Assembly (NCBI RefSeq): GCF_000015565.1
Contig: NC_008786.1
Coordinates: forward strand, 2,666,001 to 2,730,000
DNA: 64,000 bases
Source of the DNA: Verminephrobacter eiseniae EF01-2
GTDB taxonomy: Bacteria; Pseudomonadota; Gammaproteobacteria; Burkholderiales; Burkholderiaceae_C
Direction of reading: 5' to 3'
Shown here: positions 1 through 64,000 of the stretch, piece after piece
Position numbering within the stretch: the first letter of the stretch is position 1
Layout: each line of letters begins with the position of its first letter
Position numbers and translations under genes: made by a program
The notes under the pieces: generated by a model
What the model saw: only the letters and a program-made list of their open reading frames with translations
What the model was told of the DNA's origin: nothing
The model's database searches: none

Positions 1-1
1 C

Positions 2-793
2 GCCCGGTTGCAGCGCGAAGTCAACGGCGACTACGACGTCGACAGCGCGCGGCTGCGCACCGGCCGCAGCCAAAGCACGCAGAACATAGACCGCAACTAC
101 TTCCTGCAATACGACGCGGCGAACAGCAAAAGCCACAACCGCCAGGGGCTGGCCGCAATCCCGGACAGCACCGCAGTGAGCGCCAATTACGGCTGGACCG
201 GCCGCTACTTCAACAACCCGACGGCCCCCACGAGCGGCCATGGCGTGGCGCTGGAACTGGGCCTGGGCAGCACGCTGCGGCCCAAGCGCGACCTGTTCCT
301 GCGCACCCTGGCGCGCTGGCAATCCTTCATTCCGGCCGGACGGGTGCAGGACGCGGCCGGCAAAGGCCGCAATGCCCGCGTGGCGCTGCGCGCCGAGGCC
401 GGCGCCGTGCTGGCCCGCGCGGACGCGCCAATCCCCGAGACCGAGCTTTTTCTGACCGGCGGCGACACCACCGTGCGCGGCTATGGCTACCACAGCATCG
501 GCGCCCGCACCGGGGATGGCCAACTGCACGGCGGCCGTTATCTGGCCGCAGGCAGCCTCGAATGGCAGCGCCCCATCGTCTATCGCGGCGCGCTCAGCGA
601 CTGGGAGAGCACCCTGTTCATCGACGCCGGCGCGGTGGCCGACCGCTGGGGCCGGGGCGCACTCAGGCCGCTGGTCGGACTCGGCGCCGGCCTGCGCTGG
701 CGCAGCCCCGTCGGCCCGCTGCAGACCGACCTGGCCTATGGCCTGAGAGCCAGAAAACTGCGCCTGCACCTGCGCCTGGGGTTCAGTTTCTGA
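2..793 (+). CDS. tamA: TamA, outer-membrane component of the translocation and assembly module (3' part)
   Basis: Only the C-terminal 263 residues are in the window; the reading frame is open at the left edge, so the true start lies upstream. What is visible is the end of an Omp85/BamA-family beta-barrel: alternating strand-like segments, the family motif LTGGDTTVRGYGY in the middle, and a terminal strand ending in Phe (RLGFSF), as expected for an outer-membrane barrel recognised by the BAM complex. TamA works with TamB in outer-membrane protein and lipid transport. The stop codon overlaps the tamB start (ATGA), which supports the TamA assignment over a generic Omp85 protein. Confidence 0.85.
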   Translation, partial: ARLQREVNGDYDVDSARLRTGRSQSTQNIDRNYFLQYDAANSKSHNRQGLAAIPDSTAVSANYGWTGRYFNNPTAPTSGHGVALELGLGSTLRPKRDLFLRTLARWQSFIPAGRVQDAAGKGRNARVALRAEAGAVLARADAPIPETELFLTGGDTTVRGYGYHSIGARTGDGQLHGGRYLAAGSLEWQRPIVYRGALSDWESTLFIDAGAVADRWGRGALRPLVGLGAGLRWRSPVGPLQTDLAYGLRARKLRLHLRLGFSF

Positions 794-3700
794 TGCGCAG
801 CGCGACGCCCACACCCCGCGCCCGGGCTGCGGACTCCGGCGCCGCAGCACCCCGGCGCCCGCTGCGTGCGCCCCCGGTGCTGCGGGCATTGGGCGGGCTG
901 CTGCGGGCCGGGCTGGCACTGCTGCTGGCGGCCGGCGTGCTGCTGTGGCACTGGGCCGGCAGCGACACATCGCTGGCCAGCGCGCTCAGCCAGGCCGCGC
1001 ATTACCTGCCCGCCGGGCAGCGGCTGGAAAGCCGCGCGGTCAGCGGCTCGCTGCGCAGCGGCGGGCGCATTGGCTGGCTGCGCTGGAGCAGCCCGGACCT
1101 GGCGCTGGAAGTGACCGAACTGCGCCTGGGCTGGCGCCTGGCCCCCTTGCTGCAACGCCGGCTGGAACTGAGCGAACTGCATGCCGCGCGCGTGCAGATC
1201 ACGCCCGTGGCCACAGGCGCCGAGCCTGCGCCGCTGGCTCCCCCCACGCAGTGGCTGCTGCCGCTGCAGATCGACCTGCCATTTCGCATCGACCAACTGC
1301 ACTGGGCCGGAGCGCCCGCCGTGGCCGCCCGGGGTCTGGAGGGCGACTACCGGTTCGATGGGCGCGAGCACCGCCTGAACATTGGCGCCGTGGAGCTTGC
1401 CCAGGGCCGCTACAGCGCCCGCGCCACCTTGCAGGCCCAGGCCCCGATGGCCCTCGATGTCACGCTGGACGGTCATGTGTCCGGCGCGGCCCGCGCTCTC
1501 GCGCCCGACGGCGCGGGCCTCGATCTACCGCCCGGCGGCACTCCTGCCGTTCCTGGCAGCGCGCCCACCCTGTCGCTGGGCGCGCAGGCCACGCTGCAAG
1601 GCACGCTGGCCACGGCCGCAGCGCAGTTGCAACTGCGCGCCCGCTTGCGCCCATTGGCCAGCGCCGAAGCCAGGCCCGCCCGCCCGGCGCCACCCGGCGC
1701 CAAGCCGCAGCGCCAGACCACAACCCCTGCCACGCCAGCGCAGGCCGAGATACAAGCCACGCTGGCGCCCTGGGCGCCGCAGCCGCTGCGTTCGGCCAGC
1801 GCCGCGCTGCGTGCGGTGAATCTGGCGGCGCTATGGCCGCAGGCCCCGGCCACGCAGTTGCATGGCCGGCTGACGGCGGGGCCTGTGCCGGGCCAGGCGG
1901 CGCGCTGGTCGATCCAGGCGCAACTGCGCAACACCCTGGCCGGCCCATGGGACCGGGGCCGCCTGCCCGTCAGCGCGCTGCAAGCCAGCGTCAGTTACGA
2001 CGGCAGCCGCTGGAGCATGCCCGGCGCCACCATCGAGTTTGGCGCCGGCAGCGCCACGGCCCAGGGCCAGTACCTGCCCGCCACCGGCGCGCTGCAGGGC
2101 CAGGCCATATTGCGCGCGCTGCGCCCCGACGCCTTGCACAGCCTGCTGGCCGCTGCGCCGCTGTCTGGCCATGTCGATGCGCAGATGCAGGGGCCGACGC
2201 TGCGCTTCGACGCGGATATCCGCGCAGCGCCTGCGGCCTCGACCGATGACAGCACCCCGCTGCGCATCAACCGCTTGAGCGCGCGCGGCAGTTGGCAGAC
2301 ACCGTCGGCTGCGCCCACAGGCGCCGGCCTGCGGCTCGATGGCGCCGGCCTGCGGTCCGGTGGCGCCAGCCTGCGGCTGGAGCACCTGCTGCTCGACGCG
2401 CTGCAAGCACGCATCGAGGCCACCGACTTGCGCGTGGCGCCGGGTGCGCAGTCCGCCGAAGGCCAGTTCACGCTGACCATGCCCGGCGCCAGCGTGCAGG
2501 CGCAAGGACAGATCGCGCCGCGCAACGGCGCCGGCGAACTGCAACTGCACTGGAGCGACACCGAGCGCCATCAGCGCTGGCTGACCAGCCTGCCCTGGGT
2601 CGGCGCCGGACTGCAACGCGCGCTGCAAGACACGGCACAGATCAAAGGCGCAGCGCAGGTCAGCGCGCGCTGGAAGGGCGGTTGGCAGACCCTGGCGCAG
2701 CAACTGCAGGCCGCCAGCGCCGGCACGGCATTGCCCGGCAGCCAGCCGACGTTCGAGTTGCAGGCCACGCTGAGCAGCGCGCAGCTCGATCTGGCCTGGC
2801 CGTCCCCGGTGGGCACCGGCAGCGCAGCGGCTGCCGGCCAGGCCATGCCGATGCAGTCATTGCAATTGCGCGCCGTGCAGGCCGAACTCTCCGGCAGCTT
2901 GGCCCAAGCCCGGCTCGCCCTCGCCGCACAAATGCGCACCCCGGGGGTGCAGGCGCCCCTGCAAACTGGCTTGCAGGCACATCCACAAGCGGACTTGCAG
3001 GCACCCCTCCAGGCGAGCTTGCAAACACAGCTTTCCGCCGGGCTGGTGGCCGCCGGGCAATGGCAGTTGCAGATCGGCGAACTGCGCTTGCAGGCGCAAG
3101 ACAGCCGGCGCCCCGGGCCTTGGACGCTGCAACTGTCAGCGCCTTTGGGCATGACCGTGCGCAGCACGGCCAGAGCGCACGGACTGGCCGTCGAGACATC
3201 GGCCGGCCAGGCCCGTCTGACCGGCCCGCTGCCCGGCGCAGTGGCGCTGCGCTGGCAGCCCTTGCACTGGTCCATGGCGGCAGACTCGGCGCTGCGGTTG
3301 CAGACCCGGGGCACGTTGCAGGGCCTGCCCCTGGCCTGGGTCGATGCGCTGGGGCCGGGCCAGACGGCGGCCGCCACCGGCCCGTCCGTGCTCGCGCGCA
3401 TGGGGCTGGACAGCGACATGCTGCTGGACGGGCAATGGAGCGTGGACAGCGGCGACACCCTGCGCGCCCGCGCCAGCCTGCGCCGCGCCAGCGGCGATCT
3501 GCGCATTCAGTGGGGCGATGCCCTGGACGCCATCGGGACGCCGGCAAAAACCGCCACGGCCAGCACGGCAACCAACGGCAGCGCAGCCGGCGTGCGCCAG
3601 GCAGAGATCAGCATCGAGGCCAACGGCGACCGGCTGCGCGCCGACCTGCTCTGGGACAGCGAGCGCGCCGGTGCCATCGATGCCAGCCTCAGCACCCGCT

Positions 3701-5154
3701 TCACGCCGGCCCGCCCCGGCGCGGCCAGCGGCTTTGGCTGGGCGGCAGATGCGCCGCTGGCCGGCAGCCTGCGCGCGCGGCTGCCCGACATCGGGCTGTG
3801 GTCGATCCTGGCGCCGCCCGGCTGGCGCGTGCGCGGCACACTCGACGCCAGCGCCACCCTGTCGGGCACGCGCAATGCGCCGCGCTGGGTGGGCACGCTG
3901 GGGGCCGATGAACTGGCGCTGCGATCGGTGCTCGATGGCGTCGACCTGCAAGGCGGGCGCCTGCGCGCCACGCTGCGCGGCAATCGACTGGACATCACCG
4001 AACTGCGTTTGCAGGGCGGGCGCGGCAGCAGCGCGCGCATCGCGGGCATGAGCGGCAACCGCACGGCAGCACCGCAGGACGGCGGCACACTCACCGGCAC
4101 CGGCCGCATCAGCTGGGGTGACAGCCAGGCGGCAACCGATGGCCTGTCGGGCATTGCCATGTCGTTGCAGGCCGAGGCCAAGGGCTTGCAGGTGCAGGTG
4201 CGGGCCGACCGCCAAATCAGTGTGTCGGGCCGGTTGCAGGCCCTGCTGCAGCAGGGGCAGATCAGCCTGCGCGGCCAACTGCGCACCGACCGCGCCACCA
4301 TCATCCTGCCCGACGAATCGGCACCCCGCCTGGGCGCGGACGTGGTTCTGCGCTCTGCCGCCAAAGGGCGCCAGGACCAGGCCAGCGCCGCCACCCGGGC
4401 TGGCCAGCCCGCCGCCCGGGCGCAAACCGCCAAGCCGCCCGAGATCGCCATCAGCCTCGATCTGGGGCGCGACTTTGCGCTGCAAGGCCAGGGCATCACC
4501 ACCCGGCTGACGGGGGCGCTGAACATCCACAGCAGCACCGAGCCGGGCGCTGCGCCGCGCGTGACCGGCGAACTGCGCACCGAACAAGGCCGCTACCGCG
4601 CCTGGGGCCAGGTGCTGGATGTCGAGGTCGGCCTGATCCGCTTCAACGGCCCCTACGACAACCCATCGCTCGACATCCTGGCGCTGCGCCCGAACATCAG
4701 CGTGCGCGCGGGCGTGCAAATCACCGGCAGCGCCCAGGCGCCGCGCGTCAAGCTCTACGCCGACCCCGAGTTGCCCGACGCAGAGACGCTGTCCTGGGTG
4801 CTGCTGGGCCGCGACCCATCCGCTGGCGGCGCCGAAGCCGCGATGCTGCAACAAGCCGCCCTGGCCCTGCTGGGCCGCAAGGGCAACGGCAGCACCGTCG
4901 CCGACGCCGCCAGCCGCCTGGGTCTGGACGAAATCGGTTTTCGCGGCCCGGCCGCAGGTGAAGACGCCAGCGCGGCAGCCCTGACCTTCGGCAAGCGGCT
5001 GAGCCGGGATTTGTATGTGACCTACGAGCACAGCCTGTCGGGCACACTGGGCACGCTGTACATCTTCTACGACCTCTCGCGCCGCCTCACACTGCGCGGG
5101 CAGACCGGCGCGAAGAGCGCGCTGGACATCATCTACACCATCCGGTACGACTAA
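793..5154 (+). CDS. tamB: TamB, inner-membrane anchored translocation and assembly module protein
   Basis: About 1453 residues, close to the size of other TamB/YtfN (DUF490) proteins. The ATG at 793 overlaps the tamA stop; the frame is open further upstream but that stretch overlaps tamA and is not TamB-like. Near the N-terminus there is one hydrophobic anchor (LLRAGLALLLAAGVLLW), then a very long Ala/Gln/Leu-rich region of beta-strand periodicity, and a conserved C-terminal domain (YDNPSLDILALRP, then SALDIIYTIRYD at the end). TamB spans the periplasm as a beta-taco lipid conduit that partners TamA. Two in-frame tandem repeats (2320-2382, 2949-3020) lie in the middle of the protein. The TAA stop is supplied by the first bases of the repeat element that follows directly. 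Confidence 0.9.
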   Translation: MRSATPTPRARAADSGAAAPRRPLRAPPVLRALGGLLRAGLALLLAAGVLLWHWAGSDTSLASALSQAAHYLPAGQRLESRAVSGSLRSGGRIGWLRWSSPDLALEVTELRLGWRLAPLLQRRLELSELHAARVQITPVATGAEPAPLAPPTQWLLPLQIDLPFRIDQLHWAGAPAVAARGLEGDYRFDGREHRLNIGAVELAQGRYSARATLQAQAPMALDVTLDGHVSGAARALAPDGAGLDLPPGGTPAVPGSAPTLSLGAQATLQGTLATAAAQLQLRARLRPLASAEARPARPAPPGAKPQRQTTTPATPAQAEIQATLAPWAPQPLRSASAALRAVNLAALWPQAPATQLHGRLTAGPVPGQAARWSIQAQLRNTLAGPWDRGRLPVSALQASVSYDGSRWSMPGATIEFGAGSATAQGQYLPATGALQGQAILRALRPDALHSLLAAAPLSGHVDAQMQGPTLRFDADIRAAPAASTDDSTPLRINRLSARGSWQTPSAAPTGAGLRLDGAGLRSGGASLRLEHLLLDALQARIEATDLRVAPGAQSAEGQFTLTMPGASVQAQGQIAPRNGAGELQLHWSDTERHQRWLTSLPWVGAGLQRALQDTAQIKGAAQVSARWKGGWQTLAQQLQAASAGTALPGSQPTFELQATLSSAQLDLAWPSPVGTGSAAAAGQAMPMQSLQLRAVQAELSGSLAQARLALAAQMRTPGVQAPLQTGLQAHPQADLQAPLQASLQTQLSAGLVAAGQWQLQIGELRLQAQDSRRPGPWTLQLSAPLGMTVRSTARAHGLAVETSAGQARLTGPLPGAVALRWQPLHWSMAADSALRLQTRGTLQGLPLAWVDALGPGQTAAATGPSVLARMGLDSDMLLDGQWSVDSGDTLRARASLRRASGDLRIQWGDALDAIGTPAKTATASTATNGSAAGVRQAEISIEANGDRLRADLLWDSERAGAIDASLSTRFTPARPGAASGFGWAADAPLAGSLRARLPDIGLWSILAPPGWRVRGTLDASATLSGTRNAPRWVGTLGADELALRSVLDGVDLQGGRLRATLRGNRLDITELRLQGGRGSSARIAGMSGNRTAAPQDGGTLTGTGRISWGDSQAATDGLSGIAMSLQAEAKGLQVQVRADRQISVSGRLQALLQQGQISLRGQLRTDRATIILPDESAPRLGADVVLRSAAKGRQDQASAATRAGQPAARAQTAKPPEIAISLDLGRDFALQGQGITTRLTGALNIHSSTEPGAAPRVTGELRTEQGRYRAWGQVLDVEVGLIRFNGPYDNPSLDILALRPNISVRAGVQITGSAQAPRVKLYADPELPDAETLSWVLLGRDPSAGGAEAAMLQQAALALLGRKGNGSTVADAASRLGLDEIGFRGPAAGEDASAAALTFGKRLSRDLYVTYEHSLSGTLGTLYIFYDLSRRLTLRGQTGAKSALDIIYTIRYD
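2320..2382 (+). repeat. In-frame 21-bp tandem repeat, three units, in tamB
   Basis: Three consecutive 21-bp units each beginning GGCGCC(G/A)GCCTGCGG encode GAGLRLD, GAGLRSG and GASLRLE. The unit is a multiple of three, so copy-number change keeps the frame. Confidence 0.85.
2949..3020 (+). repeat. In-frame 24-bp tandem repeat, three units, in tamB
   Basis: Three diverged 24-bp units beginning GCAGGC and ending CTT encode an eight-residue period of the form QAPLQTGL, QAHPQADL, QAPLQASL. It suits the repetitive beta-groove fold of TamB, where one or two strands could be added without breaking the protein. Confidence 0.8.
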
Positions 5155-5317
5155 TGTCGCGTCACGGATCAGATGTCGTAGGCTGTGCGCAGCCATCGGA
5201 GCGCAGCGCAAGGCGCAGCGCGCAGCCCATACCGAGCTGTATTGGCAAGCGATGCAACGCCGCGATGCGCTTCGATGGCCAGCGCAGACCGACAGATGAT
5301 CGGTGACGCGACGCTAG
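5151..5317 (+). repeat. Palindromic repeat element, copy 1 (tandem with copy 2)
   Basis: About 166 bp, almost entirely one imperfect inverted repeat. The left end reads CTAATGTCGCGTCACGG and the right end GGTGACGCGACGCTAG, so CTAG is altered to CTAA on the left. The left arm carries GTAGGCTGTGCGCAGCC, a GTAG-plus-hairpin motif with one change from the other copies. The left boundary provides the tamB stop codon. It shares its terminal CTAG with copy 2. Confidence 0.85.
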
Positions 5318-5479
5318 TGTCGTGTCACCGATCAGATGTCGTAGGCTGCGCGCAGCCATCGGAGCGCAGCGCAAGGCGCATCGCGCAGCCAATACCGAGC
5401 GTATTGGCAAGCGATGCAACGCCGCGATGCGCTTCGATGGCCAGCGCAGACCGACAGATGATCGGTGACGCGACACTAG
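5314..5479 (+). repeat. Palindromic repeat element, copy 2
   Basis: 166 bp in the same orientation as copy 1 and joined to it by a shared CTAG. Ends are CTAGTGTCGTGTCACCGATC and GATCGGTGACGCGACACTAG. The left arm carries GTAGGCTGCGCGCAGCC. It lies about 180 bp before recQ. Confidence 0.88.
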
Positions 5480-5614
5480 CCCGGTGCAATCGCCAACCGG
5501 CCCCCTGGCAGCGCACAATATGCGCCTTTGCCGGCAGTTGGCCTGCGCTGCGCCCGGCCCACCCCATCTCAGCCCACTCCACTCACGGCCTGGTATGAAA
5601 CCGACATGCAGCGC

Positions 5615-5642
5615 TTGATTCATACGCGCCGTTTGCTATCAA
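5615..5642 (+). promoter_or_regulatory. Possible recQ promoter
   Basis: TTGATT at 5615 and TATCAA at 5637 are separated by 16 bp, a plausible sigma-70 pair 17 bp before the TTG start of recQ. The leader would be very short. The stretch GCGCTTGATTCAT to GCTATCAAAAA also resembles a degenerate copy of a short dispersed repeat I associate with Comamonadaceae intergenic DNA, so it may not be a promoter. Confidence 0.3.
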
Positions 5643-5658
5643 AAAGAGAGTTATCAAG

Positions 5659-7527
<1,869 letters not shown>

Positions 7528-7553
7528 GCCTCGGGGCCGACAGCGTGCGCCGT

Positions 7554-7667
7554 CACCACGCCCACCGGCATGGTGTGCCCCGCACCGGACTGGACCGCCG
7601 CGTCGGCCGCCAGGGCATTGGAGGCCCCGGGGCGGCGCTCCACCGCCGCTCTCGGCCACCGCTTGCC
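7554..7667 (-). pseudogene. Remnant of a Bug/TctC-type periplasmic receptor
   Basis: On the minus strand, one frame reads AAVERRPGASNALAADAAV, then GHTMPVGVVTAHAVGP. This matches the start of mature Bug (tripartite tricarboxylate transporter) receptors, where VVENRPGAxGNIAAD is followed by PDGYTLLxG and THAINP. No intact reading frame continues in either direction, and the recQ 3' end cuts the remainder. It is read as a decayed fragment of a family that is greatly expanded in Burkholderiales. The match rests on my recall of the family consensus. Confidence 0.45.
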
Positions 7668-8000
7668 TGAGTGACGAAGCCAGGCGCTCGGCCGCGGCGC
7701 GCTATCGCGGCGCCGCTGCCATCCGGGGCGCAACCCATCCGCAGACACAAACCAAGGGCAGGGGGCCTGTGGACGAGGGCTGGTCGGCCCCGTCGGCCCC
7801 GTCGGCCCAGTCGGCCCCGTCGGCGTGTTGCGCCCGTGCGCCGCAGGCCCGATGGGCTGCGGCCAGGGCATGTCGTCTTTGCCCGGTGGTCTTTTGCATG
7901 GGTTTGGTCAGGCAACGGATGGCAGGCGCGGCGGGGGCTTTCCGTGGTGCCGAGACCTTTGTGTGCGATTGGAAAAATAATCGATATGCAATCAATGAAG
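7668..8000. other. Intergenic stretch between recQ/Bug remnant and the FAD dehydrogenase
   Basis: No convincing gene. It contains a 9-bp tandem repeat (7783-7823), and from about 7970 turns noticeably AT-rich, as expected for the promoter region of the downstream cluster. Confidence 0.5.
7783..7823. repeat. 9-bp tandem repeat GTCGGCCCC
   Basis: Four units of GTCGGCCC(C/A) plus a partial fifth. It lies in non-coding DNA; read through on the minus strand it would encode repeated Gly-Pro-Thr. Confidence 0.8.
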
Positions 8001-8017
8001 ATTGTTGAAAGAACAAT
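8001..8017. promoter_or_regulatory. Inverted repeat upstream of the FAD dehydrogenase cluster (possible operator)
   Basis: ATTGTT-GAAAG-AACAAT is a perfect 6-bp inverted repeat with a 5-bp spacer, about 60 bp before the ATG at 8077 and in the only AT-rich stretch nearby. It would suit an operator for the IclR-type regulator encoded at the end of this cluster. There is no direct evidence for that pairing. Confidence 0.35.
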
Positions 8018-8076
8018 GTCAATTTCATGACGATCAATATACAATCCGTTCCTCGTTCACGAAAGCGGATCGATCG

Positions 8077-9567
8077 ATGTCCTTGGTCGCGCAGCTCCAA
8101 ACAGCGCTTGGCGCACAGGCGGTTCTGGTTTCCGAAGCCGAGGTCGCTGGCTACCTGCAAGACTGGCGCGGCCGGTACGGTGGGCCTGCGGCCTGTGTCG
8201 TGCTGCCGTCTTGCACGCAGCAGGTTGCCGCAGCCGTGCGCATCGCTGGCCGGTTGCGGGTTCCGGTGCTGGCACAAGGCGGCAATACCAGCCTGTCTGG
8301 CGGCTCGGTGCCATGGCCGGACGGTGCGGCGCCGATGCTCATCAACCTGGCGCGCATGCGTGCCGTGCGCGCCATCGACACGGCCAACGATTCGATGGTG
8401 GTGGAAGCCGGCTGCGTGCTGGCGGCGGTGCAGCAGGCGGCCAGCGAACGACGGCGGTTGTACCCGGTCAGTCTGGGGGCCGAGGGGTCTTGCCAGATCG
8501 GCGGCAATATCGCCACCAACGCCGGGGGCACCGGGGTGTTGCGCTACGGCAATACGCGCGAGAACGTCCTGGGGCTGGAGGTGGTGTTGCCTGACGGGCA
8601 GATCTGGGATGGCCTGTACCGGCTGCGCAAGAACAATACCGGCCTGGACCTCAAGCATCTGTTCATAGGCTCCGAGGGCACCTTGGGCGTCATCACGGCG
8701 GCCTGCCTGAAGTTGCACCCATTGCCGACGGCGCAGGCGGTGGCATGGATGGCCGTGCCCAATCCGGCGGCTGCGCTCGACATGCTGGCGCTTTTTCAAA
8801 GGCGCTGCGGCGCCAGCCTGTCGGCGTTCGAGATGATGAACGGGCCGCAGCTCGACTATGTGCTCGAACATGTGCCGGGCCGGCGCGCGCCACTGCCTGC
8901 CAGCTACGCCTGGCATGTGTTGGTCGAGTTGGCGGACTCTGGCGCAGAGCCGGCATTGACCGGCGCGCTGCAAGAAACGCTGCAGCAAGGTCTGGCCCAA
9001 GGCTGGGTGCTGGACGCAAGCCTGGCCGCCAGCGGCCCGCAGCGCGCGGCGCTCTGGGCCTTGCGGCACAGCGTGTCGCAAGCCAACAAGCAGGCCGGCA
9101 TCGGCCTGAGCACCGATTGCGCGCTGCCGGTGTCCGCCGTTCCTGAATTCATCGAGCGCGCCACCTTGGCCGTGCACCGGGTCATGCCCGGGCTGCCGAT
9201 CATCATCGTGGCCCACCTGGGGGATGGCAATGTCCACTTCATTCCTTTGATCCCCTTTGCCGGCTTCGGGCCATGGAGCGCCGTTGCCGACCGGCAGGCC
9301 ACGGCATCTGCCGCATCTGCCGTCAGGCAGGCGGTCCACGCGGTGGCCCATGCGCTGAGCGGCAGTTTCAGCGCCGAGCACGGCATAGGCCAGTTGCTCA
9401 CGCAAGAGATGGCGCGCTTCAAGCCTGCGGTTGAGCTCGCGATGATGCGTGGCATCAAAGGGCTGCTCGACCCGCAGCAACTGTTCAACCCGGGCCGGCT
9501 CTTTCCGGCCGTTGCCACTACCCGGACCAGCGCCGGAACTGACGTCGAGGGGACTTCAGATGAATGA
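8077..9567 (+). CDS. FAD-linked 2-hydroxyacid dehydrogenase (GlcD/D-2-hydroxyglutarate dehydrogenase family)
   Basis: 496 residues. The N-terminal FAD_binding_4 (PCMH) domain shows AQGGNTSLSGGSVP and GSEGTLGVI, and the C-terminal FAD-oxidase domain carries HLGDGNVHF and AEHGIG, the metal-binding and substrate motifs of the D-lactate/glycolate/D-2-hydroxyglutarate dehydrogenase group. It should oxidise a 2-hydroxyacid, passing electrons to a carrier; the substrate is not deducible. The ATG at 8077 is preferred over an upstream frame extension running into the AT-rich promoter region. Its stop overlaps the start of the ABC binding protein by 8 bp, so it leads a transport-plus-catabolism operon. 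Confidence 0.85.
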   Translation: MSLVAQLQTALGAQAVLVSEAEVAGYLQDWRGRYGGPAACVVLPSCTQQVAAAVRIAGRLRVPVLAQGGNTSLSGGSVPWPDGAAPMLINLARMRAVRAIDTANDSMVVEAGCVLAAVQQAASERRRLYPVSLGAEGSCQIGGNIATNAGGTGVLRYGNTRENVLGLEVVLPDGQIWDGLYRLRKNNTGLDLKHLFIGSEGTLGVITAACLKLHPLPTAQAVAWMAVPNPAAALDMLALFQRRCGASLSAFEMMNGPQLDYVLEHVPGRRAPLPASYAWHVLVELADSGAEPALTGALQETLQQGLAQGWVLDASLAASGPQRAALWALRHSVSQANKQAGIGLSTDCALPVSAVPEFIERATLAVHRVMPGLPIIIVAHLGDGNVHFIPLIPFAGFGPWSAVADRQATASAASAVRQAVHAVAHALSGSFSAEHGIGQLLTQEMARFKPAVELAMMRGIKGLLDPQQLFNPGRLFPAVATTRTSAGTDVEGTSDE

Positions 9568-10645
9568 CCAGGCCCGCAACAACCCTTCCCGCCGGCGCGC
9601 GCTCAAGGTCGCGGCAACCGGCGTTGGCACGTGCGCCGCTGCGGCATGGCTGCGATACGCGCGCGCCCAGTCCAGGCGCATCGTCATACGCGACGATGGC
9701 GGCGTCTACAACAGGGCGTACAACGCCGTGTTCTATAAGCCGTTCACGGAAAAGACCGGCATCGAATGCCTGGGCGCACAGGCCAACGCCGAGCCGATCG
9801 CCCAGATCCGCAGCATGGTCGAGACGAAGAACTACACCTGGGACATGGCCAAGATCAGCCAGCCCGCGATCTTGCTGCTCACGCAAGGGGGCAAGGTGTA
9901 TCTGGACAAGCACCAACTGGAAAACGACCCCGCAGTGCGCAGCATCCCCGCGCATTTCATGTCGCCCTATGGCGTCGGCGCCAATGTCTATAGCACCGTG
10001 CTGGCGTACCGGACCGATGCCTTCAAGGGCCGCAAGGCGCCCAACTCCTGGGCCGACTTCTGGAACCTGAAGGATTTTCCCGGCCGCCGGGCCTTGCGCA
10101 AGCACCCGTTCGACACGCTCGAGGAGGCATCGATGGCCGCAGGCGTGCCGGCCGCATCGCTGTATCCGCTGGACATCGATCGAGCGCTGGCCCATTTGGA
10201 CAAGATCAAACCCGGCATCGATGTCTGGTGGAATTCCGGCGCGCAGGTCGAGCAGATGCTCAAGTCGGGCGAGGTCGACATGCTCGCCACCTGGGTCTCG
10301 CGTCCGCAAAGCGCGATCGCCGACGGCGCGCCGGTGGCGATCGTCTGGAACCAGAACCTGTGGGGTCTGGACAGTTGGGCCATCCTGGCGGGAACGCCCC
10401 AGGCCCAGGCCTGCCGCGAGTTCATCAAGTTCAGTTCCGACCCGAAACGCATGGCCGCGCTGACCGGGTATTTGCCGGCCGGCGTGACCCAGCCCGAGGC
10501 TTTCAGGTACATCAGGGCCGATGTCGCCAGGAACTGCCCGAGCCACGCCGACAACATCGGCAATGGGGTGCAGATCAACGCCAGATACTGGCTCGACAAC
10601 CAGGCGGCGGTGACCGAGCGGTTCAACGCCTGGATCTTGCAGTGA
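9560..10645 (+). CDS. ABC transporter periplasmic substrate-binding protein, spermidine/putrescine type
   Basis: 361 residues. The N-terminus carries a twin-arginine-like signal (PSRRRALKVAATGVG) ending near ARAQS, so the protein is exported, probably folded, by Tat. The mature part looks like a PotD-type extracellular binding protein (DDGGVYNRAYNAVFYKPF, GVGANVYSTVLAYR, IDVWWNSGAQVEQMLKSGEVDM). It precedes a matching ATPase and permease with only 28 bp to the ATPase gene. Ligands of this family include polyamines, small carboxylates and metal complexes. The FAD dehydrogenase and DapA-family lyase next to it suggest an organic acid or amino-acid derivative rather than a polyamine, but that is inference. 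Confidence 0.82.
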   Translation: MNDQARNNPSRRRALKVAATGVGTCAAAAWLRYARAQSRRIVIRDDGGVYNRAYNAVFYKPFTEKTGIECLGAQANAEPIAQIRSMVETKNYTWDMAKISQPAILLLTQGGKVYLDKHQLENDPAVRSIPAHFMSPYGVGANVYSTVLAYRTDAFKGRKAPNSWADFWNLKDFPGRRALRKHPFDTLEEASMAAGVPAASLYPLDIDRALAHLDKIKPGIDVWWNSGAQVEQMLKSGEVDMLATWVSRPQSAIADGAPVAIVWNQNLWGLDSWAILAGTPQAQACREFIKFSSDPKRMAALTGYLPAGVTQPEAFRYIRADVARNCPSHADNIGNGVQINARYWLDNQAAVTERFNAWILQ

Positions 10646-10673
10646 CGGCCGCAGCGGGCAGCAGGACGTTGGC

Positions 10674-11777
10674 ATGGCAGACAAGCTCGTGATCACCGGC
10701 CTGACCAAGCAGTACGGCCAGTTCGTCGCGCTTGCGCCCACCGACTTGCGCGTTGCGCAGGGCGAGTTCCTGAGCTTGCTCGGGCCCTCTGGCTCGGGCA
10801 AGACCACCTTGCTCAGCCTGATCGCCGGGCTGTCGGTGCCCGATGGCGGGCAACTGCTGATCAACGGGGTGGATGTGACCCATGGCGCGCCCTATGAGCG
10901 TGACATTGGCATGGTGTTCCAGAACTACGCGCTGTTTCCGCATATGACGGTCGAGGACAACATCTGCTTTCCACTGAAGATGCGCAAGCTCGGCGAGTCC
11001 AGCGCGCGCCGGCAGGCGGCGCAGGCGCTGGAGATGGTGCGCCTGCCCCAACTGGCACGACGCTTTCCGAAGGAGCTGTCGGGGGGCCAGCAGCAGCGCA
11101 TCGCGCTGGCGCGTTGCCTGGTGTACCGCCCGTCGATCATCCTGATGGATGAGCCGCTGGGCGCGCTCGACAAGAAACTGCGCGACCAGATGCAGTGGGA
11201 GATCAAGCGCATCCATCGCGAGCTTGGAACCACCATCGTCTATGTCACGCATGACCAGGAAGAGGCGATGACGATGTCCGACAGAATCTGTCTGATGAAC
11301 GGCGGCAAGATCGAGCAGTCGGGCAGTCCCCGCGAACTGTATTTGCGCCCCCGCACGCTGTTCGTCGCCGACTTTCTGGGCGAGTCCAATCTGTTTGCCG
11401 GCGTCGTCACCGAAGTGCAAGGCGACGAGGTGCGGGTGGAATTGGCGCATGCCGGCTCCCGCGTCCGGGCCAGGTGCAGCGCCGCCCTGTGCGTTGGCCG
11501 CAAGGTGCGGGTGATGGTGCGGCCGCAGAACCTGTGCCTGCAAGCGGGCCCGACGGATCCGACGAACCCGGCAGACATGCTGGCCGGCCAGGCCATGCGC
11601 GGCCAGGTGCTCGACAGCATGATCACCGGCAGCCTCACCAAGGTCTATGTGCAGACAGCGGCCGACACGCCGGTGGTGGTGTCCTATCCGACGGCCTGGC
11701 CAGCGCAGCGCCATGCGCCCGGTCAGGAACTGATCCTGCATTGGAACGCCGCCGACGCCGTCGCGGTGCCCGAGTAA
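10674..11777 (+). CDS. ABC transporter ATP-binding protein, PotA type
   Basis: 367 residues. Walker A GPSGSGKTT (37-45), signature LSGGQQQR, Walker B IILMDEPLGALD and the switch His in YVTHDQEEAMT are all intact, followed by a C-terminal TOBE-like domain (VRPQNLCL). This ATPase energises import through the adjacent fused permease. It is two bases from the permease gene, so the two are almost certainly co-translated. Confidence 0.9.
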   Translation: MADKLVITGLTKQYGQFVALAPTDLRVAQGEFLSLLGPSGSGKTTLLSLIAGLSVPDGGQLLINGVDVTHGAPYERDIGMVFQNYALFPHMTVEDNICFPLKMRKLGESSARRQAAQALEMVRLPQLARRFPKELSGGQQQRIALARCLVYRPSIILMDEPLGALDKKLRDQMQWEIKRIHRELGTTIVYVTHDQEEAMTMSDRICLMNGGKIEQSGSPRELYLRPRTLFVADFLGESNLFAGVVTEVQGDEVRVELAHAGSRVRARCSAALCVGRKVRVMVRPQNLCLQAGPTDPTNPADMLAGQAMRGQVLDSMITGSLTKVYVQTAADTPVVVSYPTAWPAQRHAPGQELILHWNAADAVAVPE

Positions 11778-11780
11778 GCG

Positions 11781-13574
11781 ATGCGCCGCACCGCCTTGCG
11801 CCGCCCCCCGTGGCTCCGCCCGCTGCTGCTGGGCGGACCGTTGGCATTGCTGTTTTTGCTGCTGCTGGTCTACCCGGTCGGCCAGTTGCTGCTGCTGAGC
11901 GTCTACAGCGACGGCGCTTTCACGTTGGCCCCATACCGGCAACTGTTTGCCTCGTCGGTGTACGTCAACGTGATGCTGATCACGCTGAAGATATCGGTCT
12001 GCACCACCGTGCTCAGCGTCATCGCCGGCTATCCGGTGGCCTACCTGATCGCCTCGCTGCCGCGGCAGCACAAGAGCGCCTGGCTGTTCTGGGTGCTGCT
12101 GTCTTTCTGGACCAGCTTTCTGGTGCGGGCTTTCGCATGGATCGTGATGCTCGGGCGCAACGGCGTCATCAACCAGTGGCTGACGGCCACGGGCCTGCAA
12201 GACGCTCCTGCCAACCTGTTGTACAGCCTCGGGGCGGTGCTGGTGAGCATGGTGCATGCGCTGATGCCGCTGGCGGTGCTGACGATGCTGTCGGTGATGG
12301 AGAACATCGACCGCAACCTGCCCCGTGCCGCGCTGACGCTCGGCGCCCGTCCCGGCACGGCGTTCTGGCGCGTGTACTTTCCGCTCTCGATGCCCGGCGT
12401 TGCGGCGGGCGCCATCATGGTGTTCGTCACGGCGATCGGCTTTTTCATCGTCCCGGCCCTGCTCGGCGGCCGCAAGGAAATCATGATCACCCAATTGATC
12501 ATCGAGCAGGTTCAGCAGACCATGAACTGGGGCTTTGCCGGCGCGATTTCGGTGCTGATGCTGATCGTCGTGCTGGCTGTGTTCGCGGTGTACGACAAGC
12601 TGTTGGGCCTGTCGACGATGGCCGGCACGAGTCCGGAGCATGGCCGGCCCGGCAGCCGCAGCGCGATGCTGCACCGCAAGGCCCAAGCGCTGCTGGCCGC
12701 GCTGGGCAGCGCCAGCGACAGGTTGCTGGCGCTGTTTTCCAGGGCCGGGCGCAACACCGGGCGCAATATCGGGCGCAATATCGGGCGCAACACCGAACCA
12801 GGCCGCTCGCTGCCGATGCGCGCCTTCGTGGTGCTGGCGCTGCTGTTCCTGAGCGTGCCCGCGTTGCTGATGATCCCGCTGTCCGTGGCCGGCAGGTCGG
12901 GGTTGAACTGGCCGCCCAGCGGGTTTTCGCTGCAGTATTACCAGGAACTGCTGGCCGCGCCGCTGTGGCTGCAGGCCGGGCTGCGCTCGCTGATCGTCGG
13001 CCTGGGAGCGTCTGCCCTGGCGCTGCTGATCGGCACGCCGGCGGCCTTGCTGCTGGCGCGCTCGACCATGCGCGGCAAGTCGCTGTTGCTGGCCTTTGTG
13101 CTGTCTCCGATCATCGTGCCGCGCATGATCATCGCGGTGGGCCTGTTTTATTTCTTCGCCAAGGTCGGTCTGGTCGGTAGTTCCTTCGGTCTGATGCTTG
13201 GCCACACGGTGATTGCGGTTCCGTATGTGGTGCTGACCATGATGGCCGTGCTGCGCAACTACGACATGCGGCTGGACCTGGCTGCGCAAAGCCTGGGCGC
13301 GCGGCCCTGGCAGACGCTGCGCCATGTGACCTTCCCGATCCTGGCTGCGGGGCTGATGTCCTCCTTCCTGTTCGCCTTCGCCACCTCGTTCGACGAACTG
13401 ACGATCTCGCTGTTTGCCTCCGGCGGGATGAGCGCCACCTTGCCCAAGCAGTTCTGGGACCAGGTCACGCTGCAGATCTCGCCGGTGATCGCTGCGGTAT
13501 CGACCTGCCTGCTGGCGTTCATTGCGGTGCTGCTTCAGGTTGCCGACAGGCTGCGGCGCCGCAGCCTGCAATGA
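11781..13574 (+). CDS. Fused two-domain ABC transporter permease (PotB-PotC type)
   Basis: 597 residues, twice the usual permease length. Two membrane domains follow one another. The first has about six hydrophobic segments and an EAA-loop-like stretch RAALTLGARPGTAFW. The second starts near SLPMRAFVVLALLFLS and has its own EAA loop, LAAQSLGARPWQTLRHV. They are joined by a polar linker of about 70 residues that contains a 12-bp tandem repeat encoding GRNT/GRNI units. Because both membrane halves are in one chain, no second permease gene is needed, and none is present. Confidence 0.88.
   Translation: MRRTALRRPPWLRPLLLGGPLALLFLLLLVYPVGQLLLLSVYSDGAFTLAPYRQLFASSVYVNVMLITLKISVCTTVLSVIAGYPVAYLIASLPRQHKSAWLFWVLLSFWTSFLVRAFAWIVMLGRNGVINQWLTATGLQDAPANLLYSLGAVLVSMVHALMPLAVLTMLSVMENIDRNLPRAALTLGARPGTAFWRVYFPLSMPGVAAGAIMVFVTAIGFFIVPALLGGRKEIMITQLIIEQVQQTMNWGFAGAISVLMLIVVLAVFAVYDKLLGLSTMAGTSPEHGRPGSRSAMLHRKAQALLAALGSASDRLLALFSRAGRNTGRNIGRNIGRNTEPGRSLPMRAFVVLALLFLSVPALLMIPLSVAGRSGLNWPPSGFSLQYYQELLAAPLWLQAGLRSLIVGLGASALALLIGTPAALLLARSTMRGKSLLLAFVLSPIIVPRMIIAVGLFYFFAKVGLVGSSFGLMLGHTVIAVPYVVLTMMAVLRNYDMRLDLAAQSLGARPWQTLRHVTFPILAAGLMSSFLFAFATSFDELTISLFASGGMSATLPKQFWDQVTLQISPVIAAVSTCLLAFIAVLLQVADRLRRRSLQ
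12747..12794 (+). repeat. In-frame 12-bp tandem repeat, four units, in the permease linker
   Basis: Four units GGGCGCAA(C/T)A(C/T)C encode GRNT-GRNI-GRNI-GRNT. Units 1 and 4 are identical, as are units 2 and 3. It sits in the cytoplasmic linker joining the two membrane halves. Confidence 0.9.
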
Positions 13575-13707
13575 AACATCCCCGGCGCGCCCGCGGCAGC
13601 TTTGCCCGACGGGGCGGCGCCAGCGGCCTGGCAAAGCCAGTGGCGCAGCGTCCCTGGCGGGCCGTACCCGGCGGGCCATCCATCACCATAACCAGGAATC
13701 CTCGTCC

Positions 13708-14613
13708 ATGAAAGCATCCCGGCTGCGCGGCATCTTCCCCGCCATTCCGACCCCCGTGAACGCCGACGACACCATCGACGAGCAGGCCACCCGGGCCTTG
13801 GTGGCCTATCTGATGCAGCGCGGCATCGACGGCCTGGTGCCGTTGGGCGGCACCGGGGAATACGGGGCGCTGCCGCGCCAGCAGCGGGTGAAGATGGTCG
13901 GTCTTTGCGCCGAGGCCGCAGGCGGCACGATGGCAGTGATTCCCGGCGTTCTCGACCCGGGCTTTCACGATGCGCTACAGGCCGGCCGGGCCTTTGCCGA
14001 CGCTGGCGCCGATGCGCTGATGCTGCTCACCCCGTACTACACCAGCCCCACCCAGGCCGGCATCCGGGACTATTTTCTGCGCTATGCCGACGCTGCGCCG
14101 GTGCCGATCCTGATCTACGAGATTCCCTACCGCACCCGCATCGCCATTGCGCCGGAAGTTCTGCACGAACTCTCGCGCCATGAGCGGATCATCGGCATGA
14201 AAGCCTGCAACACCGACATGTACCATTTCCTGCGGCTCATGGCCGGCGTGTCGGACCGCTTCGCGGTGCTCGGTGGCGAGGATTCGCTGCTGCCGTTGCA
14301 GATGGCGGCCGGCGCCCGGGGCGGTATCGTCGTCACGGCCACGATGCTGCCGCGCACTTGGCGCGCCATCCATGACCTGGCGGCCGCAGGCCGGATCGCC
14401 CAGGCCCTGGAACTGCACCGGCGCCTGATCCCGCTGCTGGAGCTGGTTTTTGCCGAAACCAACCCGGGCCCGATGAAGTCGGTGCTGGACCTGATCGGTG
14501 TCGATGCGCCGCTGCTGCTCGCCCCCCTGGTGGCCCCGGCCGCCGGGTTGCAGGCGCGGCTGCGTTGCGAGATGGCGCGCTGCCTGGCGGCCGAAGCGCT
14601 GGCAGGTGGCTGA
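13708..14613 (+). CDS. Dihydrodipicolinate synthase / N-acetylneuraminate lyase family protein
   Basis: 301 residues, a class I aldolase TIM barrel of the DapA superfamily. The substrate-binding loop reads GGTGEYGAL, the catalytic tyrosine is in IYEIPYRT, and the Schiff-base lysine is in IIGMKACN. Sequence outside the active site is unlike biosynthetic DapA, and its place behind a transporter and FAD dehydrogenase suggests a catabolic 2-oxoacid lyase or dehydratase. The ATG at 13708 is used; a longer frame would overlap the permease gene. Confidence 0.85.
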   Translation: MKASRLRGIFPAIPTPVNADDTIDEQATRALVAYLMQRGIDGLVPLGGTGEYGALPRQQRVKMVGLCAEAAGGTMAVIPGVLDPGFHDALQAGRAFADAGADALMLLTPYYTSPTQAGIRDYFLRYADAAPVPILIYEIPYRTRIAIAPEVLHELSRHERIIGMKACNTDMYHFLRLMAGVSDRFAVLGGEDSLLPLQMAAGARGGIVVTATMLPRTWRAIHDLAAAGRIAQALELHRRLIPLLELVFAETNPGPMKSVLDLIGVDAPLLLAPLVAPAAGLQARLRCEMARCLAAEALAGG

Positions 14614-14650
14614 AAACGCCTGCGGCGTGCCGTGGCCGAGGGCTTGGGCC

Positions 14651-15514
14651 ATGGATAATTTCGCCGCTCTGTCCGGAGGCATCTTGAGGAACATCGTGGC
14701 AACGAAATCGAGCGCAGAAAACCCCCCATCCGCCAAGCCCCCGGCCAAACCGCAAGCACGCTCATCACTGTTCGTCGGCTCGACCGAAAAGGCCTTTCAG
14801 GTGTTGGAGGCGTTCAATGGCCAGCACCGCCATATGTCGATGGCCGAAATAGCGCGCAATGCCGAACTCGACCGCAGCGCAACGCAGCGACTCGTCTACA
14901 CGCTGGAAAAGCTCGGCTACCTGCGGCGCATCCCGGATTCACTGCGGTACGGCCTGAGCTCGAAGGTCTTGCGTCTGTCCTACCACTATTTGCGCTCCAG
15001 CGACTTGATCGAGAGGGCGTCCCCGTATTTGTTGGACATCAGCCGCAGTCTCGGTGAAACGGCCAACTTGCACGAGTTGGACGGGCACGAGGTGGTCTTC
15101 CTGGCGCGCTTTCCGGGCCGGCATCTGGTCAACATCGATTTCGCCGTGGGTTACCGGCTGCCTGCGGTCTTTACGGCATCGGGCCGGGCGATCTTGTCGA
15201 AACTCGACGATGCGCAGCGGCGTGCGGTGATTGCCGCCACGCCACTGCGTCCGGTCACCGCAGACACCGAAACCGATCCGCAAGTCCTTTTGTCCCTGGT
15301 GCAGGAGGCGGCGCACAAGGGCTACTCATTGGCCATGAACCAGACCATGGCCGGCGACATAGCGGTGGCGGCTGCGATCACCGATGACCAGGGGTTGCCG
15401 GTGGGGGCCATCAATGTGTCGGTTCCGACCACGCGCTGGACGGTGGAGAAAGCGCAGGACCAGTTGGTGGCCCATGTCCTACTCGCGGCGACCTCGATCT
15501 CCAAATCGCGATGA
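14651..15514 (+). CDS. IclR-family transcriptional regulator
   Basis: 287 residues from the ATG at 14651. An in-frame GTG at 14696 with TGAGGA five bases upstream is an equally good or better start and would give 272 residues. The N-terminal winged helix (SLFVGSTEKAFQVLEAF, MSMAEIARNAELDRSATQRLVYTLEKLGYL) is followed by the IclR effector domain (ETANLHELDGHEVVFLARF, LPAVFTASGRAILSKL). It closes the transporter/dehydrogenase/lyase cluster and probably controls it; IclR proteins usually sense the pathway substrate. Confidence 0.88.
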   Translation: MDNFAALSGGILRNIVATKSSAENPPSAKPPAKPQARSSLFVGSTEKAFQVLEAFNGQHRHMSMAEIARNAELDRSATQRLVYTLEKLGYLRRIPDSLRYGLSSKVLRLSYHYLRSSDLIERASPYLLDISRSLGETANLHELDGHEVVFLARFPGRHLVNIDFAVGYRLPAVFTASGRAILSKLDDAQRRAVIAATPLRPVTADTETDPQVLLSLVQEAAHKGYSLAMNQTMAGDIAVAAAITDDQGLPVGAINVSVPTTRWTVEKAQDQLVAHVLLAATSISKSR

Positions 15515-15631
15515 GGCAGATGATTCCATGGCTGAATCACCCGCGCGCTTTGCCGGCGCCGCTTGCCGCGCATCGGTACTGCCTGCGCTCGGCCTTCGCG
15601 TTCGCGAACGATGCAGAAATGGAATGGGGTT

Positions 15632-16837
15632 TCAACCGCCTTCGAGCACCTGCGCAATGGCCTGGCAGACATGGGCCAGGTTTTGCGGGTTGAGCGCAGC
15701 CACGCACATGCGGCCGGTGTCGGTGCCGTACACGCCGAACTCGTTGCGCAGGCGCAGCATCTGCGCGCGGCTCAGGCCCGAGTAGCTGAACATGCCGATT
15801 TGCCGGTTGATGAAGTCCATGTCCTGCCGCACGCCGGCGGCCTTCAGGCCCGCCACCAGTTGCTGGCGCATGGCTTTGATGCGCAGGCGCATTTGTGCCA
15901 GTTCCCGTTCCCACAGGGCGCGCAGTTCGGGGTCGTTCAGCACGGCTGCGACCACGGCGGCGCCGTGGGTCGGCGGGTTGGAGTAGTTGGTGCGGATCAC
16001 GACCTTGAGCTGGCTCAGCACCCGGCTGGCCTGCTCTTTGTCAGTGCACAGCACCGACAGGCCGCCCACGCGCTCGCCGTACAGGCTGAAGCTCTTGGAG
16101 AACGAGGTCGAGACCAGCAGGTTCAGGCCCGCCGCGACGAATTTGCCGATCACGGCGCCGTCTTCGGCGATGCCGTGGCCGAAGCCCTGGTAGGCCATGT
16201 CGAGAAAGGGCGTGAGGCCACGGGCCTCGATCACGGCGATGACCTGGTCCCACTGCCCGGGGCTGATGTCGTAGCCGGTGGGGTTGTGGCAGCAGGCGTG
16301 CAGCACGACGATGCTGCCGGCAGCGGCGGCGTTCAGGCTGGCCAGCATGGCGTCAAAGTTCAGGTCGCGCTTTTCGGCGTCGTAGTAGGCGTAGCTGTCG
16401 ACCGTGAAGCCGGCGCCGCTGAACAGCGCGCGGTGGTTTTCCCAGCTTGGGTCGGAGATCAGCACCTTGGCGTCGGGGCTGAGTTTTTTCAGGAAGTCGG
16501 CGCCGATCTTCAGACCGCCGGTGCCGCCGATGGCCTGCACCGTGGCCACGCGGGCGGATTGCACGGGTTCGCTGTCGGCGCCGAACACCAGGGCCTTGAC
16601 GGCGTTGTCGTAGGCCGCGATGCCGTCTATCGGCAGATAGCCGCGTGTGCTGGGGGCGGACAACATGGCCTTTTCAGCCGCCTGCACGCAGGCCAGCAGC
16701 GGCAGCCGGCCGGCGTCGTCGAAATAAACGCCAACCCCCAGATTGGCCTTGACGGGGCGGGTGTCGAGGTTGAATTGCTCGCTCTGGCCCAGGATCGGGT
16801 CGCGCGGGGCCATTTCGACGGTGCTGAACACGGACAT
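15632..16837 (-). CDS. tyrB: Aromatic/aspartate aminotransferase (class I, PLP-dependent)
   Basis: 401 residues, the normal size for the AspC/TyrB subgroup. Features: NLGVGVY near the N-terminus, GGTGGLK, CHNPTGYD with Asn185, Asp213 and Tyr216 in FLDMAYQG, PLP lysine Lys248 in STSFSKSFSLYGERVG, and the C-terminal arginine region with GMFSYSGLS. The enzyme transfers amino groups between aspartate or aromatic amino acids and 2-oxoglutarate in the cytoplasm. I cannot separate AspC from TyrB specificity by eye; the symbol is the usual Burkholderiales usage. It is divergent from uvrB, with about 100 bp between the starts. Confidence 0.85.
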   Translation of the reverse strand: MSVFSTVEMAPRDPILGQSEQFNLDTRPVKANLGVGVYFDDAGRLPLLACVQAAEKAMLSAPSTRGYLPIDGIAAYDNAVKALVFGADSEPVQSARVATVQAIGGTGGLKIGADFLKKLSPDAKVLISDPSWENHRALFSGAGFTVDSYAYYDAEKRDLNFDAMLASLNAAAAGSIVVLHACCHNPTGYDISPGQWDQVIAVIEARGLTPFLDMAYQGFGHGIAEDGAVIGKFVAAGLNLLVSTSFSKSFSLYGERVGGLSVLCTDKEQASRVLSQLKVVIRTNYSNPPTHGAAVVAAVLNDPELRALWERELAQMRLRIKAMRQQLVAGLKAAGVRQDMDFINRQIGMFSYSGLSRAQMLRLRNEFGVYGTDTGRMCVAALNPQNLAHVCQAIAQVLEGG

Positions 16838-16938
16838 GAAAATCCTTCACGGTGGGTCTTTGTAGCGCGGAATCCGGCCGTGGTGTACTGTGCCGGGTGG
16901 TGCCGATTTTAACGGCCCGCCCCGCACGATTCATCACG

Positions 16939-19098
16939 ATGGTTGACCGCCCCATGCCGGATATCACAGAAGTCATCACGGAAAAACTCGACAGGCAAGA
17001 CGGCCAGGATGGTCATGGCGCCCAAGGCGCCCAGGAGGGCCAGGAGGGCCGATTCGTCCGATTCCCCGATTCTCCCTTTGCGTTGTTCCAACCGTATCTG
17101 CCTGCGGGCGATCAGCCCGAGGCCATCGCCAAACTGGTCGAGGGGCTGAACGACGGCGAGGTGTTTCAGACGCTGTTGGGTGTGACCGGCTCGGGCAAGA
17201 CTTTCACCATGGCCAACGTCATTGCCCGCATGGGGCGCCCGGCCATCGTGTTTGCGCCCAACAAGACGCTGGCCGCGCAGCTCTACAGCGAGTTTCGCGA
17301 GTTCTTTCCGAAGAACGCGGTCGAATATTTCGTCAGCTACTACGACTACTACCAGCCCGAGGCCTATGTGCCGCAGCGCGACCTGTTCATCGAAAAGGAC
17401 AGCGCGATCAACGAGCATATCGAGCAGATGCGTTTGAGCTGCACCAAGAGCCTGATGGAGCGGCGCGATGTGGTGATCGTGGCCACTGTGTCGGCGATCT
17501 ATGGCATTGGCGAGCCCGAGAGCTACCACCGCATGGTGATGATCTTGCGCGGGGGCGACAAACTGGGCCAGCGCGATGTGATCGCGCAACTGATCCGCAT
17601 GCAATACCAGCGCAACGATGCGGATTTCTCGCGCGGCAAGTTCCGCGTGCGGGGCGAGACCATCGATGTCTTTCCTGCCGAGCATTCCGAACTGGCGCTG
17701 CGCATCGAGCTGTTCGATGACGAAGTGGCCAGCCTGCAACTGTTCGACCCGCTCACCGGGCGCGTCAAGCAGAAGATCCTGCGCTTTACGGTCTACCCCA
17801 GCAGCCACTATGTGACGCCGCGCGACAAGGTGCTGGCTGCGATCGAGAGCATCAAGGCGGAGCTTGCCGAGCGCTTGCAGCAGTTGCAGGCGCTCGGCAA
17901 ATTGCTGGAGGCCCAGCGCCTGGAGCAGCGCACGCGGTTCGATCTGGAGATGCTCAGCGAAGTCGGGCATTGCAAGGGCATAGAGAACTACACGCGCCAC
18001 CTGTCGGGGGCGGCGCCGGGCGATCCGCCGAGCACGCTGACCGATTACCTGCCCAAGGACGCACTGATGTTCCTCGACGAGAGCCATCAGATGATTGGCC
18101 AGCTCAACGCCATGTACAGCGGCGACCGCTCGCGCAAGACCACGCTCGTGGACTATGGCTTTCGCCTGCCGTCGGCGCTGGACAACCGGCCGCTGAAGTT
18201 CGAGGAGTTCGAGCAGCGCATGCGCCAGGTGATCTTCGTCTCGGCCACGCCGGCCGACTATGAAAGGATCCACTCCGGCCAGATCGTCGATCAGGTGGTG
18301 CGGCCCACCGGCCTGGTCGACCCCGAGGTGCAGGTGCGCCCGGCGACACACCAGGTCGACGATGTGTTGCAGGAAATACGCATCCACGCGCAGCGGCATG
18401 AGCGCGTGCTCATCACCACGCTGACCAAGCGCATGGCCGAGCAACTGACCGACTACCTGGCGGACAACGGTGTCAAGGTGCGCTACCTGCACAGCGACAT
18501 AGACACGGTCGAGCGCGTGGAGATCATCCGCGACCTGCGCCTGGGCGTGTTCGACGTGCTGGTGGGGATCAACCTGCTGCGCGAGGGGCTGGACATCCCC
18601 GAGGTGTCCCTGGTGGCCATCCTCGATGCCGACAAGGAGGGCTTTTTGCGGGCCGAGCGCAGCCTGGTCCAGACCATAGGCCGCGCAGCGCGCAACATCA
18701 ATGGCCGGGCCATCCTGTACGCCGACCGGATGACCGAATCCATGAAAAAAGCCATCGGCGAGACCGAGCGCCGCCGCATCAGGCAACTGGCGCACAACCA
18801 GCGCCACGCCATCACGCCGCGCAGCATCGTCAAGCGGGTCAGAGACCTGATCGATGGCGTCTACAGCGAAAAAGCCGGCAAGGTCGCCGAGCGGCTGGAG
18901 CAGGAAGCGATGCAGCGTGCCAAGACGCAGGACATGTCCGAGAAAGACCTGGCGCGCGAGATCAAGCGGCTGGAAAAACGCATGCTCGAACACGCGCGCA
19001 ATCTGGAATTCGAGCAGGCCGCCAGGATGCGGGACCAGCTTGCCGGCCTCAAAAGCCAAGTCTTTGGCGCGCATGGCAGTGATCCGGTGCTCCCGTAA
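16939..19098 (+). CDS. uvrB: Excinuclease ABC subunit B
   Basis: 719 residues, about 45 more than the typical UvrB. The surplus is an N-terminal leader rich in Gly, Gln, Asp and Glu (residues about 15-37) containing a short DNA duplication. After it the protein is canonical: Walker [10 protein letters not shown], beta-hairpin [12 protein letters not shown] that clamps DNA, helicase motifs [11 protein letters not shown] and TIGRAARN, and a C-terminal UVR motif ([20 protein letters not shown]) that contacts UvrC. UvrB verifies lesions handed over by UvrA in nucleotide excision repair. ATG codons at 16939 and 16954 are both possible starts. Confidence 0.95.
17019..17050 (+). repeat. Short repeat in the uvrB N-terminal leader
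   Basis: GGCGCCCAA/GGCGCCCAG followed by two copies of CAGGAGGGC encode a Gln-Glu-Gly-rich stretch absent from standard UvrB. The units are multiples of three. Confidence 0.6.
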
Positions 19099-19176
19099 TG
19101 CCGTCGAGCGTGTCGGGACGACGGCCGCCGGGTGCGAGGAAAACATGACTGACCAAATAGCGACCGACCGGTTTTT

Positions 19177-19212
19177 TAATCCGACAAATTTGATAAGGAT
19201 TGATGCTATACT
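19177..19212 (+). promoter_or_regulatory. Candidate IscR box and -10 element before iscR
   Basis: The 25 bp at 19177-19201, beginning TAATCCGAC-AAATTTG and ending ATAAGGATT, agree at about 16 positions with the type 1 IscR consensus (ATASYYGAC at the left, central AT-rich spacer, CRRSTAT at the right). A good -10 hexamer TATACT follows at 19207-19212. [2Fe-2S]-IscR bound here would block RNA polymerase and autorepress the isc operon. A TTGATA at 19190 is too close (11 bp) to be its -35 element. Confidence 0.5.
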
Positions 19213-19392
19213 GGCGCCCGACACCCAAGGAACACCGCCCCGAACGATGAAGGGTTCCGCACCAGGCGCCCAGCAGGCCGTGCGGAGCAGGGCAGGGGGT
19301 CGAGACGGCGCCCTCGCTGACCCGTTGGTCATTGCCGATGACCGGTGAAGGCGGCTTCTACAACGAACAAGCCTTGGCACAAGGAGCTTGCG

Positions 19393-19932
19393 ATGCGTCT
19401 GACAACCAAAGGCCGTTTTGCGGTCACCGCGATGATTGACTTGGCCTTGCGCCAGAACACAGGGCCTGTCACATTGGCGGCCATCAGCCAGCGCCAGCAA
19501 ATTTCGCTGTCGTATCTGGAGCAGCTCTTTGGCAAACTGCGGCGCAACGGCATCGTCGAATCCGTCCGTGGCCCCGGTGGCGGCTACACGCTGGCGCGCA
19601 GGGCGGACGACACCACGGTGGCAGACATCATCGTGTCGGTGGATGAGCCCATGGATGCCACGCAATGTGGCGGCAAGGAAAACTGCCTGGGCGAAGCCGG
19701 CCGTTGCATGACGCACGAGCTGTGGACAGCGCTGAACCAGCACATGAAAGAGTTCCTGGAGGCGGTGACGCTGCAGCAACTGGTGGACGAGCAGTTCGCC
19801 AAGGGCTTTCGAATCGAAGACAAGCCGCCGGTGCGCCGCGCGATCTCGACCACCCCGGTGGTCAAACCCATCCGGGTCAACGCCCCCAACTCGGTGTTCG
19901 CGTTGGGCAGCAAGGCTTTTGCGAAATCCTGA
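19393..19932 (+). CDS. iscR: IscR, Fe-S cluster-sensing Rrf2-family regulator
   Basis: 179 residues starting [19 protein letters not shown], with AAGGAG 6 bases upstream of the ATG. An N-terminal winged helix ([30 protein letters not shown]) precedes the cluster loop with Cys92, Cys98, Cys105 and His108. The third cysteine is one residue further on than in E. coli (92, 98, 104, His107). IscR represses its own operon when cluster-loaded. It is the first gene of iscRSUA-hscBA-fdx. The C-terminal tail after residue 135 is longer than in E. coli and probably disordered. Confidence 0.95.
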
Positions 19933-20017
19933 AAACCTGCCCTCCCGTCCTTCCCGCCCCTGCCGATTTGCCAGCCAGCAACCGCCTCAGAAACCACTTG
20001 TGCCGAGCGAGCCAGCC

Positions 20018-21238
20018 ATGGACATGACCCCGCATTTCCCCATTTACCTCGACTACGGTGCCACGACCCCGGTAGACCCCCGCGTGGTCGACGCCATGGT
20101 TCCCTGGTTGCGCGAGCATTTCGGCAACCCGGCGTCGCGCAGTCATGCCTGGGGCTGGGAGGCGGAGGAGGCGGTCGAGCGCGCGCGTGCGCAGGTGGCC
20201 GACCTGATCGGCGCGGACCCGCGCGAGATCGTCTGGACCAGCGGCGCCACCGAGTCGATCAATCTGGCGCTCAAAGGCGCCGCCCAGTTCTACCAAGGCA
20301 AGGGCCGGCATCTGATCACACTCAAGACCGAGCACAAGGCCGTGCTCGACACCCTGCGCGAGCTCGAACGCCAGGGCTTTGAAGCCACGTACCTGGATGT
20401 CCGGGAGGATGGCCTGGTCGACATCGACGCCCTGAAGGCCGCGATCCGCCCCGACACGGTGCTGGCCAGCATCTTGTTCGTGAACAACGAGATCGGCGTG
20501 ATCCAGGACATCCCGGCCATTGGCGCGCTGTGCCGTGACAAGGGCATCTTGCTGCATGTCGATGCGGCCCAGGCCACCGGCCGGGTCGAGATCGACATGC
20601 AGCGGCTGCCCATCGACCTGATGAGCATGACCGCGCACAAGACCTATGGCCCCAAGGGCGTGGGCGCGCTGTACGTGCGGCGCAAACCCCGGGTGCGCCT
20701 GCAAGCGCAGATGCACGGCGGCGGCCATGAGCGCGGCATGCGTTCGGGCACCTTGCCGACGCACCAGATCGTCGGCATGGGCGAAGCCTTTCGCATTGCC
20801 AAGGCCGAAATGCAGGCGGGCAATGCCAAAGCCCGGGCGCTGCAGCAGCGCCTGCTCGATGGTCTCAAGGACATCGAGCAGGTCTACATCAACGGCAGCC
20901 TGGAGCGCCGTGTGCCGCAGAACCTGAACATGAGCTTCAACTTCGTCGAAGGTGAATCGCTCATCATGGGGATCAAGGGCCTGGCCGTTTCCTCGGGCTC
21001 GGCCTGCACCTCCGCCAGCCTGGAGCCCAGCTATGTGCTGCGCGCCCTGGGCCGCAGCGACGAGTTGGCGCACAGCAGCCTGCGCATGACCATAGGCCGT
21101 TTCACCACCGAGGAGGAGATCGATTACGCCATCTGCGCAATCCGCGAGAACGTGGCCCGTCTGCGTGAGCTCAGCCCCTTGTGGGAGATGTACAAGGACG
21201 GCGTGGATCTGAGCACCATCCAATGGGCTGCGCACTGA
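20018..21238 (+). CDS. iscS: Cysteine desulfurase IscS
   Basis: 406 residues, housekeeping group I type. [15 protein letters not shown] is at the N-terminus, the PLP lysine is in [17 protein letters not shown], and the active-site cysteine is in the mobile loop [21 protein letters not shown]. It converts cysteine to alanine and hands persulfide to IscU, and also supplies sulfur for tRNA thiolation. Starts at 20018 (ATG) or at an ATG two codons later are both plausible. It follows iscR by 85 bp and precedes iscU by 38 bp. Confidence 0.96.
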
Positions 21239-21276
21239 GCTCCTGAAATTTCCGGGAATTTGAAGAGGTACATATC

Positions 21277-21678
21277 ATGGCTTATTCCGAAAAAGTGGTT
21301 GACCATTACGAAAACCCCCGCAATGTCGGTTCGTTCGACAAGGGCGACGACTCGGTGGGCACCGGCATGGTGGGCGCGCCGGCTTGCGGCGACGTGATGA
21401 AGTTGCAGATCAAGGTGAACCCGCAGACCGGCGTGATCGAAGATGCGCGCTTCAAGACCTATGGCTGCGGCTCGGCGATCGCGTCGTCGTCGCTGGTGAC
21501 CGAATGGGTCAAGGGCAAGACGCTCGATGAAGCGGCGGCCGTCAAGAACAGCGAGATTGCCCAGGAACTGGCCCTGCCGCCGGTCAAGATCCACTGCTCG
21601 ATCCTGGCCGAAGACGCAATCAAGGCCGCCGTGCTCGACTACAAGACCAAGCGCATGGCCGCAGCCGCGGTGGCTTGA
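21277..21678 (+). CDS. iscU: Fe-S cluster assembly scaffold IscU
   Basis: 133 residues. The three cluster-ligand cysteines are in GAPACGDVMK, TYGCGSAIASSS and KIHCSILAEDA, with the Asp following the first cysteine. LPPVK, the motif recognised by the HscA chaperone, is just before the third cysteine. IscU receives sulfur from IscS and releases clusters with HscA/HscB, all encoded here. Confidence 0.97.
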   Translation: MAYSEKVVDHYENPRNVGSFDKGDDSVGTGMVGAPACGDVMKLQIKVNPQTGVIEDARFKTYGCGSAIASSSLVTEWVKGKTLDEAAAVKNSEIAQELALPPVKIHCSILAEDAIKAAVLDYKTKRMAAAAVA

Positions 21679-21687
21679 TTGAGCGCC

Positions 21688-22011
21688 ATGGCCATCACGC
21701 TGACACAAGCCGCGGCCCGGCATGTAAGCCGCTACCTTGCCCGGCGCGGCAAAGGGCTGGGGGTGCGCCTGGGGGTCAGAACCACCGGGTGTTCGGGGCT
21801 GGCTTACAAACTGGAGTATGTCGATGACGCCGCACCTGAAGACATCGTGTTCGAACACCATGGCGTCAAGGTGTTGATCGATCCCAAGAGCCTGGCTTAC
21901 ATCGACGGCACCGAACTGGACTTCGTGCGCGAGGGCCTCAATGAAGGCTTCAAATTCAACAATCCCAACGAGCGTGACCGCTGTGGTTGTGGCGAGAGCT
22001 TTCGCGTTTGA
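21688..22011 (+). CDS. iscA: Fe-S cluster assembly protein IscA
   Basis: 107 residues, an A-type carrier with its three conserved cysteines: one in [16 protein letters not shown] and two in the C-terminal CGCGESF. The ATG at 21688 is preferred; a TTG directly after the iscU stop is in frame three codons earlier. It carries clusters to apo-targets. A strong terminator-like hairpin follows before hscB. Confidence 0.95.
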
Positions 22012-22077
22012 GTGCCCGGGTCACGCCCCAAGTCTTGCTGGTGTAGCTTGCCGTCGCGGCGCCAGGCGTTCGTCGAC

Positions 22078-22109
22078 CCGCCAATGCGCTGCGCGCTGGC
22101 GGTTTTTTT
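22078..22109 (+). terminator. Rho-independent terminator-like hairpin between iscA and hscB
   Basis: CCGCCA pairs with TGGCGG around an inner GCGC-TGC-GCGC hairpin, followed directly by seven T residues. It faces the operon direction, so it should end or attenuate transcripts after iscRSUA and lower hscBA-fdx expression. Confidence 0.75.
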
Positions 22110-22138
22110 GTGCAGCAGCGCCAACGGATCCGGTGTGC

Positions 22139-22675
22139 ATGAACCTGCTATCTGACGACTTCGAACTCTTTGGCCTGGAGCGCCGGTTTGCGCAGCAGCG
22201 CAGCGCCATCGATGCGCGCTGGAAAGCGCTGCAGCGCCAGGCGCATCCGGACCAATTCGCGGCCCAGGGAACTGCGGCGCAGCGCGTGGCGTTGCAGTGG
22301 TCGGTGCGTATCAACGAAGCCTACCAGCGCCTGAAGGACCCGCTGCGCCGTGCCGCCTATCTGTGCCAACTGCATGGCGCGCCCATCGGCGCCGAGGACG
22401 ATACGGCCATGCCGGTGGCGTTCCTGATGCAGCAAATGGACTGGCGTGAGGCGCTCGAACAGGCGCAGGCCGCTGATGCGCCGGCGGCACTGACTGCGCT
22501 CGATGCGCTGGACGAAGAAGTGGGCCAGGCCCGTCATGCGGCGCTGGCCGAGTGCGAGCGCTTGATCGACCAGCAGCAGGACTACGCAGGCGCAGCCCGC
22601 CAGGTCAGAGCCCTGATGTTCATTGCGCGCATGGCGGACAGCATCGGGCAGCAGCGCGAGCAAGCGGGACAATAG
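22139..22675 (+). CDS. hscB: Co-chaperone HscB (Hsc20)
   Basis: 178 residues. An N-terminal J-domain contains the HPD tripeptide (QAHPDQF), followed by a C-terminal helical domain that binds IscU (LMQQMDWREALEQA). HscB delivers IscU to HscA and stimulates its ATPase. The ATG at 22139 begins MNLLSDDFELFGLERRF, the usual Hsc20 opening. It starts 30 bp beyond the terminator-like hairpin, so it depends on read-through or its own promoter. Confidence 0.95.
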   Translation: MNLLSDDFELFGLERRFAQQRSAIDARWKALQRQAHPDQFAAQGTAAQRVALQWSVRINEAYQRLKDPLRRAAYLCQLHGAPIGAEDDTAMPVAFLMQQMDWREALEQAQAADAPAALTALDALDEEVGQARHAALAECERLIDQQQDYAGAARQVRALMFIARMADSIGQQREQAGQ

Positions 22676-22762
22676 CGCGCACCGCCTCACCGACACCCGC
22701 CGAATGATCGGGACCGGTCTGCGACGGCCGAGACCTCACCACGCCGAACTCCCCCTATCTCC

Positions 22763-24631
22763 ATGGCCCTTTTGCAGATCTCCGAACCCGGGCAATCGCC
22801 CCATCCGCACCAGCGGCGCATCGCCGTCGGCATCGACCTGGGCACCACCCATTCCCTGGTGGCCGCCGTGCGCAACGGCGTGTCCGAATGCCTGCCGGAC
22901 GCGCAAGGCAGGGTGCTGCTGCCCTCGGTGGTGCGCTACCTTGACCAAGGCGGGCGCCAGATCGGCCATGAGGCCGTGGCCGCACAGGTTTGGGACGCGC
23001 GCAACACCATTGCGTCGGTCAAACGCTTCATGGGGCGCAGCCTGAAAGATGTGGCGCGGGCGGGCCAACTGCCTTATGACTTTGTGCCCGACGCCGCAGC
23101 GCAGGGCATGCTCAGCCTGGCCACGGTGGCGGGCAACAAGTCGCCGGTCGAGGTCAGCGCCGAGATTCTGGCCGCCCTGCGCCAGCGTGCCGAAGACAGC
23201 TTCAACGCCGATTTGTACGGCGCAGTCATCACCGTGCCGGCCTACTTTGACGATGCCCAGCGCCAAGCCACCAAAGATGCCGCCAGACTCGCCGGCATCC
23301 CCCTGCTGCGCCTGATCAACGAGCCTACGGCTGCGGCCATCGCTTACGGGCTGGACAACGCCAGCGAGGGCATTTATGCCGTCTACGACCTGGGCGGCGG
23401 AACCTTCGACATCTCCATCCTGCGCCTGGCGCAAGGCGTGTTCGAGGTGATTGCCACCGGCGGTGACTCAGCCCTGGGCGGCGACGACTACGACGCTGCG
23501 CTGGTCGATTGGGTGCTGCAGCAGGCGCGCCGACAGGCCAGCACGCCAGCCGACAGGGCCGCGCTGCGCATCGCGGCACGGGCCTGCAAGCAAGCCTTGA
23601 GCGCTACTGATATCGCAGCATTCAGCGCCGACATATCCTGCGCCAACGTGCATGTCGATGTCAGACGCGCGGATTTCGAGGCGATCACGGCCGATTTGAC
23701 CGCCCGCTCCATGGCGGCTGTGCGCCGGGCCTTGCGCGACGCGCAACTGACGCGCGACCAAGTGCAGGGCGTGGTGCTGGTCGGGGGTGCCACCCGCATG
23801 CCCCAGGTGCAGCGCGCGGTGGCGCAGTTCTTTGGCCAGCCGCCGCTGACCAACCTGAACCCGGATGAAGTGGTGGCCCTGGGCGCGGCCATACAGGCCC
23901 ATCAGCTGGCGGGCAATGGCGGCAACGCCGCCGAACTGTTGCTGCTCGACGTGATTCCATTGTCGCTGGGCGTGGAAACCATGGGCGGACTGGTCGAGCG
24001 CATCGTCGCGCGCAACGAGCCGATTCCGACCGCGAAGGCGCAAGACTTCACCACCTACAAGGACGGGCAGACGGCCTTGGCGATCCATGTCGTCCAGGGT
24101 GAACGCGACCTGGTGCAAGACTGCCGCAGCCTGGCGCGCTTCGAACTGCGCGGCATCCCCCCGATGGTCGCCGGCGCGGCCCGCATCCGCGTGACCTTTG
24201 CGATCGACGCCGATGGCCTGCTGAGCGTGAGCGCCAAGGAGCAAGGCAGTGGTGCACAGGCGCATATCGACGTGAAACCCTCCTACGGCCTCTCGGACGA
24301 GCAAATCGCGCGCATGTTGCAAGACAGCTTTGCCACGGCCGCACAAGACATGAAAACCCGCGCCCTGGTGGAAGCCCGCGTCGATGCCGAGCGCATGTTG
24401 AGCGCCACGCAAAGCGCATTGGCCGCCGACGGCGAAATGCTCAGCGCCCGGGAACGCGCCGCCATCGAGGCCCTGATGGCGACGCTGAGCGCGCAGCGCG
24501 AGGCCGATGATGCCGCCGTCATCGAGGCCGCCACCGAAGCCCTGGCCCAGGGCACGCAGGCCTTTGCCGCCCGGCGCATGAACCGTGGCATACGGCAAGC
24601 GCTGGCGGGCAGGAACGTGCAAACCCTTTGA
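22763..24631 (+). CDS. hscA: Fe-S assembly chaperone HscA (Hsp70 family)
   Basis: 622 residues. Nucleotide-binding domain motifs [28 protein letters not shown] and [13 protein letters not shown] are intact, followed by the substrate-binding domain and helical lid. Length and the short lid fit HscA rather than DnaK. It binds the LPPVK motif of IscU to promote cluster transfer. It sits between hscB and fdx. Confidence 0.96.
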
Positions 24632-24661
24632 GCGCCCCATCCAAGCAGCCAGCCCATCCCC

Positions 24662-25000
24662 ATGCCCGTCATCAAGATACTTGCCCATCCCGACTACTGC
24701 CCCGCCGGAGCTGAAATCACCGCGCCCGCAGGCACATCGATCTGCGAAGCCCTGCTCGACAACCGGATCCGGATCGAGCATGCCTGCGAGATGAGTTGCG
24801 CCTGCACCACCTGCCATGTGATCGTGCGCCAGGGGCTCGACTCGCTCAATCGGGCCGAAGAAGAGGAAGAAGACCTGCTCGACCGCGCCTGGGGCCTGGA
24901 GCCCCAATCGCGCCTGTCCTGCCAAGCGATCGTCGCGCAGCAGGACCTGGTGCTGGAGATTCCCCGCTACAGCATCAACCACGCAAAGGAAAACCACTGA
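24662..25000 (+). CDS. fdx: [2Fe-2S] ferredoxin of the ISC system
   Basis: 112 residues, adrenodoxin-type. Cluster ligands are Cys42, Cys48, Cys51 and Cys87 (ACEMSCACTTC and RLSCQ), the same numbering as E. coli Fdx, and the extra non-ligand Cys46 conserved in ISC ferredoxins is present too. It supplies electrons for cluster assembly on IscU. The stop codon overlaps the dnaQ start. No iscX gene follows. Confidence 0.95.
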   Translation: MPVIKILAHPDYCPAGAEITAPAGTSICEALLDNRIRIEHACEMSCACTTCHVIVRQGLDSLNRAEEEEEDLLDRAWGLEPQSRLSCQAIVAQQDLVLEIPRYSINHAKENH

Positions 25001-25713
25001 TGCCGCGTCAAATCGTTCTGGACACCGAAACCACGGGCCTGTCGGCCGACAGTGGCGACCGCATCATCGAACTCGGCTGCGTCGAATTGCTCAACCGCAA
25101 GCTCACCGGCAACAACCTGCACCTGTACTTCAACCCGGGCCGGGACAGCCACGAAGATGCGCTGAAGGTCCATGGCATCAGCAATGAGTTCCTGAAAGAC
25201 AAACCCCGGTTTGCCGAACTGGTCGACGACATCCTGCAATACCTGCAAGGGGCCGAACTGATCATCCACAACGCCGCCTTCGATGTCGGCTTTTTGAACA
25301 AGGAACTGGAACTGGCGGGGCACCCGGCGCTTGCCCACTGCGTCGAGCGCGTCACCGACACGCTGGCCATGGCCAAAGAACTGTACCCGGGCAAGCGCAA
25401 CTCGCTCGACGCGCTGTGCGACCGCCTGGGCGTGGACAACTCCGGCCGCACGCTGCACGGCGCCTTGCTCGATGCCGAACTGCTGGCCGATGTGTACATC
25501 CACCTCACGCGCGGGCAAAAGGCCTTGCTGATCGCCGACGAGGCGCAGCCAAGCGCCACTGACCTGCCGCTGCTACCCATCGACTTGCATGCCTTGGTGC
25601 TGCCGGTGCTGCACGCCAATGCGCAGGAGCAGCAAGCGCATGCCGAGGTGCTGGCGCAGATCGACAAGGCCAGCGGGGGCAAAACCATTTGGCGCACGCT
25701 GCCATCGATCTGA
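25000..25713 (+). CDS. dnaQ: DNA polymerase III epsilon subunit (3'-5' proofreading exonuclease)
   Basis: 237 residues, DEDDh exonuclease. ExoI is VLDTETTG (Asp8, Glu10), ExoII is HNAAFDVGFLN and ExoIII is HGALLDAELLADVY with its His. The C-terminal tail would contact the polymerase alpha subunit. Its ATG overlaps the fdx stop (TGATG), so it is translationally coupled to the Fe-S operon, an unusual partner for a replication gene. Confidence 0.94.
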   Translation: MPRQIVLDTETTGLSADSGDRIIELGCVELLNRKLTGNNLHLYFNPGRDSHEDALKVHGISNEFLKDKPRFAELVDDILQYLQGAELIIHNAAFDVGFLNKELELAGHPALAHCVERVTDTLAMAKELYPGKRNSLDALCDRLGVDNSGRTLHGALLDAELLADVYIHLTRGQKALLIADEAQPSATDLPLLPIDLHALVLPVLHANAQEQQAHAEVLAQIDKASGGKTIWRTLPSI

Positions 25714-25733
25714 AAAGGCCGAAAAAGCTGTGC

Positions 25734-25739
25734 GATAAT
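25734..25739 (+). promoter_or_regulatory. Possible -10 element of the tRNA-Val promoter
   Basis: GATAAT is followed by a GC-rich discriminator (GCGCCGC), the pattern of stringently controlled stable-RNA promoters, 33 bp before the tRNA. No strong -35 hexamer is visible. Confidence 0.4.
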
Positions 25740-25772
25740 GCGCCGCTGTCACGGCGAGCGCCGGTGCACAGA

Positions 25773-25847
25773 GGGTGATTAGCTCAGCGGTAGAGCACTG
25801 CCTTCACACGGCAGGGGTCACATGTTCGATCCATGTATCACCCACCA
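25773..25847 (+). tRNA. tRNA-Val (anticodon CAC)
   Basis: Seventy-five nucleotides with the 3' CCA encoded. The acceptor stem pairs GGGTGAT with ATCACCC. The D arm has TAGCTCAGCGGTAGAGC, the anticodon stem CTGCC/GGCAG encloses TTCACAC (anticodon CAC, reading GUG), and the T loop is GTTCGATCC. It is intact and forms the left edge of the less GC-rich formate block. Confidence 0.95.
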
Positions 25848-26315
25848 TTTCAGCCTGCATGCCACGGAAACTGACGACCAGACTACGCACGCCAGGCCCG
25901 CCGCGAAATCTTTGTGCCCATGGCCGACCTGCCGAAAATCTACGCCGACAAGGCGCCTGCATTCGTGGCCCGGCCGTGCCCCACGCCACGCCACGCGGGG
26001 TGTTCGTACTTGCAACCCGGCCGGCGCGCATCGCGATCTGCGCGAGTGCCCGGCGGAGCAACTGCGCGTCAGACTTGGCACTTACTCCAGCGAGCCACCA
26101 CTGGCGTGATGGCGGAAGGCTTTTCGCGCCGCATGGAACTGCGCCAAGTCAGGCCCATCATCGTCATCGGTCTCAGGCACTACAACGTCGACGGGGTCAG
26201 GGAAACAATTCCCCCACAGCCAAAATGATGCTTTTGAGCGATGCCATCGAATGGAAGGCGTCAACGAAGCGCAGGTTCACTGGGGGCCGGGATTGCAAGT
26301 TCGGCGGCAGTTCCG
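25848..26315. other. Intergenic region downstream of tRNA-Val, no recognised gene
   Basis: Open frames on both strands are short, have no recognisable domain and no credible ribosome binding site. A minus-strand frame around 26090-26230 encodes an acidic VPETDDDDGPDLAQF stretch I cannot identify. Possibly decayed coding DNA. Confidence 0.4.
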
Positions 26316-26555
26316 CTACCTTGTCACAGTCTCAATCAAGGCGCGGTGCTCAAGCACTGCTGCCAACACAATAGGCTTGATGTCTTCGTGGGGAGTGCCA
26401 TCCACATAAGCCAAAAACGCTTTGCGCATGCGGGGATCCCAAAATTTCTTGATGTGTTTGGCAATGCCCGCCAACGCTTCAGCACGGTCGGGCATGCTCT
26501 CAAAAAAGGCGCCAATCTGGTTAGCCATTCGAACCAATGAATCGTCGTGTGTCAT
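26316..26555 (-). CDS. fdsD: Formate dehydrogenase delta subunit FdsD
   Basis: 79 residues, matching the small FdsD subunit of the NAD-dependent molybdenum formate dehydrogenase (LVRMANQIGAFFESMPDRAEALAGIAKHIKKFWDPRMRKAFLAY). It has no cofactor motifs and is needed for assembly or stability of FdsGBA. It is the last gene of fdsGBACD and its start overlaps the fdhD stop by 4 bp. Confidence 0.92.
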   Translation of the reverse strand: MTHDDSLVRMANQIGAFFESMPDRAEALAGIAKHIKKFWDPRMRKAFLAYVDGTPHEDIKPIVLAAVLEHRALIETVTR

Positions 26556-27403
26556 GAGGCATCCAGTGATAGTCGGTGCGGGACGCTGTAAATCGAGAAA
26601 TCCGTGCCACGGGCAAAACCCAACAGCGTCAAGCCCGCGCTTTGCGCAACATCCACGGCCAGACCCGTTACGCCAGAGACGGCGACCAGCAAGGCGATGC
26701 CTGCAGTGGCGGTTTTTTGCACCATCTCGTAGCTTGCACGGCTGGTGATGATGACAAAACCGCTACCGGCATCCAGGCTGGAGCGCAGTAGCGCACCCAC
26801 CAATTTGTCCAATGCGTTATGGCGGCCCACATCTTCCCTGATCAATTCGATATTTCCGTCCGCCGTACACCACGCCGCAGCATGGGTTGCTCCGGTCACG
26901 GTCAACAACAATTGATGAGCACGCAGATTTGCTGCAGCCCGCAACACTGCCTTTGTGTCGAAACAAAGGGTGCTCGTCAACGGCTCGAGTGGTCGAATGA
27001 CCTGTGCCAGACTCTCGGTTCCGCATAATCCGCAACCGGTGCGACCAGTCAGGTTGCGGCGCTTCTCTTTGAGTCGGGCAAAGCATGGTCCGGCAATGGT
27101 GAGGCTCACCGTGCAGCCCTGTGCATTTGAAGTCCATTCACAGTCATGTATCTCTGAGGCTGTGTTCACGATACATTCGGTGATGGCAAACCCGTATGCA
27201 AAATCCTCCAGATCGGCCGGCGTGGCCATCATCACGGCATGCGCGATGCCGTTGAACTCCAGCGCCACCGGCACCTCTTCTGCCACACAGTCTTGCACGA
27301 TGGAGCGGATCTCGGAATGAACCCTGCTGATTTCCAACTCCCTATAGGCTCTGGATTCCGGCAGGCGTGTCACCGACATGTCCATGGCGTCCGTAACCCC
27401 CAT
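26552..27403 (-). CDS. fdhD: FdhD/FdsC, sulfurtransferase needed to activate formate dehydrogenase
   Basis: 283 residues. FdhD-family proteins bind bis-MGD and insert the sulfido ligand on molybdenum using sulfur from IscS, here encoded nearby. The conserved cysteine pair is Cys124 and Cys127 in TGCGLCGTES. EDFAYGFAITECIV and REDVGRHNALDKLVG are the other family blocks. In Cupriavidus-type operons this gene is called fdsC. It lies between fdsA (13 bp gap) and fdsD (4 bp overlap). Confidence 0.93.
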   Translation of the reverse strand: MGVTDAMDMSVTRLPESRAYRELEISRVHSEIRSIVQDCVAEEVPVALEFNGIAHAVMMATPADLEDFAYGFAITECIVNTASEIHDCEWTSNAQGCTVSLTIAGPCFARLKEKRRNLTGRTGCGLCGTESLAQVIRPLEPLTSTLCFDTKAVLRAAANLRAHQLLLTVTGATHAAAWCTADGNIELIREDVGRHNALDKLVGALLRSSLDAGSGFVIITSRASYEMVQKTATAGIALLVAVSGVTGLAVDVAQSAGLTLLGFARGTDFSIYSVPHRLSLDAS

Positions 27404-27416
27404 CGCGCTACTGTGC

Positions 27417-30296
27417 TCAGCGTTCGAGATCCGACAAGACCGGCTCCAGAGGCAACACGGCTTGCGCCAGCGCCAATTGCTCGGCGTTGAAGCGGTAATA
27501 TGATTTCTGCCATTCGGACGGCTGCGCCACGGGTGTTACCTGTACGGCAGTTACCTTGTACTCGGGGCAATTGGTGGCCCAGTCAGAGTTGTCTGTGGTA
27601 ATCACGTTGGCACCCGACTCGGGAAAGTGGAAGGTGGTGTATACCACGCCCGGTTGAATGCGCTCGGTCACCACGGCGCGCAGCACGGTCTGTCCGGCCC
27701 GGCTGCTGATACCGACCCAGTCGTCCTGCCCGATGCCGCGTTCTTGCGCGTCATGCGGATGAATCTCCAGTTTGTCTTCGCTGTGCCACTGATCGTTGTG
27801 GGTGCGCCGGGTTTGCGCGCCCACGTTGTATTGCGACAGGATGCGGCCGGTGGTAAGGATCAAAGGATATTTACGGGTGATTTTTTCCTCAGACGCCACA
27901 TATTGGGTATTGAAGAACTTGCCTTTGCCGCGAACGAATTTATCGATGTGCATCAGCGAAGTACCGGCTTCGGCCGTAGTTTCATTACATGGCCATTGCA
28001 CGCTGCCCAGGCGGTCGATCTTTTCATAAGTCACCCCGCGAAATGAAGGCGTGAGCGCGGCAATCTCTTGCATGATTTGTTCCGGATGCGTGTAAGCCAT
28101 GGGGTAGCCCAAGGCGTTGGAAAGTTTCATCGTTGCTTCCCAGTCGCCCACGCCAGACAGAGGTGGCATCACTTTGCGAACGCGGCTGATGCGCCGTTCG
28201 GCATTGGTGAAGGTGCCGTCTTTTTCCAGGAACGAACTGCCGGGCAGCAGCACATGGGCGTATTTCGCTGTTTCGTTCAGGAAAATGTCCTGCACGACAA
28301 GGCATTCCATTTTCTCCAGCGCCGACACGACATGCTGTGTGTTCGGGTCAGACTGCACGATGTCCTCGCCCACGCAGTACAAGCCCTTGAAAGTTCCATC
28401 CAGCGCCGCTGCAAACATGTTCGGAATGCGCAGGCCGGGTTCGGGGTTGAGCTTGACACCCCAGGCAGCGTTGAACTCTTCGCGTACCTCCGGGTTGCTG
28501 ATGTGGCGATATCCTGGCAGATCATGCGGGAAGCTGCCCATATCGCAACTGCCCTGCACGTTGTTCTGGCCACGCAGCGGGTTCACCCCCACACCTTCGC
28601 GCCCGATCATGCCGCAGGCCATGGCCAGGTTGCAGATGCCAATGACTGCTGTGGAGCCTTGGGCATGTTCAGAGACGCCCAAGCCGTAGTAAATGGCCGA
28701 GTTGGGCCCCAGCGCAAACAGCCGCGCTGCGCCGCGAATCTCGGACGCCGGGACACCGGTGACCGACTCGAAGGTTTCAGGCGAGTTTTCCGGCCTGGCC
28801 ACAAATGCACGCCATTCATCAAAGCTCTTGGTGTCGCAACGCGCAGCCACAAAAGATTCGTCGACCAGGCCTTCGGTTACCACCACATGCGCCAAGGCAG
28901 TGAGCACGGCCACATTGGTGCCGGGTTTGAGCGCCAGGTGGTGCTCGGCGCGGATGTGCGGCGCGCTCACCAATTCGATTTCACGCGGATCGACCACAAT
29001 CAGTTTGGCCCCCGCGCGCAGGCGCTTTTTCAGGCGCGAGGCAAACACGGGGTGCGCTGCTGTCGGGTTGGCCCCCATGACCAGCACCACGTCGGATTGT
29101 TCTACCGATTTGAAGGTTTGCGTACCTGCGGACGTTCCAAAAGTCTCGCCCATGCCATAGCCGGTCGGTGAATGGCAGACGCGGGCGCAGGTGTCCACAT
29201 TGTTGTTGCCAAACGCTGCGCGAACCAGCTTTTGCACCAGGTAAACCTCTTCGTTGGTGCAACGCGATGAAGTAATCCCCCCAATGGCATCTTTTCCGTC
29301 TTTTGCCTGAATACGGCGAAACTCACTGGCTGCATAGGCGATCGCTTCATCCCAACTGACTTCCTGCCAGGCATGGCGGATGCTTTTGCGAATCATTGGC
29401 TTGGTGACACGGTCTTTGTGCCGGGCATAACCCCAGGCGAAGCGTCCTTTGACACAGGCATGCCCGGCGTTGGCTTTGCCGTTTTTCCACGGCACCATCC
29501 GCACCACCGTGTTGCCTTTCATCTCGGCCTTGAAACCGCAGCCGACACCGCAGTAAGCGCAGGTGGTGATGGCGCTGTGCTCGGACTGGCCGAGCTCGAT
29601 CACCGTTTTTTCCTGCAGGCTTGCGGTCGGGCAGACGTTGACACAGGCCCCACAGCTGACACATTCACTCTCCATGAAGGGCTGGTCTTGTCCGGCGGAC
29701 ACGCGCGCTGCAAATCCGCGTCCGCTGATCGTCAAGGCAAAGGTGCCTTGAGTTTCTTCACAGGCGCGCACACAGCGATTGCACACGATGCACTTCGATG
29801 CGTCGTAGGAGAAATAAGGGTTGGATTCATCCTTCAGGCTCTGGCAGTGATTGGCGCCTTCTTGGCCATAACGCACCTCGCGCAAACCTGTCACGCTGGC
29901 CATCTCTTGCAACTCACAATCGCCACTGGCGGCACAGGTCAGACAGTCCAGCGGATGGTCTGATATATAGAGCTCCATCACGCCCTTGCGCAACTGCTGC
30001 AATTTTGGCGTTTGGGTGTGCACCTTCATGCCGTTTTCTGCGGGCGTAGTGCATGATGCCGGAAATCCCCGGCGACCCTCGATTTCAACCAGGCACAAGC
30101 GACATGAACCAAAGGGTTCCAAGCTGTCCGTGGCGCACAGTTTGGGTATTTTGATGCCGGCATCGACCGCTGCACGCATCAGCGAGGTTCCTGCTGTCAC
30201 GGTGACCATTTCACCGTCGATTTCCAGTGTCACTTCCTGCGCCGATTCCCGCCGTGGTGTGCCGTGATCGGTTTCTTTCAGATGGTCAAGCATCAT
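27417..30296 (-). CDS. fdsA: NAD-dependent formate dehydrogenase, catalytic alpha subunit FdsA
   Basis: 959 residues with the full modular order. An N-terminal [2Fe-2S] domain (GSCRLCLVEIEG) is followed by a His-Cys region (DHPLDCLTCAASGDCELQ), two [4Fe-4S] motifs (CIVCNRCVRACEE, CVSCGACVNVCPT), the CAYCGVGC cluster of the molybdopterin domain, and the molybdenum-ligand cysteine in CARVCHSPTGYG. The C-terminal MopB-binding fold contains TTGRILSQYN. It oxidises formate to CO2 and passes electrons through the clusters to FdsB/FdsG. Cytoplasmic, with no signal peptide. Confidence 0.96.
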   Translation of the reverse strand: MMLDHLKETDHGTPRRESAQEVTLEIDGEMVTVTAGTSLMRAAVDAGIKIPKLCATDSLEPFGSCRLCLVEIEGRRGFPASCTTPAENGMKVHTQTPKLQQLRKGVMELYISDHPLDCLTCAASGDCELQEMASVTGLREVRYGQEGANHCQSLKDESNPYFSYDASKCIVCNRCVRACEETQGTFALTISGRGFAARVSAGQDQPFMESECVSCGACVNVCPTASLQEKTVIELGQSEHSAITTCAYCGVGCGFKAEMKGNTVVRMVPWKNGKANAGHACVKGRFAWGYARHKDRVTKPMIRKSIRHAWQEVSWDEAIAYAASEFRRIQAKDGKDAIGGITSSRCTNEEVYLVQKLVRAAFGNNNVDTCARVCHSPTGYGMGETFGTSAGTQTFKSVEQSDVVLVMGANPTAAHPVFASRLKKRLRAGAKLIVVDPREIELVSAPHIRAEHHLALKPGTNVAVLTALAHVVVTEGLVDESFVAARCDTKSFDEWRAFVARPENSPETFESVTGVPASEIRGAARLFALGPNSAIYYGLGVSEHAQGSTAVIGICNLAMACGMIGREGVGVNPLRGQNNVQGSCDMGSFPHDLPGYRHISNPEVREEFNAAWGVKLNPEPGLRIPNMFAAALDGTFKGLYCVGEDIVQSDPNTQHVVSALEKMECLVVQDIFLNETAKYAHVLLPGSSFLEKDGTFTNAERRISRVRKVMPPLSGVGDWEATMKLSNALGYPMAYTHPEQIMQEIAALTPSFRGVTYEKIDRLGSVQWPCNETTAEAGTSLMHIDKFVRGKGKFFNTQYVASEEKITRKYPLILTTGRILSQYNVGAQTRRTHNDQWHSEDKLEIHPHDAQERGIGQDDWVGISSRAGQTVLRAVVTERIQPGVVYTTFHFPESGANVITTDNSDWATNCPEYKVTAVQVTPVAQPSEWQKSYYRFNAEQLALAQAVLPLEPVLSDLER

Positions 30297-30317
30297 GTTT
30301 CTCCTGGTGGCAAACGT

Positions 30318-31874
30318 TCAAGCGATCTCGGCAACCGGCACAGCCAAGCCGAAATCTTGCGGGTAATGGTTCAGTGCAGACAGCACCGGGTTGGGGGTCA
30401 TGCTACCCAATGCGCATAACGAACCGTGCAGCATGGTGTCACACAAGTCACGCAGCAGTTCGACCTGTTTGGCGTTGTTGTTGCCGGCCGCGATACGGTC
30501 CAACACTTCAACACCTCGGGTCGAACCAATCCGGCAAGGCGTGCATTTGCCACACGACTCGATGGCACAAAATTCCATGGCATAGCGTGCCAACCTGGAC
30601 AAATCAGCCGTGTCGTCATGCACCACGATACCGCCATGGCCCACGGTGACTCCGACGGCCGCATAGGCTTCGTAATCCATGGGAACATCCCAATAGCGCT
30701 CGGGCACGTAGGCACCCAGTGGCCCCCCCACCTGCACCGCTTTGATGGGGCGTCCTGACGCGCTGCCTCCACCGAAATCGAACAAAAGTTGGCGCAGAGT
30801 GATGCCAAAGGCTTTTTCGATCAGACCCCCATGCTTGATATTGCCAGTCAGTTGAAATGGCAAAGTGCCACTGGAACGGCCTACGCCGTAGTCTGTGTAG
30901 TAGGCAGCACCGCGCGCAAGAATGATTGGCACTGAAGCAAAGGTAATCACGTTATTGATGACCGAAGGCTGACCAAACAGTCCTTTCAAGGCCGGAATCG
31001 GTGGTTTGGCACGCACCACACCGCGTTTTCCCTCGATACTCTCCAGCATGGCGGTTTCCTCGCCACAGACATAGGCACCAGCGGCCTTGCGTACTTCCAG
31101 ATGAAAGGTTTTTCCGGATTTCAGGATGTTCGATCCTGAAAATCCTGCTGCACTTGCCTTGGCAATCGCCTCCCGCATGGTCGCAATGGCGTGAGGGTAT
31201 TCGGAGCGGATGTAGATGTAGCCCTGCGTCGCACCAGTGGCCACTGCGGCAATGGTCATGCCCTCGATGAGCATGAATGGGTCACCCTCCATCGCCATGC
31301 GGTCGGAGTAGGTGCCGGAGTCGCCTTCATCAGCGTTACAGACAATATATTTTTGCGCACTGCTGGCCGCAGCCACCGTCTTCCATTTGATGCCTGCCGG
31401 AAAGGCAGCGCCGCCACGCCCGCGCAAGCCAGAGTCGAGCACTTGCTGCACAATCTCGGACGGACTCAAAGCCAGGGCCCTGCGCAAACCGGCAAAGCCT
31501 TCATGTGCCTGATAATCCGCCAAGGACAGCGGGTCGGTCACACCCATGCGTGCAAAGGTAAGACGCTCTTGCTGACGCAGGTAAGTCAATGCCTGCGTCA
31601 AACCCAAACACAACCGATGGGCCGCTCCCGTCTGAAACTGTGCATCCAGTAAGTCTTGCACATCCCCGGGCGCTACCGGACCATACGCGACGCGACCGGC
31701 CGGAGTCTGCACCTCCACCAGAGGTTCGAGCCAGAACATGCCGCGTGAGCCATTGCGCACCAGTTCAATGTCCAGGCCGCGCTGCCGGGCTTGCACATCG
31801 AGGGCAGCGGCCACTTGATCTGCGCCAAGGGCCAGCGCAGCCGAATCGCGTGGCACGAAAATCCTGATGCTCAT
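30318..31874 (-). CDS. fdsB: Formate dehydrogenase beta subunit FdsB (NuoF-like, FMN and NAD binding)
   Basis: 518 residues. GRGGAAFPAGIKWK and NADEGDSGTYSDR form the NADH/FMN-binding region, and ESCGKCTPCRIGSTRG is the [4Fe-4S] site. The N-terminal hundred residues resemble the thioredoxin-like extension found in FdsB. The subunit receives electrons from FdsA and reduces NAD+. It overlaps fdsG by 4 bp and is 21 bp from fdsA. Confidence 0.95.
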   Translation of the reverse strand: MSIRIFVPRDSAALALGADQVAAALDVQARQRGLDIELVRNGSRGMFWLEPLVEVQTPAGRVAYGPVAPGDVQDLLDAQFQTGAAHRLCLGLTQALTYLRQQERLTFARMGVTDPLSLADYQAHEGFAGLRRALALSPSEIVQQVLDSGLRGRGGAAFPAGIKWKTVAAASSAQKYIVCNADEGDSGTYSDRMAMEGDPFMLIEGMTIAAVATGATQGYIYIRSEYPHAIATMREAIAKASAAGFSGSNILKSGKTFHLEVRKAAGAYVCGEETAMLESIEGKRGVVRAKPPIPALKGLFGQPSVINNVITFASVPIILARGAAYYTDYGVGRSSGTLPFQLTGNIKHGGLIEKAFGITLRQLLFDFGGGSASGRPIKAVQVGGPLGAYVPERYWDVPMDYEAYAAVGVTVGHGGIVVHDDTADLSRLARYAMEFCAIESCGKCTPCRIGSTRGVEVLDRIAAGNNNAKQVELLRDLCDTMLHGSLCALGSMTPNPVLSALNHYPQDFGLAVPVAEIA

Positions 31875-32341
31875 GCCACGCTCCCGGTAGCCGCTACCAA
31901 TCGATCAAATTTCACGGTATCGACCCGTGCATGCAATTGCTCGTCCACGACCATGGCGGGCGATGATGAACACAGGCCCAAGCAATACACCGGCTCCAGT
32001 GTGACCGCGCCATCGGCGGTGGTGCCGCCTTGGGTATTCAATCGGCTGCAAGCGTGCTCCCACAGTTTGTCGGCCCCCATGGACTGGCATGCTTCGGCAC
32101 GGCAAATTTGGACCACCTGTTTGCCCGCAGGTTCATGCCGAAAGAAATGATAAAAGGTCACTACACCATGCACTTCAGCGCGCGACAAATTGAGTTCTTG
32201 GGCAATCAATCCAAGAGCCGGCGCTGGTATATGACCCAACGCATCCTGAATGTCGTGAAGCATGGGAAGCAGTCCACCCGGCAGGTGCTTTTTGCCATCG
32301 ACGATCGTTTGGATGATTTGCTGTTGCGATTCTGTCAACAT
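31871..32341 (-). CDS. fdsG: Formate dehydrogenase gamma subunit FdsG (NuoE-like)
   Basis: 156 residues from the ATG at 32341; an upstream in-frame start at 32380 would add 13 residues. It is a thioredoxin-like [2Fe-2S] protein with ligands in CRAEACQSMGA and CLGLCSSSP, preceded by LLPMLHDIQDALGHIP and EVHGVVTFYHFF, typical of the NuoE family. It forms the diaphorase half with FdsB. It is the first gene of the fds operon, 131 bp after the MFS carrier gene. Confidence 0.93.
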   Translation of the reverse strand: MLTESQQQIIQTIVDGKKHLPGGLLPMLHDIQDALGHIPAPALGLIAQELNLSRAEVHGVVTFYHFFRHEPAGKQVVQICRAEACQSMGADKLWEHACSRLNTQGGTTADGAVTLEPVYCLGLCSSSPAMVVDEQLHARVDTVKFDRLVAATGSVA

Positions 32342-32472
32342 GGTGATTGCCTGAATGAATGCATGAGGCCGTCTTGGCAATGGGTTGCGATGTATCCGGG
32401 AATATTACCGAAGGTTGGGCGGGCACATCGTGTCAGCGGTCTTTGGCTTGTCGAGGCGAGACAACTCGAATC

Positions 32473-34143
32473 TCAGAAAAATTTGGCCACTGTGATGGAG
32501 GTGCGGTAAATGCCCCAGGCCAGTGGCAGACCAACCGCCAGCCATGCCAACACGACGAGGACAGGATGGCTTGGTTTGTCATGGGCGTGTGTGCCATCAC
32601 CGTATGACTCCGATGACCTGACTTTTTCATGCGCCAGCCGCTTTTCCGTTGCCAACTCTTCCGGTGTCATGAACCATTTGGGATTCAAGGGGCGCACCAG
32701 TAAATTGCAAATCAAGCCCACCACGAGAAATCCGGCGAGAATATACATGGTCTGGTTGTAGACCTGTTCACGCGGCAAGCCTAAACCAAGCTGGTATTCA
32801 CGCATATAGTTCACGACTGTCGGGCCCACGATGCCAGCCGTGGCCCACGCCGTCAGCAGCCGGCCATGGATCGCGCCCACCATCTGCGAGCCGAAGATGT
32901 CAGCCAAATAGGCCGGTACCGTCGCAAAACCGCCTCCGTACATGCTCAGGATGATGCAGCACGCGGCTACGAACAAGAGCTTGGAACCAGCGGCTGCACT
33001 CCCGGGAATACTGAAATAAAGGATGCCGCCCAGCACGAAAAATATGGCGTATGTCAGACGCCGCCCCAGCATGTCGGAGATGGAGGCCCAGAAAAATCTC
33101 CCGCCAATATTGAACAGACTCAACAATGCCGTGAAGCCCGCAGCCACGCCAGCAATGGCAGCCAATTGCGCTTTGTCCAATTCAACAAACTTCAGGGGCA
33201 TGCCGATGAGCGAGCCCCCGAAGACCTCTTGCAGCATGGGCGAGGCCATGCCGATGACGCCGATGCCGGCGCTCACATTCATGCACAGCACCATCCAGAG
33301 CAACCAGAATTGGGGGATTCCCCAGACTTTGCTGACATGCACATGGTGCTGGGTGATCATGGTGTTGTTGACTTGGGATGGTTTGGGTGTCCAGCCCTTT
33401 GGTTTCCAGCCTGGTTCGGGGATACGATAGCCAAAGGCGCCTGCCATCATGAACACGAAATAGATCAGCGCCATCACGACAAAGGTCTGTATCACACCGA
33501 CATCCGTCGGAGTGGCAAAGTATTTCATCAAGTCGGCAGCCAAAGGCGAGCCAATCATTGCCCCGCCACCAAACCCCATGATGGCCATGCCGGCAGCCAT
33601 GCCCCGGCGGTCGGGAAACCACTTGATCAGTGTCGATACTGGCGAGATATAGCCCAGACCGAGTCCAATTCCACCAATCACGCCCGAGCCCAAAACCATC
33701 ATCCAGAACTGGTGCAAATACACTCCCAGGGCCGAGAACAACATGCCGCCACACCAGCACAGGGCAGACACCACGCCTACTTTGCGTGGTCCAACACGTT
33801 CGAGCCACCCGCCCCAGAGCGAAGCGGATGATCCCAGCAAAACGAAAAACAGGATGTACATCCAACCCAGGGTGGAGACTTTCCACTCGCAGGTCGTAGT
33901 GAAAAGTTGCGTCAAAAGATCTTGTTTATCACATGCGTCAGAGTTTTTGATTCCAAGCGCCTTGGACAATGGCAGCCAAAACACCGAAAAGCCATAGGCC
34001 ATGCCTATGCACAGGTGGATGGCCAAGGCCGCCGGGGGGACCAACCAACGGTTGAAGCCCGGACCTGCCACGATGTGTTCTTTGTCAAGAAGGCCGGGTC
34101 TTTCCTTGGGGAAGGACTGCTCCCCCATCATGCTCGATGCCAT
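32473..34143 (-). CDS. MFS transporter of the oxalate/formate antiporter (OFA) family
   Basis: 556 residues with about 12 hydrophobic segments and the MFS signature around WGGWLERVGPRKVGVVSA. LGYISPVSTLIKWFPDRRGMAAGMAIMGFG matches OFA-family proteins (OxlT relatives). An insertion after the second segment (residues about 60-90) and a long central loop are seen in many proteobacterial members. The ATG at 34143 has AGGAGA upstream and is preferred over a TTG six codons earlier. It lies directly before fdsG on the same strand, so it probably imports formate, oxalate or a related monocarboxylate. Confidence 0.85.
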   Translation of the reverse strand: MASSMMGEQSFPKERPGLLDKEHIVAGPGFNRWLVPPAALAIHLCIGMAYGFSVFWLPLSKALGIKNSDACDKQDLLTQLFTTTCEWKVSTLGWMYILFFVLLGSSASLWGGWLERVGPRKVGVVSALCWCGGMLFSALGVYLHQFWMMVLGSGVIGGIGLGLGYISPVSTLIKWFPDRRGMAAGMAIMGFGGGAMIGSPLAADLMKYFATPTDVGVIQTFVVMALIYFVFMMAGAFGYRIPEPGWKPKGWTPKPSQVNNTMITQHHVHVSKVWGIPQFWLLWMVLCMNVSAGIGVIGMASPMLQEVFGGSLIGMPLKFVELDKAQLAAIAGVAAGFTALLSLFNIGGRFFWASISDMLGRRLTYAIFFVLGGILYFSIPGSAAAGSKLLFVAACCIILSMYGGGFATVPAYLADIFGSQMVGAIHGRLLTAWATAGIVGPTVVNYMREYQLGLGLPREQVYNQTMYILAGFLVVGLICNLLVRPLNPKWFMTPEELATEKRLAHEKVRSSESYGDGTHAHDKPSHPVLVVLAWLAVGLPLAWGIYRTSITVAKFF

Positions 34144-34248
34144 GCTGTCTCCTGGATGCAATCAATGTATAAGCTCGGGGCAGTGTCCCTGATATCCTGG
34201 TGGCGAGGCTAATTTTTTTTGAACATAGCCCGATTCAAGCTGTGAATG

Positions 34249-34266
34249 TGTGCAACATGTTGCACA
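34249..34266. promoter_or_regulatory. 18-bp perfect palindrome upstream of the OFA transporter (candidate operator)
   Basis: TGTGCAACATGTTGCACA is perfectly self-complementary and lies about 105 bp upstream of the transporter ATG, between it and the LysR-type gene. It is a good candidate binding site for that LysR regulator. The TGTGC/GCACA arms also recall CRP-type sites but with a longer spacer. Confidence 0.55.
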
Positions 34267-34308
34267 GCAAACGTACTCACCTTTGTTGGAACAAGCGGGT
34301 GCGAAAAC

Positions 34309-35262
34309 TCATTGTCGTGGTTCCAACAAACCCACATGTGCCATTGCCTGCGTCAACCATTCAGGATCATTGGCCAGCGCCAGGGTGGCACGCATCGCAT
34401 TGGAGGGTCTGTCGGATTTGGCGAACATGAAGCCAATGGGTGTCAGAACGTCCGGGTCCACCAGAGGCACTGCTTCCAATTCAGAGTAACCACGCAAGAC
34501 CGAAACCAGCGCACCTGGCAGGATGCTGTACATCTCACCTGCCAACACCGTCAGGCCCAAGGTGAGGATGGAATTGGTTTGAATGGCCGGTTGAACGCAG
34601 ATTCCAATTTTCTTGAAACTTGCATCCACGATTGTCCGGTTGTGCATCTCCGGTGTCAGCAAACACAGAGGCAATCTCGACGCGATGCTCCAGGAAGTTG
34701 GTCGATCCGCAATTCGCAGGCCGGATTTGGCCGGATTGGACGCCCTGCGCAGCAAGAAATACCGTTCGGTGTATTGATTCATGACAGCCAGCTTCGATGG
34801 TCGTGATTTGATCCGATCAGAATAGCCGAGTCCAATGTCTACCGAAAGCTCCTCGAGGCCGGCTTCGATTTCTGGCGAACTCATCGAGCGAACCGTCAAT
34901 TTCAGTCCCGGGTAGAGTGCATGCAAATGTCCGGCAAACCGGGCTGCAATCGGTTCTGCGGAAGGCACTGCACCCAGCGTCAACGCTCCGACAGGTTGTT
35001 CTGAATGGCCCTTGAGGGTTTGCTGCAAAAGCTCCTGTTCATGCAACATGCGCTGTGCACTGATAAAGATCAGTTCGCCTTCCGGCGTAAAACTCTCAAA
35101 CGCGCGCCCGCGCTTGACGATGGCCGTACCGAACTCTTCTTCCAGTGCCCGTATGGCGTTTGACAAAGCAGGCTGTGTGATATGGCAGGCATCTGCCGCC
35201 CGACCAAAGTGTTTTTCCCGATGCAGCGCAACGAGATAGCGAAATGACGTGAACAAACTCAT
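34309..35262 (-). CDS. fdsR: LysR-family regulator next to the formate dehydrogenase operon
   Basis: 317 residues. The N-terminal LysR helix-turn-helix reads HFGRAADACHITQPALSNAIRALEEEFGTAIVKRG, followed by a periplasmic-binding-like effector domain (PVGALTLGAVPSAEPIAARF). It is encoded on the same strand as, and upstream of, the OFA transporter and fdsGBACD. Related operons have a LysR activator FdsR responding to formate, so this name is given on context as well as family. Confidence 0.8.
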   Translation of the reverse strand: MSLFTSFRYLVALHREKHFGRAADACHITQPALSNAIRALEEEFGTAIVKRGRAFESFTPEGELIFISAQRMLHEQELLQQTLKGHSEQPVGALTLGAVPSAEPIAARFAGHLHALYPGLKLTVRSMSSPEIEAGLEELSVDIGLGYSDRIKSRPSKLAVMNQYTERYFLLRRASNPAKSGLRIADRPTSWSIASRLPLCLLTPEMHNRTIVDASFKKIGICVQPAIQTNSILTLGLTVLAGEMYSILPGALVSVLRGYSELEAVPLVDPDVLTPIGFMFAKSDRPSNAMRATLALANDPEWLTQAMAHVGLLEPRQ

Positions 35263-35777
35263 GATGGGCGATCATATCTATTGCGGTCATGCCCGACGGT
35301 TGGCTGCGACCCTATATATTCAGAAGCACGAGCAGTCGATAACTGGTGCCGTGCAGCCGCAGATACCACTCGTATTTGCCGCCACCGTGCGCAGGCACGG
35401 CGAGAGGCATTGACGAGTAACTTCAGCCGCAGATTGAAGGGGTTTGGCTTGGCTTTTGACGCGCAAGCATTCGATCTTGAAGACAGTGTAGATCGGCATG
35501 ATGACGTGATTGCTTCCTTTTCCCGAATGATATCGTCAAAAATCGGTATGCCCTCGGCGTTCCCGACCTGCCTGGCCATGCTCCTGGCTTGCTGCGGCGA
35601 GTCCTTGGGCATGCAGTCCCTTCCTGTCCGTGAAGAAAAATGCGGCGCAAAACGCCATGTCGCCTTGGCGTGGGTCTTCCGTTTGCTCAAACCCCCTCTT
35701 TGGCAAGGAAGAAATGGCAGGTGCCGAGGCTATGGCATCCTTGCCCCGATCGAGCACGCAAGCGTTGGAGTCGCCTT
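35263..35777. other. Intergenic region with a possible HpcH/CitE aldolase fragment
   Basis: Mostly without recognisable content. In one plus-strand frame, 35416-35490 encodes SRRLKGFGLAFDAQAFDLEDSV, which resembles the N-terminal strand of HpcH/HpaI-CitE lyases (DAVIFDLEDSV). Nothing after it continues the family, so at most it is a decayed scrap. Confidence 0.3.
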
Positions 35778-36683
35778 ATGGTTGAAGGAAAAGCAGTGGT
35801 CGTCACCGGCGCGGGCGGTGGCATAGGGCGCGCCATCGCGTTGGCAATGGCGCAGCATGGCGCGCGCGTCGTGGTCAACGACATCGGCGCTGCCGTTGAC
35901 GGCGCAGGTCGCGACGCGGGGCCTGCGCAACAGGTGGTCGATGAGATTCGGGCGCTGGGCGGGCACGCGGTTGCCAACACCGACAATGTGGCTGACGCTG
36001 CCAGCGCGACGCGGATCATCGGGTGCGCGCTCGACAGCTTTGGCCGCATCGACGCGGTGGTGAACAACGCCGGCATCCTGCGCGACCGTTTCTTTCACAA
36101 GATGTCCGTCGATGAGTGGGACTCGGTGATCAAGGTCCATCTCTATGGCAGCTACCATGTCAGTCGCGCGGCAGCGGTGTTTTTCAAGGAGCAAGGCTCG
36201 GGCGCCATGGTGCACATGACCTCGACCTCGGGCCTCATCGGCAACTTCGGGCAGGCCAACTATGCGGCAGCGAAGCTGGGCATTGCGGCGCTGTCCAAGT
36301 CGATCGCGCTGGACATGCTCAAGTTCAACGTCCGTTCCAACTGCATTGCCCCCTTCGCATGGAGCCGCATGATAGGTTCCATCCCGACCGACACCGAGGA
36401 GCAGCGTGTGCGTGTCGACAAGATCCGGCAGATGACGCCGGCCAAGATCGCGCCGCTGGCCGTCTACCTGATCAGCGATGCGGCCAGGGAGGTCAATGGC
36501 CAGATCTTCTCGGTGCGCAACAACGAGATCTCGCTGATCAGCCAGCCGCGCCCGTTGCGTTCCATCCATCGCTCCGAGGGCTGGACGCCGCAGGCCATCG
36601 CCGAGCATGCGATGCCGGCGTTGCGCGCCAGTTTCTTTGCGTTGGACCGCTCGGCGGATGTCTTCAGTTGGGATCCGGTCTGA
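35778..36683 (+). CDS. Short-chain dehydrogenase/reductase
   Basis: 301 residues. The Rossmann motif TGAGGGIG is at residues 11-18, NNAG is in the centre, and the catalytic Ser-Tyr-Lys are visible as STSGL and YAAAKLG. The C-terminal extension ending SEGWTPQAIAEHAM and FFALDRSADVFSWDPV is longer than a minimal SDR and resembles enzymes acting on acyl-CoA or steroid-like alcohols. The start is ATG at 35778; a longer upstream frame is not conserved. It is followed by a LysR gene and an RraA-like gene on the same strand. Confidence 0.85.
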   Translation: MVEGKAVVVTGAGGGIGRAIALAMAQHGARVVVNDIGAAVDGAGRDAGPAQQVVDEIRALGGHAVANTDNVADAASATRIIGCALDSFGRIDAVVNNAGILRDRFFHKMSVDEWDSVIKVHLYGSYHVSRAAAVFFKEQGSGAMVHMTSTSGLIGNFGQANYAAAKLGIAALSKSIALDMLKFNVRSNCIAPFAWSRMIGSIPTDTEEQRVRVDKIRQMTPAKIAPLAVYLISDAAREVNGQIFSVRNNEISLISQPRPLRSIHRSEGWTPQAIAEHAMPALRASFFALDRSADVFSWDPV

Positions 36684-36711
36684 GGTTTGCGGGACAAATT
36701 GCAGGACAATC

Positions 36712-36727
36712 GGGCCTTGTGAGGCCC
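36712..36727 (+). other. Hairpin just before the LysR start codon
   Basis: GGGCCT-TGTG-AGGCCC, a 6-bp stem with a 4-nt loop, ends 2 bases before the GTG start at 36730. The only purine-rich ribosome-binding candidate (GAGG) lies inside the stem, so the fold could limit translation. There is no T tract, so it is not a standard terminator. Confidence 0.5.
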
Positions 36728-36729
36728 TT

Positions 36730-37623
36730 GTGAATCTGCATTTCGACCTGTTTGATTTGAAACTCTTCACCTACGTGGCTGAGGCGAGCAGCCTTACGCG
36801 CGGTGCGGACAGGGCCTGCATTTCACTGGCCGCCGCGTCCACGCGCATCAAGCAGATGGAGGAAGCCATCGGCGGCAAGTTGCTCAATCGCACGGCGCAG
36901 GGGGTGAATCTGACGGCCGCCGGCTCGGCTGTGCTCTACCACGCCAAGCGGGTGATGCAGCAGATGGAGCATCTGCGCTGCGACATGCAGGATTTCGGCA
37001 AGGGCATCAAGGGCCATGTGCGCGTGTTCGCCAACACCAGTTCCATCACCGAGTACCTGCCGGAAAAGCTGGCTGGTTTTTTGACCCGCCATCCGGCGGT
37101 GCAGGTCGACCTGCGCGAATACCTCAGCGAGGAGATCGTGCGTCTGGTGGCCGACGGCAGTGCCGACATCGGCATTTTGGCCGGCGATGTGCATACCGGC
37201 CAATTCGACGCCTGGTCTTTTGGGCGCAACCAACTGGTGCTGGCGCTTCCGGCCGGGCACCCGCTGGCCGACGCGGGTGCGGCGGCTTTCGTTGACACCC
37301 TGGGCGAGCAGCATGTGGGCTTGCACCATGGCAGCGCCATCCACCGCTTCCTGATGCGCAAGGCCGAATTGGCGGGCCAGGGCTACAGCCCGCGCATACA
37401 GGTCAGCAGCTTCGAGGCGATTTGTCTGATGATCGAGGCCGGTGTCGGTGTCGGCGTGCTGCCGGCCTCTTCCGCGCGCCGCCTGGCCAAAGCGCTGCGC
37501 ATCACCATCGTGCCCCTGACCGACCACTGGGCCGAGCGCGAGCTCAAGATCGTCACCCGTAGCCGCGAGTTGCTGCCGGCTTCGGCGCGCGAGTTGCTCG
37601 ACCACCTGGCGCAGCCGGGTTAG
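36730..37623 (+). CDS. LysR-family transcriptional regulator
   Basis: 297 residues from a GTG start. The HTH region reads SSLTRGADRACISLAAASTRIKQMEEAIGGKLLNR, followed by the co-inducer domain (GHVRVFANTSSITEYLPEKLAGFLTRHP). The opening NLHFDLFDLKLFTYVAEA is typical for LysR proteins starting at this point. It lies between the SDR and RraA-like genes on the same strand, which it probably regulates. Confidence 0.88.
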   Translation: MNLHFDLFDLKLFTYVAEASSLTRGADRACISLAAASTRIKQMEEAIGGKLLNRTAQGVNLTAAGSAVLYHAKRVMQQMEHLRCDMQDFGKGIKGHVRVFANTSSITEYLPEKLAGFLTRHPAVQVDLREYLSEEIVRLVADGSADIGILAGDVHTGQFDAWSFGRNQLVLALPAGHPLADAGAAAFVDTLGEQHVGLHHGSAIHRFLMRKAELAGQGYSPRIQVSSFEAICLMIEAGVGVGVLPASSARRLAKALRITIVPLTDHWAERELKIVTRSRELLPASARELLDHLAQPG

Positions 37624-37692
37624 TGCGCCGGGTTTTTCCAAAATCGGTTTCCTCCGGGCAAACCAGAAACTTCCAGAGACCGCAACAGAGAC

Positions 37693-38358
37693 ATGGGTAT
37701 GAGCACCACCACCGATTCGTTGCTGCCCCGGCTACAGTCCTGCTACACCGGCATCCTGCATGACGTGATGCGTGCTGCGGGCCTGCGCGACTTCACGCTG
37801 CCGCCGACGCTGCGCCCGCTGATCGCCGGGCGCAAACTCTGCGGCCCGGCCTTCACGGTCAACGGCCGCGTCGATCCCGGCGCCGATCCCCATGAGACGC
37901 TGATGGCCTGGACCGGTTTTCTCTCGCGTGCCGAGCCGGGCCACATCGCCGTGATACAGCCCAACGACTCGGTGGTCGCGCACATGGGCGAGCTTTCGGC
38001 CGAAACGCTCGGCGGCAAGGGCGTGTTGGGCGTGATTGCCGACGGTGGCCTGCGCGATGCCGAGTTCATCATCGCGCAGGGCTTTCAGGTCTGGCACCGC
38101 TACTTCACGCCGCGTGACGTGGTGGGCTACTGGTTGCCGGACGCGCTGCAAGTGCCGGTGCGCATCGGCGCGGTCACGGTCAACCCGGGCGACCTGCTGC
38201 TGGCCGACACCGATGGCGTGATCTGCATTCCACTGGCGCAGGCCGAGGCGGTGATCAGCCAGGCCGAGACCATGATGGCGCGCGAAAACCTCGTGCGCAG
38301 CGCCATCCTCACCGGCACCGACCCGCAACAGGCCTACCTGAAGTACCGCAAGTTCTGA
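37693..38358 (+). CDS. RraA-like protein / 4-hydroxy-4-methyl-2-oxoglutarate aldolase family
   Basis: 221 residues. The RraA/HMG-aldolase fold signature GVIADGGLRDAEFI contains the conserved Gly-Arg-Asp, and GDLLLADTDGVICIP is the second block. Family members are either RNase E regulators or class II aldolases/oxaloacetate decarboxylases. The size (larger than RraA itself) and catabolic-style neighbours favour the enzyme. ATG codons at 37693 and 37699 are both possible. Confidence 0.82.
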   Translation: MGMSTTTDSLLPRLQSCYTGILHDVMRAAGLRDFTLPPTLRPLIAGRKLCGPAFTVNGRVDPGADPHETLMAWTGFLSRAEPGHIAVIQPNDSVVAHMGELSAETLGGKGVLGVIADGGLRDAEFIIAQGFQVWHRYFTPRDVVGYWLPDALQVPVRIGAVTVNPGDLLLADTDGVICIPLAQAEAVISQAETMMARENLVRSAILTGTDPQQAYLKYRKF

Positions 38359-38790
38359 AGACCGCCAACAACGGTGCGCCCCGTGCAATCCCTGATCCCA
38401 CCGGCTGGCGAATGACGATGTGGTTTGCATGAATTTCGTTCATTCGCTCATTCGTTCGTCAGTGCGGGTGGTTCAAACCCTCGAAGACTGCGTCGGCATT
38501 GGCTTGGTGAGCGGCGGCTGAAGAACCGGACCCTGCCGATCTCAGGTGGCATCAGGTGGCAAACAGCCGCTTCAACACAGCGATCGGCGCTGACCCTTGC
38601 CCGACAGACCCCGCAGGCACCATGCCATCGATCACCCACAGGACTGTCGCCGTGCCAACGGGGCCAAACCCGTCGCACAATCCGGCGAACCGGACTCCCT
38701 GCGTCTCTATGGAGCGAGCGCCATCGGCGCTCGCTCTGCTCGCGCCGGGCATTCGACCGCCACCATTTTGGCAATGGGTTTTCATGCCCC
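38359..38790. other. Intergenic region, no recognised gene
   Basis: Short frames on both strands show no known domain. Near 38429-38460 there are imperfect repeats of TTCATTCG. At 38712-38736 there is a strong hairpin. The flanking genes converge here. Confidence 0.5.
38712..38736. terminator. Perfect 11-bp hairpin between convergent genes
   Basis: GAGCGAGCGCC-ATC-GGCGCTCGCTC has a perfect 11-bp stem and 3-nt loop, 55 bp beyond the transglycosylase stop. There is no T tract on either side, so it may be a transcript-end stabiliser or a REP-like hairpin rather than an intrinsic terminator. Confidence 0.45.
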
Positions 38791-39483
38791 TCAGGCCGCA
38801 GGTGCAGTGGGCCGCTCGGCAAACAGCCAGTTGCGTTGGGCGCCGAGCACGGCGGTCGGGTACGCCGGGCGACCACGGCTGCCGTTATAACGCCCCAGGG
38901 CCATGAACAGATCCCCCTGCTCGCGGTCGAGATAGTGGCGCAGGATCACGCAGCCAAAGCGCAGATTGGTTTGCATGTGAAACAGCTTGCCCGGATCCCC
39001 GTCACCGATCACGCGCGTCCAGAACGGCATCACCTGCATGTAGCCACGCGCGCCTACGCTGGACACGGCAAACTTGCGAAACCCGCTTTCAACCTGGATC
39101 AGCCCGAGCACCAGCGCCGTATCCAGCCCGGCGCGCTTGCACTCATACCACAGCGTTTGCAGGAAATCGCGCCGTACTTCCCATTCGGGCTTGCGGCCGC
39201 GCAACCGGGCGCTCTGGGTGCCAAGCCAGCGCAGATAGTGCAGACGGGACTCGGTGCTGAAGAACTCCGGTTCGGGCGGCGCCTGGTTTGCAATCGCCGA
39301 GCTCAGGGCCGTGCGCACGGAGTCGATCAGCGGCTCCTCCAATTGCCCCTGCCCCTGTGCCTGCGCCGTCTGCGGCCCGGCCAACCAGGCGGCGGGCGCT
39401 GCCAGCGCTGTCAGACAGGCGCGCCGGGACACCGCACCCGGGCCGGCGACGGCAGAGGTTGCTTGCCCCGCTCCCATGTTCAC
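38791..39483 (-). CDS. Lytic transglycosylase (SLT domain)
   Basis: 230 residues. The N-terminus carries an export signal with adjacent arginines ([19 protein letters not shown]) and an AQA cleavage region. The SLT domain shows the catalytic glutamate in [28 protein letters not shown] and a later [10 protein letters not shown]. It cleaves peptidoglycan glycan strands in the periplasm. GTG at 39483 overlaps the proS stop (GTGA), implying translational coupling; an ATG two codons later is the alternative. Confidence 0.88.
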
Positions 39484-41225
39484 ACCGTCATGCGGCCCTT
39501 GACATGGGCCAGGATGTCGGCGGCAGCCACCTTGGTGGCGCTCTGGTCGCGGCGGTGCTGGTATTCCAACTGGTCCTCTTTGAGGCCCCGCTCGGAGATC
39601 ACCACACGGTGCGGCACGCCGATCAGTTCCCAGTCGGCAAACATCGCGCCCGGGCGCTCGCCACGGTCGTCGAGCAGCACGTCGATACCGGCGGCCAGGA
39701 AGTCGGCGTACAGCTTGTCCGCTGCGGCCTGCACGGCTGCGCTGCGCTCCATGCCGATGGGGCAGATCACGGCCGTGAAAGGCGCAATCGCGTCCGGCCA
39801 GATGATGCCCCGCGCGTCATGGTTTTGCTCGATGGCGGCCGCCGGCAGGCGCGTGATCCCGATGCCGTAGCAGCCCATTTCCAGCGGCTGGGGTTTGCCG
39901 TTCTCGTCGAGGAAACTGGCGTTCATCGCGCGGCTGTACTTGGTGCCCAGGTAGAACACATGGCCCACTTCGATGCCACGCTCGATCGCCAACACCCCCT
40001 TGCCGTCGGGCGAACGGTCGCCCGCCACCACATTGCGCAGGTCGGCCACCATGTCGGGCTCGGGCAGGTCACGGCCCCAGTTCACGCCGGTCAGGTGCCA
40101 GTGCGCTTCGTTGGCGCCGCAGATCCAGTCGGCCATCAGCGCCACGTCGCGGTCGGCCACGATCTTCAGCGGCTTTTGCAGGCCGATCGGCCCCAGGTAG
40201 CCGGGCTGGCAGCCAAAGTGCGCTTCGATTTCGTCCAGCGTGGCAAAGCGCAGGCCCTGGCCCAGCCCCGGCAACTTGGCCACCTTGACCTGGTTCATGT
40301 CATGGTCGCCGCGCAACAGCAGCAACCAGACCTGGCTCTTGACGGAGCCATCGGCTGCCTGTGCCTCGTCCGTGGCCATGACCAGCGACTTGACCGTGCT
40401 CTGCAAGGGTACGCCGAGCCACTGGGCGACTTCGGCACAGGTGCTCTTGTCGGGGGTGGACGTCTTGTTCAGCGCCCGGGTGGCGGCGCCACGGACGCCG
40501 GACGGCGCCAGGGCTTCGGCCTTTTCCATGTTCGCTGCGTAATCGCTTTGGGGGCAATAGACGATCGCGTCCTCGCCGGTGGCGGCCACCACCTGGAACT
40601 CTTCGCTCAGGTCGCCGCCGATGGCGCCGCTGTCGGCAGCCACCGCGCGGTAGGTCAGCCCAAAGCGGTCGAAGATGCGGCGGTAGGCCTGCTCCATCAC
40701 CAGGTAGCTGGCCTTGGCCGCCGCCGGGTCCCGGTCGAAGCTGTAGGCGTCTTTCATGATGAATTCGCGTCCGCGCATCAGGCCAAAGCGGGGCCGGCGC
40801 TCGTCGCGGAACTTGGTCTGGATCTGGTAGAAGTTTTTCGGCAATTGCTTGTAGCTGCGCAACTCCTGCCTGGCGATGTCGGTGATCACCTCTTCGCTGG
40901 TTGGCTGCACGACGAAGTCACGGCCATGGCGATCCTGGATGCGCAGCAGTTCGGGCCCCATTTTGTCAAACCGCCCGGTCTCTTGCCACAGTTCTGCGGG
41001 CTGCACTACCGGCATGGTCAACTCCACCGCGCCGGCGCGGTTCATTTCTTCGCGCACGATGGCCTCGATCTTGCGCAGCACCCGCAGCCCCATCGGCATG
41101 TAGCTATAGATCCCGGCGCCGAGCTTCTTGATCAGCCCCGCTCGCATCATCAGTTGGTGGCTGACCACTTCGGCGTCGGCCGGAGCGTCCTTGAGGGTGG
41201 AAACAAAAAATCGGGAGGCTTTCAT
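39480..41225 (-). CDS. proS: Prolyl-tRNA synthetase
   Basis: 581 residues, bacterial type with the editing insertion. It begins [44 protein letters not shown]. Class II motif 2 is in [25 protein letters not shown], motif 3 is in [19 protein letters not shown], and the anticodon-binding domain follows. It charges tRNA-Pro and edits misacylated alanine. The start at 41225 is chosen on family alignment; the upstream frame extension overlaps the divergent rppH gene. Confidence 0.95.
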
Positions 41226-41258
41226 CGGGATCAATGGCGAACGAGGCGGGCCGCCCAC

Positions 41259-41286
41259 TTGCCGCAGCGCAGGCGCGGTGCATAAT
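41259..41286 (+). promoter_or_regulatory. Possible rppH promoter
   Basis: TTGCCG (41259) and CATAAT (41281) are separated by 16 bp, 30 bp before the rppH ATG, in the gap between divergent proS and rppH. Confidence 0.4.
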
Positions 41287-41316
41287 GGGCGCAGTTTAAA
41301 AATTTGGGGTTCGATT

Positions 41317-41982
41317 ATGCTTGACCGGGACGGCTTTCGGCCGAACGTCGGCATCGTCTTGCTCAACCAGAAAAACCAGGTGTTCTGGGGCAAACGAATA
41401 CGCACCCATAGCTGGCAGTTTCCACAGGGGGGCATTGACCGGGGCGAAACCCCCGAGCAAGCCATGTTCCGGGAACTGCACGAAGAGGTGGGGTTGTTGC
41501 CCGACCATGTGCGCGTGGTGGCCCGCACCCGGGACTGGCTGCGCTACGAGGTGCCTGACCGGTATGTCCGCCGCGATGCTCGCGGACACTACAAGGGCCA
41601 GAAACAAATCTGGTATCTGCTGCAACTGGTCGGACATGACTGGAATTTGAACCTGCGCGCCACCAACCACCCGGAGTTCGACGCCTGGCGCTGGAACGAC
41701 TACTGGGTTCCGCTGGACGTGGTGATCGAGTTCAAGCGCAGCGTCTATGCGCTGGCGCTCACCGAACTGGCGCGCTATCTGCCACGCCATGAACCGCGCA
41801 ACCGCTATCTGCGCAGCGGCATGCGCACGCGCGACGGCGAGCATGCGGGCCTGTTCCTCACCAGGGTCATGTCCCCCAAGCCCGGCATACAACTGCCGCC
41901 GGGTGCCTGTTTCGACCCGATTCCGCCGACCGGCATGCCGGATGAGCGCGAGGGGTTGCCGTTCACGGCCATGCCACGCTGA
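41317..41982 (+). CDS. rppH: RNA pyrophosphohydrolase RppH (NudH)
   Basis: 221 residues. The Nudix box GxxxxxExxxxxxxREUxEExGU spans residues 38-60 ([20 protein letters not shown]). The opening [17 protein letters not shown] and the GQKQIWYLL block are typical. It removes pyrophosphate from mRNA 5' ends and so starts RNA decay. The tail is longer than in E. coli RppH (about 176 residues), which is common in Burkholderiales. Confidence 0.93.
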
Positions 41983-42082
41983 TGCCCGCCGCGCCCGCAG
42001 GGCTTGCCGGCCTCTTTCGGCAGACCGCACACCGATTACGACCCCGCCGATGGCCTGAATGGGCCTGCGGCGAGCGCCACCC

Positions 42083-42778
42083 ATGGCCCGTCTGCCGCGT
42101 CTGACCCTGCCGGGTTATTTGCACCATGTGATGCAAAGGGGCAACAACCGGCAGCCCCTGTTCGTGGATGGGGAAGATTTCCGGGCGCTGCTTGCGTTGC
42201 TGGCGGACAACGCCCCACGATGTGGGGTCGCCGTCCATGCCTATGTGCTGATGGCCAACCATTTCCACCTGCTGCTCACCCCGGGCACGCAGGACGGCTT
42301 GCCGCAGCTGATGCAGGCCCTGGGGCGGCGCTATGTGCAGTATTTCAATCGCCGCCACGCGCGCACCGGCACCTTGTGGGAGGGGCGTTACCGCTCGACC
42401 CTGTTGCAGGCCGAGCGCTATCTGCTGCCTTGCATGGTGTACATGGATCTGAACCCCGTCAGGGCCGCGCTGGTGGCGCAGGCCGCCGACTACCCCTGGT
42501 CGAGCCATGCCCATTGGCGCGGTTTGCGCAACGACCGGCTGCTCACGCCCCATGCGCTGTACTGGGCGCTGGGCAATACGCCGTTCGCCCGCGAGGCGGC
42601 TTATGCGGCCCTGGTGCAGGCGGGTGTCGGAGCGCAGGAGCAGGCGGCGTTGACGGCTTCGGCGCTGAGCGGTTGGGCCTTGGGCGAGGCGGCATTCATC
42701 GGCGATTTGCAAAAACGGACACCGCGCCGCGTCGCACCAGGGCGGTCGGGGCGGCCGCGCACAGCGTCAGGCACCTGA
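42083..42778 (+). CDS. REP-associated tyrosine transposase (RAYT, IS200-like Y1 family)
   Basis: 231 residues from the ATG at 42083, whose opening MARLPRLTLPGYLHHVMQRGNNRQ is the usual start for this family; an ATG eight codons upstream is possible. The HUH metal motif is in AYVLMANHFHLLLTP and the candidate catalytic tyrosine is in CMVYMDLNPVRA. RAYTs are single-copy, domesticated relatives of IS200/IS605 transposases that act on REP palindromes carrying a GTAG foot. No IS ends flank it. One of five palindromic repeats in this window lies 143 bp downstream, making it the leading candidate to handle that family. Confidence 0.88.
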   Translation: MARLPRLTLPGYLHHVMQRGNNRQPLFVDGEDFRALLALLADNAPRCGVAVHAYVLMANHFHLLLTPGTQDGLPQLMQALGRRYVQYFNRRHARTGTLWEGRYRSTLLQAERYLLPCMVYMDLNPVRAALVAQAADYPWSSHAHWRGLRNDRLLTPHALYWALGNTPFAREAAYAALVQAGVGAQEQAALTASALSGWALGEAAFIGDLQKRTPRRVAPGRSGRPRTASGT

Positions 42779-42873
42779 GGAATGGCTTCATGTGCTCGAA
42801 AGAACGGTGCCTTCTGCCATCTTTTTTGATATGTCCCCGATAAAAAAATAAAAACCAGCGCGCGATTTTTAAT

Positions 42874-42886
42874 GGGTTCTGACCCC
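42874..42886. other. GGGTTCTGACCCC motif downstream of RAYT
   Basis: A short imperfect hairpin (GGG-TTCTGA-CCC) within AT-rich DNA. I recall similar GGGTCTGACCCC-type sequences flanking RAYT genes in other proteobacteria, so it may be part of the RAYT unit. Confidence 0.35.
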
Positions 42887-42920
42887 GATTAATCTGCTTG
42901 CCAAAGCCTGCTGCGATGTA

Positions 42921-43086
42921 CTAGTGTCGCGTCATCGATCATCTGTCGGTCTGCGCTGGCCATCGAAGCGCATCGCGGCGTTGCATCGCTTGCCAATACA
43001 CTCGGTATGGGCTGCGCGATGCGCCTTGCGCTACGCTCCGATGGCTGCGCGCAGCCTACGACATCTGACCGGTGACGCGACACTAG
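42921..43086 (-). repeat. Palindromic repeat element, copy 3 (inverted)
   Basis: 166 bp, opposite orientation to the other four copies. It starts CTAGTGTCGCGTCATCGATC and ends CCGGTGACGCGACACTAG. The GTAG-hairpin arm is at the right side, read on the minus strand. It occupies most of the gltB leader and ends 42 bp before the gltB ATG. Confidence 0.9.
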
Positions 43087-43128
43087 CCTTGCACCCCCTG
43101 CGAAAGAATATATGAGGAGCACGCACCC

Positions 43129-47889
<4,761 letters not shown>

Positions 47890-47986
47890 GGGCGCGCAAC
47901 GAAGGCGTGCAGTCAGGGCGCGCGGCACAGGCGCGCGCGCAACCCATCGATCCATCAGTACATCGGCACCAATGCAAGGACATCCC

Positions 47987-49465
47987 ATGGGAAAGACCAC
48001 CGGCTTCATGGAACACGGGCGCATCGAAGAAGGCCACCAGAGCGTTGCCGAGCGACTCAGGCATTACAAGGAATTCGTCATCGGCCTCGACGAGGACCAG
48101 GCCCGGGTGCAGGGCGCGCGCTGCATGGACTGCGGCACGCCGTTTTGCAGCCATGGCTGCCCGGTGAACAACATCATTCCCGACTTCAACGACCTGATCT
48201 ACCAGGCCGACTGGAAGGGCGCGCTCGAAGTACTGCACAGCACCAACAACTTCCCCGAGTTCACCGGCCGCATTTGCCCCGCGCCCTGCGAGGCCGCCTG
48301 CGTGCTGAACGTGAACGACAAGGCCGTGGGCATCAAGTCGATCGAGCACGCGATCATCGACCGCGCCTGGCAACAGGGCTGGGTGCAGCCCCGCCCGGCC
48401 CGGCACCCCAGCGGCAAGAAGGTGGCCGTGGTCGGCTCCGGCCCGGCCGGCATGGCCGCAGCGCAGCAACTGGCGCGCGCCGGCCACGGCGTCACGCTGT
48501 TCGAGAAGAATGACCGCGTGGGCGGTCTGCTGCGCTACGGCATCCCGGACTTCAAGATGGAAAAATCGCACATCGACCGGCGCATCGCGCAGCTACAGGC
48601 CGAAGGCGTGGTCTTGCGCCCGGGGGTGTTCGTGGGCTCGGCCAGCGAGGGCCTGGGCAAAGGCTCCAAGGTCGGCAACGCAGCCAAGGAAACCGTGACG
48701 CCCGAGCAGTTGTACGCGCAGTTCGATGCCGTGCTGCTGACCGGCGGCGCCGAGCAGTCACGCGACCTGCCGGTGCCCGGCCGCGGGTTGGACGGCATCC
48801 ACTTCGCGATGGAATTCCTGCCCCAGCAAAACAAGGTCAATGCCGGCGACAAGCTCAAGGGGCAGTTGCGCGCGGACGGCAAGCATGTGATCGTGATCGG
48901 CGGCGGCGACACCGGCAGCGACTGCGTGGGCACCAGCCGCCGCCATGGCGCTGCCAGCGTCACGCAGTTCGAGCTGCTGCCCCGGCCGCCAGAAGAAGAA
49001 AACCGCCCGCTGACCTGGCCCTACTGGCCGATCAAGCTGCGCACCAGTTCCAGCCACGAAGAGGGCTGCGCGCGCGAGTTCGCCATCGCCACCCGGGAGT
49101 TCGTCGGCGACAAAGGCCGTGTGACGGGCCTGAAAACCGTGCGCGTGCAGTTCAAGGACGGCAAACTGGTCGAAATCGCCGGCTCGGAACAGACCCTCCC
49201 GGCCGACCTGGTGCTGCTGGCCATGGGTTTCGTCGGCCCGGTGGCGCCGGTGCTCGACGCCTTTGGGGTGGAGCAGGATGCCCGTGGCAATGCCCGCGCC
49301 AGCACCGAACCCGACGGCGGCTACGCCACCAACGTGCCCAAGGTCTTTGCCGCCGGCGACATGCGCCGGGGCCAGTCGCTGGTCGTCTGGGCCATCCGCG
49401 AGGGCCGGCAGGCGGCCCATGCGGTCGATCGGTTTCTGATGGGGCATTCCGAATTGCCCCGCTGA
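47987..49465 (+). CDS. gltD: Glutamate synthase small subunit
   Basis: 492 residues beginning [15 protein letters not shown]. Two [4Fe-4S] cysteine sets ([14 protein letters not shown] and [10 protein letters not shown]) are followed by FAD ([18 protein letters not shown]) and NADPH ([15 protein letters not shown]) Rossmann motifs. It feeds NADPH electrons to GltB. AAGGA lies 7 bases before the ATG. It follows gltB by 97 bp. Confidence 0.96.
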
Positions 49466-49601
49466 CCGGGATGGCGGCGGGATTTGTGGGTACCATCGAC
49501 GGTTTCCTGCCGGCCGACCCCAGGCGGGGCTATCTGGCCGTGGCGGCTCGCCGTCGGCATCAGGGCCGCCCGCCGGATGGCCTGAACCCCTTTACCTTCG
49601 C

Positions 49602-50435
49602 ATGTCTCTTGCACCCGTCCCATTGCCCCCGTTGCTTGCCGAACTGCGCCAGGTCACGTTCTCCTACGCTGACCGCGTGATCTTGCGCAACATCACGCTG
49701 GCGCTGCCACGGGGCAAGGTCACGGCGCTGATGGGCGCCTCGGGTGGAGGCAAGACCACGGTGCTGCGGCTGCTCGGCGGGCTGCAAAAAGCCGACAGCG
49801 GCCAGGTCTTGTTCGATGGCCAGGACATGGGGCGCATGGACGCGCGCGGCCTGTATGCCGCCCGCCGGCGCATGGGCATGTTGTTCCAGTTCGGCGCGCT
49901 GTTCACCGACCTGAGCGTTTTCGAGAACGTGGCCTTTGCGCTGCGCGAGCACACCGACCTGTCCGAAGCGCTGATCCGCGACGTGGTGCTGATGAAACTG
50001 CACGCCGTGGGCCTGCGGGCGGCCCGCGACCTGATGCCCGCCCAGATATCGGGCGGCATGGCGCGGCGCGTGGCATTGGCCCGGGCGATCGTGCTGGACC
50101 CGGAACTGGTCATGTACGACGAGCCATTTGCCGGGCTGGACCCGATCGCGCTGGGCACAGCCGCGCAGTTGATCCGCCAACTCAATGATGCGATGGGCCT
50201 GACCAGCATCGTGGTCTCGCACGACCTGGACGAGACCTTCCGGCTGGCCGACCATGTGATCATTTTGGGCGCGGGCGTGGTGGCGGCCCAGGGCAGCCCC
50301 GAGCAAGTGCGCGCCAACCCGGACCCGCTGGTGCAGCAATTCGTCAACGCCTTGCCGACCGGGCCGGTGCCGTTCCACTACCCGGGCCCGGGGTTGGCCG
50401 AGGATTTCGGCCCCGTCGCAGGGGGCGCGCGATGA
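49602..50435 (+). CDS. mlaF: MlaF, ATPase of the phospholipid transport system
   Basis: 277 residues. Walker [10 protein letters not shown], signature ISGGMARR and Walker [14 protein letters not shown] are intact. The ISGGM variant and length are typical of MlaF. It powers the MlaFEDB inner-membrane complex that maintains outer-membrane lipid asymmetry. Overlaps mlaE by 4 bp. Confidence 0.94.
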
Positions 50436-51214
50436 ACCGGCAGCCCATCGCCGACCTCGGCTTTGCCGTGCGCAGCAAACTGGCCGACATCGGCATGGCC
50501 GCGCGCTTGCTGGCGCGCTTGCTGCTGCTGGCCGGAGCGGTTTGCCGGCGGCCCGCGCTGGTGCGCGACCAACTGCATTTCCTGGGCAACTACTCGCTGG
50601 CCATCATTGTGGTCTCCGGCCTGTTCGTCGGCTTTGTGCTCGGCCTGCAGGGCTACTACACCTTGCAGCGCTATGGCGCGTCAGAGGCGCTCGGGCTGCT
50701 GGTGGCGCTGTCGCTGGTGCGCGAACTCGGGCCGGTGGTCACGGCGCTGCTGTTTGCCGGCCGCGCAGGCACCTCGCTGACGGCCGAGATCGGCCTGATG
50801 CGCTCGGGCGAGCAATTGAGCGCCATGGAAATGATGGCCATCGACCCGGTGCGCCGCATCCTGGCGCCCCGATTCTGGGCCGGGGTCATCGCCATGCCGC
50901 TGCTGGCAGCGATGTTCAGCGCCGTCGGCGTGATCGGCGGCGCCGTGGTGGGCGTGCTGATGATAGGCATAGACCCGGGGGCCTTCTGGAGCCAGATGCA
51001 AGGCGGCGTGGATATCTGGCGCGACCTGGGCAATGGGGTGCTCAAGAGCCTGGTCTTCGGCTTTACCGTAAGCTTTGTGGCGCTGCTGCAAGGCTATGTG
51101 GCCAGGCCCACGCCCGAAGGCGTGGCGCGCGCCACCACGCGCACGGTGGTGCTGGCCTCGCTGGCCGTGCTGGCGCTGGACTTCATCCTCACGGCCCTGA
51201 TGTTCAGTTGGTGA
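50432..51214 (+). CDS. mlaE: MlaE, permease of the phospholipid transport system
   Basis: 260 residues, five to six hydrophobic segments. The MlaE signature blocks [45 protein letters not shown] and the [17 protein letters not shown] cytoplasmic loop are clear. It starts inside the mlaF stop (ATGA). Confidence 0.95.
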
Positions 51215-51244
51215 GACACTGGCAAGTGCAGAAAGCAACGACAA

Positions 51245-51715
51245 ATGCAACGCTCGAAAAATGATCTGTGGGTAGGCCTGTTCGTACTTCTGGGGGTGCT
51301 GGCGCTGGTATTTCTGGCGCTGCAATCGGCCAATTTGCTGAGCCTGCAATGGCAATCGGGCTACCGCATCACGGCCCGCTTCGACAACATCGGCGGGCTC
51401 AAGCCCCAGGCGGCAGTGCGCAGCGCCGGTGTGCTGGTCGGGCGCGTGCAAGACATTGCCTTCGATGACAAAAGCTACCAGGCCCGGGTCACGCTGGAAA
51501 TGCAAAAGCGCTACATGTTCCCCAAGGACAGCTCGCTGAAAATCCTCACCAGCGGCCTGCTCGGCGAGCAATACATCGGCATCGAAGCCGGGGCGCACGA
51601 GCAGAACCTGGCGGCAGGCGACACGGTCACCGCAACCCAGTCCGCCGTGGTGCTGGAAAACCTGATCGGACAATTTCTTTACGGCAAAGCCGCTGGAACG
51701 GGCGACAAAAAATGA
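51245..51715 (+). CDS. mlaD: MlaD, MCE-domain protein of the phospholipid transport system
   Basis: 156 residues. One N-terminal membrane anchor (LWVGLFVLLGVLALVFLALQ) is followed by a single MCE domain (YRITARFDNIGGLKPQAAVRSAGVLVGRV, LGEQYIGIEAG). MlaD hexamers form the periplasmic lipid channel. Its stop overlaps the mlaA start by 4 bp. Confidence 0.95.
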   Translation: MQRSKNDLWVGLFVLLGVLALVFLALQSANLLSLQWQSGYRITARFDNIGGLKPQAAVRSAGVLVGRVQDIAFDDKSYQARVTLEMQKRYMFPKDSSLKILTSGLLGEQYIGIEAGAHEQNLAAGDTVTATQSAVVLENLIGQFLYGKAAGTGDKK

Positions 51716-52557
51716 CGCACTCAAACCTCGCGGCACATGGGGGTTGCACAGCACGGCAGACCGCGCTGTCAGATGCCTTGCGGCAGACCGTGCCGTCCGG
51801 CGCCCCACGGTGGACGGCGCTGCCCGGCATATCCCGCTGGGTCGTGCTGCTCGGCGCAGCAGTGCTGGCCGGCTGCGCCACCGTTGCCCAGCCGGACCCG
51901 CGCGATCCGCTGCAGGGCTACAACCGCAGCATGGCCCAGTTCAACGAGCATCTCGATACGATGGTCCTCAAGCCGGTGGCAACGGCCTACCGCGAGGTCA
52001 CGCCGGCGCCGGTGCGCACCGGCGTGAGCAACTTCTTTGCAAACATCGGCGACATCTGGTCGTTCGTGAACAACCTGCTGCAACTGCGCGGCGAGGCAGC
52101 GGCAGCCAGTTTCATGCGGGTCAATGTGAACACCTTCCTGGGCCTGGGCGGGCTGCTGGACATTGCCAGCGAACTGAACATCGAGCGCCACAAGCAGGAC
52201 TTTGGCCTGACGCTGGGGCATTGGGGCGTGGGTACGGGGCCGTATCTGGTGCTGCCGCTTCTGGGGCCGTCGACGCTGCGCGACAGCCTGGCGCTGTCGG
52301 TGGACATCAGGGGCAATGCGCTGCACCACCTGGAGTCGGCCTCGGCGCGCCAATCGCTGTACCTGCTGCGCACGGTGGAAATGCGCGCCAACCTGTTGCG
52401 CGCGGGCGCCGTGCTCGACAGCGCCGCGCTCGACAAGTACAGTTTCACGCGCGATGTGTTCCTGCAGGTGCGCGGCCAAGCCGCCGAGGCCAACGGCATG
52501 GATGACGAGGACGCCGACAACCCATCCAGCGAGGGCATGTTGCCCGAAGAGCCTTGA
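51712..52557 (+). CDS. mlaA: MlaA (VacJ) outer-membrane lipoprotein
   Basis: 281 residues. The lipobox LAGC puts the lipidated cysteine at residue 55, unusually late: about 40 polar residues precede the hydrophobic core (WVVLLGAAVLAG), so the true start may be later or this leader is an expansion. After it comes the MlaA domain (DPLQGYNRSMAQFNEHLD, NFFANIGDIWSFVNNLLQ, GVGTGPYLVLPLLGPSTLRD). MlaA removes phospholipids from the outer leaflet and passes them to MlaC. Its place inside the mla operon is usual for beta-proteobacteria. Confidence 0.93.
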   Translation: MTHSNLAAHGGCTARQTALSDALRQTVPSGAPRWTALPGISRWVVLLGAAVLAGCATVAQPDPRDPLQGYNRSMAQFNEHLDTMVLKPVATAYREVTPAPVRTGVSNFFANIGDIWSFVNNLLQLRGEAAAASFMRVNVNTFLGLGGLLDIASELNIERHKQDFGLTLGHWGVGTGPYLVLPLLGPSTLRDSLALSVDIRGNALHHLESASARQSLYLLRTVEMRANLLRAGAVLDSAALDKYSFTRDVFLQVRGQAAEANGMDDEDADNPSSEGMLPEEP

Positions 52558-52568
52558 AGGCCAAAACC

Positions 52569-53255
52569 ATGAGACCCGTGACCATGATGAACCGACGTTT
52601 CCCGGGGCCTGTGGCTCTTGGCCTGACCCTTTCCTGGGTCTTTTCCTGGGCCCTTTTCTGGGCTCTTTTCCTGCCATTGCCGGCCCGGGCCGCCGATGAA
52701 GCGCCCGATGCGTTGATCCGGCGCCTGTCCACCACGGTGCTCGATGCGGTAAAGGCCGACCAGGCGATACGCAGCGGTAATCTGGAGCCGCTGATTGCGC
52801 TGGTCAACAAGACCGTGATGCCCCATGTCAACTTCCGCCGCATGACGGCTGCCGCAGTAGGCCCCGGCTGGCGCCAGGCCACGCCCGGGCAGCAAAAGCG
52901 GCTGCAGGAAGAATTCAAGCTCTTGCTGGTGCGCACCTACGCGGGCGCGCTGGCGCATATCAGTGAGCAGACCATACAGGTCAAGCCGCTGCGCGCAGCG
53001 GCCAGCGACAAAGATGTGCTGGTGCGCACCGAGATCGTTGGCCGGGGCGATCCGATACAGCTGGACTACCGCCTGGAAAAAACCCCTGGCGACGGCGCCG
53101 GCTGGAAGGTCTACAACCTGAACGTGCTCGGCGTCTGGCTGGTGGAAACCTACCGGGGCCAGTTCGCGCAGCAGATCAACGCCAAGGGCGTGGACGGTCT
53201 GATCGACACGCTGGCCGCGCGCAACAAGGCCAATGCCGCCGCCAAGGGCGAATGA
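52569..53255 (+). CDS. mlaC: MlaC, periplasmic phospholipid carrier
   Basis: 228 residues from the ATG at 52569; an ATG at 52584 and a TTG overlapping the mlaA stop are alternatives. The signal peptide contains a repetitive Trp/Phe-rich core (SWVFSWALFWALFLPLP) ending ARAAD. The mature MlaC/Tol_Tol_Ttg2 domain includes VMPHVNFRRMTAAAVG, LLVRTYAGAL and YNLNVLGVWLVETYRGQF. It shuttles phospholipid between MlaA and the MlaFEDB complex. Confidence 0.92.
   Translation: MRPVTMMNRRFPGPVALGLTLSWVFSWALFWALFLPLPARAADEAPDALIRRLSTTVLDAVKADQAIRSGNLEPLIALVNKTVMPHVNFRRMTAAAVGPGWRQATPGQQKRLQEEFKLLLVRTYAGALAHISEQTIQVKPLRAAASDKDVLVRTEIVGRGDPIQLDYRLEKTPGDGAGWKVYNLNVLGVWLVETYRGQFAQQINAKGVDGLIDTLAARNKANAAAKGE
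52627..52673 (+). repeat. Tandem repeat in the mlaC signal peptide
   Basis: Three diverged units of TTTTCCTGGG(C/T) type, about 15 bp each, encode the SWVF/SWALF/WALFL hydrophobic core. Unit changes would lengthen or shorten the signal-peptide core. Confidence 0.6.
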
Positions 53256-53264
53256 TCCCGCGCC

Positions 53265-53534
53265 ATGCTGGCATTGCCCCCCGAACTCACCCAGCGCCAG
53301 GCCACGGCCTGCCTGCGCCTGCTGCTGCAAGGGCTGAAGGCGCAGCCAGAGCGCGCCGTGCGGGTCGATGCCAAGGCCCTGACGCGGTTTGACAGCACGG
53401 CCCTGGCGGTGCTGCTCGAATGCCGGCGCGCAGCGCTGTCCGAAGGCAGGGGCTTTGCGGTGCAAGACCTGCCGCTGGCGCTGGCGGGCATGGCGCGGCT
53501 TTACGGCGTGGATGGGTTGCTCACGGGCGGGTAG
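53265..53534 (+). CDS. mlaB: MlaB, STAS-domain subunit of the phospholipid transport system
   Basis: 89 residues forming a single STAS domain. The block VRVDAKALTRFDSTALAVLLECRRAA includes the conserved D-S-T at the helix start. MlaB binds MlaF and is needed for complex activity. It is the last gene of mlaFEDACB, 9 bp after mlaC. Confidence 0.88.
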   Translation: MLALPPELTQRQATACLRLLLQGLKAQPERAVRVDAKALTRFDSTALAVLLECRRAALSEGRGFAVQDLPLALAGMARLYGVDGLLTGG

Positions 53535-53581
53535 TTGCCGCTGCTCCGCCTTGCAGATACGCCAAGCCCCGGCGCGTGCGC

Positions 53582-53627
53582 CATATGGCGGGAACATGGC
53601 GGGACATGGCGGAAACATGACGGGAAA
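53582..53627. repeat. Degenerate tandem repeat CATGGCGGGA downstream of mlaB
   Basis: Four diverged 10-13 bp units (CATATGGCGGGAA, CATGGCGGGA, CATGGCGGAAA, CATGACGGGAAA) in non-coding DNA. Confidence 0.7.
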
Positions 53628-53714
53628 GTGGCCGCGCAAATCCGAACAGCGCGATCGGGTGGCAATCCCGGGCGTGTGGCGGGGCCGAGGAAGGTCTGGC
53701 CCCAAGAGTTTTCG

Positions 53715-53850
53715 ATGCCCAACAAGTCAGCGCACCGCACGCGGTGTACCCACAGCCTGGCGTTCAAGACGCAGGCAGACCCTGGCCACCTTGCGCGGCG
53801 ATCGCACGATGGCCGATGTGTGCAAGGGGTCCGGTCTGCACGCCGGCTAG
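53715..53850 (+). pseudogene. IS3-family OrfA remnant, frameshifted and cut by a palindromic repeat
   Basis: An ATG at 53715 opens MPNKSAHRTRCTHSLAFKTQA, and the next frame continues TLATLRGDRTMADVCKGSGLHAG. Joined, LAFKTQATLATLRGDRTMADV aligns without gaps to the start of IS3-type OrfA (FKARVALEALRGDKTLAEL, then GVHPNQI). One extra base near 53780 explains the shift. The sequence stops at the CTAG of repeat copy 4, whose TAG closes the frame. No OrfB or IS end is visible. Confidence 0.6.
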
Positions 53851-54011
53851 TGTCGCGTCACCGATCAGATGTCGTAGGCTGCGCGCAGCCATCGGAGCGC
53901 AGCGCAAGGCGCATCGCTTGCCAATACCGAGCGTATTGGCAAGCGATGCAACGCCGCGATGCGCTTCGATGGCCAGCGCGGACCGACAGATGATCGGTGA
54001 CGCGACACTAG
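53847..54011 (+). repeat. Palindromic repeat element, copy 4 (most symmetrical)
   Basis: 165 bp with CTAG at both ends. The centre is a perfect 17-bp stem (GCATCGCTTGCCAATAC and its complement) with loop CGAGC; outer arms pair over about 80 bp with few mismatches. The left arm carries GTAGGCTGCGCGCAGCC. It cuts off the IS3 OrfA remnant. Confidence 0.92.
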
Positions 54012-54062
54012 GTCATCGAACGCAAACGCCAGTGGCGCCATCGCGGTTTTGGCTCTGCCGGC

Positions 54063-54890
54063 TCAGGGCTCCCCATGCCCGTTCCCTCGATGGCCGTTCT
54101 TGCGGCGTGCGAGTTCGGCCACCTGCACGGCGATCTGCTCGGCTTGCTCTTTCATCTGTGCGACCACCACGGGCACGCGCTCAGCCGGCAGTCGCTCGGT
54201 GATGGTCGCGCTGGCCAGCCCGGCGACGGTGCGGCCGTCCGCCATGCGCACCGGCACGGCCACCGCGCGCGAGCCGGGCACCACGCCGACCGGCGCGTAG
54301 GCATATCCCTGCGCGCGCGTGCGCAGCGCGCGTTCGAGCAGTTCGGCCGGATCGATGTGCAGCGCCTGCAGCCGACGCGCATTGCGCCGCACCACCTCCG
54401 CTGCTTCTTCGGGCTGCAGTGAGGCGAGCAGTACCAGGCCACTCACGCCCACGCCAAGCGGGCGCCGCGCGCCGATCTCGATCGACAACACCTTCACCGA
54501 AAAGCTGCCCGGGCGGCGGTCGATGCATACCGAATCGACCCCGTTGCGGATGGTCAGGAAGGTGGTGTCGCCGAGGCTCTCGCTCAGGTGGCGCAGGTGC
54601 GGCTCGGCGATGGCGCGGATCGGAAAGCGTGCCGAGCGCGCCAGCCCCAGCAGGGAGACTTCGCCGCCGATCAGGTAGCGGCGCGTGGCCAGGTCCTGCT
54701 CGACCGCGCTTTCTTCCACCAGCACGCGCAGGATGCGGTGCACCGTCGGGCGGTTCAGGCCCGTATGGGCCGCGACATCGGTCAGGCGCACGCCGCGCTC
54801 CTGGCCGGTGGCGAGCACGCGCAGCACGGCCAGCGCGCGGCGCACGCTTTGCGCGCCGGCGGTGGCGGCGTCCTTATCCGTCGCAGCCAT
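54063..54890 (-). CDS. IclR-family transcriptional regulator
   Basis: 275 residues. The winged helix (SVRRALAVLRVLATG, LTDVAAHTGLNRPTVHRILRVL) precedes the IclR effector domain (LGDTTFLTIRNGVDSVCIDR, RPLGVGVSGLVLLASL). The C-terminus is Lys/Arg/His rich. It overlaps the flavin-reductase gene by 17 bp and is transcribed away from the Bug-receptor operon, which it probably controls through the shared intergenic region at 55.4-55.6 kb. Confidence 0.9.
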   Translation of the reverse strand: MAATDKDAATAGAQSVRRALAVLRVLATGQERGVRLTDVAAHTGLNRPTVHRILRVLVEESAVEQDLATRRYLIGGEVSLLGLARSARFPIRAIAEPHLRHLSESLGDTTFLTIRNGVDSVCIDRRPGSFSVKVLSIEIGARRPLGVGVSGLVLLASLQPEEAAEVVRRNARRLQALHIDPAELLERALRTRAQGYAYAPVGVVPGSRAVAVPVRMADGRTVAGLASATITERLPAERVPVVVAQMKEQAEQIAVQVAELARRKNGHRGNGHGEP

Positions 54891-55410
54891 TCATCACCGC
54901 CTGGGGCGTTTGCGGCATGCCGCGCAGCGTGACGATCTCGCCCAGCGCCGTGTAGTTCGGCCCGCCGTGCGGCAGACCGGATTCAGCGTGCGCCAGGCCG
55001 TCGCGCAAGTGGAAGGCCATGACCGCGCCGACGATGAACTCGGCGCCAGTCTGGCCGAAGGCGCTCACGCGCTCGAGCCTGCATTCCATGCTCAGCGGCG
55101 CATCGGCCAGGCGCGGCACGCGCACTGTGCGGCAAGGCCGTGTGCCGAGGCCGAGCAGTTCGGTCTCGCGCACGCCGGACGCATGCCCGGCGCTGCTGTC
55201 GTGGATGGCGCGCATCTGCGGGGCATCGCCGATGTTCACGCCCGGCAGCGGTGGTTTGTTCGACACGAAGGTGACGCAGGAGAACGGGGCGAGGTGGATC
55301 ACACCGTCTGCGGACACCGTGGTGATCCAGGCGATCGGGCGCGGCACGACGCTGCCGCTCGACAGGCGGTAGCTGGCTTCGGGCGACAGGGCGCCGGCAT
55401 CGAGAAACAT
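54874..55410 (-). CDS. Flavin reductase-like (FMN-binding split barrel) protein, internally shortened
   Basis: 178 residues from the ATG at 55410. SGSVVPRPIAWITTVSADGVIHLAPFS and FVSNKPPLPGVNIG match the FMN-binding split-barrel family, and ELLGLGTRPCRTVRVPRLADAPLSMECRLER matches its second half. About 30 residues that normally follow VNIG (the block with KDTxRNI and FVVN) are missing, and the sequence jumps to DAPQMRAIHDSSAG. The frame is maintained, so the protein may be folded but altered, or a recent inactivation. Usual role is supplying reduced flavin or acting as a small oxidoreductase. Confidence 0.75.
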   Translation of the reverse strand: MFLDAGALSPEASYRLSSGSVVPRPIAWITTVSADGVIHLAPFSCVTFVSNKPPLPGVNIGDAPQMRAIHDSSAGHASGVRETELLGLGTRPCRTVRVPRLADAPLSMECRLERVSAFGQTGAEFIVGAVMAFHLRDGLAHAESGLPHGGPNYTALGEIVTLRGMPQTPQAVMNGCDG

Positions 55411-55486
55411 GGGAGTGCCTACCGTGGTGGCGGAGCCTCGATTGTCGGCAGCGCTGCGGCGGTGCTGAACGGACACTTCCCGCAAT

Positions 55487-55504
55487 CGTCCACCATATGG
55501 AACA
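55487..55504. promoter_or_regulatory. Candidate IclR-type operator in the divergent intergenic region
   Basis: GTCCACCATATGGAACAG is centred on the palindrome CCATATGG (55493-55500). It resembles TGTTCCATATGGAACA-like sites used by IclR-family regulators, with one half better than the other, and lies between the flavin-reductase/iclR pair and the divergent Bug-receptor operon. Confidence 0.45.
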
Positions 55505-55613
55505 GGCGGGATTTATTGCTTTGCAGCATTCGATGCGTGCTCCTTAGAGTGGACGGGTCGCCGATCAAACCGCAGCCCATTTGCGGTGCCGGCGCCGGAG
55601 CAGGAGAGTCGCT

Positions 55614-56588
55614 GTGAGCAATGCCGTCGCCCCTTTTGCCGTCGCTGCGTGCGTGGCGCTTGCCGCATGGCCCGCCATGGCGCAGGACCACTGGCCCGAC
55701 AAGCCTGTCAAGCTCGTATTGCCCTACCCGCCGGGTGGCAACGTCGATGGCGCTGCGCGCATCATCGCCGAGCAGTTGCAGGCTGTGTTCATGCAGCCTT
55801 TCATCATCGACAACCGGCCCGGTGCCGGCGGCATGATCGCCGGCGCGGCGGTTGCCACGTCCGTGCCTGACGGCTACACCTTCTTCATGGGCGCGAACGG
55901 GCCGATCCTGTTCGCGCCAACCGTTTTCAAGCGCAACGTCTACGACTGGAAGAAGGACTTCGCGCCGGTCAGTTCCGTGTCATTCACGCCGCTGGTGTTG
56001 CAGGTGCATCCGTCCACGCCATACAAAACCGTGGCAGACCTGTTCGCCGAGGGCAAGAAGCCCGGCAACACGCTGACCATGGCCTCGCCCGGCGCCGGCA
56101 CGCAAAACCACTTGGTCAGCGAGTATCTGCAGCGCGCAAGCGGTGCCCGCTGGACCACGGTGCACTACAAGGGCAACGCGCCCGCCACCACGGACCTGCT
56201 GGGCGGCCAGGTGCAGTTCAACTTCGACCAGATATCGGTGGCCGGCCCCTTCATCGCGCAGGGCCGCAGCCGCGCGCTGGCCGTGACATCGCCCAAGCGC
56301 CTGCCGCAATGGCCCGATGTGCCGACGCTTCAGGAAGCCGGTTTCAAGGACTTCAGCCCCGAGACTTTCACCGGCATCCTGGCGCCGCGCGCCACACCGC
56401 CGGCGATCGTTGAGCGCTTGTCGCAGGCGCTGCAGAAAATCCTCGCCGACAAGGCCGTGCAGGCCAGGTTCGAGACGCTTGGCGCGCAGGCCCGCGGCAG
56501 TTCACCCGGGCAGTTCACCGAGTTTCTGACGCAGGAAGACGCGCGGTGGATGCCGGTCATCGAGCAAGCCAACATCCACGCCGAATGA
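55614..56588 (+). CDS. Bug/TctC-family tripartite tricarboxylate transporter receptor
   Basis: 324 residues from a GTG with AGGAGAG five bases upstream. Signal peptide AVAACVALAAWPAMAQ is followed by the Bug mature pattern: WPDKPVKLVLPYPPGGNVDGAARI, FIIDNRPGAGGMIAGAAVA, PDGYTFFMG, and PDVPTLQEAGFKDF near the C-terminus. It binds a small carboxylate or aromatic acid in the periplasm. No TctA/TctB membrane genes are next to it, common for the expanded Bug set of Burkholderiales. First gene of a five-gene catabolic operon. Confidence 0.93.
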   Translation: MSNAVAPFAVAACVALAAWPAMAQDHWPDKPVKLVLPYPPGGNVDGAARIIAEQLQAVFMQPFIIDNRPGAGGMIAGAAVATSVPDGYTFFMGANGPILFAPTVFKRNVYDWKKDFAPVSSVSFTPLVLQVHPSTPYKTVADLFAEGKKPGNTLTMASPGAGTQNHLVSEYLQRASGARWTTVHYKGNAPATTDLLGGQVQFNFDQISVAGPFIAQGRSRALAVTSPKRLPQWPDVPTLQEAGFKDFSPETFTGILAPRATPPAIVERLSQALQKILADKAVQARFETLGAQARGSSPGQFTEFLTQEDARWMPVIEQANIHAE

Positions 56589-57007
56589 ACACCGTCACCA
56601 CGACCCTCGGGCGCGCCGCGCCCGCCGCGCGCACCAGCGTGTACGTCGCCGGCTTTGGCCACAAGAACCCGATCCCGGCGGGCTGCCGCGTCGGCCCGCT
56701 GCTGGAAAGCGGCAGCATCCAGGGCAACGACCCCGCCACCGGCCGGCCGGCCGAGACCATCGAGGCACAGTGCCGCTTCATGCTCGACAACGTGCGCCGC
56801 ATCGTCGAGGCGGCCGGCGGCGGCACGCAGGACATCGTGAAAATCACCGTCTGGATGAAGGATCGACGCCAGCGCCCGGCGCTCAACGTGCCGTGGCTCG
56901 AGATGTTCCCCGATGCCGCAGCGCGGCCCGCGCGCCACGCGATCATCGCGCCCGAGCTCGACATGGGCCGGCTGATCGAGTGCAGCTTCACGGCCTGGAT
57001 CGCCTGA
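56585..57007 (+). CDS. RidA/YjgF-family protein
   Basis: 140 residues from the ATG that overlaps the receptor stop. TIEAQCRFMLDNVRRIVEAAGGGTQDIVKITVWMKD and the arginine in ARPARHAI match the RidA/YjgF/Rid family, which hydrolyses reactive enamine/imine intermediates or, in catabolic operons, acts on specific aminoacrylate-like or ring-opened compounds. Its operon placement suggests a pathway-specific Rid protein. Confidence 0.82.
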   Translation: MNTVTTTLGRAAPAARTSVYVAGFGHKNPIPAGCRVGPLLESGSIQGNDPATGRPAETIEAQCRFMLDNVRRIVEAAGGGTQDIVKITVWMKDRRQRPALNVPWLEMFPDAAARPARHAIIAPELDMGRLIECSFTAWIA

Positions 57008-57039
57008 TTCGACGTTTCTCCGACCGCCCCACGACCCCC

Positions 57040-57927
57040 ATGCCCGACTACCTTGCCTTCGACCCCCATCCGCGAGCGCCGGTGCCGCTGCCGCCCGCGC
57101 TCGCGTGCGACAGCCAGTTCCATGTGTTCGGCCCGCGCGAGCAGTACCCCGTGCGCCCCGACGCCGCCTACGAAATGCCGAGCGCCACCTGGCAGGTGGC
57201 GCAAAAGCTCCACGCCACGCTCGGCATCGGGCGCGGCGTGATCGTCCAGGCCACCACCTATGGCGCCGACCACGCAGTGGTGCTCGATGCGCTGGAGGGC
57301 CTGAACGCCGGCGGCCCGCGCCGCTACATGGCCTGCGCCAACGCCGTGGTGCTGACAGAGCGCGACGACGCCTATATCCAGAAACTGCACGACGCCGGCG
57401 TGCGCGGCGCGCGCTTGACGCGTGGCAGCCTGGGCATCCGCCTGAGCGCGGCCGGGCAGGAACGCATCTTCGCCCGCGTCAAGGAGCTCGGCTGGTACCT
57501 GAAGGTGCAGCCCGAGCCGACCGGCATCGCCGGGCAACTCCCGGCCATCGAGTCCCTGGACATGCCGGTGCTGATCGACCACATGGGCCGCGCCGACCCG
57601 GCGCGCGGCGCTGCCGACCCGAGCCTGGCGCGCATCCTGGAACTGTTCGGGCGCGGCAACTTCTGGGTGATGCTGTCGCTGTCCGAGAAGCTCTCGAAGA
57701 TCGGCGCGCCGTGGGACGACGTGGTGCCGCTCGCGCAGCGCCTGATCGACATCGCGCCCGACCGTTGCGTGTGGGCCAGCGACTGGCCGCACCCGGTATC
57801 GGTCCAACAGCCGCCCAACGAGGGCGCATTGCTCGAACTGCTCTATCGCTTCGCCCCCGACGCCGCCACGCGGCAGAAGATCCTTGTCGACAACCCCGCC
57901 CGCCTCTTTGGATTCGACAGCGCATGA
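57040..57927 (+). CDS. Amidohydrolase_2 family (LigI-like 2-pyrone-4,6-dicarboxylate lactonase relative)
   Basis: 295 residues. DSQFHVFGPREQYPVRPDAAYEMPSA at the N-terminus, LIDHMGRADP in the centre and VWASDWPHPV near the C-terminus match the metal-light TIM-barrel hydrolases related to LigI. They open lactone or ring-derived dicarboxylates. The first metal-type motif reads DSQFHVF, with only the second His of the usual HxH, as in LigI-type enzymes with weak metal sites. It overlaps the FAH-family gene by 4 bp. Confidence 0.82.
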   Translation: MPDYLAFDPHPRAPVPLPPALACDSQFHVFGPREQYPVRPDAAYEMPSATWQVAQKLHATLGIGRGVIVQATTYGADHAVVLDALEGLNAGGPRRYMACANAVVLTERDDAYIQKLHDAGVRGARLTRGSLGIRLSAAGQERIFARVKELGWYLKVQPEPTGIAGQLPAIESLDMPVLIDHMGRADPARGAADPSLARILELFGRGNFWVMLSLSEKLSKIGAPWDDVVPLAQRLIDIAPDRCVWASDWPHPVSVQQPPNEGALLELLYRFAPDAATRQKILVDNPARLFGFDSA

Positions 57928-58799
57928 AACTCATCAGCTACCTCCACGGCGGGGCCTCGCACTGGGGCTGCGTCATCGGCGACGGCGTCGTCGATCTCGG
58001 CCGCCGCCTGCCGGCCTGCGCGTGCGTCGCGGCATTGCTCGAAGGCGGCGACGCCGCGCTCGCGCAGGCGCGCCAGGCCGCAGAGGGCGCCGCGCCCGAC
58101 CATGCGCTGGCCGATGTGCGGTTCCAGACGCCCATCGCGCGGCCACGCCGCGTGTTCTGCATCGGCGTGAACTACGCGCACCGCAACGCCGAATACAAGG
58201 ACGGCAGCGATTCGCCCAAGTACCCGAGCATCTTCATGCGCGTGGCCGAGTCCTTCGTCGGCCACGGCGAGCCGTTGCAGCAGCCGCTCGAATCGACACA
58301 GCTCGACTACGAGGGCGAGATCGCCATCGTCATCGGCCAGCGCGCGCGCCGCGTGCAGGCAGACGACGCGCTGGCCTGCATCGCCGGAATCACCTGCATG
58401 AACGAAGGCACCGTCCGCGACTGGACGCACCACGCCAAGTTCAACGTGACGCAGGGCAAGAACTGGAATGCGTCCGGCGCCATCGGCCCGTGGATCGTCA
58501 CGGCCGACGAATTTCCGCAGGGCTATGGCGCGCTGCGCGTGCGCACGCATGTCAATGGCGAACTGCGGCAGGACGACAGCAGCGCGAACCTGATGTTCGG
58601 CTTCGCCTGCCTCGTCAACTACCTCTCGACCTTCACCACGCTGGCGCCGGGCGACATCATCGCCACCGGCACGCCGATCGGCGCGGGCATCCGCTTCGAT
58701 CCGCCGAAGTTCCTGCGGCCGGGCGATGTGGTCGAGATCGAAGTCAGCGGCGTGGGCGTGCTGCGCAACGTCGTGAAGGCCGAAGAGGTGGCGCCATGA
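57924..58799 (+). CDS. Fumarylacetoacetate hydrolase family protein
   Basis: 291 residues. The catalytic FAH domain occupies the C-terminal two-thirds, with VFCIGVNYAHRNAEYK, metal ligands in LDYEGEIAIVIG, GITCMNEGTVRDWTHHAKFN, and IIATGTPIGAGI. Relatives hydrolyse 2,4-dioxo acids or decarboxylate/isomerise aromatic ring-fission products. Coupling to an upstream LigI-like hydrolase and a downstream HpaH-like hydratase suggests a meta-cleavage-type lower pathway. Confidence 0.88.
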   Translation: MKLISYLHGGASHWGCVIGDGVVDLGRRLPACACVAALLEGGDAALAQARQAAEGAAPDHALADVRFQTPIARPRRVFCIGVNYAHRNAEYKDGSDSPKYPSIFMRVAESFVGHGEPLQQPLESTQLDYEGEIAIVIGQRARRVQADDALACIAGITCMNEGTVRDWTHHAKFNVTQGKNWNASGAIGPWIVTADEFPQGYGALRVRTHVNGELRQDDSSANLMFGFACLVNYLSTFTTLAPGDIIATGTPIGAGIRFDPPKFLRPGDVVEIEVSGVGVLRNVVKAEEVAP

Positions 58800-58866
58800 A
58801 ACGACATCCTGTGTTAGCCCGGTGTTTTTGCTTGCCTGCGGCCTCGACCGGCAGGAGGGTAGTCCG

Positions 58867-59679
58867 GTGAGCCTGGACCAGAACACCCTCGCCCAGGCCG
58901 CCGAGCGGTTGCAGCAGGCGCAGCGCACGCGCCTGGCCTGCCGCCAGTTCTCGCTCGACTACCCGGAGATGACGATCGACGACGCCTACGCGATCCAGCA
59001 CGCCTGGATGCAGCTCGAGCTGCGCAATGGCCGCACGATAAAAGGCCACAAGATTGGCCTCACGTCGAAGGCGATGCAGCGCGCGGTGAACATCGCCGAG
59101 CCGGACTACGGCACGCTGCTGGACGACATGTTCTACCGCGACGGCGCGGTGATCGAGTCGGAGCGCTTCCTGCAGTTGAAGATCGAGGCCGAACTGGCCT
59201 TCGTGCTCGCCAAGCCGCTGGCTGGCCCCGACTGCACGCTGTTCGACGTGCTCGACGCCACCGCGTACATCACGCCCGCGCTGGAGATCCTCGACGCGCG
59301 CATCGAGCGCATCGACCCGCAAACCAGGCGCATGCGCACCGTGCTCGACACCATCTCCGATAACGCGGCCAACGCCGCCTTGGTGCTGGGGGGACGCCCG
59401 TTCAGGCCGGCGGTGTCGGACGCCGACATGCGACGCATCGGCGCCATCGTCAGCCGCAACGGCGAGGTCGAAGAAACCGGCCTGGCCGCCGGGGTGCTCA
59501 ATCACCCCGGCTATGGCGTGGCGTGGCTCGCCAATCGGCTGCATCGTTTTGGCGTGACCTTGCAGCCCAGGCAGGTCATCCTGGCGGGCTCGTTCATCCG
59601 GCCCATCGAGGTTGTCAAGGGCGATACGGTGGTGGCCGACTACGGCGAGTTCGGCACCGTTTCTTGCCACTTCGGATGA
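58867..59679 (+). CDS. hpaH: 2-oxo-hept-4-ene-1,7-dioate / 2-keto-4-pentenoate hydratase family protein
   Basis: 270 residues from a GTG with AGGAGGG 7 bases upstream; an upstream frame extension to 58822 is less likely. LDYPEMTIDDAYAIQHAWMQLELRNGRTIKGHKIGLTSKAM and ITPALEILDARI match HpaH/HpcG-type hydratases (267 residues in E. coli). It hydrates a 2-hydroxydienoate made from a ring-fission product. It closes the operon. The symbol is by family; the true substrate could differ. Confidence 0.8.
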   Translation: MSLDQNTLAQAAERLQQAQRTRLACRQFSLDYPEMTIDDAYAIQHAWMQLELRNGRTIKGHKIGLTSKAMQRAVNIAEPDYGTLLDDMFYRDGAVIESERFLQLKIEAELAFVLAKPLAGPDCTLFDVLDATAYITPALEILDARIERIDPQTRRMRTVLDTISDNAANAALVLGGRPFRPAVSDADMRRIGAIVSRNGEVEETGLAAGVLNHPGYGVAWLANRLHRFGVTLQPRQVILAGSFIRPIEVVKGDTVVADYGEFGTVSCHFG

Positions 59680-59715
59680 ACGACGCGCATGTCCTCCCCC
59701 CTCATTTCCGGCGCG

Positions 59716-59832
59716 CACCCGGGCCGGGGGAATCACTTGGCGCGGTGCGGCCAAGAGCACCGGCGCGAGCGCGTTGCGGGTCTCGGGGTGGTTGACGGTG
59801 GCGGCCAGGGCAAGGACTTGGTCGACGCACAT
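59716..59832 (-). pseudogene. Enoyl-CoA hydratase N-terminal remnant
   Basis: On the minus strand this stretch reads VLALAATVNHPETRNALAP then VLLAAPRQVI, close to the enoyl-CoA hydratase opening (VALITLNRPExRNALSPELLAALRQAI). No start codon or downstream domain remains, and repeat copy 5 lies 25 bp beyond its upstream end. It is judged a decayed fragment; the resemblance is short. Confidence 0.35.
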
Positions 59833-59856
59833 CGCACACGGCGCGTAGCGCCGACC

Positions 59857-60023
59857 CTGGTGTCGCGTCACCGATCAGATGTCGTAGGCTGCGCGCAGCC
59901 ATCGGAGCGCAGCGCAAGGCGCATCGCGCAGCCCATACCGAGCTGTATTGGCAAGCGATGCAACGCCGCGATGCGCTTCGATGGCCAGCGCAGACCGACA
60001 GATGATCGGTGACGCGACACTAG
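59857..60023 (+). repeat. Palindromic repeat element, copy 5
   Basis: 167 bp, plus orientation. The left end is CTGGTGTCGCGTCACCGATC (CTGG in place of CTAG) and the right end GATCGGTGACGCGACACTAG. The GTAGGCTGCGCGCAGCC motif is intact. It lies between the HpaH-like gene and the eroded acyl-CoA synthetase. Confidence 0.9.
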
Positions 60024-60321
60024 GTGTGCAGCCGATTTTCCGCCGTGATCGCCCGCCACGCGGCGCCAGCCCTTGGGGGGCATCGGGGCAGGGCAGGGCC
60101 AACGAGTCCATCGGCGTCACCGTCCCCACCGGCACGAAATCGGTGCGCTCATCGTGCAAGAACCGGCATCCCGATCCACGGGCTGATCCATGGGCTGATC
60201 TGCTGCGCGCGGCGTGCATGGGTCCACATCGTGGACAAATGCGCACAAACCGATTGCGATGGCCGGGGGTTTCTTCTGAAATCACCCGACTGGTACCGGC
60301 AGAACGCTTTTGGAGACATCG
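60024..60321. other. Intergenic region upstream of the eroded acyl-CoA synthetase
   Basis: No recognised gene or clear promoter. A direct repeat of GGGCTGATC(C/T) near 60180-60200 is the only structure noticed. Confidence 0.4.
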
Positions 60322-60843
60322 ATGACGGCATCGTTGCATCGGCTGGAGGTCGTGCTCGACCTGTCCTCCATGGCCATCGTGCACGCCGCAGGCTACGCGG
60401 AAGTCGGCGGCGCGGGCTATGCCGAGGGCCTGCGCGACGGCCACGAGTTCATCGGGGCGGCCACGTGCCTGCGACGGGCCGGCAGGCCGCTGATCTTGCC
60501 CAAGGCCGGCGAAAGCGACTGCGGTTCCGAGGTGACGCAGTCGCACACCGCAGCGCTTGCGGGCAACCGCGTCATCTGCCGTGCGGCGTTTGCCCAACTT
60601 GGCGTGGTGCAGGCGCGGCACACGGTGCGCATGTACCGCCTGATGCAGGGCTTTCGCGGCAAGCCTGCGGCTGACGTGCAAGCGGCGGCGCCAGCCATTG
60701 CCTGCGTGCCCAGTGCCGCCATGGCGCTCGGCCCGGCACTCACCGGGCTGGAAATCAATCCCTTGCCGGCCAGGCCGCAGGGCCAAGGCGTGATCGCCCT
60801 GGATGCCCTGCTGCGGACCACGGCCGACGAGACCGCGCCATGA
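60322..60843 (+). pseudogene. NDP-forming acyl-CoA synthetase with a large internal deletion
   Basis: 173 codons, against roughly 700 for intact members. SMAIVHAAGYAEVGGAG and RPLILPKAGESDCGSEVTQSHTAALAGN match the CoA-binding/ligase domain of ADP-forming acyl-CoA synthetases (LKAGRS and SHTGALAG in intact proteins). The C-terminus [25 protein letters not shown] matches the very end of the ATP-grasp domain. The phosphohistidine-loop and most of the ATP-grasp region between them are absent. The frame is open, with GGAG before the ATG and a 4-bp overlap into the carboxyltransferase gene, so it may still serve translational coupling. Confidence 0.65.
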
Positions 60844-62453
60844 CACCCATCGAATCCCGAATCGACACCGCACAGGCCGCCTACGCCGAGCAGCGCCAGG
60901 GCATGCTGGCCCTGATCGAGCGCCTGCGGCAGTTGGAGCAGCGAACCCGGGACGCCTCGGCCAAGGCCAAGGCAGCCTTCGACAAGCGCGGCGCACTGCT
61001 GCCGAGGGAGCGCGTGGCGCGGCTGCTCGATCCTGGCGCCCCCTTCCTGGAGCTCGGCAACATGGCCGGCTACTGCGCCGAAGGAGAAACGCCGGAGACA
61101 TCGGTGCCCGGCGGTGGGCAGATCACCGGCATCGGTTTCGTGTGCGGCGTGCGCTGCATGGTGGCCGCCTCCGATTCGGCCATCGCTGCCGGCGCTTACG
61201 TGGACGCCGGCAGCAAGAAACTGCTGCGCGCGCAGGAGATCGCGCTGGAAAACCGGCTGCCCTTCATTCACCTGGTGGAGTCCGCCGGCGCCAATCTGCG
61301 CACCTACCGGGTCGAGCGCTTCATCCGCGGCGGCGGCCTGTTCTACAACCTGGCGCGCCTGTCCGCCGCCGGCCTGCCCGTCATCACCGTCGTGCACGGC
61401 CCATCGACCGCCGGCGGCGCCTACATGCCGGGTCTGTCGGACTATGTGGTGATGGTGCGCCGACGCGCACGCGCCTTCCTCGCCGGCCCGCCGCTGCTCC
61501 TGGCGGCCACCGGAGAAATCGCCACCGACGAGGAACTCGGCGGTGCCGACATGCATGCCCGGACCAGCGGCCTGGCCGAGTATGTCGGCGAGGACGACGC
61601 GCACGCGATTGCCATCGCACGCGACATCGTCGCCGCGCTCGACTGGGCTGCTCCTGCGCCGGCACGGGCGGGCAAGCCGCCGGTGCTGGACCCGGACGAA
61701 CTGGCCGGCGTGATGCCGTTGGACGTGAAAAAGCCGGTCGACATGCAGCAGGTGATCGCCCGCATCGTCGACGAATCGGCCTGGCTCGCGTTCAAGCCCG
61801 ATTACGGCGTATCGACGCTGTGCGGGCATGCCCGCATCGAGGGGCATGGGGTCGGCCTCATCAGCAACAACGGCCCCATCGACCCGGCCGGTGCCACCAA
61901 GGCGGCGCAGTTCATCCAGTTGTGCAACCAGTCGGCCACGCCGATCGTCTTCATGCAGAACACCACCGGATTCATCGTCGGGCGCATGTCCGAGGAGGCC
62001 GGGATGATCAAGCACGGCGCCAAGATGATCCAGGCGCTGTCCAACTCGCGCGTGCCGCATGTCACCTTGTATTGCGGCGCCTCTTTCGGTGCCGGCAACT
62101 ACGGCATGTGCGGCCAGGCGTTCCGGCCGTGCATGAGCTTTTCCTGGCCCAACGCCAAAACCGCCGTCATGGGCGGCGAGCAGGCCGCCATGACCATGGA
62201 CATCGTGGCGCGGCAACAGGCCGGGCGCAGCGGCAAACCGGTCGACGAGGAGGCGCTGGCGCGCCAGAGGGCGCAGATCATCGCCAACTTCGAGCGCCAA
62301 GCCAGCGCCTTCATCACCAGCGGCCTGATGTTGGACGACGCAATCATCGACCCGCGCAGCACCCGCGCGGTGCTCGGTTTCGTGCTGGCCATGGCGCGAG
62401 AGGCCCCATTGCGCCGGGGCCACCCCGTGCAGTTCGGCGTGGCCCGCTTCTGA
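60840..62453 (+). CDS. atuC: Acyl-CoA carboxylase beta (carboxyltransferase) subunit
   Basis: 537 residues. Carboxyltransferase N and C halves are complete: [60 protein letters not shown], then [26 protein letters not shown] and [18 protein letters not shown]. Length and sequence type suit geranyl-CoA (AtuC) or methylcrotonyl-CoA carboxylase beta subunits; the following AtuD-like dehydrogenase favours AtuC. It transfers carboxyl from biotin on the alpha subunit encoded at 63635. Confidence 0.85.
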
Positions 62454-62477
62454 TGCCCCCTTTTCTGGAGCACCACC

Positions 62478-63634
<1,157 letters not shown>

Positions 63635-63635
<1 letters not shown>

Positions 63636-64000
63636 TGTCCAGGGACGCCGCCTCGGGGAGCATCCGGATGACCGGACAGGCCCGCCCCTTCAACACCCTG
63701 CTCGTCGCCAACCGGGGCGAGATCGCCATCCGCATCATGCGAACGGCGCGCCGGCTCGGCTTGCGCACCGTGGCCATCTACTCCGAAGCCGATCGCGCCA
63801 GCCTGCATGCCGTGCAGGCTGACACGGCGGTTTGCGTGGGGCCGGCCGCGCCGCGTGAATCCTATCTGAACATCGAGGCCATCTTGCAGGCCGCCCGCCG
63901 CACCGGCGCGGACGCCATCCACCCCGGCTATGGCTTCCTGGCCGAAAACGGGGACTTTGCCGCCGCCGTCACCGGCGCCGGGCTGGTCTTCGTCGGGCCG
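63635..64000 (+). CDS. atuF: Biotin carboxylase / acyl-CoA carboxylase alpha subunit (5' part)
   Basis: The first 122 residues are visible, and the frame is open at the window edge. [36 protein letters not shown] and [15 protein letters not shown] are the biotin carboxylase N-terminal domain signatures. The ATG at 63635 overlaps the previous stop; an ATG at 63668 with GGGGA upstream would drop 11 residues. Likely the biotin-bearing alpha subunit for the carboxyltransferase at 60840. Confidence 0.88.

What the first reader, a model, noticed from the sequence alone, without database searches (positions are those of the whole stretch)
5151..60023. A five-copy family of about 166-bp near-perfect palindromes, with a RAYT transposase in the same window
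Copies at 5151, 5314, 42921 (inverted), 53847 and 59857 have the same length and the same ends (CTAG-TGTCGCGTCACC ... GGTGACGCGACA-CTAG). Each copy folds into one long hairpin of about 80-bp arms. Inside one arm is GTAGGCTGCGCGCAGCC (one change in copy 1), that is, a GTAG foot followed by a perfect GC-rich hairpin. RAYT enzymes are known to recognise REP palindromes with a 5' GTAG foot, and an intact RAYT gene lies at 42083, 143 bp from one copy. The family could be a BIME-like unit spread by this RAYT, or a MITE spread by an IS absent from the window. Five copies in 64 kb suggests hundreds genome-wide.
Basis: partly seen in the sequence, partly recalled or inferred. Interest (0 to 1): 0.75.

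Follow-up and report, generated by a model that had tools for sequence, protein, structure and literature searches.

The report
Palindromic mobile repeat inserted at CTAG
A 160-base palindromic piece of DNA has been copied hundreds of times into the rare CTAG sites of one bacterium's genome, most likely by a cut-and-paste transposase rather than by the RAYT gene beside one copy, and its central hairpin turns up inside other repeats of many related bacteria.

Summary
The five copies are real and the genome holds about 320 (324 forward and 322 reverse ends). They do not look like RAYT-driven REP/BIME units: an ortholog of the RAYT-like gene is in 33 of 35 congeners, whose best match to the element is E 9e-23 against 4.6e-82 here, and in four relatives the same RAYT-gltB locus is an empty site. 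The element behaves like a MITE of the IS630/Tc1-mariner kind: 160 bp, terminal inverted repeats, insertion at TA inside CTAG, mostly between genes (10 of 138 copies in ORFs, 436 of 733 control points). All 7 CTAGs of the window are element edges. No autonomous IS with its ends was found, so the IS630 link rests on target and context. It is probably VeiPR1, a palindromic repeat reported from Verminephrobacter eiseniae (PMC3975124), whose sequence I could not see. The more novel result: its central hairpin, which covaries, recurs in repeats with different ends in 78 of 150 family and 44 of 185 class genomes, own genome included.

The parts
5151..5317 (+). copy 1 (body 5155-5313, 159 bp) with flanking CTAA/CTAG; the right CTAG is shared with copy 2 (tandem insertion); its left TA plus the next base form the stop codon of the TamB gene
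5314..5479 (+). copy 2 (body 5318-5475, 158 bp), reference copy; with TA as target duplication the element is 5317-5476 (G...C, 160 bp), TA at 5315-5316 and 5477-5478
42921..43086 (-). copy 3 (body 42925-43082), inverted, between the RAYT-like gene and gltB; empty in four relatives
53847..54011 (+). copy 4 (body 53851-54007), between mlaC (ends 53255) and an iclR-type gene on the other strand (54063-54890)
59857..60023 (+). copy 5 (body 59861-60019), left flank CTGG, right flank CTAG
5318..5333 (+). left terminal inverted repeat of copy 2 (TGTCGYGTCAYCGATC in the family); right counterpart at 5460-5475
5371..5425 (+). central hairpin core (GCAAGGCGC ... GCAACGCCGC) of copy 2, shared with repeats of other genera that carry different ends

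Best explanation
The family is a MITE: a non-autonomous 160-bp cut-and-paste element whose terminal inverted repeats (TGTCGCGTCACCGATC...) were recognised in trans by a DDE transposase of the IS630/Tc1-mariner kind, which inserts it at the TA of CTAG and duplicates the TA. It multiplied to about 320 copies in this lineage and was kept mainly where it does not break genes. SHOWN: copy number, shape, ends, CTAG target, an empty site in relatives, intergenic bias, independence from the RAYT-like gene's presence. INFERRED: that the duplication is TA and not CTAG, that the enzyme is of the IS630 kind, that the partner was lost or is not in the data held, and that the palindrome plays no essential host role.
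For: Flanks are CTAG on both sides in 89 of 143 full-length copies. Of 95 copies with TA intact on both sides, 6 have unequal 4-mers: 5 differ at the outermost base on one side only, as a 2-bp TA duplication predicts, and 1 at the inner base; no TA-intact copy shows the matched non-CTAG pair that a 4-bp duplication would give. Four relatives have the empty site ...CAC-TA-ATCTCCCACTCCCTGCG (L063; L064, L068, L070 alike) against ...TAC-TA-[element]-TA-GCCTTGCACCCCCTGCG here, with the same number of bases (17) after TA. The genome carries IS630-family groups lying in CTAG in the same register, among them 7 of 8 copies of one group; element copies sit in the CTAG at the edge of such ISs in L106 and L109. 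IS630 is reported to prefer TA in 5'-CTAG-3' (Tenzen and Ohtsubo 1991, title seen in the reference list of PMC2170065). Tandem copies share one CTAG. 10 of 138 copies lie inside a composition-supported ORF against 436 of 733 control points.
Against: No IS with these ends was found. A search for the 12-base end followed by non-canonical sequence gave 12 places in the genome: most are diverged or shortened element copies, L053 and L055 are lone ends, and L052 is an end joined to a 128-bp internal piece of an IS630-family gene, a rearranged junction, not an IS with that end. Of 45 IS630-family matches in the genome, the 30 fetched as loci are not bounded by the element's ends. One IS630-like group (two-ORF, 8 copies, L116-L123) shows no consistent CTAG flank. 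48 of 143 copies have lost TA on at least one side, more change than the body shows; two of these have matched pairs (CTCG/CTCG and CCAG/CCAG) that fit duplication of a non-TA target under either a 2-bp or a 4-bp model. I read the rest as decay of CTAG, which is depleted here (7 seen, 37.6 expected), but this was not proved.
Confidence: 0.78

Rival explanations
1. A MITE of another CTAG-targeting DDE family (IS5-, IS481- or IS701-like, recalled) that duplicates the whole CTAG (4 bp).
For: CTAG on both sides in 89 of 143 copies fits a 4-bp duplication too, as do the two matched non-CTAG pairs (CTCG/CTCG, CCAG/CCAG). IS481-family ISs and relics exist in the genome, with an end TGTCGCATCCC that resembles the first bases. 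MITEPsy1 of Pseudomonas syringae inserts at CTAG or YTAA with duplication and is linked to ISPsy2 (PMC3189936, passages).
Against: Among copies with intact TA the non-CTAG cases are one-sided, 5 of 6 at the outermost base, and none is a matched pair. The two IS481-family copies read (L071, L073) are not flanked by CTAG and diverge from the element after the first bases.
Confidence: 0.15
2. A REP/BIME-type unit mobilised by the RAYT-like gene at 42083.
For: A GTAG foot and local hairpin are exact in 126 of 143 copies; a RAYT-like gene lies 143 bp away; the protein hits NCBIfam REP_Tyr_transpos at 74.8 bits, just under its cut-off of 80.
Against: RAYT orthologs in 33 of 35 congeners that show no comparable element; empty site beside the RAYT gene in four relatives; duplicated target; 160 bp with long terminal inverted repeats; foot and hairpin not conserved in the homolog of G410.
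Confidence: 0.03
3. A host-maintained structural repeat (terminator or nucleoid site) whose copies are kept alike by gene conversion rather than by transposition.
For: Strong hairpin and intergenic placement.
Against: Clean insertion against four relatives, insertion beside IS ends and in tandem at one CTAG, true copies in this genome and one genome of another genus only among 399 family genomes searched for the exact end.
Confidence: 0.04

Closest known systems
VeiPR1 of Verminephrobacter eiseniae (Pinel 2009, not seen; cited in PMC3975124, section 10 read)
   Same: No other repeat in 415 kb of held own sequence comes near it in number (that sample was chosen largely for element copies).
   Different: The review gives 2.3% of the genome and 'unique to V. 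eiseniae'; I estimate 0.9-1.3% and find a homolog in another genus (G410). Identity is likely, not shown.
RUP of Streptococcus pneumoniae (IS630-Spn1-linked MITE; PMC2229807, passages)
   Same: Short, about 100 copies, TA-containing target, intergenic, also inserted at ISs.
   Different: RUP shares its ends with an IS630 of the same genome; here no such IS was found. RUP is 107 bp; this is 160 bp, palindromic over its whole length, with a shared core hairpin.
MITEPsy1 of Pseudomonas syringae (PMC3189936, passages)
   Same: MITE that inserts at CTAG.
   Different: 100 bp, ends like ISPsy2, 4-nt duplication; ends unlike these.
YPAL/RU-2 of Yersinia (PMC2229807, passages)
   Same: About 168-bp palindromic repeat.
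   Different: No TA at the termini, variable 3-26 bp duplications.
GTAG-tagged REPs and RAYTs (PMC2817692, PMC3733652, passages)
   Same: One arm holds a GTAG foot and hairpin; a RAYT-like gene is nearby.
   Different: REPs are 20-40 bp; here long terminal inverted repeats, target duplication and no link with RAYT presence.
Beta-proteobacterial repeat element, BRE (PMC3110155, section 14 read)
   Same: Repeat of betaproteobacteria including Comamonadaceae.
   Different: About 90 bp and only 1 copy reported in V. eiseniae; its letters could not be read here, so relation to the core is untested.

Membership tests
MITE (any DDE family) | short, terminal inverted repeats, multicopy | tested here: met
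   157-159 bp bodies, 16-base ends, about 320 copies
MITE (any DDE family) | insertion with short target duplication, empty sites in relatives | tested here: met
   empty site in four relatives; CTAG both sides in 89 of 143
IS630-type MITE | TA target duplication, CTAG preference | tested here: met
   5 of 6 unequal TA-intact flank pairs differ at the outer base, 0 matched non-CTAG pairs among 95; a small sample, and two TA-less copies have matched pairs
IS630-type MITE | ends shared with an autonomous IS630 element | tested here: not met
   none seen in own genome, nor in the 23 IS630-family matches of G074, G410 and G135, with none in G034; hence not filed as a proven member, only as working like one
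IS630-type MITE | mobilised in trans by an IS630 transposase | not testable with these tools
   needs a transposition assay
REP/BIME/REPIN mobilised by RAYT | presence follows the RAYT gene | tested here: not met
   33 of 35 congeners with RAYT ortholog, best element match among them E 9e-23 against 4.6e-82 here
REP/BIME/REPIN mobilised by RAYT | GTAG foot followed by a hairpin, conserved | tested here: inconclusive
   exact in 126 of 143 own copies but lost in the G410 homolog
REP/BIME/REPIN mobilised by RAYT | 20-40 bp unit (PMC3733652 abstract) without target duplication (recalled) | tested here: not met
   160 bp, target duplicated
VeiPR1 | same sequence as VeiPR1 | not testable with these tools
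   thesis not held; the name occurs in 1 held paper
VeiPR1 | 2.3% of the genome | tested here: inconclusive
   0.9% from end counts, 1.25% from the window
BRE | about 90 bp, 1 copy in V. eiseniae | tested here: inconclusive
   the core is present in about 320 copies here, which argues against identity; BRE letters not seen
Rfam RNA family | match at gathering score | tested here: not met
   only a tRNA in the window; in four loci of other genera the core gets at best a sub-threshold mir-1269 hit (34.7 bits, cut-off 100)

The most novel reading that the evidence does not exclude
The core hairpin is a transferable module. Across a class of proteobacteria, miniature elements with different terminal repeats, many of them flanked by TA or CTAG, carry the same covarying hairpin (GCAAGGCGC...GCAACGCCGC), sometimes as an inverted pair. 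The core would then be selected for helping the element itself (host-factor binding, hairpin-dependent replication or excision), while the ends are exchanged to follow whatever transposase is at hand.
Probability: 0.3. Interest if true: 0.75.

Novelty: new member of a known kind. Interest (0 to 1): 0.5.

Why it matters
It removes a tempting RAYT link and replaces it with a testable cut-and-paste explanation for what is probably the dominant repeat of an earthworm symbiont genome described as actively rearranging (PMC3975124, section 10). About 320 closely similar 160-bp palindromes are substrates for recombination and hairpin-induced deletion. More broadly, a hairpin conserved inside miniature elements with different ends would be a handle on an open question: whether the inside of a MITE matters, or only its ends.

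Tried and rejected
RAYT/BIME reading: rejected on distribution, empty site and target duplication. IS481 partner: the two copies read have an end TGTCGCATCCC and no CTAG flank; the closeness of IS481 relics to some copies (L005, L093) was read as insertion nearby. Autonomous partner by ends: 12 non-canonical ends, of which ORFs were listed for L052, L053 and L055 only and all but L053 and L055 compared with the IS loci by BLAST; IS630-family matches of other genomes have no such end nearby; in G516, G509 and G466 a different end (CTAGTACTCTTTC) gave only short pairs or singles; plasmids gave nothing above chance, though the core matches a Comamonas plasmid; one viral contig hit is a lone end judged chance, a stricter viral scan gave none. 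Single end hits in G160 and G392 were judged chance. A count of which dinucleotide flanks inverted repeats around cores was dropped because positions inside palindromes satisfy it for any palindromic dinucleotide (GC 32, TA 25, CG 22, AT 15 of 58 loci); the version that looks at the outer edge only gave TA in the outer four bases of 13 of 45 inverted repeats (14 of 59 loci gave no repeat). BRE identity could not be tested. Literature: searches listed no paper that I recognised as describing the shared core, but I read listings and a few passages only, and only open-licence papers are held, so absence is weak.
Full report
WHAT IS THERE. The window (G000:C2:2666001-2730000 of a 5.60-Mb, two-contig genome) holds five copies of one palindromic element; a profile search at E <= 1e-3 finds no further degenerate ones. 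Bodies are 157-159 bp; with TA as the duplicated target the element is 160 bp (copy 2), beginning G-TGTCG and ending CGACA-C. Copies 1 and 2 are tandem and share one CTAG. Copy 2 folds at -120.8 kcal/mol, z -14.65, but copies match the reverse complement of copy 2 at only 74-77%.

COPY NUMBER. Ends within two mismatches occur 324 times forward and 322 times reverse, against 6 and 2 for the reversed control pattern, so about 320 copies, 0.9% of the genome; the window alone would give 1.25%. From 762,703 bases of own-genome loci (overlaps included, chosen mostly because they hold copies) I extracted 151 distinct copies, 143 of them 155-159 bp. Of the 143, 116 differ from the consensus at 0-4 positions and 27 at 5-18. 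The other eight are deletion or other length derivatives of 36-171 bp. Two solo ends (L053, L055) look like remnants, and in L052 an end is joined to a 128-bp internal piece of the L114-type IS630-family gene.

TARGET. Flanks are CTAG on both sides in 89 of 143. T and A are each changed in 6-17% of flanks, mostly to C or G, while the outer C/G and inner G/C are changed in 0.7-3.5%; copies with changed flanks are also more diverged inside (mean 4.1 against 2.4 differences, p = 8e-5), which fits decay after insertion. Where TA is intact on both sides (95 copies), 89 have equal 4-mers and 6 do not; 5 of the 6 differ at the outer base on one side. This favours a TA duplication over a CTAG duplication, on few cases. 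Among the 48 copies without TA on both sides, one has CTCG/CTCG and one CCAG/CCAG, which fit duplication of a non-TA target under either model. CTAG is scarce: in the window all 7 occurrences are element edges, with 37.6 expected from trinucleotides; in 350,981 bases of other own stretches 140 are edges and 26 are not (biased towards copies). In 87,597 bases of relatives' loci, also not a random sample, there are 37.

EMPTY SITE AND RAYT. Four relatives (L063, L064, L068, L070) have the RAYT-like gene followed by gltB and an uninterrupted site whose sequence continues in register after TA; of nine relative loci fetched, eight have gltB next to the RAYT-like gene, but for four of these I printed the other side and L062 has no gltB match. 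The RAYT-like gene is found in 33 of 35 congeners (62-85% identity for the best matches), the exceptions being G018 and G025. In the search of 60 genomes with copy 2, 30 had some match; among the 35 congeners the best E-value was 9e-23 (G034, 152 of 166 positions at 76%) and the next 9.8e-12, the listed matches of the others covering the core only; the match list was cut and at most 14 candidates per genome were scored. An exact search for CTAG plus the end in 399 family genomes found 157 + 153 places here, 2 + 1 in G410 of another genus, and one each in G160 and G392. The G410 copies are homologs; that genome appears to be the MAG SZAS CTRL-40 LIN-147.

CONTEXT. With flanks rejoined, 10 of 138 copies lie in an ORF with coding-type GC, against 436 of 733 control points (control points come from the same loci, and the ORF test is a composition test, not annotation). 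Copy 1 supplies the stop codon of a TamB gene whose domain is complete.

WHO MOVES IT. The genome has several IS630-family groups in CTAG: one group in 7 of 8 copies, another with a 358-362 aa protein, L101, and L114/L128. Element copies sit in the CTAG at the edge of such ISs in L106 and L109. Against this, one two-ORF IS630-like group has no consistent CTAG, and no IS was found that shares the element's ends: 12 non-canonical ends in the genome, none bounding a transposase gene in what was examined; 45 IS630-family matches, of which 30 loci were examined. An IS with ends identical to the element's over more than 16 bases could still hide among the canonical ends, outside the loci examined. 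I therefore say it works like an IS630-type MITE and do not file it as a proven one.

THE CORE. Positions 58-112 of the 166-bp query match repeats of other genomes. In one such family, about 300 bp and seen in many congeners, the ends are AGAACCTGTTCA...; L042 of another family has arms AGTGGACTGTAACAGCC. An 18-sequence alignment of cores, chosen by me from BLAST-found loci plus one own variant and the G410 copy, gives 19 pairs, 9 with compensatory change, 95.9% of cells paired, 0 of 500 shuffles as high, and slid structures far lower. Caveats: related sequences can exceed such shuffles, and DNA hairpins can be kept matched by template-switch correction, so covariation does not prove an RNA. 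The model from it finds matches at E <= 1e-4 in 78 of 150 family genomes (74 of 141 genera) and 44 of 185 class genomes (43 of 177 genera), own genome included in both; E-values are rough and filters strict, so counts are approximate, and no shuffled-genome control was run. In loci read the cores sit in hairpins with many different ends, several flanked by CTAG or TA on both sides (L237, L239, L247, L248, L277, L279, L282), some with two inverted cores. TA lies in the outer four bases in 13 of 45 detected inverted repeats, TA being 1.4% of dinucleotides, so 32 of 45 do not show it. No Rfam match at gathering score to the core.

WHAT IS KNOWN. The contig sizes match V. eiseniae EF01-2 as I recall it; a review states that about 2.3% of that genome is one palindromic repeat, VeiPR1, unique to the species (PMC3975124, section 10; original thesis not seen). 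This element is the most frequent repeat in the held sequence, so it is most likely VeiPR1, though my share of the genome is lower and a homolog exists elsewhere. RUP, MITEPsy1, YPAL and GTAG REPs differ as listed. BRE (PMC3110155, section 14) has one reported copy in V. eiseniae, which argues against its being this core.

VERDICT. Real and abundant; RAYT reading not supported; MITE reading supported, most likely of the IS630 kind; probably already noticed as a repeat, with its target and relatives worked out here; the shared core is the part worth pursuing.

Noticed in passing
window 42083-42778: RAYT-like gene (Pfam Y1_Tnp; NCBIfam REP_Tyr_transpos just below cut-off) with an ortholog in 33 of 35 congeners, next to gltB in 8 of 9 relative loci fetched: looks vertically inherited, perhaps domesticated.
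   Followed up: partly
window 5152-5154: Insertion of copy 1 provides the stop codon of a 1530-aa TamB gene; the TamB domain runs to residue 1529.
   Followed up: partly
L272, L273, L275, L276, L277, L280, L282 (other families of the class): Elements of about 260 bp with two inverted core hairpins and ends such as CTAGTACTCTTTCAAGG or CTAGTGTCCTGTCAC; for the first of these ends no partner IS was seen in three genomes.
   Followed up: partly
L052 3634-3773: An element end directly joined to a 128-bp internal piece, 100% identical, of the L114-type IS630-family gene: a rearranged junction.
   Followed up: partly
held own-genome loci (415 kb): A second, minor repeat, CGGTATGAGCGCCTTCGGGCGGCC, whose 16-mers occur up to 9 times.
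   Followed up: no
L145 1393-1452, L161 1354-1413, L114 about 2300-2370: A different palindrome in the same genome with the same core edges (GCAAGGCGCAAATC...GATTTGCAACGCCGC), beside copies of the main element.
   Followed up: no
L309 (part of G000:C1, 31,194 bp): Part of the plasmid contig is 84% identical to a conjugative plasmid of Xylella taiwanensis.
   Followed up: no
L051 2361, L060 3005, L142, L213: Short derivatives (36-78 bp) that keep both ends but have lost the middle, as expected from hairpin-driven deletion.
   Followed up: no
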